A stretch of DNA of 54,074 nt from Marinobacterium halophilum (GTDB lineage: Bacteria > Pseudomonadota > Gammaproteobacteria > Pseudomonadales > Balneatricaceae). Of this stretch, positions 1 through 54,074 are shown piece after piece. Both the position numbers and the translations under genes were made by a program. Under the pieces are notes generated by a model. It was not told the origin of the DNA, did not search any database, and worked only from the letters and a program-made list of their open reading frames with translations. Positions within the stretch are counted from its first letter, which is position 1. Every line of letters starts with the position of its first letter. Where the stretch lies: contig NZ_PYGI01000025.1 in NCBI RefSeq assembly GCF_003014615.1, forward strand, positions 1-54,074, written 5' to 3'.

Positions 1-782
1 TCACCGAAGCCTTTCACGAACGCCGGACGCTTCTTGGTCCGCGCCGCCACTTCCTTGGAGGTGACGATCACGGCGGCACCACCGGCCACCGGCATGACAA
101 TCTCCAGCACGTGCAGCGGGTCTGCGACCATCTTGCTGCCGAGTACATCGTCGATGGTCATCGGCTTGCCATGGAACATCGCATTGGGGTTGTACTGGGC
201 GTTGGTACGCTGATCCACCGCCAGCTTGGCCATGGCGGTCTGGTCGTAGCCGTACTGCGCAGCGTAACGCTGGGCAATCATGGCGTAGCCGGTGTTCTGG
301 CCCATGTGCCCATAGGGCAGATCAAATTCCGCTTCGGGTGCGCCAAACGCTGTACTGTGGCCACCAAAGCGCATGGCACGTGCCATCCAAGCGGCATCTT
401 CTGACGGTGCCAATGGAGCCATCCGCATCGGAATCACACACAACACCGCTTCGCACAAGCCCAACTCGATGGCGGCGGCGGCACGCCAAATCATGCCAAC
501 CGAGGTACAGCCACCCAGATCGACCACTTCAGCGAAGTTGACCTCGATACCGAGATACTCGGCCGCCATCGCCGGTACGAAAACAGACGCTTCGTGAAAC
601 TGGGCACCATTAATGACCAAACCATCCAAGTCGCTGGCCTTGAGGCCCGCATCTTCCAAAGCCCGTGAGGCCAGATCGGCCACCTGCTCCAGGTGGAACA
701 TCTGTGGTGCCGTGGCATATTTTTCCGGTTTATACTGCGCTGCGCCTACAATAGCCGCCTCACCTTTAAGACCATGTGTCAT
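1..782 (-). CDS. Thiolase-fold (SCP2/lipid-transfer type) protein, 3'-truncated by window edge
   Basis: The first 260 residues read MTHGLKGEAAIVGAAQY and continue through a thiolase N-terminal domain of the SCP2/lipid-transfer type (DLGGCTSVGMIWRAAAA, QRYAAQYGYDQTAMAKLAVD). The C-terminal half lies outside the window. Such proteins carry out thiolytic or retro-aldol cleavage of CoA thioesters, often of bulky substrates. The ATG at 782 is preceded by GAGG, and the gene follows the acyl-CoA synthetase stop by 10 bp, so the two are probably co-transcribed. In the segment where thiolases carry the nucleophilic cysteine, a Cys lies one position away in my alignment by eye, so whether it is a true thiolase or an aldolase of the Ltp2/Sal type cannot be decided without the C-terminus. 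Confidence 0.8.
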   Translation of the reverse strand, partial: MTHGLKGEAAIVGAAQYKPEKYATAPQMFHLEQVADLASRALEDAGLKASDLDGLVINGAQFHEASVFVPAMAAEYLGIEVNFAEVVDLGGCTSVGMIWRAAAAIELGLCEAVLCVIPMRMAPLAPSEDAAWMARAMRFGGHSTAFGAPEAEFDLPYGHMGQNTGYAMIAQRYAAQYGYDQTAMAKLAVDQRTNAQYNPNAMFHGKPMTIDDVLGSKMVADPLHVLEIVMPVAGGAAVIVTSKEVAARTKKRPAFVKGFG

Positions 783-792
783 ATATCAATCC

Positions 793-2616
793 TCATTCAT
801 ACTCAAAGGGAGGCAGGCCAGCGTCTCGAAGCACGTCAAGAGAATACGGCAGATAAGTACCCACCTTTTCACTACGTACATAGATTTGATCCGGGCAATG
901 CTCTGGACTATAACCTTGGCGCTGAATATCCACCTTTCGCAACTTGAACGTTGTTGTCAGGTCGGCTTCTTTTCCAATACGCAAAAACAGAGGCGCAGCA
1001 TAACCGGGCAAACGCTCGGCAGTGAGATCATAAAAAGCCTGCGGATCAAAATCAGAACCTTGCTGCATGAGGATGGCTGCCATGCCGGCACGACCTTCAT
1101 GATCAGGCACCTTAACGCCATATATATTAATAAGCTCGGCACCTTTAAAATCAGACAGTGCGCCAGCCACTTCTTGAGTCGAAACGTTTTCACTTTTCCA
1201 TCGAAATGTATCGCCGATACGATCCATGAAATAGATAAACCCATTAGCATCGTAACGAAGCAGATCCCCAGATCGCCACCAGCTATCGCCTTCAGTGAAG
1301 ACGTTACGCAGGATTTTCTGCTCTGAGGCTTCCTTGGACGTATAACCTTCGAAACGGCCACCACCAATATCCGGATGATTGATGATCATGCCAATACCTT
1401 CACCAACTTCACCCGGCTCACACTGAACCAAATACCCATTTTCGTCATAGATATAGTCGTCAGCCTGCACATCATATCGAACAATACGCAGATTGGTTTT
1501 TGTCCAGTCGGGTATCCGGCCACAGGCACCAATATAATTATCAACATTAATAATATTGGTATTCGACTCGGTTGATCCCCAACCTTCATACACATCCATT
1601 TCACCAAACCGTTCAATCCAGCGCCGCCACAGCTTTTCAGAAAGACCCGCTCCCATCATGCTACGAATCTTGTGATCGGTGCATTGCGTGTTTTGGTTCA
1701 GAAGATAACGGCAGATTTCACCGATATACTGACAAACGGTTACCTCGTTGCGGCAGATATCATCCCAGAACCGGCTGACGCTGAACTTGCGTCTCAACAC
1801 AATTGACGCGCCCACTTTCAGCGCCGTAGATGTGACTGACGTGGCAGCAGCACCGTGGTACAGCGGCAGGCAGCAGTAAAACACGTCATCCTTGGTTGCG
1901 TTGATGGTCACTTCCATCACGTCACCCGAGCACAACCAACGCATATGGCTGTAAATCGCGGCCTTGGGCAAGCCTGTTGTACCCGATGTGAATATCATTA
2001 ATGCAGGGGTTTCAGCGGTAATATTTTCCCTGTAAGACCGATCAATTCGGGTTGAGGGAGCATTTTCAACCGCCTCAATGAACTGCCGATCCAGAGAATT
2101 CAACACACTTTCCGGTGCGGGCTTCTCCGGGTCAGAAAGCAGCCACAGGGGAATATCAATACCCGGGGTTTCAGCGAAGTTTGCCGCACACTCTTCGCCC
2201 ACAATTACAGCCTTGGCATTGGTACAGTCAAGCGCATGAAGCAGGGGCTTGCCATTGATTTGATTATTGATGAAAGCGACGACTACGCCAGCTTTCATCA
2301 AACCAAACCAGATAGAAAAGAACTCCGGCCGATTTTCCAGCGCGAATGCACATACATCACCCGGACGAAGACCACAGGCCAAGGCTGCATGGGCAACCCT
2401 GTTGGCACGCTGGTCAAATTCATAATAACTGAGCTTAAGGTCACCGTAGACTAGAAAGTCATGACCTCCCAGGCGATCAACCTGCGCTTCCAGCCTGTCT
2501 GCTATTGTGTATTTATCTGACGGTTTGATCAGGGCGGCAGCAGCAGCACGCAGGTCCAACTTATACTGGGTCTCCTCGCGCGAGGGCACCGACTGTTCTC
2601 TGTGGGCAATACTCAT
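793..2616 (-). CDS. FATP/FadD6-type acyl-CoA synthetase
   Basis: This 607-residue adenylate-forming enzyme should activate a carboxylic acid to its CoA thioester with ATP. The AMP-binding P-loop is seen near residues 205-220 (IFTSGTTGLPKAAIYSH), followed by YEGWGSTESN and the hinge/adenylate motif WWRSGDLLRYDANGFIYFMDRIGDTFRWKSENVS. The order and the 'GDTFRWKGENV'-like signature are those of very-long-chain or fatty-acid-transport-protein-like synthetases, which handle bulky lipophilic acids. The start at 2616 has AAGG 8 nt upstream. It is divergent from the hydrolase at 2939, and the shared 322-bp region carries two copies of the putative cluster operator. The substrate is unknown; a sterol or bile-acid side chain would fit the context but is inference. 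Confidence 0.88.
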   Translation of the reverse strand: MSIAHREQSVPSREETQYKLDLRAAAAALIKPSDKYTIADRLEAQVDRLGGHDFLVYGDLKLSYYEFDQRANRVAHAALACGLRPGDVCAFALENRPEFFSIWFGLMKAGVVVAFINNQINGKPLLHALDCTNAKAVIVGEECAANFAETPGIDIPLWLLSDPEKPAPESVLNSLDRQFIEAVENAPSTRIDRSYRENITAETPALMIFTSGTTGLPKAAIYSHMRWLCSGDVMEVTINATKDDVFYCCLPLYHGAAATSVTSTALKVGASIVLRRKFSVSRFWDDICRNEVTVCQYIGEICRYLLNQNTQCTDHKIRSMMGAGLSEKLWRRWIERFGEMDVYEGWGSTESNTNIINVDNYIGACGRIPDWTKTNLRIVRYDVQADDYIYDENGYLVQCEPGEVGEGIGMIINHPDIGGGRFEGYTSKEASEQKILRNVFTEGDSWWRSGDLLRYDANGFIYFMDRIGDTFRWKSENVSTQEVAGALSDFKGAELINIYGVKVPDHEGRAGMAAILMQQGSDFDPQAFYDLTAERLPGYAAPLFLRIGKEADLTTTFKLRKVDIQRQGYSPEHCPDQIYVRSEKVGTYLPYSLDVLRDAGLPPFEYE

Positions 2617-2824
2617 AGAAGTTACCTTACATTTTTATAATAACGGCTCAGTAAGTTTGAACTTTTCGAGCAAACGAGTGACGTCCATATGATGTTTTTA
2701 ATAGCTGACTCATACCGAGGCCGACATGTTGCGTGCTCTAACACCACTACCACTATGAAAGATGGCGAGTCCAGTTAGCAGTCATATCCATAATTTATAA
2801 GTTGATTGAGTTTAAGAAGGTTTG

Positions 2825-2844
2825 CATCCCTCAATAAGACTAAC
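2825..2844 (-). promoter_or_regulatory. Putative cluster operator copy (leftward) with -10 element
   Basis: Read on the minus strand this is GTTAGTCTTATTG followed by AGGGATG. The first 13 bases are identical to those of the element at 27118-27137. An exact TATAAAT (2793-2799, minus strand) lies 25 nt downstream, in position to serve the acyl-CoA synthetase gene starting at 2616. The right half deviates from the GGACGATG seen in the other copies. The 322-bp gap 2617-2938 otherwise holds a further weak ACGTCC half-site near 2681 and no visible gene. Confidence 0.5.
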
Positions 2845-2851
2845 GAAAATG

Positions 2852-2871
2852 TTTGCTGCAAATGGACGATG
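2852..2871 (+). promoter_or_regulatory. Putative cluster operator copy (rightward) with -10 element
   Basis: The element ends in AAATGGACGATG, the half-site shared with the copies at 23.9, 27.1 and 32.3 kb. The left half (TGCTGC) is degenerate. A TATTAATTT stretch (2892-2900) supplies a -10-like hexamer about 23 nt further on. This places the element around -35 to -50 of a promoter for the hydrolase gene starting at 2939. It lies 7 bp from the leftward copy, so the two divergent genes would share one regulator-binding region. Confidence 0.55.
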
Positions 2872-2938
2872 TAAAAAAACGGACTTTTGGTTATTAATTT
2901 ACGGTGAGCCTGTTTTCTAAAAATAATGAGGAATCACC

Positions 2939-3769
2939 ATGCAGCATCAGGACTTTCCACTCCCCGTTGGTAATTTTGTTGAAATCGACAATGGCCTAAC
3001 ACTTCATTACCTTGACGTCGGCCAAGGTCCAACCGTTATCTGGCTTCACGGCAGTGGCCCCGGTGCCAGCGGGCATAGCAATTTCAAAACCAACTACCCC
3101 GTATTTGCTGATCAGGGTTACAGAAATATCATTCTCGACCTGCCAGGTTTTGGTCGCTCTGACAAGCCTGATGATGTGAACTATGATCTTGATTTCTTTG
3201 TTGAATGTTTGAATCAGTTCATCAACGCCGTTGCTCTAAAACCGTGTATTTTGCTCGGTAATTCCTTGGGCGGCGCTATTGCGCTGGGCCAGACACTTGC
3301 ATACCCCGAAACGGTTGAGCGTCTGATTCTGATGGCACCCGGCGGGGTTGAAGAGCGTGAAACCTACTTCAAAATGGAAGGCATTAAACGCATGGTTGAT
3401 GTCTTTAACCAGGGACCGATGGGCGTTGAGGAGATGCGTTTTGTCATGCAACTCCAACTGTTCGACACCTCCCAGCTTGAAGACGAACTGCTGGCCGAGC
3501 GCGCTGCCGTCGCAGTGACTCAACCAGCCTGCCTGTTTTCCACCATGATGGTGCCCAATATGACCGAGCGCCTGCATGAGATTAAAATTCCCATGCTTGG
3601 TTTCTGGGGCAACAATGACAACTTCAACCCGGTTGAGGGCACGTTCAAGTTTCTTGATCATGCACCCAATGCCCGCTTCCTCATGCTCAACCGTTGTGGA
3701 CACTGGGTTCAGGTTGAACATACAGATCTCTTCAACCGTACGTGTATCGACTTCCTTAAAAACGGCTGA
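2939..3769 (+). CDS. Alpha/beta hydrolase of the C-C (meta-cleavage product) hydrolase type
   Basis: The 276-residue protein has the family's features: an oxyanion-hole segment HGSGPGASG (residues 37-45), nucleophile elbow GNSLGG with Ser109, Asp227 in GNNDNF and His255 in CGHWVQ, giving a complete Ser-Asp-His triad. HGSGPGASG and CGHWVQ are typical of vinylogous 1,5-diketone hydrolases such as MhpC, BphD, HsaD and TesD, which cut ring-cleavage products. No extradiol dioxygenase gene is present in the window, so a C-C hydrolase role is a family-based guess and an ester or lactone hydrolase remains possible. The ATG has GAGG 6 nt upstream. It is followed after 46 bp by the OYE-type gene on the same strand, probably one operon under the operator at 2852-2871. 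Confidence 0.88.
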   Translation: MQHQDFPLPVGNFVEIDNGLTLHYLDVGQGPTVIWLHGSGPGASGHSNFKTNYPVFADQGYRNIILDLPGFGRSDKPDDVNYDLDFFVECLNQFINAVALKPCILLGNSLGGAIALGQTLAYPETVERLILMAPGGVEERETYFKMEGIKRMVDVFNQGPMGVEEMRFVMQLQLFDTSQLEDELLAERAAVAVTQPACLFSTMMVPNMTERLHEIKIPMLGFWGNNDNFNPVEGTFKFLDHAPNARFLMLNRCGHWVQVEHTDLFNRTCIDFLKNG

Positions 3770-3815
3770 TTGATATTCGCACACGATTAAAACTGTCTCA
3801 TTCGGAGGTATGGCC

Positions 3816-5945
3816 GTGAGCGTATTTCAACACCTTCTCAAGCCTGGGAAGATTGGCAAACTTGAGCTGCCCAATCGTATTTTGCTTGCCCCGATGGGCT
3901 CAAACTTTGCTGAAGCAGACGGCCATTGCGGAGAGCGCATACAAGCCTTCTATGAAGCCCGCGCCAAGGGTGGCGCTGGACTGCTGACCATGGGTGTCGG
4001 TTCAATTGCATATCCGGGCGGTACCGCAGAGCCTTATCAAGTGGGTATTTCCGCTGATGAATTTATCCCCGGACTGCGGCAGTTAACTGATCGTGTGCAT
4101 CAACATGGGGCCAAAATTGCCATTCAGCTGCAGCATGCCGGCAAATCATCCACACGGGATCTTGCCGAAGGCCGTGAACTTTGGGTGCCGTCAGTCCCAC
4201 CTGCCGTCAAGACCGACATGTTCAACGCACTGACAAAATCAGAGCTTGGGCGTTTTATCAGTTCCTCAAAAGGCCGTGAAAAACCCGGTGTCCGTATTCG
4301 GGTCATGGACCGGGATGACATTCAACAGATGATTGCCTGGTTCACCGATGCCGCAGAACGCGCACAAAAGGCAGGTTTTGATGGTGTTGAAATTCACGCC
4401 GGTCACAACTACATACTGGCCGGCTTCCTGTCGGGCTATTACAACCAGCGGGACGACGAGTATGGTGGCTCTCTTGAAAACCGCGCACGCCTGCTGCTGG
4501 ACGTGATTCATGCCATAAGGGAACGCGTCGGCCCGGACTTCCCGGTATGGATGCGGATGGACGCCGTGGAAATGGATCTGCCCGGCGGGATTAATCTGGA
4601 CGATGCCACTCGCACGGCGCAGATGGCACAGCACGCCGGTGTCGACCTGGTGAGTGTTTCAGCCTATGCCAATCTCAGCACCGGCAACGCCTTCACCCAA
4701 GCCCCGATTCCGCATGGTCGAGCACGTTTTCTGGAATGGGCGGCGCACTTCAGAAAACATCTGGATATTCCGGTAACCGCCGCAGGCCGACTGGACCCTG
4801 AGGCGGCCAATCAAGCGATTGCGGATGGACACTGTGATTTCGTTGCCATGGGCCGCAAGCTGCTGGCCGATCCCGACCTGCCCAACAAGCTCAAGGAAAA
4901 CCGTGCCGCTGACGTGCGCCCCTGTATCTATTGCTACGTCTGCGTCAGCCAGATATTTGTCAACGAGCGAGTCAAATGTGCCGTTAACCCACAGGTTGGC
5001 CATGAATCCGAGCTCAAAATGATCGCCAGCGACAGTCCGAAACAGGTACTGGTGGTGGGCGGAGGCCCTGCCGGTCTGGAAGCCGCTCGCGTCAGTGCTC
5101 TGCGTGGCCACCAGGTGACTCTGGTGGAACGCAGCGGTCGCCTGGGCGGCACCCTGTTTTTTGCTGCCCTCGCCTACCCGGAAAACGGCGCGTTGCTGGA
5201 TTACCTGATCAAACAGGTCCGTGACCTGCCGATCGATGTACGCCTGAATACCAACGCCGACGAAGCGCTGGTCAAGACGCTGCAGCCGGATCAGGTGATC
5301 GTCGCCGCCGGTGCACGCCGCAACGCTCCGGATATTCCCGGTGCCGACCAAAAACATGTCTGGTCCGGCGATGAACTGCGCAAGCTGATGACGGGTGAAG
5401 GCGATGACATTGCCAAACGCAAGCTCAGCATCACGCAACGCATGATGATGAAGTCCGGCTCACTGGTCGGCGTGACCAACAGCACCGAAGCGATGCAGAG
5501 TCTGTCCAAGCTGTGGATGCCGCTGGGCAAAAAGGTCGCCATCATCGGCGGCGGTCTGGTCGGTCTGGAACTGGCCGAGTTTCTGGTCGAACGTGGCCGC
5601 CAGGTACAGGTACTGGAGCCCGGCCCGGACCTGGGTGCCGAATTGGCCATCGTGCGCCGCTGGAAGGTGCTGCACAACCTGGAAAGCCATGGCGTCACCC
5701 TGACCAGAAACGCACAGGTTCAAACCATCAGCAAGAAGAGTGTCAGCTATTCGGATGGTGAGGATAACTGTCATGAGATTGCTGCCGACTCCGTGGTACT
5801 GGCGCTCGGGGCCGAAACCAACCACTGTCTGAGCCGGTGCCTGGAAAAGCACGGTATCGACGTGATCAATATCGGTGACGGCGATGACGTTGCCTACATT
5901 GAAGGCGCGCTCAGAACCGGTATGAAAGCAGCCGCCGCAATCTGA
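3816..5945 (+). CDS. Old Yellow Enzyme / 2,4-dienoyl-CoA reductase-type FMN-FeS-FAD oxidoreductase
   Basis: This protein of about 709 residues has an N-terminal FMN TIM barrel (LLKPGKIGKLELPNRILLAP to about residue 365), a cysteine cluster CIYCYVC...KC, then an FAD domain (VLVVGGGPAGLEAARV) and an NAD(P) domain (VAIIGGGLVGLELAEF). This is the layout of 2,4-dienoyl-CoA reductase, trimethylamine dehydrogenase and the bile-acid enzymes BaiCD/BaiH, which reduce C=C bonds of enones or dienoyl-CoAs. I chose GTG 3816 over ATG 3810: the GGAGG at 3804-3808 lies 7 nt from the GTG but only 1 nt from the ATG, and the protein then begins SVFQHLLKPGKI after the initiator. The cysteine spacing is C-x2-C-x2-C-x11-C, one residue shorter in the second gap than the C-x2-C-x3-C-x11-C I recall for FadH. 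The substrate is probably an unsaturated ring or acyl intermediate. Confidence 0.9.
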   Translation: MSVFQHLLKPGKIGKLELPNRILLAPMGSNFAEADGHCGERIQAFYEARAKGGAGLLTMGVGSIAYPGGTAEPYQVGISADEFIPGLRQLTDRVHQHGAKIAIQLQHAGKSSTRDLAEGRELWVPSVPPAVKTDMFNALTKSELGRFISSSKGREKPGVRIRVMDRDDIQQMIAWFTDAAERAQKAGFDGVEIHAGHNYILAGFLSGYYNQRDDEYGGSLENRARLLLDVIHAIRERVGPDFPVWMRMDAVEMDLPGGINLDDATRTAQMAQHAGVDLVSVSAYANLSTGNAFTQAPIPHGRARFLEWAAHFRKHLDIPVTAAGRLDPEAANQAIADGHCDFVAMGRKLLADPDLPNKLKENRAADVRPCIYCYVCVSQIFVNERVKCAVNPQVGHESELKMIASDSPKQVLVVGGGPAGLEAARVSALRGHQVTLVERSGRLGGTLFFAALAYPENGALLDYLIKQVRDLPIDVRLNTNADEALVKTLQPDQVIVAAGARRNAPDIPGADQKHVWSGDELRKLMTGEGDDIAKRKLSITQRMMMKSGSLVGVTNSTEAMQSLSKLWMPLGKKVAIIGGGLVGLELAEFLVERGRQVQVLEPGPDLGAELAIVRRWKVLHNLESHGVTLTRNAQVQTISKKSVSYSDGEDNCHEIAADSVVLALGAETNHCLSRCLEKHGIDVINIGDGDDVAYIEGALRTGMKAAAAI

Positions 5946-5967
5946 GTACAGCGTTTACGCCAAATCC

Positions 5968-5992
5968 CAGGGGAGCCCAATTGGCTCCCCTG
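5968..5992 (+). terminator. Hairpin after the oxidoreductase gene
   Basis: A perfect 10-bp stem (CAGGGGAGCC / GGCTCCCCTG) with loop CAATT begins 23 bp after the stop codon of the oxidoreductase gene. There is no U-tract after it, so it may act as a transcript-end or mRNA-stabilising hairpin rather than a strong intrinsic terminator. It separates the catabolic operon from the restriction-modification locus. Confidence 0.55.
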
Positions 5993-6152
5993 CTGTGCAT
6001 ACTTCTCCTCGACCGCCCTTCTGCCAATAGCCAGCCCGCTTTTGTTTTCGTAAGCTATTGCGTACACAATGAAATGCCATATTTTGGCTCGACCCTTGGT
6101 TTCAGCAGGGTTCCGTTTATTGCACGTTACGGAAAAAGGGATTTTGCAGGCT

Positions 6153-9100
6153 ATGCACTCAACAGGAACCGCAACCAAGACCACCAACTTCCATTTTCTG
6201 GCTGAGCATGACCCGCTTTTTGTCCAGCTGGCTTCCGCCGCCGAGCACACCTTCGCCAGTGACCCGAACACCACGCTGATCAAACTGCGTCAGCTTGGTG
6301 AAGCACTGGCACAACACATCGCGGCATTGTCCGGTATCGAGTTCGATGAACAGACCAGCCAGTCCGACCTGCTCTATCGCTTGAGCCGCGACCTGCGACT
6401 GGAGCCACAGGTCAAAGAGTTATTCCACACCCTGCGCATTGAAGGTAACAAGGCCACCCACCAGTTCCGTACCCGTCACAAGGAAGCCATGGACGGGTTG
6501 AAGCTGGCACGTGAGCTGGCCATCTGGTTTCACCGCTCTTTTGGCAAAACTGGAGCAGACTTCAAGTCTGGACCCTTTATTCCTCCTGCCGACCCCAGTA
6601 CTCAGTTGCGCCAGCTGCAATCCGACATTGAAAAGCTGCGCCATGAACTGCAACAGGCAAACGTCGAGTTGGACAACAGCCAACAGCTAAGCCAACTGGT
6701 TGAGCGGGAAAAGGCCGAATTTGAAGCGTTGGCCTTGGCTATGGATGAAGAGTCTCGTCAACTGTCCGAACAGGCCCGTCAGCATGAACAAACGCTGACT
6801 CAACAAAGGCAGACCTACGAACACAAGATCAAAGAGCTGCAACAACAGCTTGCAGATCAGGGTGAAAAGGCGCTGAGTGTTCAGCGTCAACAGGTCAGCC
6901 AAAAGACTCAGGCTGCCGGTAACGCAATGGTCCTGAGCGAAGAACTTACCCGCATCCTGATTGACCAGCAGCTCAATGAAGCCGGTTGGGAAACAGACAG
7001 CCAAGAGATCACCTGGAAAAAAGGTGCACAGCCACAAGAAGGCACTAATTGCGCCATAGCCGAATGGCCCACCGAGTATCTGGGCGAAAAAGGCTGGGCG
7101 GATTATGTCCTTTTTGCGGGCCTCACCCCAATCGCAGTCGTAGAGGCAAAGAAAGAAAATACCAACGTAGCAGGCAAAGTGCCGCAGGCAGAGCGTTACA
7201 GCAAGGGCTTCAAGGTAATACCCTCATTGTCGGGAGCCTGGGAGCTCACTGGCCACACAGTTGCTTGGCCAGTGCCTGATGAAGAGGGCCATTACAAAGT
7301 GCCCTTCGTTTACTCCTGCAATGGCCGTCCCTATATCCCTCAACTGGCCGAGCAGTCCGGCACCTGGTTCAGGGACGTACGTGAACCGAGCAACACTCGC
7401 AGAGCCCTGCCTGCGTTTCATACCCCTGCAGGCCTGCTCGATCTATTGGAACGTGACCGAGAGCACGCCGAGCAAAAACTGAAAGCAGAACCTTTTGGTT
7501 ATTTGAAACTGCGTGACTATCAGCAAAAAGCGATAACGGCGACTGAATGCGCGCTGGCCAAAGGTGTGCGCACAGCTCTGTTGGCAATGGCCACAGGCAC
7601 AGGCAAGACCCACACCATCATCGGCCTGATGTATCGTTTTCTGAAAAGCGAACGCTTTCACCGCATTCTGTTTTTGGTAGACCGAACCGCACTGGGTGAT
7701 CAGGCCTTCGACGCCTTTGAGGAAACAACCCTCGAACAAAACCAGACCCTGAACCAGATCTACAACCTTGCAGCAATGGGTGACGCCAAGGCAGAAGTCG
7801 AAACTCGGGTACAGGTCGCGACCGTACAGGCCATGGCCAAACGTATATTTATGAGCGACCAGCCGCCATCCATCGACCAGTTCGACTGCATCATCATCGA
7901 CGAAGCCCACCGTGGCTACACTCTGGACCAGGAAATGACTGAAGGCGAGCTGGCCACGCGGGACGCCAGCCAATACCTTTCCAGCTACCGCCGTGTACTG
8001 GATTACTTCGATGCCGTGAAGATCGGGCTGACCGCCACCCCGGCCCGGCACACCTCCGAAATTTTCGGCAAACCGGTCTACACCTACTCCTACCCGGAAG
8101 CGGTCGCCGATGATTGGCTCATCGACCATGAACCTCCGATCCGATACAAAACGCTGCTGTCCAAGCACGGCATCCACTTTGACAAGGGTGAAGCCGTTGA
8201 AGTGATCAACACCCAAACGGGCGAAGTGGATACCACTGACCTGGAAGACGAACTCCATTTCGAAGTCGACGCCTTCAACCGTCGTGTGATCAACGAAGAC
8301 TTCAACCGCGTCATCTGCGAACAGCTGGCACAGGAGCTGGACCCCTTCGGCGAAGAGAAAACCCTGATATTCTGCGCCACCGACCTGCATGCCGACATGG
8401 TAAAACGTCTACTGGATCAAGCCTTTAAAGACCTCTATAACGGCAGTTACAGTGAAGCTGCCGTCGCCAAGATCACCGGCAAGAGCGACAAGGTAGAAAG
8501 CCTGATCAAGCGCTATAAAAACGAGCGTTACCCGAATATCGCCATCACGGTAGACCTGCTCACCACCGGTATCGATGTAAAGCCCATCTGTCATCTGGTG
8601 TTCTTGCGCCGAGTCCGTTCACGCATTCTGTATGAACAGATGATCGGCCGTGCCACGCGTCGCTGCGACGATATTGGTAAAACCGTCTTCCGTATCTATG
8701 ACCCGGTCGACATCTATGCGGCCCTGGAAGACGTCAACACCATGAAGCCGCTGGTGAAAGACCCCAATATCACGCTTGAGCAGTTAATCGGTGAACTGAC
8801 TGACGAGCAGCACCTGGAAAACGCACTGAACACCCCTGGCGAACAGACGGGCGAGACTCAAGCCGATGTTGTGCTGAGCCAACTCAGTCAAAAGCTGATG
8901 CGCGTGATGCGCAAGGCCGACAAGAAAGCCGAAAACGCGCCAGCCCTGCAGCAGAAACTGGGCGAACTTCACGACATCTGGGGGGTTGAGCCCAAATCAC
9001 TGCATACCCATTTGCGCCAGCTTGGCCCGCGCCAGGCCGCTGACTTCATCCGCCAACACAACGGGCTCCTGAACCAGCTGGAAGAAGTAAAAGCATTGGT

Positions 9101-9686
9101 CGGCAGCGAATACATGCCGGTGATTTCAGAGCATGAAGACCGCATTGAAGAACGCAGCCAAAGCTACGGCGTACATCAGCGACCGGAAGACTATCTGGAC
9201 AGTTTCAACCGGTTCATCAAAGATCAAGTCAACCAGTCGGCGGCACTGGCTGTCGTCGTTAACAAACCGCGTGATCTTACCCGCGAGCAGCTACGTGACG
9301 TCAAACTGCTGCTGGACAACCACGGCTACTCTGAAGCCCACCTGCAAAGCGCGGTGCGCAACCAAACCAACAAGGACATCGCCGCCAGCATTATCGGCCA
9401 TATCCGACGTGCTGCCTTTGGTGAACCACTGATCCCCTTCGGCCAGCGTGTGGCCCACGCCATGGATCGTATCTATACCCAACACGACTGGACACCCGTG
9501 CAACGCAAATGGCTTGAACGCCTCGCCAAACAGCTGGTACACGAAGTCATTATTGACCATGAATTCGTCAACAAGCGTTTTACCGACGACGGTGGTGCCA
9601 AGCGGCTGGACAAACTGCTGAATGATCAGCTGGATGTCGTGCTGGATGAACTCAACGACGCGATCTGGCCACAGCAAAGTGCCTGA
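6153..9686 (+). CDS. hsdR: Type I restriction enzyme R subunit (HsdR)
   Basis: The ATP-dependent translocase and endonuclease subunit of a type I restriction-modification complex. With ATG 6153 (AGG 3 nt upstream) it has 1177 residues. The open frame continues upstream to an ATG at 6069, but that extension lacks domain character. In order: a DUF4145-like N-terminal region (about 25-130), a coiled-coil rich in Gln/Glu (about 150-255), a PD-(D/E)XK-type nuclease segment (GWADYVLF...AVVEAKK, Lys near 331), Walker A MATGTGKT near 479, DEAH box near 582 (IIDEAHRGY), GLTATPAR (motif III), motif VI region QMIGRATRRC, and the EcoEI-type C-terminal domain. It is the first gene of the set hsdR-fic-hsdM-hsdS; all motifs are intact. 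Confidence 0.95.
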   Translation: MHSTGTATKTTNFHFLAEHDPLFVQLASAAEHTFASDPNTTLIKLRQLGEALAQHIAALSGIEFDEQTSQSDLLYRLSRDLRLEPQVKELFHTLRIEGNKATHQFRTRHKEAMDGLKLARELAIWFHRSFGKTGADFKSGPFIPPADPSTQLRQLQSDIEKLRHELQQANVELDNSQQLSQLVEREKAEFEALALAMDEESRQLSEQARQHEQTLTQQRQTYEHKIKELQQQLADQGEKALSVQRQQVSQKTQAAGNAMVLSEELTRILIDQQLNEAGWETDSQEITWKKGAQPQEGTNCAIAEWPTEYLGEKGWADYVLFAGLTPIAVVEAKKENTNVAGKVPQAERYSKGFKVIPSLSGAWELTGHTVAWPVPDEEGHYKVPFVYSCNGRPYIPQLAEQSGTWFRDVREPSNTRRALPAFHTPAGLLDLLERDREHAEQKLKAEPFGYLKLRDYQQKAITATECALAKGVRTALLAMATGTGKTHTIIGLMYRFLKSERFHRILFLVDRTALGDQAFDAFEETTLEQNQTLNQIYNLAAMGDAKAEVETRVQVATVQAMAKRIFMSDQPPSIDQFDCIIIDEAHRGYTLDQEMTEGELATRDASQYLSSYRRVLDYFDAVKIGLTATPARHTSEIFGKPVYTYSYPEAVADDWLIDHEPPIRYKTLLSKHGIHFDKGEAVEVINTQTGEVDTTDLEDELHFEVDAFNRRVINEDFNRVICEQLAQELDPFGEEKTLIFCATDLHADMVKRLLDQAFKDLYNGSYSEAAVAKITGKSDKVESLIKRYKNERYPNIAITVDLLTTGIDVKPICHLVFLRRVRSRILYEQMIGRATRRCDDIGKTVFRIYDPVDIYAALEDVNTMKPLVKDPNITLEQLIGELTDEQHLENALNTPGEQTGETQADVVLSQLSQKLMRVMRKADKKAENAPALQQKLGELHDIWGVEPKSLHTHLRQLGPRQAADFIRQHNGLLNQLEEVKALVGSEYMPVISEHEDRIEERSQSYGVHQRPEDYLDSFNRFIKDQVNQSAALAVVVNKPRDLTREQLRDVKLLLDNHGYSEAHLQSAVRNQTNKDIAASIIGHIRRAAFGEPLIPFGQRVAHAMDRIYTQHDWTPVQRKWLERLAKQLVHEVIIDHEFVNKRFTDDGGAKRLDKLLNDQLDVVLDELNDAIWPQQSA

Positions 9687-9702
9687 TCGCCTCGGGCAGA
9701 CA

Positions 9703-9789
9703 TGTCGATTTTTTGGCATTTTTTCGACACAGATATTTGCTATGTTGACCGCATCGACATAGACTGCCGGAAACACCCTGCTGTGTCGA
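9703..9789 (+). promoter_or_regulatory. Four TGTCGA/TCGACA boxes upstream of fic
   Basis: TGTCGA at 9703-9708, TCGACA at 9724-9729, TCGACA at 9754-9759 and TGTCGA at 9784-9789 lie within 87 bp. They start 21, 30 and 30 bp apart, forming two inverted pairs around T-rich DNA. They fill the 123-bp gap between hsdR and the fic start. The arrangement suggests an operator. The downstream Fic protein has its own C-terminal winged-helix domain, so autoregulation of fic-hsdM-hsdS is a reasonable hypothesis. Confidence 0.5.
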
Positions 9790-9809
9790 AATTTTCAAGG
9801 AATTTAAAC

Positions 9810-10916
9810 ATGCCCTGGCGGCCGGATCAGCCTTACAACGCACTACCTCCGCTTGCGCCACCCACGGAAGCGACAGAAACACTCGCCATCCTCAAAGCCT
9901 GCATCCCTGCCCGCGCCGCCCTGGCCGAGCTGAAGCAGGCCGGTGAGTTGATTCCCAACCAGTCGTTGCTCATCAACCTGCTGCCGCTGCTGGAAGCCAG
10001 AGACAGTTCCGAAATCGAGAACATTGTCACCACCACCGACAAGCTGTTTCAGTATTCACAGGAAGATCAGGGTGCCGACCCCGCAACAAAAGAAGCCCTT
10101 CGCTACCGCACCGCCCTGTATGAAGGCTTCGTACACCTGCAACAAAGGCCGTTGTGCGCCAGCACCGCCATTGAAGTGTGCGGCACCCTGAAAGGCATGG
10201 AAATGGACGTGCGCAAAGTGCCCGGAACCATTATTGGCAATCACGCGACCGGTGAAACCATCTACACGCCGCCCAACGGCGAAGAGGTTATTCGCAACCT
10301 GCTCACCAACTGGGAGAATTATCTGCACGCGGAAGACGGCACCGATCCGCTGATTAAAATGGCCATCAGCCATTATCAGTTTGAAGCCATTCACCCCTTC
10401 CATGATGGCAATGGCCGTACCGGCAGGATCGTTAACGTCCTTTACCTGATTGAACAGCAGCTGCTGACACTCCCCATCCTCTACCTGAGCCGTTACATCG
10501 TTCAGCACAAAAGCGATTACTACCGCCTGCTGACCCACGTGACCCGCACGGGTGAGTGGCAGGATTGGATTATCTTTATGCTCAAAGGGGTTGAACAGGT
10601 ATCGGCCTGGACCTGCGCCAAGATTGCCGCCATGCGCACGCTCATCACGCAGACCGAAGCACACGTTCGGCAACAATTGCCCAAGATATACAGCCACGAA
10701 CTGGTGCAAACCATTTTTGAACAGCCCTATTGCCGCATCAGCAACCTGGTTGAGAAAGGGATCGCCAAACGGCAAACCGCCTCCACTTACCTGAAACAGC
10801 TCGTTGAGATTGGTGTGCTACAGGAAAAAACCGCCGGCAACGAAAAGCTCTTCCTCAACCCGCGCCTGTTGCGGCTGATGACCAGCGACAGCAACGATCT
10901 GCAACCGTATAACTGA
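9810..10916 (+). CDS. Fic-family AMPylase-type protein with N-terminal inhibitory motif and C-terminal winged helix
   Basis: A 368-residue protein with the Fic core motif HPFHDGNGRTGR near residue 195. This is the full HPFxxGNGRxxR signature of active nucleotidyl (usually AMP) transferases that modify hydroxyl side chains of target proteins. Upstream is SSEIEN near residue 66, matching the (S/T)xxxE(G/N) autoinhibitory helix of class II Fic proteins. The last 70 residues (QTIFEQPYCRISNLVEKGIAKRQ onward) look like a winged helix-turn-helix. ATG 9810 was chosen because AAGGA lies 8 nt upstream and MPWRPDQPYNALPPLAPP is the usual N-terminus of this group; the frame is open to an ATG at 9702. It lies between hsdR and hsdM on the same strand, 24 bp before hsdM. 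Its role there (regulator, toxin or modifier of Hsd subunits) is unknown. Confidence 0.9.
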   Translation: MPWRPDQPYNALPPLAPPTEATETLAILKACIPARAALAELKQAGELIPNQSLLINLLPLLEARDSSEIENIVTTTDKLFQYSQEDQGADPATKEALRYRTALYEGFVHLQQRPLCASTAIEVCGTLKGMEMDVRKVPGTIIGNHATGETIYTPPNGEEVIRNLLTNWENYLHAEDGTDPLIKMAISHYQFEAIHPFHDGNGRTGRIVNVLYLIEQQLLTLPILYLSRYIVQHKSDYYRLLTHVTRTGEWQDWIIFMLKGVEQVSAWTCAKIAAMRTLITQTEAHVRQQLPKIYSHELVQTIFEQPYCRISNLVEKGIAKRQTASTYLKQLVEIGVLQEKTAGNEKLFLNPRLLRLMTSDSNDLQPYN

Positions 10917-10940
10917 ATTCAGACACCCACTGAGACCACC

Positions 10941-12593
10941 ATGACCCACAACGATATCGTTCAGAAACTCTGGAACCTCTGCGACGTACTGCGCGACGAC
11001 GGCATCAACTATTCCGACTACGTCACCGAGCTGGTGCTGCTGCTGTTCATCAAGATGGTGCATGAAAACACCGAAGCGGGCACGCTCAAGGAACACCCGC
11101 TGCCGGAAGGCTGCCGCTGGCAAGACCTGAACGGCAAGTCCGGCATCAACCTGCTGAACGATTACAAGCGCATCCTGCTCAGCCTCTCCACCGGCAGTGA
11201 TGGCGATGGCAACCTGGTGCATGACGACCCGCTGATCAGTGCCATCTACGCCGATGCCCAGACACGGCTGCGCGAGCCGCGCCATCTGGAACAAATGATC
11301 AAGACACTGGACCAGATCGACTGGTTCAGCGCACAGAAGGATGGTTTGGGCGATCTGTATGAAGGCCTGCTGGAAAAGAACGCCAACGAGACCAAGTCCG
11401 GGGCCGGTCAGTACTTCACGCCCCGCGCCCTGATCAACTCCATGGTGCGCTGCCTGCAGCCGCAACCGGGCGAGCGGATTCAGGACCCGTCAGCCGGTAC
11501 GGCGGGCTTTTTGATCGCCGCCCATGAACACATCAAACAGCAGACCGATGATCTATACGACCTGAGCGCCACCGAAAAAGTGTTCCAGACCCACCACGCC
11601 TATGTCGGCATCGAGCTGGTGCCCGGCACCCGTCGATTGGCGCTGATGAACTGCCTGCTGCACGGCATGGAGGGCGACGACGAAGGCGTGGTGCATCTGG
11701 GCAACGCGCTGGGCCAGGCCGGTGCCAGCCTGGCGCGTGCCGATATCATCCTGGCCAACCCGCCGTTTGGCACTTCCAAGGGCGGCGAAGCCAGCATTAC
11801 CCGCGACGACCTCACCTTCGAGACCAGCAACAAACAGCTGGCCTTTTTGCAGCACATCTACCGCAACCTCAAGCCCGGTGGCCGCGCCGCCGTGGTACTG
11901 CCGGACAACGTGCTGTTCGACGCCGGCAAAGGCACCGATATCCGCCGCGACCTGATGCACAAGTGCAACCTGCACACCATCCTGCGCCTGCCCACCGGCA
12001 TCTTCTACGCCCAGGGCGTGAAGACCAACGTGCTGTTCTTCACCAAAGGCAGCGCCACCGACAAGCACCAGGACGAAAACTGTACCGAAAATGTCTGGGT
12101 ATACGACCTGCGTACCAACATGCCCAACTTCGGCAAGCGCACCCCCTTCACCGAGCAACACCTGCAGCCGTTCGAGCAGGTCTTCAACCCTGCCGCTCCG
12201 GCTGCTTCTGATGTGGGCGCCCACTCCGTGGGCGAATTCCTGTCCCAACGCAGCGAAGGTGAATGGTCCTTCGGTGCTGAACAGATCGACGTGGACACCA
12301 CCGCCAGCGAAGAGAATCAGGATGTCGACGAACGCCTGGTGCACTCGCGCTGGCGCTGTTTCTCGCGTCAATGGATCGCCGACACCAAGGGCGACTCTCT
12401 GTATATCAGCTGGCTGAAGGACAAGGACAGCGTCGACGCCGCCAACCTGCCGGAACCGAGCGTACTGGCCGGCGAAGCGATGAGCGAACTAGTACAGGCA
12501 CTGGGTGAGCTGGATGGTCTGATGCGCGAGCTGGGCGCGGGTGAGGCGGCGGATACACTGACAAATGCATGGAGTAAGGAGTCATTACAATGA
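10941..12593 (+). CDS. hsdM: Type I restriction-modification methyltransferase subunit (HsdM)
   Basis: N6-adenine methyltransferase subunit of the type I complex, 550 residues. An N-terminal HsdM helical domain (MTHNDIVQKLWNLCDVLRDDGINYSDYVTELVLLLFIKM) precedes the catalytic domain with AGQYFTPRALI, the SAM-binding motif I DPSAGTAGFLI near residue 182 and motif IV NPPFG near residue 272, which marks adenine-N6 specificity. The C-terminal part is longer than the minimal HsdM core. It overlaps hsdS by 4 bp (ATGA), indicating translational coupling. No disruption is visible. Confidence 0.95.
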   Translation: MTHNDIVQKLWNLCDVLRDDGINYSDYVTELVLLLFIKMVHENTEAGTLKEHPLPEGCRWQDLNGKSGINLLNDYKRILLSLSTGSDGDGNLVHDDPLISAIYADAQTRLREPRHLEQMIKTLDQIDWFSAQKDGLGDLYEGLLEKNANETKSGAGQYFTPRALINSMVRCLQPQPGERIQDPSAGTAGFLIAAHEHIKQQTDDLYDLSATEKVFQTHHAYVGIELVPGTRRLALMNCLLHGMEGDDEGVVHLGNALGQAGASLARADIILANPPFGTSKGGEASITRDDLTFETSNKQLAFLQHIYRNLKPGGRAAVVLPDNVLFDAGKGTDIRRDLMHKCNLHTILRLPTGIFYAQGVKTNVLFFTKGSATDKHQDENCTENVWVYDLRTNMPNFGKRTPFTEQHLQPFEQVFNPAAPAASDVGAHSVGEFLSQRSEGEWSFGAEQIDVDTTASEENQDVDERLVHSRWRCFSRQWIADTKGDSLYISWLKDKDSVDAANLPEPSVLAGEAMSELVQALGELDGLMRELGAGEAADTLTNAWSKESLQ

Positions 12594-13924
12594 GCATGAC
12601 GCCACTCGAATGGGGAACAAGCCAGCTAGGGACAATCCTTGAACTTGTTTATGGAAAATCACTTCCTGCAAAAAAACGAGACGGCGATAATTATGCTGTT
12701 TTCGGCTCAAACGGTGTTGTTGGTCAGCACAGTGTTCCGCTTGTGAATACTCCAGGACTAATCATTGGACGAAAAGGTTCGTTTGGTGAAGTTCACATTT
12801 CTGAACAGCCATTTTCCCCAATAGACACCACGTACTATGTTAACAAGTTCTACGGGCAGCCAATCAGATACTGGTTTTACCAACTGAAGCTATTGCCTCT
12901 TAACCAGCTGAACCGAGCAACTGCAATTCCAGGGTTGAACAGGGATGATGCCTATTCACAGAGTATTGCACTCCCTCCCCTCGCTGAACAAAAAGTCATC
13001 GCCGACAAGCTCGATGTGCTGCTGGCACAGGTGGAAAGCACCAAGGCGCGCCTTGACCGTATTCCGCAGATCCTAAAACGCTTCCGCCAGTCCGTACTGG
13101 CTGCAGCGGTGAGTGGGCGGTTGACGGAGGAGTGGCGAGATACCAGTTCTTATTGCACGCATGAGCTTGCTGATGATTGGAAATGGGCAACTATTCCTCA
13201 AAACTGGGATGTAAAGCTCTACTCTGAAGTAGCCGAAAGTCGCCTTGGTAAAATGCTCGACAAAACAAAAAATTCAGGTATTCCAACCAAGTACGTTGGC
13301 AACATCAATGTCAGATGGTTCAGATTTAACTTATCCGAAATGCAAAAGATTCTCGTATCGGAATCGGAGCAACAGGAATTTTCCCTTAGACAAGGAGATG
13401 TCTTGATTTGTGAGGGGGGAGAGCCTGGCAGGTGCGCTATTTGGGATGACAACGGCCAAGAACCAGTTGTCTTCCAAAAAGCACTTCATAGAGCCCGCGT
13501 GTCCGATCGTTTATTCCCCGAGTGGCTTGCTCTGAATCTGAAAAATGATGCAGATAACCTGTCCTTGGCACAACTTTTCACCGGCACCACAATTAAGCAC
13601 CTGACAGGGAAAGCGCTTAAAGAATACCCAATCAGAATCCCGCCAATCAAAGAACAAGCTGAAATCGTCCGCCGTGTCGACCAGCTCTTCGCCTATGCCG
13701 ATCGCATCGAACAACAGGTCAATAACGCTCAGAAGCAGGTCAATAATCTGACCCAGTCCATTCTGGCCAAGGCGTTTCGCGGCGAGCTGACCGAACAGTG
13801 GCGCAAGGACAACCCGGCGCTGATCAGCGGTGACAACAGCGCCGAAGCGCTGCTGGAGCGGATCAAGGCCGAGCGCGCCGCGCTGAAACCGGCCAAGCGC
13901 AGTCGCAAGAAGGCCGGTGTCTGA
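12590..13924 (+). CDS. hsdS: Type I restriction-modification specificity subunit (HsdS)
   Basis: A 444-residue DNA-recognition subunit with two target-recognition domains (about 1-125 and 185-345). Each is followed by a conserved helical spacer. The central one is PPLAEQKVIADKLDVLLAQV...RLTEEWR and the distal one is PPIKEQAEIVRRVDQLFAYA...GELTEQWR. The target-recognition parts are visibly more AT-rich than hsdM and the spacers, as expected for modules exchanged by recombination. The distal spacer holds a tandem heptapeptide (QVNNAQK then QVNNLTQ), the kind of spacer repeat whose copy number sets the distance between half-sites in EcoR124-type systems. The stop codon abuts the convergent chemoreceptor gene with no gap. 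Confidence 0.93.
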   Translation: MSMTPLEWGTSQLGTILELVYGKSLPAKKRDGDNYAVFGSNGVVGQHSVPLVNTPGLIIGRKGSFGEVHISEQPFSPIDTTYYVNKFYGQPIRYWFYQLKLLPLNQLNRATAIPGLNRDDAYSQSIALPPLAEQKVIADKLDVLLAQVESTKARLDRIPQILKRFRQSVLAAAVSGRLTEEWRDTSSYCTHELADDWKWATIPQNWDVKLYSEVAESRLGKMLDKTKNSGIPTKYVGNINVRWFRFNLSEMQKILVSESEQQEFSLRQGDVLICEGGEPGRCAIWDDNGQEPVVFQKALHRARVSDRLFPEWLALNLKNDADNLSLAQLFTGTTIKHLTGKALKEYPIRIPPIKEQAEIVRRVDQLFAYADRIEQQVNNAQKQVNNLTQSILAKAFRGELTEQWRKDNPALISGDNSAEALLERIKAERAALKPAKRSRKKAGV

Positions 13925-15598
13925 TTACACCCTGAACGTCATCACCAGCTGGCTCAGGCGCTGTTCCAATGCCGCCATACCGGCGGTGGTATCGGCCAGA
14001 ATCGCGGCGTTTTGATCCGCCTTGTCAGCGATGACCGCAACCTGCTGCACGCTGCCTTCGATCTCGTTGGCCACTGCAGTTTGCTGCTCGGCAGCTCCGG
14101 CAATCTGGGTATTCATCTCGTTGATGGTCGCCACTGAAGCCGTGATCTGTTGCAGTGAACGGGTAGCATCTTCGGCCCTTTCGGTGGTCGCGGCGCTTTG
14201 CTCGCGGCTGCGGCTCATCACCGTCACCGCCTCACGCGCACCACTTTGCAGGCGCTCGATCATGCGCTGGATCTCTTCGGTACTCTGCTGGGTGCGGCTG
14301 GCCAGCGTACGCACTTCATCAGCCACGACCGAAAAGCCGCGCCCCTGATCACCGGCACGGGCGGCCTCAATCGCGGCATTGAGCGCCAGCAGATTGGTCT
14401 GCTCGGCAATATCGCTGATCACCGAAACCACGCTGCCAATATTATCCGCATCCGCACCCACACGCGTGATCACCTCGGCAGAACGGTGGACATCATCCGC
14501 CAGCTGGTTGATCGAGCGGATGGTTTCTTCCACCACGCGATCACCACTGCGGGCATTGGTATCGGCCTGCTGCGCGGCCTCGGCGGCCATGGTCGCGCTG
14601 GACGCCACCTCCTGCACGGCGGCAACCATCTCCTGAATGGAGACGGCGGTGCGGCCGGTATCTTCCCGCTGCTGACGGGTATCGGCCTGGGTCTTTTCAA
14701 CCACTTGCGTCATGGCTTCGGTCGACTCGCTAAGCGAGCCCACCGCGATCTGCACTTCCTTCACCAGCTGGTGGATCTTATCCACAAAGCCGTTGAATCC
14801 TCGTGCCACGTCACCCACTTCATCGCGGCTGTTTACGTCCAGGCGTCGGGTCAGATCGCCCTCGCCTTCGGCAATATCCAGCAGCGCCTGGGCCGTCTGC
14901 TGCAGCGGAGCCAGCATGCGTCGCGACAGCAGCAGGTTGACCGCACTGACCAGCAACGCCAACGTCAGCCCTGACACCAGAATCCAGATCATGGTCTGGG
15001 TGATGATATGGGCAATGCTGGCTTCCCGGCGGGCGACTTCGGCATCGATATCATCGATATAGAAGCCGGTGGCGATCACCCATCCCCACACCTCAATCTC
15101 GCGGGCAAAGGTCAGTCGTGGTGACGGTTCGGCTCCGGCTTCACGGGGCCAGCGATACTCAACGAAGCCCCCGCCTTCCAGCGCCTTGTCGATCACGTCC
15201 CTGACGAAGGGTTTGCCGTCCGGGTCGGTAATATCAATCACGGTTTTCCCTATGGCGTCACTGTCACCCGAATGGAAGACAATTTTGCCGTCCAGATCAT
15301 AGCCATAAATAAAGCCGTTCTCGCCAAAGGTCATGCCATTGAGTACTTCTGTGGCCTGAGCAATCTTCTCCTGATAACGCATATCGAGACGGTGCTGCAA
15401 CGGACGAATGGCCCCCATCGCCATATCGATATAGTTCTGCAACTCCTGTTGCCGCGCCTCCAGCATTTCAGTGCGGATAACGTTGATCTCGTCCTGCTCA
15501 AGCTGATGCAGCTGCCACTGCACCACCAGCATCACGGCCAGTACAACCAAGATCATGGGGACTATAGAGAGGGTGAGGAACTTTGTTTTTATTTTCAT
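13925..15598 (-). CDS. Methyl-accepting chemotaxis protein with periplasmic Cache domain
   Basis: A 557-residue transmembrane chemoreceptor. A membrane segment near residues 8-28 ([19 protein letters not shown]) is followed by a periplasmic single-Cache domain ([34 protein letters not shown]...[17 protein letters not shown]), a second membrane segment near 190-212, a HAMP domain ([27 protein letters not shown]) and the signalling coiled coil. Its hairpin tip [23 protein letters not shown] is the CheA/CheW contact. Cache domains of this type often bind small organic acids, so it could sense a substrate of the surrounding catabolic genes, but the ligand is not readable from the sequence. The start is followed upstream by palindromic leader DNA. 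Confidence 0.93.
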
Positions 15599-15602
15599 CT
15601 TC

Positions 15603-15677
15603 GTCTCTCATGAGAGACACCTAAAGGATGCGCGCGCAGACAGGCCCAGCCATCAAGGCCGTTGTCCTTCAGGTGTC
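15603..15677 (-). promoter_or_regulatory. Palindromic leader of the chemoreceptor gene
   Basis: A perfect 16-bp palindrome GTCTCTCATGAGAGAC (15603-15618) ends 5 bp before the receptor start codon and contains the probable GAGA ribosome-binding sequence. Overlapping it, GACACCTAAAGGA (15616-15628) and TCCTTCAGGTGTC (15665-15677) form a 13-bp inverted repeat with one mismatch and a 36-nt loop. Both could fold in the mRNA and hide the ribosome-binding site, or be protein-binding sites. Confidence 0.4.
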
Positions 15678-15694
15678 AATGTTGTGCAGGAAAC

Positions 15695-15725
15695 GGCAGC
15701 AGAGAAGCACATGTTCTCTGCTGCC
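15695..15725 (-). terminator. Terminator-like hairpin at the end of the eight-gene operon
   Basis: A perfect 12-bp stem (GGCAGCAGAGAA / TTCTCTGCTGCC) with a 7-nt loop starts 4 bp downstream of the stop of the last acyl-CoA dehydrogenase gene. There is no strong T-tract on the minus strand, so termination efficiency is uncertain. Confidence 0.6.
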
Positions 15726-15729
15726 TGAA

Positions 15730-16863
15730 TCAGGCGGCGTCCAGTAAAGGTGCCGCCCGGTTCAGGTGGTAATCCGCATCGCCCAGGAGTGCCTGAAGAA
15801 CACGAATGCGCTTGAAGTAGAGGCCTACATCCAGCTCATCGGTCACGCCGATGCCACCGTGCATCTGTACCGCTTCGTTGCTGACCTTATCGGCCATTTG
15901 GCCCACCTTCCACTTGGCCAGGCTGACCAACTGACCGGCTTGGACATCATCGGCATCCAATGCTTCCAGTGCGGCCATCAGACTGGAACGGGCCAGTTCG
16001 ATATCGACATGCATCCAGGCGGCACGGTGTTGCAGCGCCTGAAAGGAACCGATGGGCACATCAAACTGCACGCGGGTACGCAGGTAATCCAGCGTGGTCT
16101 GGAACAGGCTCTCACACGCGCCCAGCAGCTCGGCAGCGATACAGGCCCGACCGCGGTCCAGCGCAAGGCTCAGTACCTCGGCTCCCTGATCCAGTTCGCC
16201 GATCAAGGCGTCCGCTGCCACCTCAACCTGATTGAAAACCAGACGTGCCGTATTGCGCGAATCGATCAGCTTCTGGCGGCTGACGCTGACACCTGCAGCC
16301 TCGGCAGGCACGATAAACAGGCTGATGGCATCATCTGCTGCACCGGTACGGGCCGCCACAATCCAGCCGTCAGCACCCATGCCATCGACCACCATCACCT
16401 TGCTGCCGCTCAGTTCAAACCCACGGTCATTGCGCTTGGCCACCAGCTCGATCCGTTCGGGGTTGTGCCGCGCCCCCTCGTCCACCGCCAGTGCCAGACG
16501 CTTGCTGCCGCTGATCATCTCGGCCAGCCATTGCGCTTGCTGGGCTTCACTGCCCCCCAGCTCCAGCACCGAGCCGCACAACACAATGGAAGACAACAAC
16601 GGTGATGCGCTCAGCTGACGGCCAGCGGACTCGAACACCGCGCCCATGCCGGTATAACCGAATGCCAGACCGCCCAGGCGCTCCGGAAAGGGAATCGCCG
16701 TCCAGCCCAGCTCGGTCATTTCTCGCCAAACAGACGGCTCAAAGCCCAGTTCATCGCCGCTGTCACGCAAGGCACGCAGAGCGGAGACCGGACTGCGCTC
16801 GGCAAAAAACTCCTGCGCCGTATCCAGCAGCATGCGCTGCTCTTCGTTATACACCAGGCTCAT
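15730..16863 (-). CDS. Acyl-CoA dehydrogenase family subunit (HGGIGVTDE type)
   Basis: A 377-residue protein of the acyl-CoA dehydrogenase fold. It has an N-terminal helical domain (MSLVYNEEQRMLLDTAQEFF), a beta domain, and a C-terminal helical domain ending with QMHGGIGVTDELDVGLYFKRIRVLQALLGD. Proteins of this type (FadE28/FadE29 class) form alpha2beta2 complexes with a second, different ACAD and desaturate steroid or bile-acid side-chain CoA esters. The start overlaps the stop of the 404-residue ACAD by 4 bp, so the two are translationally coupled and probably one heteromer. It is the last gene of the operon that begins with the SDR at 23829. Which subunit holds the catalytic base needs an alignment. 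Confidence 0.88.
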   Translation of the reverse strand: MSLVYNEEQRMLLDTAQEFFAERSPVSALRALRDSGDELGFEPSVWREMTELGWTAIPFPERLGGLAFGYTGMGAVFESAGRQLSASPLLSSIVLCGSVLELGGSEAQQAQWLAEMISGSKRLALAVDEGARHNPERIELVAKRNDRGFELSGSKVMVVDGMGADGWIVAARTGAADDAISLFIVPAEAAGVSVSRQKLIDSRNTARLVFNQVEVAADALIGELDQGAEVLSLALDRGRACIAAELLGACESLFQTTLDYLRTRVQFDVPIGSFQALQHRAAWMHVDIELARSSLMAALEALDADDVQAGQLVSLAKWKVGQMADKVSNEAVQMHGGIGVTDELDVGLYFKRIRVLQALLGDADYHLNRAAPLLDAA

Positions 16864-18074
16864 TTTGCGCCTCCTTTGGGGGCATCAGGCAGCTCAAGTA
16901 CGCGCTTGGCAATCACGTTCAGCTGCACTTCGGAGGAACCACCCGAAATCGTTTGTGTGTAGCTGAGCAGCCAGGCCTTGCTGATCGCCAGTTCCTGTTC
17001 GCTGAACTCATCACCATCCCAACCCAAGGCTCTATGGCCCATTACATCGACCAGCAACTCGAACTTCTGCTTTTCCTGTTCGGTGTGCACCAGTTTCATA
17101 ATGGCAGCAGTAGCACTGACATCCTGCCCGGCACGCGCTTCTTCGCCCATCCGGCGTACGCTGAGGTTGAACGCCTGCTCGTTCAGCGCCAGCTCTGTTG
17201 CCTTGGCGCGCAGCATGATGTCGGCAGCCGACTGGCTGTCCTCCGGTATGTACCGCGACACGATGGCCATCAAATCGAAATGGTTGGGCAAACAGAAGTC
17301 ACCAAACTTCGACATGGCACTGCGTTCATGCTGCAGCAGGCGCTTGGCCAGGGTCCAGCCGCCATTAAGTGGCCCGATCAGGTTGTCCTTGGGTACTTTG
17401 ACGTTGTCAAAAAACACTTCGCAGAACGCTGACTTGCCGCTGATCAGGTCAATCGGGCGCACCTCCACCCCGTCGGCATGCATGTCCAGCACCACCAGAC
17501 TGATCCCTTCCTGCTTCTTGGCCGCATGCGGGTCAGTGCGCACCAGACAATACATCCAGTCGGACTTGTCGCCGTAAGAGGTCCAGATCTTGCTGCCATT
17601 GACTACGTAATGGTCACCCGCATCAACTGCAGAGGTACGCAGATTGGCAAGGTCTGAACCTGCATTGGGCTCACTGAAACCCTGACACCAGCGCACTTCT
17701 CCACGGGTCATGGGCGGCAGCAGGCGCTGTTTCTGCTCTTCAGTGCCGAATTCCAACAACACCGGCCCCAACATCCAGATGCCCAGATTGATCTGTGGGG
17801 GTCGACACTTGAGGCGCTTCAGCTCTTGCTGCAAAACAGAGTCCTGCTCCGGCGTCAGACCACCACCACCATATGCCGTCGGCCAGTCCGGGCAGAACCA
17901 GCCGCGATCACGCATACGCTCAAACCAAAGCCGTTGGGCTTCATTCAGGAACTCAATCCGTGAGCCGCCCCAGACCAGTTCACCGTCTTTGGCAGGCCCA
18001 CGAATTGATTCCGGGCAGTTGGACTCAAGCCACGCTCGCGTGTCTGCGCGAAACTCTTCTATGGTGTTTATCAT
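16860..18074 (-). CDS. Acyl-CoA dehydrogenase family subunit (404 aa)
   Basis: An acyl-CoA dehydrogenase with an intact fold: the FAD/substrate segment RWCQGFSEPNAGSDLANLRTSAV, NGSKIWTSYGDKSDWMYCLVRT, and the C-terminal FAD-contact segment YTQTISGGSSEVQLNVIAKRVL. The family introduces a 2,3-double bond in acyl-CoA using electron-transferring flavoprotein. It lies 21 bp after the 388-residue ACAD and overlaps the 377-residue ACAD. Counting this gene there are four ACAD genes in the operon, two of the HGGIGV type and two with GGSSEVQ/GGGTNEIQ, which suggests two heteromeric enzymes acting on successive intermediates. The substrate is not deducible. Confidence 0.9.
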   Translation of the reverse strand: MINTIEEFRADTRAWLESNCPESIRGPAKDGELVWGGSRIEFLNEAQRLWFERMRDRGWFCPDWPTAYGGGGLTPEQDSVLQQELKRLKCRPPQINLGIWMLGPVLLEFGTEEQKQRLLPPMTRGEVRWCQGFSEPNAGSDLANLRTSAVDAGDHYVVNGSKIWTSYGDKSDWMYCLVRTDPHAAKKQEGISLVVLDMHADGVEVRPIDLISGKSAFCEVFFDNVKVPKDNLIGPLNGGWTLAKRLLQHERSAMSKFGDFCLPNHFDLMAIVSRYIPEDSQSAADIMLRAKATELALNEQAFNLSVRRMGEEARAGQDVSATAAIMKLVHTEQEKQKFELLVDVMGHRALGWDGDEFSEQELAISKAWLLSYTQTISGGSSEVQLNVIAKRVLELPDAPKGGAK

Positions 18075-18095
18075 TCAAGCCTCCTTGTGCTCAAA

Positions 18096-19262
18096 TCAAC
18101 GCCCACGCGGCATCCCAAGCCCAAACTGAGCAATCAGTTCACGCTGAATTTCGTTGGTACCGCCACCAAAGGTCAGCAAGGGAGCAGCCCGCAGTTCATA
18201 CTCCAGTTCGCCTAGCAAAAAGGCTGCCGAAGACCCGTCACGCACCAGGCCACTGGCACCCACAACATCAAGCAAACGACGCAGAATTTCGATTGAGGAC
18301 TCGGCACCGTACACCTTGGTGATGGACGCGAGCGCAACATCCATATGTCCCTGTTCCAGATCAGAAGCGATACGGAAGTTAATCAAGCGCATGGCTTCGA
18401 TCCGTGCATAACATTCGGCCATGGCTGAACGCACCCATGCACTGTCCATCGGTGTACGTCCGCTCTCATCCCGGGTTTTGGCCCACAGATAAATTTTACG
18501 GAAGAGACCAACGATTTTATCGGACCATGACCCCAGCCCCAGGCGTTCGTGGTTAAGCTGAGAGGTAATCAGCTTCCAGCCCTTGTTCAGCTCGCCGACC
18601 AGCATCTCTTTCGGCACTTTGACGTTATCGTAGTACGTCGCTGCCGTGGGGTTGGCACAGGTCGGAATCACCGTGTGTTCAAAGCCCTCTTCCTGGGTAT
18701 CCACAATCAGGATGGAAACCCCTTTATGGCGCGGCAGGTCAGGATCGGTACGCGCAGCCAGCCAGATATAATCGGCAGACTCAGCTCCGGAGGTCCACAG
18801 CTTGCTGCCGTTGACCCTGAAATGATCGCCGTCCAACCTGGCGGCCGTTTTAAGATTGGCCAGATCGGAACCGGCGTCCGGTTCGGAATAGCCGACGGAG
18901 AAGTTGATATCACCACAGGCAATACCCTGTAGAAACTTCTCCTTCTGATAATCGGTACCAAACTCCATCAATGCCGGGCCAACCGTACTGATGGTTACAA
19001 ACGGCAGGGGAGCCCCTGCAATGTTGGCCTCTTCGAAGAAGATCAGCTGTTCGGTCGCAGCATAGCCCTGGCCGCCAAACTCTTTTGGCCAGCCAACGGC
19101 CAGCCAGCCATCCTTACCCATCTGACGGATGGTATCCCGAAACTCATCCCCGCCCTCTTTGCCACGCAGAGAAAGGCGTAGCTCAGGGGTCATCAAGTTA
19201 TTGAAATAATCACGTATTTCCATGCGCAGCGCATGCTGCTCAGGTGTCAGATCGACGAACAT
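18096..19262 (-). CDS. Acyl-CoA dehydrogenase family subunit (388 aa)
   Basis: An acyl-CoA dehydrogenase with the canonical segments INFSVGYSEPDAGSDLANLKTAARLDGDHFRVNGSKLWTSGAESADY and a C-terminus of APLLTFGGGTNEIQRELIAQFGLGMPR. The GGGTNEIQRELIA motif contacts the FAD of the neighbouring subunit in classical ACADs. The gene follows the Ltp2-like gene by 10 bp and precedes the 404-residue ACAD by 21 bp, all on the minus strand. By analogy with ChsE1-ChsE2 or Scd1A/B it may pair with one of the HGGIGV-type subunits. This is inference from gene context. Confidence 0.9.
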   Translation of the reverse strand: MFVDLTPEQHALRMEIRDYFNNLMTPELRLSLRGKEGGDEFRDTIRQMGKDGWLAVGWPKEFGGQGYAATEQLIFFEEANIAGAPLPFVTISTVGPALMEFGTDYQKEKFLQGIACGDINFSVGYSEPDAGSDLANLKTAARLDGDHFRVNGSKLWTSGAESADYIWLAARTDPDLPRHKGVSILIVDTQEEGFEHTVIPTCANPTAATYYDNVKVPKEMLVGELNKGWKLITSQLNHERLGLGSWSDKIVGLFRKIYLWAKTRDESGRTPMDSAWVRSAMAECYARIEAMRLINFRIASDLEQGHMDVALASITKVYGAESSIEILRRLLDVVGASGLVRDGSSAAFLLGELEYELRAAPLLTFGGGTNEIQRELIAQFGLGMPRGR

Positions 19263-19272
19263 ATTGACCTCC

Positions 19273-20448
19273 TTAGCTACCGCTCAGAATTAGACCACTG
19301 GTGGGGACGCCGGTACCGGCCGTGACCAGCACGTTTTCCACGTCATCGACCTGGTTAACCGATGTACCGCGTACCTGACGAACCGCTTCCGCTATGCCAT
19401 TCATGCCATGGATATAGGCTTCGCCCAGCTGACCACCGTTGGTGTTAATGGGAAGCCTGCCGCCGCGTGCATGTTCGCCGGCGCGGATGAAGTCTTTTGC
19501 TTCGCCACGCTTGGCAAAACCGAACTCTTCAAGCTGCGGCAGCACGAACGGGGTGAAATGGTCATAGATGACAGCCGTCTGGATATCATCCGGCCCAAGC
19601 CCCGACTGGTGATACAGCTCGCGAGCCACTACCCCCATCTCGGGCAAGCCGGTGATGTCTTCACGGTAGTAGGAAGTCATCACTTGCTGACCCTCGGCCA
19701 TGCCCTGTGAACCGGCCTTGATCAAAACGGGTTTCTGCTTCAGATCTTTGGCACGATCCGCGCTGGTAATCACCATCGCGACGGCACCATCGGACTCCTG
19801 ACAGCAATCAAGCAAGCGCAGGGGCTCACATATCCAGCGGGAGTTCTGGTGATCTTCCAGGGTAATCGGCTTGTCGTAAAAGAAGGCGTTGGGGTTGGTC
19901 GCGGCAAAGTCACGCACGGCAACTGCTACGCGGCCAAAGTCTTCACAGGTGGCACCGTAGGTATGCATGTAACGCTTGGCAAACATGCCCACCCATGCCG
20001 CAGGCGTATGAAACCCGTGCGGCATGTACCAGCCGTAGTTCACGTTATCGAACGTTGGGCTGTCACCAAAACCATAATTGCCACTGCCAAAACGGTACCA
20101 GGAGCGTTCATTCATCGCCCGATACACGACAACGGTCTTGGCCACACCCGTCGCCACCGCCATGGCAGCATGCATCAGAGGACCACAGGCACCACCACCG
20201 CCATGAGGTACTTGAGAGAAGAACTTAACTTCCTTGGACCCCAGCAAACGTGCAATTTCGTAATCGGGCACCTTGTCGACGGAATAACTGCTGAAGCCAT
20301 CCACTTCAGAAGGATCAATACCGGCATCTTCAAGCGCCGCCAGGGTAGCTTCCATCGCCAGACGCAGTTCGGTACGGCCTGAGTTTTTGGAAAATTCGGT
20401 GGCACCCACGCCTACAATCGCAGCCTTGTTGCTGATCAGTTCATTCAT
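19273..20448 (-). CDS. Ltp2/Sal-like thiolase-fold protein (probable retro-aldolase)
   Basis: A 391-residue thiolase-fold protein of the lipid-transfer (SCP2) class. Visible blocks are MNELISNKAAIVGVGATEFSK, ALEDAGIDPSEVDGF, VPHGGGGACGPLMHAAMAVATG (near residues 82-103), YDHFTPFVLPQLEEFGF and the C-terminal NTNGGQLGEAYIHGMNG. In the block where thiolases carry the nucleophilic Cys (VNxxCxSG) my alignment puts a Gly. This is what is known for Ltp2-type proteins that do retro-aldol cleavage of a beta-hydroxyacyl-CoA with the DUF35 domain of ChsH2 as partner. A MaoC+DUF35 gene and a small MaoC gene precede it in the operon, exactly the partners expected. Start ATG 20448 follows a GAGG-containing ribosome-binding site. 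A true thiolase activity is the alternative. Confidence 0.86.
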   Translation of the reverse strand: MNELISNKAAIVGVGATEFSKNSGRTELRLAMEATLAALEDAGIDPSEVDGFSSYSVDKVPDYEIARLLGSKEVKFFSQVPHGGGGACGPLMHAAMAVATGVAKTVVVYRAMNERSWYRFGSGNYGFGDSPTFDNVNYGWYMPHGFHTPAAWVGMFAKRYMHTYGATCEDFGRVAVAVRDFAATNPNAFFYDKPITLEDHQNSRWICEPLRLLDCCQESDGAVAMVITSADRAKDLKQKPVLIKAGSQGMAEGQQVMTSYYREDITGLPEMGVVARELYHQSGLGPDDIQTAVIYDHFTPFVLPQLEEFGFAKRGEAKDFIRAGEHARGGRLPINTNGGQLGEAYIHGMNGIAEAVRQVRGTSVNQVDDVENVLVTAGTGVPTSGLILSGS

Positions 20449-20464
20449 TATCGTTTCCTCCAGC

Positions 20465-20884
20465 TCAGGGCAGCGTCACCGCCACCGTACCGGTGACATG
20501 GTTACCCATGGAATTCTTGCCCTTCAGGGTGACTTCAGCGGTACGTGAGCTTGCGTCCAGCGCCGTCACTTCGCCCTGGAACATCATGGTATCCCCCGGG
20601 TAGTTCGGGGCTCCCAAACGAATCCGCAGGTCTGCAAAGCGACCTTCAGGGCCACACCATTGCTCGACAAAACGCTGAACCAGGCCGCTCGTCGTGAGGA
20701 TATTCATGAAAATATGCGGTGAGCCCAACTCTTGCGCCGCATCCTTGTCATGATGACCGGGGAAGTAATCGCGGGTCGCCACGGCACCACCTGCAATCAA
20801 TGCAACCGTGATCGGAATTTCCAGCGCAGGCAGCTGATCACCCATGCAAACATCTTCAAACTGCTTTGTTTTCATCAAGGTCAT
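20465..20884 (-). CDS. MaoC-like hydratase (ChsH1-type small subunit)
   Basis: A 139-residue hot-dog-fold protein with the hydratase-2-type segment ATRDYFPGHHDKDAAQELGSPHIFMNILTTSG, whose Asp and His residues correspond to the catalytic pair of (R)-hydratases. It should add water to a 2-enoyl-CoA. ATG 20884 was chosen over the upstream frame start at 20965 because GGGGTGGA lies just before it and the longer form would run 110 bp into the upstream ACAD gene. Even so it overlaps that gene by 29 bp. A single-domain MaoC protein next to a MaoC+DUF35 protein is the ChsH1-ChsH2 arrangement known from mycobacterial cholesterol side-chain degradation. Confidence 0.87.
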   Translation of the reverse strand: MTLMKTKQFEDVCMGDQLPALEIPITVALIAGGAVATRDYFPGHHDKDAAQELGSPHIFMNILTTSGLVQRFVEQWCGPEGRFADLRIRLGAPNYPGDTMMFQGEVTALDASSRTAEVTLKGKNSMGNHVTGTVAVTLP

Positions 20885-21989
20885 ATTTCCACCCCAGAGT
20901 ATCGTGAGTTGCCAACCAGTCACCCAGACGTTCAAGCGTTGCCCGGTTACCGCCCAGGCCAACACTTAACGCGCGGCTCCAATAGAGGAAACGGTGGATT
21001 GGGTACGTCAGATCCACCCCTATACCGCCGTGAACGTGCTGCGCCTTGTGACCGACAAAGTGACCTGCTTCCACTGCATGCCAGGCGGTAGACAACGCCT
21101 CTGCAGCAGCGGGCATTCCATGGTCAATGCGGTAACATAACTGCCACAGACACGTCCTGAGGGCTTCAGTCGCAATCTGGCAGTCAGCCATGGTCATCTG
21201 CACAGCCTGAAACTGGGCGATTTTGCGGTCGAACTGGACCCGTTCACTCACGTACTCGGCCGTGCGGCGGATTTGCTCGGCACTGACACCCATCTGCAAT
21301 GACGCCATACAGGCAATGGCACGTGATTCCAGCCACTCGACGGCATCCAGCGGAAGCAAGGCATCTGCCGGCAGGCTAAGCCCCTCACACACCAGGTCAG
21401 CAACACTTTCACCGTGCGTTGAAACCCCGCCTCTCACCTGCACGTTTTCACTGTCGAGGTTGATACACGCAGGACGCACGCCTTCCTCGGTATTGACCAG
21501 CACAAGCGCAAGAGAGGCTTCCAGCGCACAGGGGACGGCGTAAGCCGTGCCGTCCACACGCCAGCCACTGCCCTCAGGAACAGCGGCAAGACCCAGCCCT
21601 GTCACCTTGACTGATTCCGAGAGGCCCAGCGTCAATACCGTGTCGGCGGTTGCTGCCGCTTGAACCAGCGTAGAGAAATGGTCGCCCGCAAACGTTGCCA
21701 GTGCTGTTGCCGCGACCTGATGACGCCACAGGGGAACCATCCCCAACCCTCGGCCCTGTGCTTCCAGCACCAGCATCAATTCGGTCATGCCCAAACCGCT
21801 ACCGCCGAAATCTTCTGGTATATACAGGGAGTGCAATCCGGTCTGAACACAGGTTTGCCACAAATCCTGCATGATGGTTTCACCGGACTGGTCAAATTCA
21901 CGCATGCGCTCATCAGTGCAGAAGTCTTCAAAAAGCCCCTGGGCCATATCAGAAATCGCACGTTGATCTTCAGTTAACGTAAAATCCAT
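20856..21989 (-). CDS. Acyl-CoA dehydrogenase family subunit (HGGIGVDLTYP type)
   Basis: A 377-residue acyl-CoA dehydrogenase-fold protein: MDFTLTEDQRAISDMAQGLFEDF, LYIPEDFGGSGLGMTELMLVLEAQGRGLG, and the C-terminal signature AQHVHGGIGVDLTYPIHRFLYWSRAL. HGGIGVDLTYPIHRY-like sequences are typical of the steroid side-chain ACADs that work as heterotetramers. It lies 9 bp after the MaoC+DUF35 gene and overlaps the small MaoC gene, so it is tightly coupled to the hydratase/aldolase set. The mid-part (residues about 130-200) looks divergent from classical ACADs, as in non-FAD-binding partner subunits; this is an impression, not a measurement. Confidence 0.88.
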   Translation of the reverse strand: MDFTLTEDQRAISDMAQGLFEDFCTDERMREFDQSGETIMQDLWQTCVQTGLHSLYIPEDFGGSGLGMTELMLVLEAQGRGLGMVPLWRHQVAATALATFAGDHFSTLVQAAATADTVLTLGLSESVKVTGLGLAAVPEGSGWRVDGTAYAVPCALEASLALVLVNTEEGVRPACINLDSENVQVRGGVSTHGESVADLVCEGLSLPADALLPLDAVEWLESRAIACMASLQMGVSAEQIRRTAEYVSERVQFDRKIAQFQAVQMTMADCQIATEALRTCLWQLCYRIDHGMPAAAEALSTAWHAVEAGHFVGHKAQHVHGGIGVDLTYPIHRFLYWSRALSVGLGGNRATLERLGDWLATHDTLGWKYDLDENKAV

Positions 21990-21998
21990 AACAAATCC

Positions 21999-22991
21999 TC
22001 AGCCAGATTTAGATCGGAATAAAGGAAGCACCAAATCATCATCAAATGATGTGAATTCCACCTCCACGCGCTGGCCAATCTCGAGTTCCGAGATATTCAC
22101 GCCAACCAGCCCCGCAATCATTCTCACGCCATCATCCAGTTCAATCAGACCAATTGGATTGGGGTAATCAAAAGGAGGCACTTCCGGGTAATGCATCACC
22201 ACGAATGAATAGATCTCGCCCGTGCCCGCACTGACTTTGTAGTCCAGATCAAAGCTCTGGCAATGACTGCACACCGGCGCAGGAGGATGCTGCAGTGCGT
22301 CACAGCTTTTGCAGTGCTGAATCCGAAGCTCATGCTTGGCACAGCCATCCCAGAAAAATCGCGTATCATCGCTGATCCCGGGATAAGGCCGCGGAATAGC
22401 ATCTGTTTTTGTAGCATCAGGTTTTTCTGCAGCGCTCTTGTTTTCAAACGAGGCTTTCGAGTGCGCGGGACGAAACTTGAACACACGAAAAAGAAGCTCA
22501 CCGACTTTTTCATCACCCGCCTCTTTGACGGAGTAGAAAGGCATTATCTGGGTCACAAAGAAGCCCGTGCCCAGTGCCGTCGTTTTCTCTTCACTCACCT
22601 CTTTAATGATGGTGGTGTAGTACAGCTTTTCGCCCATGCGCAGGTAGCGTTCGAAGTTGAGCTCCGAGTTGACGGCCACGACTGACGGATACCCTTGCTG
22701 TTCCAGCAAGCCCAGCACTTCGTATGGGTTTTCATCTGTCGAGCCCGGCGGGTAATTGTTCATGTGCAGCCCTTCAAGACACCAGGGCTGCAACATGGCA
22801 GGGGGTGCAACCAGCTCACCAAACTCGCTCTGTTTCGCATATTCGGGATCGGTGTAGAGCGGGTTTTCAATGCCCATCACCTCACACCACTGACGGACCA
22901 TCATGGGATTGACCTCATCCCACGCGTATACACGGCCATATTCCCGACCGACCAAAGCACGAACCTCTGACAACCAATCGTATTCAGACAA
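21999..22991 (-). CDS. MaoC hydratase domain fused to DUF35 OB-fold/zinc ribbon (ChsH2-like)
   Basis: A 330-residue two-domain protein. Residues 1 to about 165 form a MaoC N-type hot-dog domain (LVGREYGRVYAWDEVNPMMVRQWCEVMG, YLRMGEKLYYTT). After a charged linker, residues about 205-330 form a DUF35 domain with a zinc ribbon (CKSCDALQHPPAPVCSHC) and an OB-fold (GEIYSFVVMHYPEVPPFDYPNPIGLIELDDGVRM). This fusion is the hallmark of ChsH2, which hydrates the side-chain enoyl-CoA with ChsH1 and whose DUF35 domain is needed for Ltp2 aldolase activity. It is the second gene of the operon, after the SDR. The presence of DUF35 strongly supports an aldolytic route. Confidence 0.92.
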   Translation of the reverse strand: MSEYDWLSEVRALVGREYGRVYAWDEVNPMMVRQWCEVMGIENPLYTDPEYAKQSEFGELVAPPAMLQPWCLEGLHMNNYPPGSTDENPYEVLGLLEQQGYPSVVAVNSELNFERYLRMGEKLYYTTIIKEVSEEKTTALGTGFFVTQIMPFYSVKEAGDEKVGELLFRVFKFRPAHSKASFENKSAAEKPDATKTDAIPRPYPGISDDTRFFWDGCAKHELRIQHCKSCDALQHPPAPVCSHCQSFDLDYKVSAGTGEIYSFVVMHYPEVPPFDYPNPIGLIELDDGVRMIAGLVGVNISELEIGQRVEVEFTSFDDDLVLPLFRSKSG

Positions 22992-23046
22992 AACTCTTCT
23001 CCTCAGAACGATGAGGCCACCTCAGCTCAGGCGGCACCGAGTAATT

Positions 23047-23829
23047 TCAGTTTGTAACCGTACTTGCCTGCAGAAATGCTGGACGCTCGCCACCGCCATT
23101 GAGCAAAAGATTGCTGCCACTGGCATAGGACGCCAGCGGTGAAGCCATGTACAGGCAAGCATTACCGATATCTTCCGGCCGTCCCAAACGACCAGCGGGG
23201 ATGGTGTCAGCGACGGCCTGAATACCAGCGCTATCACCATAATGAAGGTGAGACTGTTCTGTTTCGATGAGCCCTGGGCTCACGGCAACAACGCGTACTT
23301 TTGGTGCCCACTCAACGGCAAGTGAAGCGGCTAACGACACGACTCCGGCCTTGGCTGCGCCATAGGCAGCTGAGCCCGGAGAAGCACGAAACGCACTGAT
23401 GCTGCCAATAAAGATGATGCAGCCCCCCACATCCTGGGCCTGCATATGTCGGTTGGCGAGTTGGGCAAGATGAAGAGGCGCAATAAGATTAAGGCGCAAT
23501 ATTCCCTCATGAAAGCGGGGCGAAACCTCTCCCGCCAACGCATGTGGTGCGCCCCCTGCATTGTTGACAAGAACATCCAGTCGACCGTAATCATCGATGA
23601 TGCGTTGCAGCACAGCCTCCGCCGCCTCATAGTCTCGTACATCCAGCTGCACGAAAACGGCATCTCGACCGCCTGCAGACGGCATTTGCTCCGGTGCCGT
23701 ACGTCCGCATATAATTACGTCCGCTCCGGCAGACAGGAAGGAGTTTGCGATACCGGCTCCAATTCCTTTTGTACCGCCTGTGATTAAGACAACTTTACCT
23801 GTAAAATCAAAACTCACCGAGCCAGTCAT
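23047..23829 (-). CDS. Short-chain dehydrogenase/reductase, first gene of the side-chain operon
   Basis: A 260-residue classical SDR with the cofactor motif TGGTKGIG (residues 17-24), NNAG, a catalytic Ser in SISAF and YGAAK (Tyr-x3-Lys), and VSPGLIET after it. All catalytic residues are present. It should oxidise or reduce a hydroxyl/keto group, for example a hydroxysteroid or a beta-hydroxyacyl-CoA. ATG 23829 was chosen because GAGGAGG sits 5 nt upstream; the frame is open to 23850. The gene leads the leftward operon, with 55 bp to the MaoC+DUF35 gene. The putative operator at 23886-23903 lies 57 bp upstream. Confidence 0.9.
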   Translation of the reverse strand: MTGSVSFDFTGKVVLITGGTKGIGAGIANSFLSAGADVIICGRTAPEQMPSAGGRDAVFVQLDVRDYEAAEAVLQRIIDDYGRLDVLVNNAGGAPHALAGEVSPRFHEGILRLNLIAPLHLAQLANRHMQAQDVGGCIIFIGSISAFRASPGSAAYGAAKAGVVSLAASLAVEWAPKVRVVAVSPGLIETEQSHLHYGDSAGIQAVADTIPAGRLGRPEDIGNACLYMASPLASYASGSNLLLNGGGERPAFLQASTVTN

Positions 23830-23885
23830 ATACGCCTCCTCAAAACTCATTTAACTAGTCTATTCATCTCTCCCCCCAACAATCT

Positions 23886-23903
23886 ACGTCTAAATGGACG
23901 ATG
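23886..23903 (+). promoter_or_regulatory. Putative cluster operator between SDR and phosphotriesterase-like genes
   Basis: The sequence ACGTCTAAATGGACGATG forms an imperfect palindrome (CGTCT-AAAT-GGACG). On the plus strand an exact TATAAT (23927-23932) follows GATG after 23 nt. On the minus strand TAGACT lies about 21 nt beyond the other arm. The element could therefore serve both the SDR-led operon and the rightward phosphotriesterase-like gene. The remaining intergenic DNA up to 24218 is very AT-rich with no gene seen. Confidence 0.6.
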
Positions 23904-24218
23904 ATTTTTTTAATTTCACGACTGAATATAATAAAAATTCTCGACATGATTCGCCGAAAATTGAGATGAAGACAAAGTCATACTATCGACATGCCAACAG
24001 TTTTGACTGGGTTCGAACTCACTGCTCCAAGGCGATGATGGTCTATGTAAATTAACCTAATAAATACTTGGCAGCAGGTAGAGTTAAAAATCAGTCTAGA
24101 AACCTTCCCACCAGCCCATGACAAACGGGTGTATAAAATCCTTTATATTTAACCTATATAATAAAATACCATTTAAATATATAAAAATGGTTATTCTAAT
24201 AATAAAGAGAGCACGTTC

Positions 24219-25205
24219 ATGAAAAAAAACAACCTGACAGTCAATACTGTCTGTGGACCCATTGACATTGAATCATTAGGCAACGTTCTAATGCATGAAC
24301 ACCTGACGCTAGGTTTGCCCGGCTGGGAAAACGATTCACATGCACCCTATATAGACAGATCTTCACTCATTGAACGCGTATGCGCAAAAATTGAATCTCT
24401 TAAAAATGCCGGTTTCAATACATTGTTAGACCCATGCCCCATGGATTTGGGAAGAGACATTGATTTAGCGATTGAGGTATCGACAAGAACAGGTTTCAAT
24501 ATTATTTGTGCTACTGGCCTGTATACAGAAAATGAGGGCGGTAATTCTTACTGGAAACTTATTCAAAAATGCGACCCTGAAGAGTTCATTGACCGAGCAT
24601 CAAAGCTTTTCATTAAGGAAATCACAGAGGGTATTGGAGCCACTACTGCCAAAGCCGGTGTAATAAAAATTGGCTCTGATAATGGTGAAATAACTCAATA
24701 CGAAATGGATGTCATCAAAGCAGCGGCACAAGCCCACCTGAAGACTGGCACACCTATTACTACACACACAGATGCGACCATCGGTCACTTGCAACTCCAG
24801 GCACTTATTGAATGTGGCGTACCTGCTGAAAAAGTCATCATTGGCCATTCGTGTGGTAATAGTAATACAGATTATCACACCCATTTGGCTCATCAGGGTG
24901 CCTATGTTGGATTTGATCGGTTTGGTTACGGTATTATTGTTTCAGACGATGTGCGAATAGAAAATCTGGTTTCGATGATAAAATCAGGTTTTATTGAAAA
25001 ACTAATCATTTCTCATGACTGTATTTTCTGCGCTAAAGGTGAGCCCTTCACGCAGGGCATAAAAAATGCACCGCCGGGAACATTTCATGTAGAACCCACT
25101 TACATCCAACAGGAAATAATTCCAAGACTCATGGATATGGGTGTCACAGAAGATCAAATAAAGACATTACTTTCAGATAATCCGAAAAAATATTTTTCCA
25201 TGTAA
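24219..25205 (+). CDS. Phosphotriesterase-like amidohydrolase (probable lactonase)
   Basis: A 328-residue member of the phosphotriesterase family with a complete binuclear metal site: His26 and His28 (MHEHL), Lys149 (AGVIKIG, the carboxylated lysine), His182 (THTD), His209 (GHSCG) and Asp266 (SHDC). Most family members hydrolyse lactones and a few hydrolyse organophosphates. In this context opening of a lactone intermediate is the more likely job. The gene is markedly AT-rich compared with the ACAD genes and its codons end in A/T more often, as is also the case for the LuxR-type gene at 25.6-26.7 kb, which suggests a separate origin. It stands alone, downstream of the operator at 23886-23903 but 315 bp away. 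Confidence 0.9.
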   Translation: MKKNNLTVNTVCGPIDIESLGNVLMHEHLTLGLPGWENDSHAPYIDRSSLIERVCAKIESLKNAGFNTLLDPCPMDLGRDIDLAIEVSTRTGFNIICATGLYTENEGGNSYWKLIQKCDPEEFIDRASKLFIKEITEGIGATTAKAGVIKIGSDNGEITQYEMDVIKAAAQAHLKTGTPITTHTDATIGHLQLQALIECGVPAEKVIIGHSCGNSNTDYHTHLAHQGAYVGFDRFGYGIIVSDDVRIENLVSMIKSGFIEKLIISHDCIFCAKGEPFTQGIKNAPPGTFHVEPTYIQQEIIPRLMDMGVTEDQIKTLLSDNPKKYFSM

Positions 25206-25239
25206 TAGCCTGTAATGGAGCTATATAAATGGGTAAACA

Positions 25240-25542
25240 ATGCTAGTTAATCCCCGCGTGATACATGCCAAGTCCGCTTCATGCGCCGGCGAAGTCCATA
25301 CCTTTTGTCCGGTAATGACCCACTGGTTATATTCGATATTGAAGCGCGCCCTGGTTTTGACACTGGCCAAGTCCGAACCGGCTACCGGCTACCGGCTACC
25401 GGCTCAGAGTAGCCCTGACACCAGAGGCCAGTGCCTGCAAGAATGCCCGGCAAGTACTTGGCCTGTTGCCCAGGTGGGTAGCCAACCAGTCGGCCACTTC
25501 CGAACGAAATGTCTCATCAGCAACACTTGCACCCAGCTTCAT
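25240..25542 (-). pseudogene. Remnant of an acyl-CoA dehydrogenase gene
   Basis: On the minus strand an ATG at 25542, with GGAGG 9 nt upstream, opens [26 protein letters not shown], a typical ACAD N-terminus. The frame then shifts directly to [20 protein letters not shown], a block that normally lies some 80-100 residues later. After three copies of a 7-bp unit (CCGGCTA on the plus strand), which shift the frame again, comes AGSDLASVKTRARFNIEYNQWVITGQKVWTS. The gene is thus broken by an internal deletion and a repeat-linked frameshift, and lacks its C-terminal half. It lies 52 bp downstream of the LuxR-type gene on the same strand. Confidence 0.8.
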
Positions 25543-25594
25543 GAGAAATTGCCTCCATCAAAGTGAACGTACCTTCACCGTACACCTGCAGTGT

Positions 25595-26746
25595 CTATAG
25601 CTCGTTACTGCCAAGTGCAGCCACGCTATTGATAAACGCACGAACCAGTTCTGTCTGACGTCTGATGCCCGTTTTTGAGAAAATTGATCTCAAGTGTGCT
25701 CTGGCAGTATTCCGTTTTATATTCAAATCTTCAGCAGCATCTTCAAGCGACAAACCATCTGCCAATTTAAGAGCAAGAGCATTCTCGGCAGTCGTAAGGC
25801 CAAATAGCTTTCTGGCAACATCAACATTCGCATTAAGTTTGCCAATAGCATCTCGAATATAGATCATTGCCACTGGACTGCTTTTCCCTTCAGCCCAGTT
25901 ATTAATTGGAATAGGTTCAACAACCAAACCCAGATTCACCTCACCAGAAGGTCGTGTAATTGACATGGCACCGGGAAGAACCTGCTCTTCTCCATTCGTA
26001 GCAGCATCAAACGCACTTTTTATAAGCTTTTTCAGCTCTTTATTATCGGAAGGATAGCTTGCTTCTAAGCGGCCACCTATGATTTTCAAACCATCACATG
26101 AATCAATTATATTCCTCGCGTATATATTTTTATCCAGTACAGTTCCATCTTCATCAATCAATAGTGTTGCAATGGATAATTTACTAATCGCACGGGAATA
26201 CAATGATTCAATTTTCTGGATTTGGTCAATTTGCTTGTTTATTTTAAGTGCGCGACGTATATGTGGAAGCAGTTTTTCACATAACTTTTTATCATTATTT
26301 GAAAATGGTTTACTCTCTTCACCTCTTGTGATTCGAAGACGAAGAATGCCTGAATCCTGAGTGGATATATCAACACCCATAACATGATAAATATTTGAAG
26401 GGATAAGCCAATGCGAACGAAACGAGTTATCAATCCAACTTGTTTCTTTCATGATATCAAATACCGTAAATACCTTATCTGGAATCTGATTATGAAAAGG
26501 AGTAAGGTTATGTTGATATGGGAAAGAAATTATTTCACCAGAATTCGGCATATCACCTACCGAAACCATAAGACCAATGTTATCCTCATCCTGTGCATAA
26601 GGCATTTTCAATATCAAGGTAACATAGTTTGCGTCAAAGAGATGCTGAATGTGCTCCAGCGCAACTCCCCATCGCTCATTGTTGATTGTCGCCTCATACA
26701 GTTCTGAAAGAATCGTATCGAGACTGTCTGCACCAATCATGCTCAT
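25595..26746 (-). CDS. LuxR-family transcriptional regulator of the catabolic cluster
   Basis: A 383-residue protein with a C-terminal LuxR/GerE helix-turn-helix: FGLTTAENALALKLADGLSLEDAAEDLNIKRNTARAHLRSIFSKTGIRRQTELV. The N-terminal 300 residues look like a ligand-sensing region with a PAS-like part (LSIATLLIDEDGTVLDKNIYARNII). Large stand-alone LuxR-type regulators of this shape are known in steroid-degradation clusters (for example TeiR of Comamonas), which fits. ATG 26746 has AAGG 8 nt upstream; the frame is open to 26809 but the extra residues look non-coding. The gene is AT-rich. It is the best candidate for the protein that binds the GGACGATG palindromes. The copy at 27118 lies upstream of this transcription unit, suggesting autoregulation. 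Confidence 0.87.
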   Translation of the reverse strand: MSMIGADSLDTILSELYEATINNERWGVALEHIQHLFDANYVTLILKMPYAQDEDNIGLMVSVGDMPNSGEIISFPYQHNLTPFHNQIPDKVFTVFDIMKETSWIDNSFRSHWLIPSNIYHVMGVDISTQDSGILRLRITRGEESKPFSNNDKKLCEKLLPHIRRALKINKQIDQIQKIESLYSRAISKLSIATLLIDEDGTVLDKNIYARNIIDSCDGLKIIGGRLEASYPSDNKELKKLIKSAFDAATNGEEQVLPGAMSITRPSGEVNLGLVVEPIPINNWAEGKSSPVAMIYIRDAIGKLNANVDVARKLFGLTTAENALALKLADGLSLEDAAEDLNIKRNTARAHLRSIFSKTGIRRQTELVRAFINSVAALGSNEL

Positions 26747-26835
26747 AGTATTGCCTTTATAGTTATATTGATGAGTAAATATGACTGCTGGAGGGTTAAT
26801 GATGCACAAATATCCAGCACCCGGTGCTTGAAAAA

Positions 26836-26994
26836 TTATCCAATTTCCTTAGTAGACTCTAAAATGGCATTAAACGGATCCGCTTTTGAAACGTGATCAG
26901 TCGCCAAGCAATGCTGGTCACCGCTCATTTGGGCATAAGCCTCTAGTATCAATTGAGTGATACATACCAGAGAACGTGCCATGTAGACAGCCAT
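26836..26994 (-). CDS. Possible small protein (52 aa) ahead of the regulator gene
   Basis: An open frame MAVYMARSLVCITQLILEAYAQ...STKEIG with AGGAGAG 9 nt upstream of ATG 26994 (the frame also has an ATG at 27048). It begins within 130 bp downstream of an operator copy and ends 89 bp before the regulator start codon. I recognise no family. It could be a leader peptide, a small regulatory protein, a gene remnant or chance. There is no signal peptide; a moderately hydrophobic stretch LVCITQLILEAYA is visible. The rest of 26747-27198 shows no other gene. Confidence 0.3.
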   Translation of the reverse strand: MAVYMARSLVCITQLILEAYAQMSGDQHCLATDHVSKADPFNAILESTKEIG

Positions 26995-27117
26995 GCATGT
27001 GGTCTCTCCTGAGTTGTCGTTATCCAGAGAACTTGCTTGCCACTGCATGCGTTCGACAGACAGGTCGATCTAGAGCTGTCCAGCCTATTTAACATTACGA
27101 CTGGAAACAGCCTACAA

Positions 27118-27137
27118 CATCGTCCAATAAGACTAAC
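27118..27137 (-). promoter_or_regulatory. Putative cluster operator upstream of the regulator transcript
   Basis: On the minus strand this reads GTTAGTCTTATTGGACGATG. Its right half GGACGATG is identical to the copies at 2.86, 23.9 and 32.3 kb, and its left 13 bases to the copy at 2825-2844. A TTAAAT hexamer (27087-27092) lies 25 nt downstream. The only genes downstream on this strand are the 52-residue frame and the LuxR-type regulator. Confidence 0.55.
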
Positions 27138-27198
27138 CAAAGAGAGTGAAGGGAAAGGTTAACCGTTTGAAAACATGAACCTGATCAAAGACGGCCGC

Positions 27199-27687
27199 TC
27201 AAAGTGTAAAGTTCTGCAGGTGTCGGGACAGGTCTCCAATCAGTCCAACCTGGGTGTAATCACGGTACGTAAAGCGCCACACCCCATCCACACAGGCAAA
27301 CTCGTCCCGATAACGTCCAGTCATGATTGGTTGCAGCGGGCTGTCTTCAGTGGCTTGCAAAACGGTGTAGCAGGAACGGCAACTGGCGACGCCAGCCATT
27401 TCATCGATTTGCATAATCGGGTTGGTGACCATATGCCGGGTTCGCGGTGTACCACAGGGGTAGATTCGAATAATGCTCTGCCACAGCTGTAACAGCCCTT
27501 CAGCATCCACCACGCTGCCGGATGCCCCCGTTTGAATACGGGCATGCCTGAACAATGCGGCCGCTTCAGCCAACTGTCCATCATCGATTAATTCAGCATA
27601 GCGATACAGCAAGTTACCAATCTGTACATGGGCAGGTAATGACACATTCAACTCCTGGCAGATAACGTGTCCAGTGGACTTTGCCAT
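27199..27687 (-). CDS. NTF2/SnoaL-like protein
   Basis: A 162-residue protein with the look of the SnoaL_4/NTF2-like fold: an N-terminal helix pair (VQIGNLLYRYAELIDDGQLAEAAALFRHARIQTG) and a strand-rich part (RHMVTNPIMQIDEMAGVASCRSCYTVLQ...YRDEFACVDGVWRFTYRDYTQVG). Members include ketosteroid isomerase-like enzymes, dehydratases and non-catalytic binding proteins, so no specific reaction can be named. It is the last gene of the leftward operon MBL hydrolase-ligase-ligase-NTF2, 69 bp after the FadD3-like gene. An isomerase or cyclase-type role would fit a polycyclic substrate but is a guess. Confidence 0.8.
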   Translation of the reverse strand: MAKSTGHVICQELNVSLPAHVQIGNLLYRYAELIDDGQLAEAAALFRHARIQTGASGSVVDAEGLLQLWQSIIRIYPCGTPRTRHMVTNPIMQIDEMAGVASCRSCYTVLQATEDSPLQPIMTGRYRDEFACVDGVWRFTYRDYTQVGLIGDLSRHLQNFTL

Positions 27688-27756
27688 CCTAAATAACCTT
27701 AAATCTTTCAGCAGCGACTGAATGCCGTTGCTGAACTCGGGTGGCGCTGATTGATT

Positions 27757-29364
27757 TCAAGCCGGCTCGAAGTCACGCTTGAGCGCCAGCTTATCCACCT
27801 TGTTGGAGGCATTCACCGGCAGCATCGATACCATGCGCACCTGCCGTGGTACCTTGTAGTTGGCCATCTGCTCACGAGACCACTTGATCAGCTCCTTTTC
27901 ATCCAGGCTACTGCCATGGCGCTTGACGATGAAGGCACAGCCCACTTCACCCATGCGCTCATCCGGCACACCAATAACCGCAGCCTGAGCCACTTCAGGA
28001 TGCTCCACCAACGCCGCTTCGATCTCGGCCGGGTAACAGTTGAAGCCACCAACAATAAACATGTCTTTGAGACGACCGGTAATACGCAGGTAACCGTTAT
28101 CATCCAGGCTGCCGATATCACCGGTATGCAACCATCGCTCTTCATCAATGGCCTCGGCGGTCGCTTCTGGATTCTGGAAATACCCCTGCATCACATGAAA
28201 ACCACGGAGACAAATTTCGCCATTTTCGTTGGCTGCCAGCGGCTTTCCATCCGGATCAAGAATCGCAACTTCAGTCCCGGGGATCGCTTTCCCGCTGGTC
28301 GTTGCGATGGTCTCAGCCGAGTCATCAGGATCACAAATCGTGGCAAAACCACCACATTCAGTCAGGCCGTAGGCCGTCGTCACGACATCAAAGCCCAACT
28401 CATTGCGCATGCGTTCAATCAGCACCGGCGGCACGCTTGAAGACCCCGTGACGGCAACACGCAAGCTACTGAGGTCTTTGTCATTGAGCTCAGGATGCGC
28501 CAACAATGAAAGATAAAGCGTCGGTGGGCCTGGCAACACCGTTACGTTATCCTTTTCGATCCGCTGCAACACCTCATCCGCATCAAACACGGGATGGGGC
28601 AGCACGGTTGAGCCGGAAAGCAGGCAGCTCAACCACCCGGCCTTATAGCCAAAGGCATGGAAAAACGGGTTTATGATCAGGTAGCGGTCACCCGGACGCA
28701 GTCCCAGTACCTGTACAAATTCGGCAAAAGCAGCCAACGCCGCGCCATGGGCCCCCATAACACCCTTGGGCTTCCCTGTTGTCCCCGACGTGAACATAAG
28801 GTCTGAAAGACTTTCGGCGCTCAACTGACTGGCACGCGCACGCGCTGTCGACTCACTTATCGCCTTACCCTGTTCAATAAAGGCGTCCCACTCCAGGTTG
28901 TTGGCCAGAGGCTCACCTTGACGGTCGCTCATCACCACCGTCATATCGAGCCAGTCAGCACAGCTTTCTGCAATCAGTGCCGGGTAGTCGCTGCCAAGGA
29001 AGTCACCAGTGCTGAACAGCATACGGCTGCCACTGCGGGTGATAATGTCACGCGCTTCACTGGCCTTCATGCGAGTATTGATCGGTACCAGCACCGCACC
29101 GGCCATTTGCAATCCCAATGCTGCCAGAATCCAGCGGGCACAGTTCGGTGCCCAGACGGCTACCGGGTCTCCAGGCTGAACACCCAGTTGAATCAGCCCG
29201 CGCGCGACATCCAGCACTCGGTCTGACAAGTCTGCATAGTCAATCACCTCCAGCCCTTCTTCAATGGCCGGAATGCCCGCAAACTGTCGTGAAGCTTCAA
29301 ACACAAGCTCGGGAATGGTGTGAGCTTTTAAAGGGGTATCATGGTGTTTTTTTATTATAGTCAT
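27757..29364 (-). CDS. Acyl-CoA synthetase, FadD3-like
   Basis: A 535-residue adenylate-forming CoA ligase. Motifs are DLMFTSGTTGKPKGVMGAH near residue 187, TAYGLTECG, WLHTGDIGSLDDNGYLRITGRLKDMFIVGGFNCYP and the C-terminal catalytic Lys region NASNKVDKLALK. The stretch VTVLPGPPTLYLSLLAHPELNDKDLSSLRVAVTGSSSVPPVLIERM resembles FadD3, the HIP-CoA ligase that activates the steroid C/D-ring propionate. I give this as a resemblance from memory. It is the third gene of the leftward operon, 57 bp after the 563-residue ligase. The ribosome-binding site is weak (TTGAG). Confidence 0.87.
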   Translation of the reverse strand: MTIIKKHHDTPLKAHTIPELVFEASRQFAGIPAIEEGLEVIDYADLSDRVLDVARGLIQLGVQPGDPVAVWAPNCARWILAALGLQMAGAVLVPINTRMKASEARDIITRSGSRMLFSTGDFLGSDYPALIAESCADWLDMTVVMSDRQGEPLANNLEWDAFIEQGKAISESTARARASQLSAESLSDLMFTSGTTGKPKGVMGAHGAALAAFAEFVQVLGLRPGDRYLIINPFFHAFGYKAGWLSCLLSGSTVLPHPVFDADEVLQRIEKDNVTVLPGPPTLYLSLLAHPELNDKDLSSLRVAVTGSSSVPPVLIERMRNELGFDVVTTAYGLTECGGFATICDPDDSAETIATTSGKAIPGTEVAILDPDGKPLAANENGEICLRGFHVMQGYFQNPEATAEAIDEERWLHTGDIGSLDDNGYLRITGRLKDMFIVGGFNCYPAEIEAALVEHPEVAQAAVIGVPDERMGEVGCAFIVKRHGSSLDEKELIKWSREQMANYKVPRQVRMVSMLPVNASNKVDKLALKRDFEPA

Positions 29365-29421
29365 CTCAAGTACTCATAATGATTGTGCTACTGACACACG
29401 CGCCATATAAAAATTAATGCA

Positions 29422-31113
29422 TTAAATCAGATGGTTTTTTATCTGTTGCTTCAGTAGCTTACCGGCAGGATTACGGGGTAATGTTTCCTGCTGAACAGCG
29501 ATCATTGATGGCACTTTATAAGCGGCAAGATGCCCCGCGACAAAACTCTTCAGTTCAGCCTCATCCAGTTCTTCTCCCGGCTGGATCGCCACCACAGCTA
29601 CAACCGCCTCCCCCGTTTCATCATCAGGAACGCCCAACACAGCGGCTTCGCGCACCAGGGGATGACGCAAAAGGCATGACTCCACTTCTGCTGCCGCAAT
29701 ATTTTCGCCAGACTTGTTGATAACATCCTTGAGCCTGTCGACAACGTACAACAAACCATTGGAACCTACGTGACCCAAGTCCCCCGTGTGCAACCAGCCA
29801 TTTCTGAGCGCGTCTGATGTCGCGTCTTCACGATTGAGGTAACCCTCCATGAGGGTGATGGAGCGGAGGCATATTTCACCGTTTTCACCACCCGGAAGCT
29901 CATCGCCATCAGGGCCTACAATCTTTACCTCGGCAAGCGGGGAAATAACGCCAGTAGCATTTGGATACAACCTGAATAAGTCACCTGACACTGCAGCGCC
30001 AACACCGTTTGTTTCAGTCATGCCGTATCCGTTACCGACAAACTGATCGGCAAGGGAGTCAAGTACCTCATCAATCAGCCCTTGTGGCAAACCTGCCCCA
30101 CCCAGTCCCAGGCCAGCCAAGCCCCCCTTCACTGCATCAGTATGAAATTCCGACTCTCGCAAGAGCTGCATCACCATGGAAGGCGCACCATTGAACTGGG
30201 TGACCTGCTCACTTTTCATCAGCTCAATAGCAACTTTCGGGTTCCACTTGTGCATAAAGACCAAACGACGCCCCGTACGCAATGCCGTCAACAACTGCGC
30301 ATGTAACCCACTGACATGAAACAGCGGTACCGCCGTCAGAATGACGGGCGCGCGCCCAAGCCGCTGAATTTTTTCAACGGCCTCAGGAGAGGTCATGGCC
30401 GACAGTGCACTGATGTAATCGATATTAAACAGTGCCTGACAAACGGCTCGATGATTCGATACCACAGGTTTGGCACGACTGGTGGCCCCAGAGGTAAACA
30501 GGATCAACGCAGTATCCCTAGGCTCTGGCGAAACCTCGGGTAGCTCAAGGACGGGGCCGGCAGCCACGTCGGCATATGCTTCAATATTATCGGTTACCGC
30601 CAGCGGGATATTATCGACAACTACAACGGGTATTTTTGCGCCCAAATAGGATGGACCGATTCGCACCAATCGATCAGCGTCACAAACCAGAGCATCAGCA
30701 TCTATGTCATCCAGTGCTGCATGAAGCTCTTCAGCCAGCCCGAAACTGTTCAATAACGCCGGTACAGCGCCCAGGCTGACGGCCGCCATGAACGCAACCA
30801 CCCACTCAGGACGATTACGCATTGCAATGGCAACACGACTACCGGAGCGAACACCCTGTGAAAGCATCCATGATGCCACTGCATCCAGATGGGAATAGAA
30901 GCGGCCATAACTCCAGCGTTCATCTTGGTATACCATGAAACATTCGTCATCTTCGCGACGTGCCTGACGAACCACTTCAGCCAAATTAACTGGAGCATTT
31001 TTGTAGAGCCCGTACCTTCCAGATTCTGTTACGATCGATTCCAACTCAAAAGGGGCCCCGCTAGCGGTCAGTTGAGACTGCATGGTCACAGTTCTTTTCG
31101 CAATGGCATTCAT
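29422..31113 (-). CDS. Acyl-CoA synthetase with atypical P-loop
   Basis: A 563-residue class I adenylate-forming ligase. Visible are YGMTETNG, WLHTGDLGHVGSNGLLYVVDRLKDVINKSGENIAAAEVE and the C-terminal NPAGKLLKQQIK with the catalytic Lys. The AMP-binding loop is ILFTSGATSRAKPVVSNH, which departs from the consensus TSGTTGxPKG at three positions (A for T, S for G, A for P). It probably still functions, since the later motifs are intact. ATG 31113 has AAGAGG 5 nt upstream, and the gene begins 15 bp after the metallo-hydrolase. The substrate is unknown; two ligases in one operon suggest two different carboxylate intermediates. Confidence 0.88.
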   Translation of the reverse strand: MNAIAKRTVTMQSQLTASGAPFELESIVTESGRYGLYKNAPVNLAEVVRQARREDDECFMVYQDERWSYGRFYSHLDAVASWMLSQGVRSGSRVAIAMRNRPEWVVAFMAAVSLGAVPALLNSFGLAEELHAALDDIDADALVCDADRLVRIGPSYLGAKIPVVVVDNIPLAVTDNIEAYADVAAGPVLELPEVSPEPRDTALILFTSGATSRAKPVVSNHRAVCQALFNIDYISALSAMTSPEAVEKIQRLGRAPVILTAVPLFHVSGLHAQLLTALRTGRRLVFMHKWNPKVAIELMKSEQVTQFNGAPSMVMQLLRESEFHTDAVKGGLAGLGLGGAGLPQGLIDEVLDSLADQFVGNGYGMTETNGVGAAVSGDLFRLYPNATGVISPLAEVKIVGPDGDELPGGENGEICLRSITLMEGYLNREDATSDALRNGWLHTGDLGHVGSNGLLYVVDRLKDVINKSGENIAAAEVESCLLRHPLVREAAVLGVPDDETGEAVVAVVAIQPGEELDEAELKSFVAGHLAAYKVPSMIAVQQETLPRNPAGKLLKQQIKNHLI

Positions 31114-31128
31114 GGAAACCTCTTATTT

Positions 31129-32220
31129 TTAGATATAGCTATCAGATTTAATACAGTAACTATCTGGAATATCTTTGCTTTTAAAACGCACGATCACTTC
31201 CGCAGCGTTCAGATAGTTCAAATGAGATAACGTCTCACCAATTGCCAGCATCATATCGATGGGCTTCAGCTCACGCGGAAATAGCACGTTCATTGCATCC
31301 CATGCCGTAAAGCGGCCATGATTCTTAGCGAACTCGGTCAATACTTTGAATTGACGATGATGGTGAGCCACAAGTTGATCCAGGCGAGTGTGCAACCCTT
31401 TAAATACAAACCCATGGGCGGGCATGACAATGCTATCGCTAGAGAGGGCTTTCAAACGCTCTAAAGAATCCAGCCAGTGTTTCAGCGGGTTTGCTTCAGG
31501 TTCAACATCACTGACAAGCACATTAGAACTGATGGATGGCAGCACTTGATCACCGGATATTAGCAGAGCATCCTCTTCACAATATAGGCACGCATGTTCG
31601 GGTGAATGTCCTTCTCCTATTACTATCCGCCATTTACGGCCACCTATGGATAAATTATCACCTTCCCTCAAGCGTATGTACTTGTTTGGAAAGTCGGGCA
31701 TGAATGGATCGTTACCATAAATGCCTATTATTTTTTCAATATCTTTATCTGGAGTGCCCGCCAGATAAAGATATTCACGCTGGCACTGCCTGTCAATCAC
31801 AGCACCTGAACTTGCCAGTGCTCGCATAGTGAAATATTCACCATGCGTCATATAAAGTGGTACGGAAAATTCTTTCATTAACCAGCTTGCCAAGCCTGCA
31901 TGGTCATAGTGAAAATGGGTACAGATAACACCAACTAACGGTTTTTCTTTAAAATATCGATCAGCCAGTTCTTTCCATGCAGCTTTAGAAGCTTCCGTAT
32001 TGAGGCCCGTATCGATCAAATACCAGCCCTTGCTGTCCTCAAGAACATAGACATTTATATGATCCAACGCCATCGGCATAGGAATACGCGCCCAAAAAAC
32101 TCCGGCTGATATCGCCACAAGCTGACAACTTTCAGTAGGCTTTTCAAAGGGATATTCTAGAGCTGCACGCTCGTCATCTCGACGCTTTTTCGATTTATCT
32201 TCGCTTTCATTTCCAAGCAT
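31129..32220 (-). CDS. Metallo-beta-lactamase-fold hydrolase
   Basis: A 363-residue protein with the binuclear metal motif THFHYDHAG (HxHxDH) near residue 101, GEGHSPEHACLYCEEDALLISGDQVLP (third His and bridging Asp) and a C-terminal PAHG. The fold hydrolyses thioesters, lactones and other esters. The long C-terminal helical extension is of the type found in SDR-associated or acyl-CoA-associated MBL hydrolases. It is the first gene of the leftward operon containing two CoA ligases. Upstream lies the operator at 32313-32332, shared with the MFS gene. It is cytoplasmic, as no signal peptide is seen. Confidence 0.88.
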   Translation of the reverse strand: MLGNESEDKSKKRRDDERAALEYPFEKPTESCQLVAISAGVFWARIPMPMALDHINVYVLEDSKGWYLIDTGLNTEASKAAWKELADRYFKEKPLVGVICTHFHYDHAGLASWLMKEFSVPLYMTHGEYFTMRALASSGAVIDRQCQREYLYLAGTPDKDIEKIIGIYGNDPFMPDFPNKYIRLREGDNLSIGGRKWRIVIGEGHSPEHACLYCEEDALLISGDQVLPSISSNVLVSDVEPEANPLKHWLDSLERLKALSSDSIVMPAHGFVFKGLHTRLDQLVAHHHRQFKVLTEFAKNHGRFTAWDAMNVLFPRELKPIDMMLAIGETLSHLNYLNAAEVIVRFKSKDIPDSYCIKSDSYI

Positions 32221-32312
32221 GCCGCCTCCTTCACATCCGTATCCACCATAGATATAATGTGTCTTACCATCTATGGACCCCCTTTAGTAAAACCCTACCG
32301 TAAACTCGAAAT

Positions 32313-32332
32313 CTACGTCCAAAAGGACGATG
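32313..32332 (+). promoter_or_regulatory. Best copy of the putative cluster operator (perfect palindrome)
   Basis: The core CGTCCAAAAGGACG (32316-32329) is a perfect 14-bp palindrome, flanked by CTA and ATG as in the copy at 23.9 kb. Rightward, TTAAAT (32358-32363) follows GATG after 25 nt, ahead of the MFS gene. Leftward, TACTAA lies about 23 nt from the other arm, ahead of the MBL hydrolase gene. The symmetry fits a dimeric regulator driving both divergent units. Confidence 0.65.
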
Positions 32333-32389
32333 CGCGTGCCAAAAAAAAACGGAAGGATTAAATAAAAAAACCTCTAACGGAGCGTCCAC

Positions 32390-33727
32390 ATGTCGGTAAT
32401 GCCCCCCCCACCTCGAGTGGGTATAAAAAGCCACTTTATGCTGGCGCTTCTCGCCCTGGTTTATGTCTTTTCATATATAGACCGACACGCCATTGCAATC
32501 GTGCTGGAACCGATAAAACAAGAGTTTGGTGCGTCTGATACTCTCATGGGGCTGCTTACAGGCCTTGCATTTGCAGTTTTGTATGGTGTTCTGGGTATAC
32601 CACTTGGCCGGATGGTTGATCGCGGCGCTGACCGGCGCGTGATGATTTCGATCTGCTGCGGCCTATGGAGCGTAGCAACCATGGCTTGCGGCATGGCAAC
32701 CAGCTTCTGGCAGTTGATCATCGCGCGCATGACTGTTGCGGTTGGTGAAGCTGGCGGCATGGCACCTTCCGTCTCCATGGTGGCAGACCTCTATCCCAAA
32801 TCACGCAGATCACTGGCCATGAGCATTTTCATGCTTGGGCCACACATTGGTATTCTTGTTGCGATGGTTGCCGGCGGCTACATTGCACAGACATATGGAT
32901 GGAGAACAACCTTTATCGTCTTCGGTCTGCCGGGGATTTTCATCGCCGCTACACTCTGGTTTTTCACCAAAGACCCGGGGAGAGGCGTATTTGATAGTAC
33001 TGAAGAGCGACGCCAGGCACAGCTTGCCAAAGACGTCAGCCTCATGTCACAGATCAAAATCATTTTCAAAGTGCGCGCCTTCGTACTTCTCTGCTTTGCT
33101 TGCGGCACAACGGGCATGGTTGGATATGGTTACGGGATCTGGGCACCTACTTTCCTGCTGCGCACGTATGAAATGCCTCTGGCACAAGCGGGGCTACTCT
33201 TTGGTATTGCCAGCGGTATTTCGGCCGCTGTCGGTGCCATTTTCAGTGGCTGGTTTTGTGATCGCATGATTCGCCGCAGCACTTCATGGCAATTGGGTCT
33301 GCCTCTTATCGGTATCATGGCCAGCTTACCGATGGGCATCGGATTCCTGCTATGGCCACAGTCATCGTCATTCAGCATCGGTAATCTAGAGGTTCCTTAC
33401 GCAATGCTCTTCTGCGCCGGGTTCAGCTTCTTTCAAGGCTGGTGGCCATCTCTCACATTTACAGCTGTAAGCCATCTGCTAACCAGCTCCCAACGCGCAC
33501 TAGGCGCTGCATTCCTCAACTTGTTCATGACGTTGATCGGTGCCGGCTTTGGCCCCTTCCTTTCCGGCCTGCTGAGTGACGCATATACAAGCACTATGGG
33601 TGCTGACGGGCTGCGCTGGGCCTTGGTTACTATTCTCAGCTTATTGCTTATCACTTCGTTACTGTATCTATTGGCAATCAAACCCTACAACAAGCGCCTG
33701 GAACAGTTGGATGCCAGCCTTGCCTGA
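32390..33727 (+). CDS. MFS transporter (spinster-like)
   Basis: A 445-residue integral membrane protein with about 12 hydrophobic helices. It opens with HFMLALLALVYVFSYIDRHAIAIVLEPIKQEFGASDTLMGLLTGLAF, the pattern of spinster-type major facilitators. The MFS loop 2-3 signature is seen as GRMVDRGADRR. It would move an organic acid or lipid-like compound across the inner membrane. It is preceded by the perfect operator palindrome and followed by an intrinsic terminator. It is clearly related to the MFS protein at 37143-38456 (shared NTFIGRQ/SYIDRH, IKxEFxASDTxMGLxxGLAF, ADLYPxxRR), so the two flank the DUF1329/DUF1302 pair as paralogues. The predicted ATG follows a weak AACGGAG. Confidence 0.9.
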   Translation: MSVMPPPPRVGIKSHFMLALLALVYVFSYIDRHAIAIVLEPIKQEFGASDTLMGLLTGLAFAVLYGVLGIPLGRMVDRGADRRVMISICCGLWSVATMACGMATSFWQLIIARMTVAVGEAGGMAPSVSMVADLYPKSRRSLAMSIFMLGPHIGILVAMVAGGYIAQTYGWRTTFIVFGLPGIFIAATLWFFTKDPGRGVFDSTEERRQAQLAKDVSLMSQIKIIFKVRAFVLLCFACGTTGMVGYGYGIWAPTFLLRTYEMPLAQAGLLFGIASGISAAVGAIFSGWFCDRMIRRSTSWQLGLPLIGIMASLPMGIGFLLWPQSSSFSIGNLEVPYAMLFCAGFSFFQGWWPSLTFTAVSHLLTSSQRALGAAFLNLFMTLIGAGFGPFLSGLLSDAYTSTMGADGLRWALVTILSLLLITSLLYLLAIKPYNKRLEQLDASLA

Positions 33728-33831
33728 TCAAACTGCTTCACAAGACACTTGTATGCCGGATACACAAGGACACCTGCGTAGGCGAAAGTATCAAACCTGC
33801 CAGCAAAAATTTTTCCATAGCTCCTGATATA

Positions 33832-33864
33832 AACGGCCCAAGCGAAAGCTTCGGGCCGTTTTTT
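33832..33864 (+). terminator. Intrinsic terminator after the first MFS gene
   Basis: An AACGGCCC...GGGCCGTT stem with an inner AAGC/GCTT helix and GAAA loop is followed by six T residues. It is a classic rho-independent terminator about 105 bp after the MFS stop. Confidence 0.85.
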
Positions 33865-33890
33865 AATATCAATCAAATGGTTACATGTCA

Positions 33891-33937
33891 TAGTCCGTAT
33901 GAGGGTTTCGCAAAAATTAGTCCATTTAGGGGTTTCG
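33891..33937 (+). repeat. Two 20-bp direct repeats ahead of the DUF1329 gene
   Basis: TAGTCCGTATGAGGGTTTCG (33891-33910) and TAGTCCATTTAGGGGTTTCG (33918-33937) match at 16 of 20 positions and start 27 bp apart. They lie 100-150 bp upstream of the DUF1329 start codon, just before TATAAA (33954-33959). TAGTC followed by a GG-containing right half resembles the left arm of the cluster operator, so these may be weaker sites for the same or a related regulator. No gene is seen in 33728-34038. Confidence 0.5.
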
Positions 33938-34038
33938 AAGGCTGTGCTGATATAAAACAATGCCCATACAACAAAAATAAAACCAACTACCCCTTGGTTA
34001 ATTATGACAATGATTTTCCATGGGTATACGGAGGCAAC

Positions 34039-35430
34039 ATGAGAAAGCAACAACTCTGGAAGCCCATCGCAGCTTCAGTCGCACTCACTCTATCAGCAAC
34101 CGCTTACGCAAAGGTCTCTCCTGAAGAAGCTGCCAAACTGGGCAACGAGTTAACCTGCATGGGAGGCGTTGCAGCTGCTAACGAGGCAGGGACCATACCT
34201 CCCTTTTCAGGAAAATGGCTAGGCACACCACCGAACATTGAATACACCCCCAATGTTGGACAACATCCGGTTAACCCATATTCAGACGACAAACCGCTAT
34301 TTCAAATCAATGGGAAAAACTGGGAAGAATATAAAGACAACCTGACCGAAGGTCAGATTTCTTTGCTCAAGCGCTTTCCTGACACTTACCGAATTCCGGT
34401 TTATGAAGGTCGCCGTGACTTTAGATATCCGGATGAGATATGTGAACTGGCCAAAAAGAATGCACTAGAAGCTGAATCGATTGATGGCGGCATGGGCTTC
34501 AAGGGGTATATGGGACCAATACCATTCCCTATTCCAAATGGGGAATACAAGGCCATGCAAGTTCTGGCCAACCATAACTATCCCTATCGCGCCTTTACCG
34601 AAGTCATGGAAGTCCGTGATCTGGCTGATGTTAACTCAAGCGGAAACATTACCTGGGGCCAAACACAAAACAATACACTTAACGTGATTACATTACCTGA
34701 TCAGATCGGGAAACCGGTTGGCGATATTATGGCGTACAGCTTCACCGGCACGCTGCTACCAACACGAGATAAAGGCAAACGTAGCCTTTCGGTTGAGCCC
34801 ATGAATTTTACCAAGGGCCAGCGCTTGGCCTGGGCATATAACCCTGGCACGCGTCGCGTTCGCCAGCTGCCTGAATTTGGTTTCGATACGCCTGCAGCCG
34901 GGACATCCGGTAAAATCACGATTGACCAAGACCGGTTAATGAATGGATCCCCTGAGCGTTATAACTGGGAAGTACAGGGTAAGCGCGAAATTTATATCCC
35001 TGCCAATGCCTACAGCCTGCACGAAGAAGCTGTCTCTTATGATGAACTTCTGACGGCAAACCATCCCAACCCTGATCTGATGCGCTATGAACTGCGCCGC
35101 GTATGGGTGTTGGAAGGTACGCTGAAAGAAACGCATCGACACAAATACGGCAAGCGCGTGATGTTCCTCGACGAGGATACCTGGCACAGCGTAATGAGTG
35201 ATTACTACGACACCCGTGGCGAGCTGATGATGCACGCCCTGCTGAACTACTACTATGCCTTCGATATGAAAGCATGGCATGCGGGAACAAGCTTCTATCA
35301 CGATCTGAATACCGGTGGTTATGTGGCCTACAACCTGTTCCAGGATCTGGAAAAGGGACCGATTTTGAACGCCGGTGGTTTGAAACCTGAAATGTATACG
35401 CCTGCTGCCCTGCGTCGCCGCGCCCACTAA
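34039..35430 (+). CDS. DUF1329 family exported protein
   Basis: A 463-residue protein with a Sec signal peptide (MRKQQLWKPIAASVALTLSATAYA, cleavage expected after AYA). DUF1329 proteins occur next to DUF1302 outer-membrane proteins in clusters for degradation of hydrophobic compounds. They have a LolA/LolB-like character and probably work in uptake or transfer across the periplasm, but no biochemical role is established to my knowledge. ATG 34039 has GGAGG 5 nt upstream; the frame is open for another 54 codons without coding character. It is followed after 19 bp by the DUF1302 gene, so they form one operon ending at the terminator 37014-37039. Confidence 0.88.
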   Translation: MRKQQLWKPIAASVALTLSATAYAKVSPEEAAKLGNELTCMGGVAAANEAGTIPPFSGKWLGTPPNIEYTPNVGQHPVNPYSDDKPLFQINGKNWEEYKDNLTEGQISLLKRFPDTYRIPVYEGRRDFRYPDEICELAKKNALEAESIDGGMGFKGYMGPIPFPIPNGEYKAMQVLANHNYPYRAFTEVMEVRDLADVNSSGNITWGQTQNNTLNVITLPDQIGKPVGDIMAYSFTGTLLPTRDKGKRSLSVEPMNFTKGQRLAWAYNPGTRRVRQLPEFGFDTPAAGTSGKITIDQDRLMNGSPERYNWEVQGKREIYIPANAYSLHEEAVSYDELLTANHPNPDLMRYELRRVWVLEGTLKETHRHKYGKRVMFLDEDTWHSVMSDYYDTRGELMMHALLNYYYAFDMKAWHAGTSFYHDLNTGGYVAYNLFQDLEKGPILNAGGLKPEMYTPAALRRRAH

Positions 35431-35449
35431 TCTCGTCAGGAATAATGTC

Positions 35450-36967
35450 ATGACTGTATTCAAACCCAACTTATTAGCCTTCGCAGTATTGACCGCTGGC
35501 ATCACCACTCAGGCTCAGGCCGGTCAAAGCATCGACATGGGCGACGGCCTAACCCTGGACTGGAAAGGCACTGTCAGCTACGGTGCCGGCGTCCGCCTTG
35601 AAGATCAGGATGAAGTTCTGGCTGCCAAAAGCAGCGGCGACCGCAACTTTGATCAGGGCGATATGATTAACAACCGCCTGTCGCTGTTGATGGAAGGCCG
35701 TCTACACAAGGGCAATAGCGGCCTGGTAATGTCCGCCAGCACCTTCTATGACGACGTGTACCAGGACGACAAGTTCACTGATGATGCCGAGAAGTACCAT
35801 GGTGGATACACTCGCCTGCTGGACCTCTACGGCTATACCAGCCTGGAGCTTGGCAATGGCAGCTATCTGGACCTGCGTGCCGGTAAGCATGTCGTCGCAT
35901 GGGGTGAAGCGCTGTTCCTCCCCAGCATGTCATTGGCACAGGGCCCGTCTGATGGCACCAAGGCCGGCATTCCCGGCGTAGAGGTAAAGGATATCCTGCT
36001 GCCGGAAGATCAGGTTTCCATGCAGCTGGAAGTAAACCCTAACTGGTCAATTCTGGCCCATGCCCAGTACAACTGGCATGAAGTTCAGGTACCTGAACCG
36101 GGCAGTTTCCTTGCAACCGGTGAAGCAACCGGTGAAGGCGCTACCTGCCTTGCATTGGCACCAGGCTCCAACTGCTCATATGCACGAGGCGATGATATTG
36201 AGCCAGGCAAAACCGGTCAGTGGGGTATAGGTACGCGCTTCAGAACCAGCCTTGAGACCGAATGGGGCCTCTACTACCTCAAGTACCACGATCGCATCCC
36301 GTTGCCTGAATTCTCAATAACAGGCTTTGGCGCCAATGGCGCAACAGGTAGCTACAATATCCGTTATTTCGATGACGTTGAGCTTTACGGTGCAACCTTT
36401 ACAACCACAGCAGGAATGGCATCCATCGCAGGTGAAATGACCTACAAAAAAGGAGCCCCTTCCCTCTTGGCCAACGGGATGCCAACACGCTCGGATATCC
36501 TGCAAACCAACCTGAATACAATTGTTAACTTTGGTCGCTCCAGCCTTGCCGATACTGTCACTCTTGTAGCAGAGCTATCCTATGTTGATATTCTGGATGT
36601 GGAATCACGCGGAATAAACATATTTGGTTCAATGGATCAGGTCACTGACGATTTGATGTGGACCGGTCACGGCCTGGCCTTTTCAAGCAGCTTCACGCTC
36701 AGCTATCCCGGCGCTACCGAAAACTGGGATCTGAGCATCCCACTGGCATATTCGCATCAGATCAGTGGGCGCACCATTACCGGTGGTGTTGGCGGCGAGG
36801 GTGATCATCGTTTCAGCGTAGGTGCCAACTTCACCCACCGCACCGGTGTGCAGGTAGGCGTAAACTACCTGACCTACATGGGTGACCCGGATGTCGATGA
36901 GGCCTATAAGCAGCGCACACTCTCTGACCGCGACAACCTGTCCCTGTCTGTGAAGTACGCCTTCTAA
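35450..36967 (+). CDS. DUF1302 family outer-membrane protein
   Basis: A 505-residue protein with a signal peptide (MTVFKPNLLAFAVLTAGITTQAQA), then alternating amphipathic strands typical of an outer-membrane beta-barrel, ending with an aromatic residue (LSLSVKYAF, C-terminal Phe), the usual insertion signal for barrel proteins. The DUF1302 family is generally paired with DUF1329 and is thought to be a channel for hydrophobic substrates. The partner gene lies directly upstream. Uptake of the cluster's substrate is the natural inference. Confidence 0.88.
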   Translation: MTVFKPNLLAFAVLTAGITTQAQAGQSIDMGDGLTLDWKGTVSYGAGVRLEDQDEVLAAKSSGDRNFDQGDMINNRLSLLMEGRLHKGNSGLVMSASTFYDDVYQDDKFTDDAEKYHGGYTRLLDLYGYTSLELGNGSYLDLRAGKHVVAWGEALFLPSMSLAQGPSDGTKAGIPGVEVKDILLPEDQVSMQLEVNPNWSILAHAQYNWHEVQVPEPGSFLATGEATGEGATCLALAPGSNCSYARGDDIEPGKTGQWGIGTRFRTSLETEWGLYYLKYHDRIPLPEFSITGFGANGATGSYNIRYFDDVELYGATFTTTAGMASIAGEMTYKKGAPSLLANGMPTRSDILQTNLNTIVNFGRSSLADTVTLVAELSYVDILDVESRGINIFGSMDQVTDDLMWTGHGLAFSSSFTLSYPGATENWDLSIPLAYSHQISGRTITGGVGGEGDHRFSVGANFTHRTGVQVGVNYLTYMGDPDVDEAYKQRTLSDRDNLSLSVKYAF

Positions 36968-37013
36968 CCCCGGACGGCGTACAGCGATCGATAGCATTTC
37001 CCTGCTTCATTTT

Positions 37014-37039
37014 CCGGCCTCTTTGAGGCCGGTTTTTTT
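37014..37039 (+). terminator. Intrinsic terminator after the DUF1329-DUF1302 operon
   Basis: A perfect 8-bp stem (CCGGCCTC / GAGGCCGG) with a TTT loop and seven T residues lies 47 bp after the DUF1302 stop codon. Confidence 0.9.
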
Positions 37040-37142
37040 AGATCAGTCGCTGGTTACCTGAACGCACAGGCCTGTGGGCCGGACAAGGAAAGGGAACCTG
37101 TTAACGACTTCGCCGCTTTTATAATGATCAAGGAGATCTAAC

Positions 37143-38456
37143 GTGGTGACATCCAGCCTAACCAATGTTGCACCCCCCTGGCGACGCCACGGCCTGCTAC
37201 TCCTGCTAACGCTGTTATATACGAATACCTTCATCGGCCGTCAAATCATGGCAGTGATGATCGAGCCCATAAAATATGAATTTAATGCCAGCGACACCGC
37301 CATGGGGCTGGTATCCGGGTTGGCTTTCGCAGCAGTATTTGCGCTCTTTGGCTTGGGCGCAGGACGTATGGCTGACCGACTTCCACGCACAAGAATATTA
37401 GCCGCCTGTGTCTTGCTATGGAGTGCGACAACTGTTCTATGCGGCTTTACCACTGGCTTCATCGTTCTGGTTATGGCCCGCATGTTGGTGGCTATCGGCG
37501 AATCCGCCGTCACCCCATGCTCCATTTCAATGATTGCCGACCTGTATCCAGTGAACCGGCGTGCCTTTGCCATAAGCTGCTATAGCACCGCTCCCACACT
37601 CGCAGCCATCATTGCCATGAGTGTAGGTGCCTGGCTGGTGGAACACTATGGCTGGCGTACCGGCTTTATTGCTGTGGGTATTCCGGCAAGCATCATAGCC
37701 ATTATGATGTTCCTGATGCGTGAGCCTGCTCGCGGGACTTGGGATCATCCCCCTGCGGAACCCCGTGCGCCGCTGTCCTTGCTGGCAACTTTACAATCGC
37801 TGTGGGCCATTAAACCCTATCGTTATTTGATCCTGGCTGCTGCCGTCAGTACGCTGGGCACCAATGCCTTTGCAATGTGGAACGCCACTTTTCTTGTACG
37901 CTCGCATCACCTGGAGCTTCAGCAGGCTGGCATTCTGGCCGGTGTTGTCGGCGGTGGTTCTGCAGCACTCGGAATGCTGTTCAGTGGCTGGTTTACTGAC
38001 CGCCTGATCAGTGCCCACCCACGCTGGCAATTACTGATACCACAGTGGGGGCACCTCATTGGCATTGCCACAATGGCGACTTACCTGCTCTGGCCAACCG
38101 AAAACTCCTGGATCCTGTTTGGACAGCGAATCCCTACTGCCATGATCTGGTGTGCCCTGAACGGTTTTTTTGCCGTCTGGTGGGTCGGTCCCTGCTTCAG
38201 CATGATCACTCGCCTGGTCTCGCCGGATAGTCGTGCCGTGGCCATGGCATGCCAGACTGTTCTGGTGACCCTGCTTGGTGCTGGTGTCGGCCCCCTTGCC
38301 GTTGGCGCACTGAGTGATCTATTTATACCCACCTTGCTCGATGAATCACTACGGTACTCCCTGCTACTGGGCTGTGTAAGCACCGCCATCGCCATGGTTT
38401 TGCTCAATAATGTTGCTCGTCTACAGCGGCAGGCCGTTGCAAAGGGACCGATTTAA
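37143..38456 (+). CDS. MFS transporter, paralogue of the one at 32.4 kb
   Basis: A 437-residue major facilitator with about 12 membrane helices (LLLLLTLLYTNTFIGRQIMAVMIEPIKYEFNASDTAMGLVSGLAFAAVFALFGLGAGRMADRLPRTR and onward) and a GRMADR-type loop motif. The initiator is GTG 37143, 7 nt after AAGGAG; a second in-frame GTG follows directly. Its likely role is transport of the cluster's substrate, a metabolite or a breakdown product across the inner membrane. It is the last gene of the accessory catabolic region: 7 bp after its stop begins a partial copy of the tRNA-fMet terminator. Confidence 0.9.
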   Translation: MVTSSLTNVAPPWRRHGLLLLLTLLYTNTFIGRQIMAVMIEPIKYEFNASDTAMGLVSGLAFAAVFALFGLGAGRMADRLPRTRILAACVLLWSATTVLCGFTTGFIVLVMARMLVAIGESAVTPCSISMIADLYPVNRRAFAISCYSTAPTLAAIIAMSVGAWLVEHYGWRTGFIAVGIPASIIAIMMFLMREPARGTWDHPPAEPRAPLSLLATLQSLWAIKPYRYLILAAAVSTLGTNAFAMWNATFLVRSHHLELQQAGILAGVVGGGSAALGMLFSGWFTDRLISAHPRWQLLIPQWGHLIGIATMATYLLWPTENSWILFGQRIPTAMIWCALNGFFAVWWVGPCFSMITRLVSPDSRAVAMACQTVLVTLLGAGVGPLAVGALSDLFIPTLLDESLRYSLLLGCVSTAIAMVLLNNVARLQRQAVAKGPI

Positions 38457-38463
38457 CGAACAT

Positions 38464-38489
38464 CGGTTACCGAAGGGTGCCGGCTTTTT
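38464..38489 (+). repeat. Partial second copy of the tRNA-fMet terminator
   Basis: A 26-nt stretch is identical except for one base to 38699-38724 downstream of tRNA-fMet, with weaker similarity for about 20 nt more. The left part of the terminator stem (AAAGC) is missing here, so the hairpin is shorter, but with its T5 run it may still end transcription of the MFS gene. The pair of copies brackets the tRNA gene and its promoter. Confidence 0.6.
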
Positions 38490-38564
38490 AATGCCTGATA
38501 TCTGGGTGTTGAACCTGCCTGCCAGACATATATCGTGTATTTTCAATATCCAAACAATATGTGC

Positions 38565-38593
38565 TTGACTCACACATTATAAATCATTAATAT
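38565..38593 (+). promoter_or_regulatory. Sigma-70 promoter of tRNA-fMet
   Basis: TTGACT (38565-38570), a 17-bp spacer and TAATAT (38588-38593), placing the start of transcription a few bases before the tRNA at 38608. Confidence 0.8.
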
Positions 38594-38607
38594 GTGCACC
38601 AAGTTGA

Positions 38608-38684
<77 letters not shown>

Positions 38685-38693
38685 AATTTAGAG

Positions 38694-38724
38694 AAAGCCG
38701 GTTACCGAAAGGTGCCGGCTTTTT
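38694..38724 (+). terminator. Intrinsic terminator of tRNA-fMet
   Basis: AAAGCCGG...CCGGCTTT stem with an inner ACC-GAAA-GGT hairpin and a T run directly after the tRNA gene. A partial copy is found at 38464-38489. Confidence 0.85.
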
Positions 38725-38773
38725 CGCGTCTGGTGTCTGGAATACGGCACGCTGAATCAGCATGGATCGGCCC

Positions 38774-40825
38774 TCACATGGGGCCGTCCAGCAGCACGAC
38801 AAAATCCATAACAGGCATGGGTCTGTGATACAGAAAACCCTGACCACATGAACAGCCAATATGCTGCAGTAGTTCCGCCTGCTCTAATGTTTCGATACCT
38901 TCCGCCACTACCGCAAAACCAAGATCATCCAACAACTGCATGACACCTCGCAGCAAAGTTGTCGCACGCGGGTCATCGCAAATGTCCGCCACAAAGCTGC
39001 GATCAATCTTGACGATATCCAAGGGTAATCGGCGCAGATAGGTCAGGCTGGAATAACCGGTACCGAAATCATCCAGCGCCAGTGGAAAGCCTGCCAGCTT
39101 AAGCTGCCCAAGCTGACCCATAACGGTATCGGCAAGGTTAATAAATGCTGTTTCCGTAATTTCCAGCTCCAGCATGGAAGGCTGTAGGCCATAACGCTGC
39201 ACGGTAGCCACACACCAATCAACCAGGTCCGGTTCCTGCAACTGACGCGCAGACAGGTTGATACTGATAGACGGCAATACACGGCCTTGCTGCAGCCATT
39301 CATTCAGCATCCGACACGTCCGGTCGAACACCCACCGGTCCAGCGCAATAATCAACCGGCTCTCTTCCGCTAACGGAATGAACTCCGCCGGTGAGATCAT
39401 GCCCTTGTCGGGGTGATGCCAGCGCAACAGGACTTCAGCTCCCAGCAGGTGTCGGCTGCTCAGGCTCACCTTGGGCTGCAGATACAGCTCCAACCCGAGC
39501 TCCGCATCCGGCTGAACCGCCAGCCGCAACTGCTGTTCCAACATCAGCCGCTGGCGCAGATCACTGCTGAGCGCCTGATTATAAAAATGATACCCATCAC
39601 GCCCGGCCTGCTTGGCTGCAATCATCGCGGTTTGAGCATTGGCCAACAGTGTGTCGCCATCTTCAGCATCCTTGGGACTCAAGGCGATGCCGACCGAGGG
39701 ACTGAGGTGGATCAATTCGCCATTAAGCTGCACTGGCACCTGCAACAGCCGGATACATTTATCGGCATAACGAGCCGCTTTGGCTGGATCAGTAGCATCA
39801 GTCATCAACGCCACCAACTCATCGCCTGCCAAGCGATAAAAGTGCAGATATTCTGCCAACTCCCGCTGCAGTTGACGCGCCTGCTGCTGAATCAGCTGGT
39901 CGCCCCCTTTCATGCCGAAGCGATCATTGATCGGAGACAACTGTCCAAGATCAATACAGAGCAACGCTAATGCGCTGCCCGATCCGCCCTCGCGCACCGG
40001 CTTGAGCTGATGAAGCAATGTCTGACTCAACTTGTAGCGATTCCCCAGCCCCGTCAGCGGGTCACTGAACGCCAACTGTTGAATCTCGGCCTCCTTGGCC
40101 CGCATTTCGGTCAGATCATGAAAAATGGACATGTAATGACTGGTCTCGCCACTGTCATTACGCAATGCACTGACCGACATCCACTGCAGATACAGCTCAC
40201 CGGACTTACGGCGATTCCATACCTCACCCTGCCAACGCCCCGCCTGACGCAAGGCCATGTTCATCACGTCATAGAAAGGTTGATCGTGATGACTCGAACG
40301 CAAGAATTTAGGCGTACTGCCCAATATTTCATCCGCCGTGTAACCGGTAATCTGGGTAAACGCCGTATTAACACGCTGAATACGCGCCTCAGCATCCGTT
40401 AACATAATGCCTTCAATAGTGCTGTCGAGGATACGATCTGCCATCGCTTCCTGCGCCTGCAGTGCGTGCCGCAAGCGCTGGTCCTGGCCAATGGCTGTCA
40501 GACCCCGAACCTCACCCTGATCATCAAGATGCGGCAGCAATCTAAGCCGAACAGGAATGCTCTGGCCGCTTGTATTCTGCAGTTTCAGCTGGCCACTCCA
40601 GTCACCCGACGCCAATACCTCCGGAAAAATGTCATCTGCCAGTGCCTGCCAGGTGGTCGCATCGTAGAATTGATGAACATACAAAGGGTGTGCCTGTAAA
40701 TCATGCTCAAGACCAACACCCAACAGCTCACGCCCCGCGCGGTTAATGAACTCAAAACGATAATCTTTACCGATGCTGGCAACAAAGTCACCGGCCAGAT
40801 CCAGATACTGCTTCTGTCGTTCCAT
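38774..40825 (-). CDS. PAS-PAS-GGDEF-EAL signalling protein
   Basis: A 683-residue cytoplasmic protein of cyclic-di-GMP metabolism. Two PAS domains (about 1-110 and 125-240, the second with TGYTADEILGSTPKFLRS) are followed by a GGDEF domain (FSDPLTGLGNRYKLSQ to about 410) and an EAL domain (about 430-683). The GGDEF motif is degenerate (RLAGDEL, near 330), so cyclase activity is doubtful. The EAL signature is EVLLRW (near 460), with DDFGTGYSSL and KIDRSFV intact, so phosphodiesterase activity is likely. It stands alone between tRNA-fMet and the porin gene. The ligand of the PAS domains is unknown. Confidence 0.92.
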   Translation of the reverse strand: MERQKQYLDLAGDFVASIGKDYRFEFINRAGRELLGVGLEHDLQAHPLYVHQFYDATTWQALADDIFPEVLASGDWSGQLKLQNTSGQSIPVRLRLLPHLDDQGEVRGLTAIGQDQRLRHALQAQEAMADRILDSTIEGIMLTDAEARIQRVNTAFTQITGYTADEILGSTPKFLRSSHHDQPFYDVMNMALRQAGRWQGEVWNRRKSGELYLQWMSVSALRNDSGETSHYMSIFHDLTEMRAKEAEIQQLAFSDPLTGLGNRYKLSQTLLHQLKPVREGGSGSALALLCIDLGQLSPINDRFGMKGGDQLIQQQARQLQRELAEYLHFYRLAGDELVALMTDATDPAKAARYADKCIRLLQVPVQLNGELIHLSPSVGIALSPKDAEDGDTLLANAQTAMIAAKQAGRDGYHFYNQALSSDLRQRLMLEQQLRLAVQPDAELGLELYLQPKVSLSSRHLLGAEVLLRWHHPDKGMISPAEFIPLAEESRLIIALDRWVFDRTCRMLNEWLQQGRVLPSISINLSARQLQEPDLVDWCVATVQRYGLQPSMLELEITETAFINLADTVMGQLGQLKLAGFPLALDDFGTGYSSLTYLRRLPLDIVKIDRSFVADICDDPRATTLLRGVMQLLDDLGFAVVAEGIETLEQAELLQHIGCSCGQGFLYHRPMPVMDFVVLLDGPM

Positions 40826-41129
40826 TTTTCGTCCACAGTGCCATCACTTCTCAGCACATTTGAGGGCTGCCGCCGTCCGCGTCCATGCCCGGGTTCCAGT
40901 AAAGTATTAACATCATATTGACCAATACTCTGTTTAACCACCAAAAAAATAGGTCTTTAACGTAAGACAACAAATTACGTGGATATGCAAAAAACTGTGT
41001 GTGATGACAAGATGAAAACACGAACATCGCCCTCATCTGGAGCCAAGTGCCTTCGAATAGTGCACACGCTCTACATAACACACCGCAAAAATATCTTAAC
41101 CCTCTGTATATAAAAGAGTTTATAAATCA

Positions 41130-41145
41130 TGGCACGACCCTCGCT
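41130..41145 (+). promoter_or_regulatory. Sigma-54-like promoter (-24/-12)
   Basis: TGGCACG-N4-TCGCT matches the consensus TGGCACG-N4-TTGCW in all but one position, with GG and GC exactly 12 bp apart. It lies 68 bp upstream of the TorF-like porin start. The rest of the 387-bp gap 40826-41212 is AT-rich and shows no gene; an enhancer site was not identified. Confidence 0.5.
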
Positions 41146-41212
41146 TTAGCAGGATAACAATTCGCATACCCATGCGGCTTGCTTTGCCTAAAGACTGAAG
41201 GGGATCACGATA

Positions 41213-41848
41213 ATGAACACATTAACCAAACACCTCATCGCCGCTGGTCTGATGACCGCCTCTGCTGCTGCCAGTGCTGAACTCTCGGTCAATATCGGCG
41301 CAATGAGCGATTACTACTTCCGCGGCGTCGACCAGACCGCCGACAATGCCAGCCTGATGGCAGGTGCCGACTACGATTTTGAAAACGGCTTCTACATCGG
41401 CACCTGGGGTGCCCAGCTCGACGACTCCGAACAGGAATACGATCTTTACGGCGGCTACGGTTCCGAATACGAAGGCTTCAGCTACGGTATTGGCTATGCC
41501 GGCTACTTCTATACCGCCGACGGTGCCACTGACTTCCATGAGCTCATCTTCAGTGGCGGTTACGGCCCGATCAGTGCCGAATACGTACTCGGTACCGAAG
41601 ACGCGGAAAGTGGCGATGAAGCCGATTACAGCTTCTTCAGTCTGACCGGTGAATACGAAGGTGCCTACCTGACCTATGGCTCATTCGGCAAGGACTATGA
41701 CGGCGACTACGTCGAAGCAGGTTACGGTATCAACTATCAGGGTGTCGACCTCAGTCTGGCCTATATCAACCAGCTGGATGACCTGAGCGGTGATGGCAAA
41801 AAAGATAAGGCGTTCGTCTTTACCCTGAGCAAAACCTTCAATCTCTGA
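41213..41848 (+). CDS. TorF-family putative porin
   Basis: A 211-residue exported protein with a signal peptide (MNTLTKHLIAAGLMTASAAASA) and strand-rich acidic repeats (YYFRGVDQTADNASLMAGADYDFENGFYIGTWGAQL), ending LSKTFNL. SDYYFRGxxQT is the signature of the TorF/Gcw_chp porin family. It should form a small beta-barrel in the outer membrane; the solute is unknown. It is monocistronic: a sigma-54-like promoter lies upstream and an intrinsic terminator downstream, hinting at nitrogen or stress-linked control. Confidence 0.9.
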   Translation: MNTLTKHLIAAGLMTASAAASAELSVNIGAMSDYYFRGVDQTADNASLMAGADYDFENGFYIGTWGAQLDDSEQEYDLYGGYGSEYEGFSYGIGYAGYFYTADGATDFHELIFSGGYGPISAEYVLGTEDAESGDEADYSFFSLTGEYEGAYLTYGSFGKDYDGDYVEAGYGINYQGVDLSLAYINQLDDLSGDGKKDKAFVFTLSKTFNL

Positions 41849-41908
41849 TCCGAAACACATCCCCGCGCATGGGGAGCAGGTCACTTTCTCAACATACACC
41901 TTTGATTC

Positions 41909-41931
41909 GGGCCCGGCAGGGCCCTTTTTTT
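41909..41931 (+). terminator. Intrinsic terminator after the porin gene
   Basis: GGGCCC-GGCA-GGGCCC hairpin followed by seven T residues. Confidence 0.9.
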
Positions 41932-42001
41932 GCCTGCGCAGTAAAGTTCACAGCCATGCTCCGCTGGGCTATCATCGCCTCCTTTTGACACGGATACTTT
42001 C

Positions 42002-42823
42002 ATGGCGACCTATGCGATCGGTGATCTACAAGGCTGTTACGATGAGCTGGTGCAGCTGCTGGAACAGATTGGCTTTGGTCACGGGGATCAGCTTTGGCTC
42101 ACCGGTGATCTGGTCAACCGCGGCCCCCGCTCACTGGATACCCTGCGCTTTGTAAAAGAGCTGGGCGATGCCGCGATCACCGTGCTTGGCAACCACGATC
42201 TGCACCTGCTGGCACTTCATCATGGTGCCACCCGCAAGCCAGGTGCAACACTGGCACCCATCCTCGATGCACCTGACCGCAACGCGTTGATGGAGTGGCT
42301 ACAGTCACGCCCGCTGCTGCACGACGACAAAGATCTGGGCCATGTCATGACCCATGCCGGCATTCCGCACATCTGGTCGCTGAAACAGGCTCGCCAATAC
42401 GCTAATGAGGTGGAACAGGCGCTACAGGGCGAACAGGCTGGCTCTTTTTTCGCGCACATGTACGGCAATCACCCTGACCGTTGGCATGACCATCTGACCG
42501 GCACCGACCGCCTGCGCACCATCACCAACTACTTTACCCGCATGCGCTTCATCAAGCGCGATGGCAGCCTGGAGTTCAAGGCCAACGGGGGCGTTGAATC
42601 CGCACCCAAGGGTTTCCAACCCTGGTTCGAACAGCCGCGCAGTAAACTTCTCAAACGCCACCAGCTGTTCGGCCATTGGGCCGCATTGGGCTTCCGTCAA
42701 CTGCCCGGCATTACCGCTCTCGACAGCGGCTGTGTTTGGGGAAATACCCTGACTGCCGTTAGACTCGAAGATGGCAACTGGTTCAGCCAGCCCTGCCTCG
42801 GCAACCTGACCCAAGGAGAATAG
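42002..42823 (+). CDS. apaH: Diadenosine tetraphosphatase (symmetrical) ApaH
   Basis: A 273-residue metallophosphatase that splits Ap4A to two ADP and removes Np4 caps from RNA. The metal-binding motifs are complete: GDLQGCYDEL, GDLVNRGP and GNHDLHLL, followed by THAGIPHIW and FGHWAALGF. The length is normal for the family. The start at 42002 is close to a weak ribosome-binding site. It is followed after 3 bp by glpE. Confidence 0.96.
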   Translation: MATYAIGDLQGCYDELVQLLEQIGFGHGDQLWLTGDLVNRGPRSLDTLRFVKELGDAAITVLGNHDLHLLALHHGATRKPGATLAPILDAPDRNALMEWLQSRPLLHDDKDLGHVMTHAGIPHIWSLKQARQYANEVEQALQGEQAGSFFAHMYGNHPDRWHDHLTGTDRLRTITNYFTRMRFIKRDGSLEFKANGGVESAPKGFQPWFEQPRSKLLKRHQLFGHWAALGFRQLPGITALDSGCVWGNTLTAVRLEDGNWFSQPCLGNLTQGE

Positions 42824-42826
42824 ACT

Positions 42827-43144
42827 TTGACCGATTATCGCTGCATCAACATCGACCAAGCCTGCGAACTGATCGACCAGGGCGCACACGTCGTCGATAT
42901 CCGCGACGAAGGCAGCTTTGGCGAGCTGCATATCAACCAGGCTTTCAATTTGAACAATCAGAATATGCCGGACTATCTGGCCCAGGCCGACTTTGATGCG
43001 CCCCTGATCGTCTGTTGCTACCACGGCATCAGCAGCCAGTCGGCTGCCGCCTATCTGGTACATCAGGGGTTTGAACAGGTCTATAGCCTGGATGGCGGTT
43101 TCGAGGCCTGGCGTGCCCAGTGCCCGGACCGCTGCGCACGCTGA
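42827..43144 (+). CDS. glpE: Single-domain rhodanese (thiosulfate sulfurtransferase) GlpE
   Basis: A 105-residue rhodanese domain transferring sulfane sulfur from thiosulfate to an acceptor thiol. The active-site loop is VCCYHGISSQSAA, with the catalytic Cys followed by YHGISS as in GlpE. The initiator is TTG 42827 with AAGGAG 8 nt upstream; there is no better ATG. It starts 3 bp after apaH and its stop overlaps the cca start by one base (TGATG). Confidence 0.93.
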   Translation: MTDYRCINIDQACELIDQGAHVVDIRDEGSFGELHINQAFNLNNQNMPDYLAQADFDAPLIVCCYHGISSQSAAAYLVHQGFEQVYSLDGGFEAWRAQCPDRCAR

Positions 43145-44283
43145 TGCAGATTTATCTGGTTGGCGGTGCCGTCCGTGACCGGCTGTTGGGGCTGGAGGTC
43201 AAGGACCGAGATTGGGTGGTGGTGGGCGCCACTCCCGAGGCCATGGCGAAGCAAGGCTTCAAGCCCGTCGGACAGGACTTCCCGGTATTCCTGCATCCCG
43301 ATACGGGCGAGGAATATGCACTCGCCCGCACCGAGCGCAAGAGCGGCAAGGGCTATACCGGCTTTACCTTCCACGCCAGCCCGGAGGTCAGCCTTGAGGA
43401 CGACCTGCTGCGCCGCGACCTGACGATCAATGCCATCGCGCAAAGCGAAGACGGCCAGCTGCACGATCCCTGCGGCGGCCAGCAGGACCTGGAGCAGCGC
43501 CTGCTGCGCCACGTTTCGCCTGCGTTTGTTGAAGACCCGCTGCGGGTGCTGCGCGTGGCACGCTTCTACGCCCGCTTCGCCCACCTCGGTTTTCAGGTTG
43601 CCGACGAGACCCTGCAACTCATGCAGGCACTCAGCGCCAGCGATGAGCTGGACCACCTGACCGCTGAGCGAGTCTGGCAGGAATGCCAGCGAGCCCTGTG
43701 CACATGCTCACCTGCACGCTTTTTCAGCCTGCTGCAACAGGTCGGAGCACTGCCCAAGCTGATCCCCCAGAGCGAGGCATTGGACTGCACCCGACTGCAA
43801 CAGCGAATCGATCAGCTGCCGGGCAATACGCCCCACCCGCCGGAGCAGGTGTTTGCCCTGTTTACCTGGAGCCTGACCGCACAACAGGACAGCGCCAGCG
43901 GGCATGCCGCCATCACCGCCTTGTGCGGCCAGCTGCGCATTCCCAACCGCTTCCGCGACCTGGCTCTTAAAGTCCGCCTGCACGCCGACGCACTGAGTCG
44001 TTTCGATCAGCTTGATGCCGCCGAACGCCTGCATCTGATCAAGACCCTGGATCTGCTGCGCCGCCCGGAACAGCTGGATGACCTGATCGCGGTGACCCAT
44101 GCGCTGCACCCGGCATTGCCGGACACGCGCCTACGCGGGTTGCAGCAGCTGCTGGATGCCATCAAGGCAATCGACAACCGCGCCCTGATGGCCGAAGGCT
44201 ATACCGGCAAGGCGCTGGGAGAGGCACTGGCGCAGCGGCAACAACAGCTATGCGCTGACTACACCGAGGGATTATCGGCATGA
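43144..44283 (+). CDS. cca: CCA tRNA nucleotidyltransferase, short form without HD domain
   Basis: Adds or repairs the 3'-CCA of tRNAs. The 379-residue protein starts MQIYLVGGAVRDRLLGLEVKDRDWVVVGA, with the class II head GGAVRD and catalytic DRD. RRDLTINAIA, EDPLRVLRVARFYARF and the neck/body helices follow. ATG 43144 overlaps the glpE stop. E. coli Cca has about 412 residues and an HD phosphohydrolase domain; here the part after ALPKLIPQSEAL runs directly to the C-terminal helices and no HD motif is seen. The gene overlaps the pteridine reductase gene by 4 bp. Confidence 0.94.
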   Translation: MQIYLVGGAVRDRLLGLEVKDRDWVVVGATPEAMAKQGFKPVGQDFPVFLHPDTGEEYALARTERKSGKGYTGFTFHASPEVSLEDDLLRRDLTINAIAQSEDGQLHDPCGGQQDLEQRLLRHVSPAFVEDPLRVLRVARFYARFAHLGFQVADETLQLMQALSASDELDHLTAERVWQECQRALCTCSPARFFSLLQQVGALPKLIPQSEALDCTRLQQRIDQLPGNTPHPPEQVFALFTWSLTAQQDSASGHAAITALCGQLRIPNRFRDLALKVRLHADALSRFDQLDAAERLHLIKTLDLLRRPEQLDDLIAVTHALHPALPDTRLRGLQQLLDAIKAIDNRALMAEGYTGKALGEALAQRQQQLCADYTEGLSA

Positions 44284-45017
44284 ACCAACACCCGCGCGCA
44301 CTCGTTACCGGTGCCGCACGGCGCATTGGCGCCTGCATCAGCCAGCACCTGCATGCGGCCGGTTATGACATCATTCTGCATTACCGCGAATCAGTGGCCG
44401 AGGCCGAGCAACTGTGCGCTGAACTGAACACCCGCCGTGCCAACAGCTGCACCTGCCTGCAGGCGGATCTGGAGCAGATGGAGGCTGTCGAACAGATGGC
44501 GGCAACCGTCACGGCATCAGGCGGCTTACACCTGCTGGTCAACAACGCATCCAGCTTTTACCCGACACCAATCGGCGCAGCCACCCAGCAGGACTGGGAT
44601 ACGCTGATCAACAGCAACCTGCGCGCGCCTTTTTTTCTGACCCAGGCACTGCAGCCATTACTGCAGGCATCACAGGGAGCTGTGGTTAACCTGGTCGATG
44701 TACATGCCGAAAGGGGATTGGCCGGATTCCCGGTCTATTCGATCGCCAAGGCCGGCTTGCAGATGATGACGCGGACATTGGCTCGCGAACTGGCACCCCG
44801 GATACGGGTCAATGGTATTGCGCCGGGGCCGATCCTGTGGCCGGAAGCCGAAGCGGCATTGAGCGATGACGCCCGCAAGGCCGTGCTCGACAAAACATTA
44901 CTGGCTCGCACCGGACGGCCCGAGGATATCGCCGACGCGGTTCTGTTTCTGGCCCGCGCCGGTTACGTCACCGGCCAGATACTGGCCGTAGATGGCGGGC
45001 GTTCACTTTATAGCTGA
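44280..45017 (+). CDS. Pteridine reductase (SDR family, FolM/PTR1-like)
   Basis: A 245-residue SDR with the arginine-containing cofactor motif TGAARRIG (residues 11-18) that marks pteridine reductases, NNAS, and YSIAKAG (Tyr-x3-Lys), then VNGIAPGPILWPE. It should reduce dihydrobiopterin/dihydromonapterin or dihydrofolate with NADPH. It is coupled to cca by ATGA and convergent with folK, overlapping its 3' end by 15 bp. Its location beside folK and folB supports a pterin role. Confidence 0.88.
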   Translation: MNQHPRALVTGAARRIGACISQHLHAAGYDIILHYRESVAEAEQLCAELNTRRANSCTCLQADLEQMEAVEQMAATVTASGGLHLLVNNASSFYPTPIGAATQQDWDTLINSNLRAPFFLTQALQPLLQASQGAVVNLVDVHAERGLAGFPVYSIAKAGLQMMTRTLARELAPRIRVNGIAPGPILWPEAEAALSDDARKAVLDKTLLARTGRPEDIADAVLFLARAGYVTGQILAVDGGRSLYS

Positions 45018-45527
45018 GTCAGCCCGCGAAATCCGCTGCCCCTGCCACTCAAAGTCGATCGGCCACAGCTGCTGCGGCCGGTCATATCCCTGCCACAGGT
45101 CCGCATACGTCTCCCCTGACAGCGGGTGACAGCTATCTGCTGCAATCTCGGCCAGCGGCCGGAGCACGAAGGCGTTATGCACGATTTCATCCCGCGGCAA
45201 CTGCACACCGTCTACCGGGTGGTCCAGCTCGGCATAGGTCAGAATATCGATATCCAGCGTTCGGCCGCTGAACCGGGGACCCGAGCGGTCGCGCCCGTTA
45301 TCATCCTCGATCTGCTTGAGGACCGCCGACAACTCTGCCACTTCCAGCGCCGTGTCGATGCCAACCACCAGATTGTAGAAGTTGTCACCGCTGAAGCCCA
45401 CGGCCTCACTCTCGTATACCGAGGAGATCAGCAGATTGCCGAAACGTGCGGTCAGGGCATCGAGCGCGGCCCGAATGTAACGCTCACGCTCACAATTACT
45501 GCCCAGACTAAGATAGACCCGTACCAT
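45003..45527 (-). CDS. folK: 2-Amino-4-hydroxy-6-hydroxymethyldihydropteridine pyrophosphokinase FolK
   Basis: A 174-residue HPPK that transfers pyrophosphate from ATP to 6-hydroxymethyl-dihydropterin in folate synthesis. Seen are VRVYLSLGSNCERERYIRAALDAL, FYNLVVGIDT, and the signature DRSGPRFSGRTLDIDIL followed by LPRDEIVHNAFVLRPLAEIA. The start overlaps the folB stop by one base, so folB-folK are a coupled pair. Confidence 0.95.
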   Translation of the reverse strand: MVRVYLSLGSNCERERYIRAALDALTARFGNLLISSVYESEAVGFSGDNFYNLVVGIDTALEVAELSAVLKQIEDDNGRDRSGPRFSGRTLDIDILTYAELDHPVDGVQLPRDEIVHNAFVLRPLAEIAADSCHPLSGETYADLWQGYDRPQQLWPIDFEWQGQRISRADSAIK

Positions 45528-45883
45528 CAGTCACGGGTCCCGCGCTCAATGATCACACCGACGTCACGCGCGCCTCTCACCGCTCCCGGCTTGCTCAAAC
45601 GCAGGCGTAACCAGGGCACCGGGAATTCGCTCTGCACGATCTGGGCGATCTCTTCTGCCATGGTCTCCACCAGCAGGAATTCGCTTTCACTGATGAACGC
45701 GATCAAACGCTTGGCCACCGTCTTGTAATTGAGCGTATTCTCGATATCTTCCGTCGCCGCAGCGGCGCGGATATCGGTCCCCATCTCCAGATCCAGGCTC
45801 ACGGTCTGGCGTACTTTGCGCTCCCAGTCGTAAATGCCGATCACGGTTTCGACCTGCAATTCACGTATGTAGACGATATCCAT
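45527..45883 (-). CDS. folB: Dihydroneopterin aldolase FolB
   Basis: A 118-residue DHNA that splits dihydroneopterin to hydroxymethyldihydropterin and glycolaldehyde. It begins MDIVYIRELQVETVIGIYDWERKVRQTVSLDLEM, and VETMAEEIAQIV carries the catalytic region; the final block is LSKPGAVRGARDVGVIIERG. ATG 45883, with GGAG 5 nt upstream, is preferred to the frame start at 45910. Confidence 0.95.
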   Translation of the reverse strand: MDIVYIRELQVETVIGIYDWERKVRQTVSLDLEMGTDIRAAAATEDIENTLNYKTVAKRLIAFISESEFLLVETMAEEIAQIVQSEFPVPWLRLRLSKPGAVRGARDVGVIIERGTRD

Positions 45884-46025
45884 CCTGTCTCCTGTCTGTA
45901 CTCTGTGCAAGTGGGCCGATTGTGACCCTCTGCGCGCTTGTATATGCTTGTTGAAGTGCCGGTCAATTTATCACGCCAGCCACCGACAGGGTAACGTCGC
46001 GGCAGGCATTGTAACGGACGTGTTC

Positions 46026-46598
46026 ATGCCCGATTACCTGTTACTGCTGTGTGCCTACCTGCTTGGCTCCATTCCCAGTGCCGTGCTGATCTGTCGCGCC
46101 ATGGGGCTAGACGACCCACGACACAACGGGTCCGGCAACCCCGGCGCTACCAATGTACTGCGTCTCGGAGGCCACCAGGCCGCTGCCCTGACCCTGCTCG
46201 CAGACCTGAGCAAGGGCGGTGCCGCCATCCTGCTGGCGCTGAACGCCGCTGCCCCAGCCTTGTTGCAGGGCTGGGTCATGCTGGCAGCTGTCTGCGGCCA
46301 TCTATTCCCACTGCTCAGTCTGCACCGTGGTGGCAAGGGCGTTGCCACTACGCTGGGCTGTTCGCTGCTGTTGGCCTGGCCCCTGGCTCTGTGTCAGCTG
46401 TTGTTCTGGGGACTGATATTCCTGTTCGGACGCATCTCGTCGCTGGCCTCCATCGCCACCGCCGCCATCACTCCCCTGTTCTGCTACCTGCTTGCACCCG
46501 GCCTGCTCTGGCCATTTTCAATCACTTCATTGCTGCTGATTCTCAGACACTGCAGCAATATCCGTAAGCTGATCGCCGGGCGCGAACAACGCTTTTAG
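46026..46598 (+). CDS. plsY: Acyl-phosphate:glycerol-3-phosphate acyltransferase PlsY
   Basis: A 190-residue inner-membrane enzyme making lysophosphatidate from acyl-phosphate. It has several membrane helices and the family motifs [24 protein letters not shown] and [15 protein letters not shown] 46026 gives the usual N-terminus [19 protein letters not shown]. It is divergent from folB and overlaps the convergent tsaD stop by 4 bp. Confidence 0.95.
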
Positions 46599-47623
46599 AT
46601 TGCATCCAGCGTATCCAATGGCCAACGCGGGCGGGCCAGAATGGTCAAGTCGGAGTTCTGACCGGCCAGCAGCCGCTGACAGCCCGCATAGGCGATCATC
46701 GCACCGTTGTCGGTACAGAACTCATGACGTGCGTAGAACAAGCCTGCACGCTCCTTTTTCACCACCTCATCCAGACGTTCACGCAGTCGCTGGTTCGCAC
46801 TGACACCGCCGGCAATGACCAGCTGCTTCAAACCGGTTTGCTGCAACGCCCGACGACATTTGATCGCCAGCGTCTCCACCACTGCATCCTCAAAGGCACA
46901 GGCTATATCGGCCATGGTCTGCGGATCGATGACACCATCAGCATCACGGGCAGCATTGGCGGTATTGAGAGTAAATGTCTTGAGACCCGAGAAACTGAAG
47001 TCCAGCCCGGGACGGTCCGTCATTGGCCGTGGAAAGCGGTAGCGCCCACGCTCGCCCTGCAGCGCCAGTTTGGCAATCAGTGGACCACCGGGATAATCCA
47101 GACCCAGCATTTTCGCCGCCTTGTCGAACGCTTCGCCTGCCGCGTCATCCAGTGATTCGCCCAACAGCTCATACTGGCCGATGCCCTCGACCCGCACCAG
47201 CTGGGTATGACCACCGGATACCAGCAACGCCACAAACGGAAATGCCGGGGGATTATTTTCCAGCATCGGTGCCAACAGATGCCCTTCCATATGGTGCACA
47301 CCAATCGCCGGCACGCCCAACCCCAGCGCCAGCGCACGCCCCGTTGACGCACCCACCATCAATGCACCGATCAAACCGGGGCCGGCCGTATAAGCCACAC
47401 CGTCGACGGCATCCAGTGCCAGTCCGGCCTTGGCCATCACTTCACGGATCAGCGGCAGCAACTTGCGCACATGATCGCGTGAGGCCAATTCCGGTACCAC
47501 ACCACCGTACTCGGCATGCATTTTGACCTGGCTGTACAATGCATCCGACAGCAATCCGTGCTCACTGTCGTACAACGCGACACCGGTCTCGTCACAGGAT
47601 GTTTCTATTCCCAGCACTCGCAT
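46595..47623 (-). CDS. tsaD: tRNA N6-threonylcarbamoyladenosine transferase TsaD
   Basis: A 342-residue subunit that attaches threonylcarbamoyl to A37 of ANN-decoding tRNAs, with TsaB/TsaE. It starts [19 protein letters not shown] as in E. coli (ATG 47623, AGAGG 5 nt upstream), and has the metal motif [18 protein letters not shown] and [13 protein letters not shown]. It is transcribed divergently from rpsU, the usual arrangement around the macromolecular-synthesis operon. Confidence 0.96.
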
Positions 47624-47701
47624 AGCGGCCTCTTTGATCACGCGGGTTTAGTCTTAATGGTCATTATCCTTCACTCTGTGGCAAAATTCACGGGTCTTTG
47701 C

Positions 47702-47730
47702 TTTACAGCAACGTCTATGCTTAATAAAAT
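47702..47730 (+). promoter_or_regulatory. Promoter upstream of rpsU
   Basis: TTTACA (47702-47707), a 17-bp spacer and TAAAAT (47725-47730), 75 bp before the rpsU start codon. Confidence 0.55.
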
Positions 47731-47805
47731 ATGCCGCCTTCTTTGCAACGGCTCCGTCGAGCAGTTGGAGAAGTCACAACCCAAATCCATTTCAGGAGAG
47801 TCTGA

Positions 47806-48021
47806 ATGCCCCAGGTAAAAGTTAAAGATAACGAGCCGTTTGATGTAGCCCTGCGTCGCTTCAAGCGTTCTTGCGAAAAAGCCGGTGTCCTGGCTGAAGT
47901 ACGTCGTCGTGAATGCTACGAAAAGCCCACTGCTGTTCGCAAGCGTAAAGCCGCTGCTGCCGTAAAGCGTCACGCCAAGAAACTGCAGCGTGAAACTTCA
48001 CGTCGTGTACGTCTGTACTGA
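47806..48021 (+). CDS. rpsU: 30S ribosomal protein S21
   Basis: A 71-residue basic protein ([48 protein letters not shown]...RRVRLY), full length for gammaproteobacterial S21, involved in early 30S-mRNA interaction. The start has CAGGAGAG upstream. It is the first gene of the rpsU-yqeY-dnaG-rpoD block. Confidence 0.98.
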
Positions 48022-48062
48022 TTAATTTTCTGAACATCTGACCCAGCCTACGGAGCTTCTTT

Positions 48063-48506
48063 ATGTCTGATCTGAAAAGCACACTGACAGAACAGATGAA
48101 AGACGCAATGCGCGCAAAGGACAAGGTTCGCCTTGGCACTATCCGCATGATTCAGGCTGAGATCCAGCGTGTCGAAGTCGACGAGCGGATCAAACTCGAC
48201 GATGAACGCATTCTGGTCGTAATGGACAAGATGCAGAAACAACGAAAAGACTCCATTACCCAGTATCTGGCGGCTGAGCGCCCGGAGCTGGCAGAGAAGG
48301 AGCAGCAGGAGCTGGAGGTGATTAAAACTTTCCTGCCGCAGCCACTCAGTGACACTGAGATCACTCAGATTATTGATGACGCCATCGCCGCATCCGGCGC
48401 AAGCTCGATGCAGGATATGGGCAAAGTGATGGCACTCGTCAAACCCCGAGTTCAGGGACGCGCCGACATGGGCAGCATCTCCGGTCGGGTGAAGCAGAAA
48501 CTCTAA
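48063..48506 (+). CDS. yqeY: GatB/YqeY domain protein
   Basis: A 147-residue protein of the YqeY family (MSDLKSTLTEQMKDAMRAKDKVRLGTIRMIQAEIQRVEVDERI...GRADMGSISGRVKQKL). It resembles the C-terminal tRNA-binding domain of GatB of the tRNA amidotransferase; the function of the stand-alone form is not settled. It sits 41 bp after rpsU and 38 bp before dnaG, as in many Pseudomonas-like genomes. Confidence 0.94.
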   Translation: MSDLKSTLTEQMKDAMRAKDKVRLGTIRMIQAEIQRVEVDERIKLDDERILVVMDKMQKQRKDSITQYLAAERPELAEKEQQELEVIKTFLPQPLSDTEITQIIDDAIAASGASSMQDMGKVMALVKPRVQGRADMGSISGRVKQKL

Positions 48507-48544
48507 AGGTCCGCATACGCTGACCTGTCCGCAGCGGAGCGAAC

Positions 48545-50386
48545 ATGGCAGGTCGAATACCCCAACATTTCATTGACGACCTTCTGGCCCGCATCAACAT
48601 CGTTGATGTCGTCGACGGCCGCGTCAAACTCAAGCGCGCAGGCAAGAATTACTCAGGCCTCTGCCCGTTCCACAAGGAAAAAAGCCCCTCGTTCTCGGTC
48701 AGCCCCGACAAACAGTTCTATTACTGCTTTGGCTGTGGTGCCGGCGGCAACGCCCTTGGCTTCCTGATGGAATACGACCGCCTCAGTTTTCCCGAAGCCG
48801 TTGAAGAACTGGCCAAACAGGCCGGTGTGGATGTGCCGCGTGAAGAGAACCGCAACACCGACCCCCAACGCGAACAACAGCTCAAGCGTCAATTCGATGC
48901 CCTGGAACAGGCCAGTACCTTTTTTCGCCAACAGCTGCGCCAGTCACCCGAGCGCCAACGCGCCGTAGGCTACCTCAAGCAGCGCGGACTGAGTGGCCAG
49001 ATAGCGGCCGCCTTCGGCATAGGCTACGCCCCGCCCGGCTGGGACAACCTGCTGCAGCACTTTGGTGCGACCGAAACTGCAACGGCTCTGCTGGAACAGG
49101 CCGGCATGGTTATCCACAACGAAGACAAGCAAAGCCACTATGACCGCTTCCGGGATCGCATCATGTTTCCGATCCGCGATGTCCGTGGCCGCGTGCTCGG
49201 CTTTGGCGGTCGTGTACTGGGTGACGACAAGCCCAAATACCTGAACTCGCCGGAAACACCGACCTTTCACAAGGGCCGAGAACTCTACGGCCTGTATGAA
49301 GCACGCCAGCACAGTAACCACCTCGACCGACTGCTGATCGTCGAGGGTTACATGGATGTGGTCAGCCTGGCCCAGCACGGCATTCACTGGTCGGTTGCCA
49401 CACTTGGTACCGCCACCACTGCCCAGCATCTGGAGCGCCTGTTCAAGCTGGTACCCGAAGTTATTTTCTGCTTCGACGGCGACGAAGCCGGTCGCAATGC
49501 CGCCCGCCGCGCCATGCACACCACCTTGCCGGTCATCAAGGACGGTCAGGAAGCGCGCTTCCTGTTTCTACCCGATGGCGAGGACCCGGATACGCTGGTC
49601 CGCCACGAGGGCGAAAGCGCCTTTACCGAGCGCGTTACCCAGGCACTGCCGCTGAGCGAGTTTTTCTTCCGCCAACTGTCGGAAGACGCTGATCTGAGCA
49701 GCATGGACGGTCGCGCCCGCTTCAGCAACACCGCCCTGCCGCTGATCCAGTCGATGCAACCGACCCTGCTCAAGCAGATGATGCTGGACCGCATCTGTGA
49801 GATTACCGGCCTGAATCTGGAACAGCTGGGCAGCGTTATCGATTTGCATCAGGCCACTCATGACAGCGCGCCCCCCTCTGCCCCACCCGCGTCCACGTCC
49901 GACTACTACGAACCGGCACGTCCGGCCGAATACGCCCCAAGAGCGCCTACAGCCAAGCCCAAGCGCGGCCCAAACAACCTGGTCAACCAGGCAATTTCGA
50001 TCTTACTGCACCATCCTGAACTGGCACAGAGTGCCCCGGCAGCGAACAGCTTCCAGGTTTTGATGGAACCCAATATCGAGGTTCTGATCAATCTGCTGAA
50101 CTACCTGCAGAACGAGCCGGGCAGCTCGCTGGGTACACTTCTGGTCGACTGGCAAAGCCTGGACGAACGCCGCTCCGACCTGATGCTGCTCAATGAAATA
50201 TCCCACCTGGACCCCGTCCTCGGCGATGTCGATGCTGGCTCTTTACTGCAAGATACGCTGAACCACCTACTGGGCCGCCGACAGGACGCATTGCTGGACC
50301 AGCTCTTGAAAAAGTCGCGACAGACCCCACTTACAGATGAAGAGAAGCGCGATTTGCAACAACTACTGCTAAACCGGCAACACTAA
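48545..50386 (+). CDS. dnaG: DNA primase DnaG
   Basis: A 613-residue primase that makes RNA primers at the replication fork. It has an N-terminal CHC2 zinc finger (CPFHKEKSPSFSVSPDKQFYYCFGCG, about 40-65), an RNA polymerase/Toprim core (RLLIVEGYMDVVSLAQHG, FCFDGDEAGRNAARRA) and a C-terminal DnaB-interacting domain after a Pro/Ala-rich linker (about 440-475). The length is normal. Confidence 0.97.
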   Translation: MAGRIPQHFIDDLLARINIVDVVDGRVKLKRAGKNYSGLCPFHKEKSPSFSVSPDKQFYYCFGCGAGGNALGFLMEYDRLSFPEAVEELAKQAGVDVPREENRNTDPQREQQLKRQFDALEQASTFFRQQLRQSPERQRAVGYLKQRGLSGQIAAAFGIGYAPPGWDNLLQHFGATETATALLEQAGMVIHNEDKQSHYDRFRDRIMFPIRDVRGRVLGFGGRVLGDDKPKYLNSPETPTFHKGRELYGLYEARQHSNHLDRLLIVEGYMDVVSLAQHGIHWSVATLGTATTAQHLERLFKLVPEVIFCFDGDEAGRNAARRAMHTTLPVIKDGQEARFLFLPDGEDPDTLVRHEGESAFTERVTQALPLSEFFFRQLSEDADLSSMDGRARFSNTALPLIQSMQPTLLKQMMLDRICEITGLNLEQLGSVIDLHQATHDSAPPSAPPASTSDYYEPARPAEYAPRAPTAKPKRGPNNLVNQAISILLHHPELAQSAPAANSFQVLMEPNIEVLINLLNYLQNEPGSSLGTLLVDWQSLDERRSDLMLLNEISHLDPVLGDVDAGSLLQDTLNHLLGRRQDALLDQLLKKSRQTPLTDEEKRDLQQLLLNRQH

Positions 50387-50493
50387 GATGCAAACCCGTT
50401 TTCAGGCAACCCCCTGATTTCTGGTCTATCCTCTTAGCAAAGCATGCCGGCAGCGCAAAAATACTGGTTGTAGCCGAAATCGCCCTGATCCGG

Positions 50494-50499
50494 TATAAT
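50494..50499 (+). promoter_or_regulatory. -10 element ahead of rpoD
   Basis: A perfect TATAAT 57 bp upstream of the rpoD start codon. A convincing -35 at 16-18 bp was not found, so it may be an activator-dependent or alternative sigma promoter. Confidence 0.45.
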
Positions 50500-50555
50500 A
50501 TTGCGCTCATTTTCCGCCATCAGTCACATCAGCATTCATTCGTCGCAGGGGCTCT

Positions 50556-52391
<1,836 letters not shown>

Positions 52392-52411
52392 TCGTTTAGT
52401 TTCATCGTATT

Positions 52412-52443
52412 GCGCCAATGATAGGACATGCTATCATTGGCGC
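52412..52443 (+). terminator. Terminator hairpin after rpoD
   Basis: A perfect 13-bp stem (GCGCCAATGATAG / CTATCATTGGCGC) with a 6-nt loop, then TGCTTTT, ends 8 bp before the tRNA gene. Confidence 0.85.
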
Positions 52444-52451
52444 TGCTTTTC

Positions 52452-52528
52452 GGGCCTATAGCTCAGTTGGTCAGAGCAGTGGACTCATAATCCATTGGTC
52501 CCAGGTTCAAGTCCTGGTGGGCCCACCA
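52452..52528 (+). tRNA. tRNA-Ile2 (CAT, lysidine-modified)
   Basis: A 77-nt tRNA with encoded CCA and acceptor stem GGGCCTA/TGGGCCC (one G-T pair). The anticodon is CAT in loop CTCATAA. It is not an initiator, having a paired 1:72 and no GGG/CCC anticodon stem. The variable region TTGGTC and the location after rpoD are those of the isoleucine tRNA reading AUA; elongator Met is the alternative. The 3' end is the probable attachment site of the integrase beside it. Confidence 0.88.
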
Positions 52529-52614
52529 ATACACCCCGCAAAACCCTACTAAATTCAGCAAGTTATGCTGATATACCCAAAGGGATTTTGTTCCGCGTCA
52601 CCTCTGGATTCTCA

Positions 52615-52634
52615 TTCGGTACAATTTCGGTACA
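52615..52634 (+). repeat. TTCGGTACA direct repeats upstream of the integrase gene
   Basis: TTCGGTACA at 52615-52623 and 52626-52634 are repeated with an 11-bp period, one helical turn, between the tRNA end and the integrase start. This may be a recombinase arm site or an operator. Confidence 0.4.
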
Positions 52635-52687
52635 CTGGCAAAGCGCAAGCAGTACAGCCAGGTACAGGGAAAGTGTGAGGAAACAGT

Positions 52688-53794
52688 ATGGCAACGATTG
52701 TCAGAACAGAGTCCAAAACCTGGAAAGCCATGATTCGGAAGAAAGGCTTTCCCACCACTGTCAAAACCTTCAGAACCAAACGTGACGCCGAAGACTGGGC
52801 ACGCCGTACAGAAGATGAAATGGTGCGCGGCATCTACATCCAGCGGGCACCTGCTGAAAAGATGACCTTCAGCGCTGCACTGGATCGATATCTGAGCGAA
52901 GTCACACCCACTAAACGCCCCAAAACCCAACAAGCCGAGCGCACTCGTGCCACGCCGCTAAAAGCATTTTTCGGCAAATACTCGCTTGCCACAATTAGTG
53001 CAGAATTGGTCGCTGAGTACCGCGATAAGCGCTTGGCCGGTGAAGACCGCCTGGACAAAGACGGCAACCCTCGACCCCGCTCTGCGAGCACAGTACGTTT
53101 GGAAATGGCGTTGCTGGGCCACCTCTTCACCACCGCTATCAAGGAATGGGGTATTGGCCTCACCTACAATCCGGTGACGAATGTACGCCGCCCTGCCCCA
53201 GGCGCAGGCCGTAACCGTCGCATTTCCTCAGAGGAAGAGCAGCGCCTCCTCAGCGCCGTTGACGCTCACTCCAACCCGATGCTTGGCTGGATCGTCCGAA
53301 TCGCCATAGAGACCGGTATGCGCTCCTCAGAGATCACATCCCTGACACTGGGCCAAGTCAATCTGAAAAAGCGCATCGTTACGCTGCTGGAAACGAAGAA
53401 CACCATGCCTCGAACGGTCCCTCTTACATTGGCAGCCGTGGAACAGTTTCAGCAGGCCATCGACAACCCTGTTCGCCCACCAGACACAAATCTTGTCTTT
53501 TTTGGCGAACCCGGCCGGGATGGTATGCGCAAGCCCTACAGCTTCAACAAGGTCTGGATGCACATCAAGAAAAGTGTCGGACTCGCTGACCTACGCTTTC
53601 ATGACCTACGCCATGAAGCCGTCAGCCGCTTTGTTGAAGGCGGGCTAAGTGATCAACAGGTTGCCGCGATCAGTGGTCACAAGTCTATGCAAATGCTGCG
53701 GCGCTATACACATTTGCGAGCTGAAGACTTAGTAGACCAGCTGGATGCCATTGAACAGAAGCGTTCACAAGCCCCTCGAAAAACATCACTGTGA
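52688..53794 (+). CDS. Tyrosine recombinase / site-specific integrase
   Basis: A 368-residue phage-type integrase. It has an N-terminal arm-binding part (KTWKAMIRKKGFPTTVKTFRTKRDAEDWARRTEDEM), a SAM-like core-binding domain (MTFSAALDRYLSEVTPTKRPKT) and a catalytic domain with the Arg in IETGMRSSEI, HDLRHEAVSR (His-x2-Arg), SGHKSMQMLRRYTH (final His, and Tyr in RRYTH). The catalytic set is complete. It starts 160 bp after the tRNA-Ile2 gene, so it marks the edge of an island integrated in that tRNA and extending to the right. The ribosome-binding site is GTGAGGAAA. Confidence 0.94.
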   Translation: MATIVRTESKTWKAMIRKKGFPTTVKTFRTKRDAEDWARRTEDEMVRGIYIQRAPAEKMTFSAALDRYLSEVTPTKRPKTQQAERTRATPLKAFFGKYSLATISAELVAEYRDKRLAGEDRLDKDGNPRPRSASTVRLEMALLGHLFTTAIKEWGIGLTYNPVTNVRRPAPGAGRNRRISSEEEQRLLSAVDAHSNPMLGWIVRIAIETGMRSSEITSLTLGQVNLKKRIVTLLETKNTMPRTVPLTLAAVEQFQQAIDNPVRPPDTNLVFFGEPGRDGMRKPYSFNKVWMHIKKSVGLADLRFHDLRHEAVSRFVEGGLSDQQVAAISGHKSMQMLRRYTHLRAEDLVDQLDAIEQKRSQAPRKTSL

Positions 53795-53824
53795 ACAATA
53801 TGAAATTTCTACTGAAACAGAACA

Positions 53825-54074
53825 TGTAGTGGCCTAATGATCCCGGACACCAACTTAAGGTGGTAAAGTCACCGCCGAAGAAGAGGTGTTTAATGGCAAG
53901 ACAGCGTCGTTCGTTTTCAACCGAGTTCAAAGTGGAAGCCGCCAGTCTGGTGGTCGATCAGGGTTACAGTATGGCTGAAGCCAGTCGTGCCGTTGATGTG
54001 GGCGAGTCCGCATTGAGGCGGTGGGTTAATCAGCTACGTGCCGAACGTGGCGGTGTAACACCCACATCCAAGGC
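53825..54074 (+). mobile_element. Left end of an IS3-family insertion sequence (cut by window edge)
   Basis: A terminal-like sequence starting TGTAGTGGCC with TCCCGGACACC, typical of IS3-family ends, lies 30 bp after the integrase stop. It is followed by an OrfA-type transposase frame. The exact inverted repeat and the right end cannot be defined within the window. Confidence 0.7.
53893..54074 (+). CDS. IS3-family transposase OrfA, 3'-truncated by window edge
   Basis: The first 60 residues MARQRRSFSTEFKVEAASLVVDQGYSMAEASRAVDVGESALRRWVNQLRAERGG form the N-terminal helix-turn-helix of the IS911/IS3 OrfA family (HTH_Tnp_1), which binds the element's ends. ATG 53893 follows GAAGAGG. The remainder of orfA and the integrase-catalytic orfB, expected by frameshift, lie outside. 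Confidence 0.88.
   Translation, partial: MARQRRSFSTEFKVEAASLVVDQGYSMAEASRAVDVGESALRRWVNQLRAERGGVTPTSK

Follow-up and report, generated by a model that had tools for sequence, protein, structure and literature searches.

Predicted operators for a TeiR-like LuxR-type activator in a steroid-type gene cluster of Marinobacterium halophilum

Three intergenic sites in a steroid-type gene cluster of Marinobacterium halophilum are copies of a single element, (A/C)GTCY-N4-RGACGATG, and on the strength of their sequence they can be firmly predicted to be real, conserved operator copies. Together with two degenerate relatives, they probably act as operators of a putative TeiR-like LuxR-type activator of steroid (bile-acid-type) catabolism. 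The gene for this regulator sits in the same window, among steroid-type genes encoding a FadD3-family ligase, a lipid-transfer protein, a ChsH2-like protein and ACADs. The window is the whole 54,074-nt stretch of contig NZ_PYGI01000025.1 (GCF_003014615.1), here labelled C25; the genome as a whole measures 3.65 Mb.

The earlier note had described five intergenic elements as one shared operator, and all five are found in the DNA, in gaps between ORFs of at least 150 aa. Site A (2825-2844, minus strand) is a degenerate predicted operator that faces the gene for an AMP-binding acyl-CoA synthetase (793-2616, minus). Site B (2852-2871, plus) is half-degenerate and faces the genes for an HsaD/BphD-like alpha/beta-hydrolase and an OYE-type oxidoreductase (2939-5945, plus). 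The predicted operator at site C (23884-23903, plus) is nearly symmetric; the element is as described, with its start corrected from 23886. It separates an operon of steroid side-chain type (SDR, ChsH2-like, ACAD, MaoC, Ltp2-like lipid-transfer protein and three ACADs; 15730-23850, minus) from a phosphotriesterase-family gene (24219-25205, plus). Site D (27118-27137, minus) is a predicted operator upstream of the gene for the LuxR-type regulator (25595-26809, minus), the candidate binder. At site E (32313-32332, plus), a symmetric predicted operator lies between genes for an MBL-fold protein, an acyl-CoA ligase, the FadD3-family ligase and a SnoaL-like protein (27199-32220, minus) and those for an MFS transporter, DUF1329 and DUF1302 (32390-36967, plus). 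Site E had been called a perfect palindrome, which is true of the arms of its dyad (CGTCC-AAAA-GGACG) and not of the whole element. The FadD3-family ligase, the lipid-transfer protein and the SDR score above NCBIfam cut-offs; the HsaA-like and HsaD-like proteins, the hydrolase facing site B included, score below them. KshB-type, Ltp2-like, HsaA-like and TeiR-like are used here as labels for family matches.

The signal that rises above chance is the full element, not GGACGATG alone. As a stand-alone signal this 8-mer is near chance in the window, with five exact copies against 2.0 expected (7 of 100 shuffles reach five), the fifth of them within an ORF at 4598, and it ranks 96-97 (z 8.9) in an unbiased 8-mer list. 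A scoring matrix trained solely on 45 unique 20-mers, all from other genera, places sites D (24.4), C (21.8) and E (20.8) as the top three in the window. The fourth-ranked match scores 12.0 and lies within an ORF, while site B ranks 5th (10.4) and site A 11th (4.8). Across 60 Markov control windows, the best score has a mean of 10.8 and a maximum of 20.1, which site E barely exceeds. Looser scans were uninformative: allowing two mismatches genome-wide gives 359 matches versus 596 for the reversed control, and a longer pattern with three mismatches gives 39 versus 74.

The shared operator thus holds for C, D and E, and is weaker than claimed for the degenerate sites A and B. Site B retains GGACGATG next to a poor left half, and its sequence makes it a probable, still putative, operator copy. 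Site A deviates in its right half. It is identical to site D at 17 of 20 positions (chance about 6e-5 within site A's gap), and its CATCCC form is common to a 91% orthologue in genome G004. In seven genomes, all nine hydrolase upstream regions carry a forward GGACGATG, and seven of the nine homologous promoters have a canonical opposite site at A's place. With the shared CATCCC form, this leads us to regard A, with some uncertainty, as a putative site that has been altered but retained.

Beyond the window, the same genome holds further copies, in stretches picked for their pattern matches. There are seven exact copies of GTCNNANNGGACGATG, of which the window has three, C3 two, and C15 and C20 a single one each; the reversed control does not occur at all. 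Just four places come within one mismatch of CTACGTCNNANNGGACGATG, namely C20:16432, C3:167056 and window sites C and E, and all adjoin steroid-type genes; the 20-mer of E recurs identically at C20:16432. At a matrix score of at least 18.6 there are 13 sites outside the window, with one and four in two C3 stretches, two on C15, five on C20 and one on C35, upstream of an extradiol-dioxygenase-like gene. The genes of the C3, C15 and C20 stretches are paralogous to the window cluster. They include an SDR-ACAD operon that diverges from an enoyl-CoA hydratase gene, an SDR-OYE-ETF-regulator gene row, an HsaA-like gene with a reductase, KshA_C, MBL/ligase/MFS genes and hydrolase/OYE genes, and each locus, the window's included, tends to retain its own spacer variant. 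C3 carries a second LuxR-type regulator that is 62% identical to the window copy. The segment RNTARAHLR is identical in both, and for this reason the two proteins may share operators.

Sites and regulator also occur together in two genome sets. The first comprises 115 genomes, the source genome included, and regulator-positive means at least 59% identity. The seven positive genomes contain 7, 5, 5, 5, 5, 6 and 5 exact GTCNNANNGGACGATG, the other 108 between none and four, and three same-genus genomes without the regulator (G003, G006, G007) have none. Where the cluster lies on one long contig (G001, G005, G048), 15 of 16 exact sites are within 60 kb of luxR; in the assemblies of G000, G002, G004 and G060 they are spread over several contigs. 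The second set consists of 369 genomes drawn evenly from the class, in which the regulator (E <= 1e-50) is present in G000 and G336 alone, with four and five TAGTCYNNNNGGACGATG. Nine other genomes have a single copy and 358 have none, the nine being about the number expected from a backwards control pattern (10 genomes, one match each). Of the five sites in G336, three stand ahead of an extradiol-dioxygenase-like gene, a pair of SDR genes or a gene for DUF1329; the remaining two are without a clear steroid target, one near an integrase-like gene and one inside a called ORF. The two regulator genes of this genome lie in 20-kb stretches that contain no site above 17.3, so that autoregulation is not seen there. 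With a crude gene caller, 31 of 115 sites fall inside a called ORF, and for the 84 outside, 58 of 82 have a called gene in the site's direction.

Conservation extends across genera. We collected 80 named loci around regulator homologues of 47-81% identity (the best 80 of 507), among which Marinobacterium species are the closest relatives by regulator similarity. These loci were picked via the regulator, and their species and paralogues are related, so the following counts are not independent. The pattern GTC-N5-GGACGATG occurs 68 times in 53 of the 80 loci and its reverse never, as compared with a mean of 1.2 and a maximum of 19 for 300 letter-permuted controls. The spacing is specific: every other spacer from 0 to 12 gives at most 12 occurrences. 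For 14 of these 80 loci, the luxR match is followed by an exact site that starts no more than 150 bases on. Of the 74 non-Marinobacterium loci, 26 are without an exact site and have variants such as CTTAGTCCGCACAGACGATG. In the 26 held-out loci, which yield 15 distinct best 20-mers, every best site lies on the luxR strand and scores at least 17.2, whereas 5 of 260 controls reach 17 or more (maximum 21.1). Each of these 26 sites is followed by xAnnnT at 20 or 21 nt, as are 16 of 260 controls.

The site is kept with the regulator in Halomonas, Shewanella, Vibrio, Pseudomonas, Thauera and Zoogloea. Vibrio alfacsensis has an annotated plasmid with two exact sites, each of them intergenic, one before the ETF-regulator genes and the other between enoyl-CoA hydratase and SDR-OB-fold-ACAD genes. 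Plasmid homologues from Burkholderia, Caballeronia and Cupriavidus (36-38% identity) have best sites of 20.8-28.1, the hexamer accompanying the top site in two of these three cases. For a Sphingobium homologue (30%), encoded near a gene for 3-oxosteroid 1-dehydrogenase, the best site scores 22.1 and lacks the hexamer. Genome G097 carries homologues of 32-34%, and TATCGTCCAAAAGGACGATG stands about 4 kb away from one of these. In the short loci of five further distant homologue matches (L044-L048), best scores reach just 3.2-14.4. The proposal of a regulon, with the LuxR-type protein as candidate binder, is thus strengthened by co-occurrence in both genome sets, by the way the site stays near the regulator in other genera, and by the additional loci and second regulator copy of the same genome.

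Alignment of 108 unique sites brings out a second conserved block, 20-21 nt after GGACGATG. TAnnnT stands at offset 20 in 24 of the 108, against a mean of 1.4 over 45 offsets; at offset 24, TAnnnT is found in none and xAnnnT in one. A/T-rich hexamers had been read as -10 elements 23-25 nt downstream. The letters exist, but as a family-wide position this distance was rejected, with TAnnnT in 6 of 108 sites at offsets 23-25 combined versus 31 of 108 at 19-21. Within the window, -10-like hexamers are TATTAA 20 nt after site B (2892-2897, plus), GAATAT 20 nt after site C toward the phosphotriesterase-family gene (23924-23929, plus), TAGACT 21 nt from site C toward the SDR-ChsH2-like operon (23857-23862, minus), and TAATGT 20 nt after site D (27092-27097, minus). 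Site E has a weak AAGGAT at 20 nt (32353-32358, plus) and, 21 nt away on the other strand, TTTACT (32286-32291, minus), which is not TAnnnT; a weak CAACTT faces from site A (2799-2804, minus). If the hexamer at 20-21 nt is the -10, the dyad centre computes to -42.5. The 20-21 nt peak would fit the class II arrangement of a dyad near -42 and a -10 without a -35, the value of -42.5 being a computed one. A putative activator overlapping -35, as the earlier note proposed, is supported, at this spacing and not at the one originally given.

Symmetry of the operator appears to go with its use in both directions. When C occupies position -1, 15 of 32 sites have a reverse-strand TAnnnT 21 nt away (mean 1.2). 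Such a reverse-strand TAnnnT also accompanies 9 of the 60 sites that carry A there, and the C group's forward hexamer varies in position over 19-21 nt, so this rule is a tendency and not strict. C at -1 is found in 27 of 55 divergent versus 1 of 28 tandem sites; since gene calls are crude and orthologous groups few, the association with divergence is a lead only.

The regulator has a GerE HTH at residues 338-390 (Pfam, 24.7 bits vs a cut-off of 23.5), and a family alignment suggests a start at M22, about 26746. Its predicted structure (mean pLDDT 74, pTM 0.52) suggests, as a reading of a moderate-confidence model, a GAF-like part (27-190) and a PAS-like part (about 210-320) ahead of the C-terminal HTH. 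Phosphodiesterases with GAF domains and phytochrome sensor modules dominate the 50 best Foldseek matches, all of which have low TM-scores, and a single VqmA structure appears at rank 41; a search of solved structures matched the HTH part alone. Neither an autoinducer-binding domain nor an N-terminal receiver domain of the NarL/FixJ type was found in the regulator, GerE being its sole domain at E <= 0.001. Nowhere along the protein is hydrophobicity strong, the highest mean over 19 residues being 1.04.

The observed sequence, conservation, co-occurrence and hexamer position lead us to infer how the LuxR-type protein could bind and activate, where transcripts could start and what the inducer might be. 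The operators would serve the regulator at 25.6 kb and its paralogue on C3. The GerE-type HTH, as a dimer, would recognise the dyad GTCY-N4-RGAC with its promoter-side extension to GGACGATG. The protein would replace the -35 element and contact RNA polymerase directly, in class II activation, as the dyad's place near -42.5 suggests if the hexamer is the -10. Sites with a CGTC left half (C, E) are nearly symmetric, stand between divergent genes and tend to have hexamers on both sides; those with other left halves (D, and A/B) would act one way or in pairs. The regulon would run from steroid uptake through CoA activation and side-chain removal to ring opening, and would include the regulator itself, for which site D makes autoregulation probable. 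A steroid or steroid-CoA may be the inducer, sensed by the GAF/PAS-like part.

Could the operator be genuine but read by another transcription factor that moves along with steroid clusters, the LuxR-type protein being a mere neighbour? Any cluster-linked factor would co-occur with the site in named loci fetched via the LuxR-type protein; moreover, the Vibrio cluster holds another HTH protein, and the G336 sites are not beside regulator genes. However, co-occurrence tracks the LuxR-type protein in genomes picked independently of it, the exact site follows closely on the luxR match in the 14 loci mentioned above, and a Pfam scan of 30 window proteins revealed no other HTH regulator. We therefore consider a different binder unlikely.

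Common descent is far less probable still. Duplication or joint transfer of whole clusters could leave similar sites without function, and the window, C3, C15 and C20 loci are indeed paralogous and tend to keep their own spacer variants. Yet flanks have diverged, while 16-20 bases and the +20 hexamer are kept over regulators only 47-60% identical in other genera, and quite different promoters within one genome carry the same element. The least credible reading is chance or composition, by which a common 8-mer was spotted by eye. Its near-expected count in the window and low rank among 8-mers would agree with this, but the ranking by a matrix trained elsewhere, the controlled spacer-specific enrichment, the class-wide co-occurrence and the held-out loci do not. 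Chance is a possible explanation of site A; for C, D and E the evidence speaks against it.

Operators of the putative TeiR-like activator may have a wider meaning. Tentatively, and with rather more doubt than belief, we suggest that TeiR-like GAF-PAS-HTH proteins of Beta- and Gammaproteobacteria, and perhaps of Sphingobium, might all recognise (A/C)GTCY-N4-RGACGATG with a -10 at 20-21 nt as a general switch of proteobacterial steroid catabolism in which a CGTC or AGTC left half sets whether two divergent promoters or one are fired. This reading as a whole is made somewhat less likely by the AGTC sites that also have a reverse hexamer. If true, it would mean that TeiR-type proteins act on the DNA directly, replacing or beside the proposed kinase cascade. 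With a concrete operator, a promoter geometry and a candidate binder, a little-understood steroid control system becomes testable, and the operator would aid the building of steroid biosensors and the finding of unannotated steroid genes.

In lux-box class II promoters (LuxR, Vibrio fischeri), a 20-bp inverted repeat centred about -42.5 replaces the -35. The window dyad likewise computes to near -42.5 and would stand in for the -35, but the operator sequence differs, and no acyl-homoserine-lactone-binding domain was found in the window protein. VqmA has a PAS-like part ahead of a GerE-type HTH, an order that the modelled regulator appears to share, with an extra N-terminal GAF-like region and low TM-scores as differences.

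Among the matches listed from the open-licence literature, no report of an (A/C)GTCY-N4-RGACGATG operator was found, and among those with 'ggacgatg' and 'steroid' none is on bacterial regulation by title. 'Inverted repeat' and 'DNA-binding motif' are absent as whole words from the listed papers naming TeiR and TesR, and nothing was found in open-licence papers on DUF1302, DUF1329 and LuxR together. In Comamonas testosteroni, steroid gene clusters are under the positive control of TeiR/TesR, a LuxR-type regulator that is also described as a kinase; excerpts of the papers concerned describe no operator for it (PMC6895838, PMC6678751, PMC8700777, PMC8399759). An excerpt of the last also mentions, as unpublished data, that in stutzeri Chol1 deletion of one of the items discussed delays growth on cholate (PMC8399759). 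KstR and KstR2 of Actinobacteria resemble the present system in controlling sterol catabolism at the pathway level, but they are TetR-type repressors, whereas the window candidate would be a LuxR-type activator, and their homologues are said, in the same excerpt, to be absent from bile-acid-degrading Proteobacteria (PMC8399759). The likeness to TeiR/TesR, drawn from descriptions, is that of a LuxR-type HTH protein encoded with steroid genes; the difference is that TeiR is portrayed in those excerpts as a polar membrane kinase, and the window protein is without a strongly hydrophobic stretch. As far as the excerpted gene map of strain TA441 goes, the genes beside site C match its SDR and chsH2E1H1ltp2chsE2 in order (PMC13101464).

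At locus L183, the operator predicted for the LuxR-type regulator of steroid catabolism (11169-11188) starts within the end of the regulator gene itself, luxR (ORF 9794-11173), because the TAG of the operator is the luxR stop codon. Several Pseudomonas loci resemble this arrangement. In the window, site D, the operator copy at 27118-27137 on the minus strand, is separated from luxR by a leader of more than 300 nt (26746-27090). Inspection by eye suggests that this leader may contain a short ORF, some 50 codons long, which has a ribosome site resembling AGGAGA.

Elsewhere, the site TAGTCCCAAAGGACGATG at 7856 of locus L227 (genome G336) has an integrase-like gene nearby, and an identical 18-mer is found there and at 8093 of locus L229, by a DUF1329 gene. 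Close to the 39% regulator homologue of genome G077, the fully symmetric element TATCGTCTTTTTGGACGATA (L044, 1252) scores only 11.2 with the operator matrix and is perhaps a diverged operator. A plasmid of Vibrio alfacsensis (L217) bears a steroid-type cluster together with the regulator and operators.

The chemoreceptor gene of the window (13925-15598), which encodes one Cache domain and adjoins the steroid operon, could specify a steroid chemosensor. Between it and the hydrolase-OYE genes, the catabolic region contains a type I restriction-modification operon (6069-13924) composed of hsdR, Fic, hsdM and hsdS, whose Fic gene is SoFic-like.
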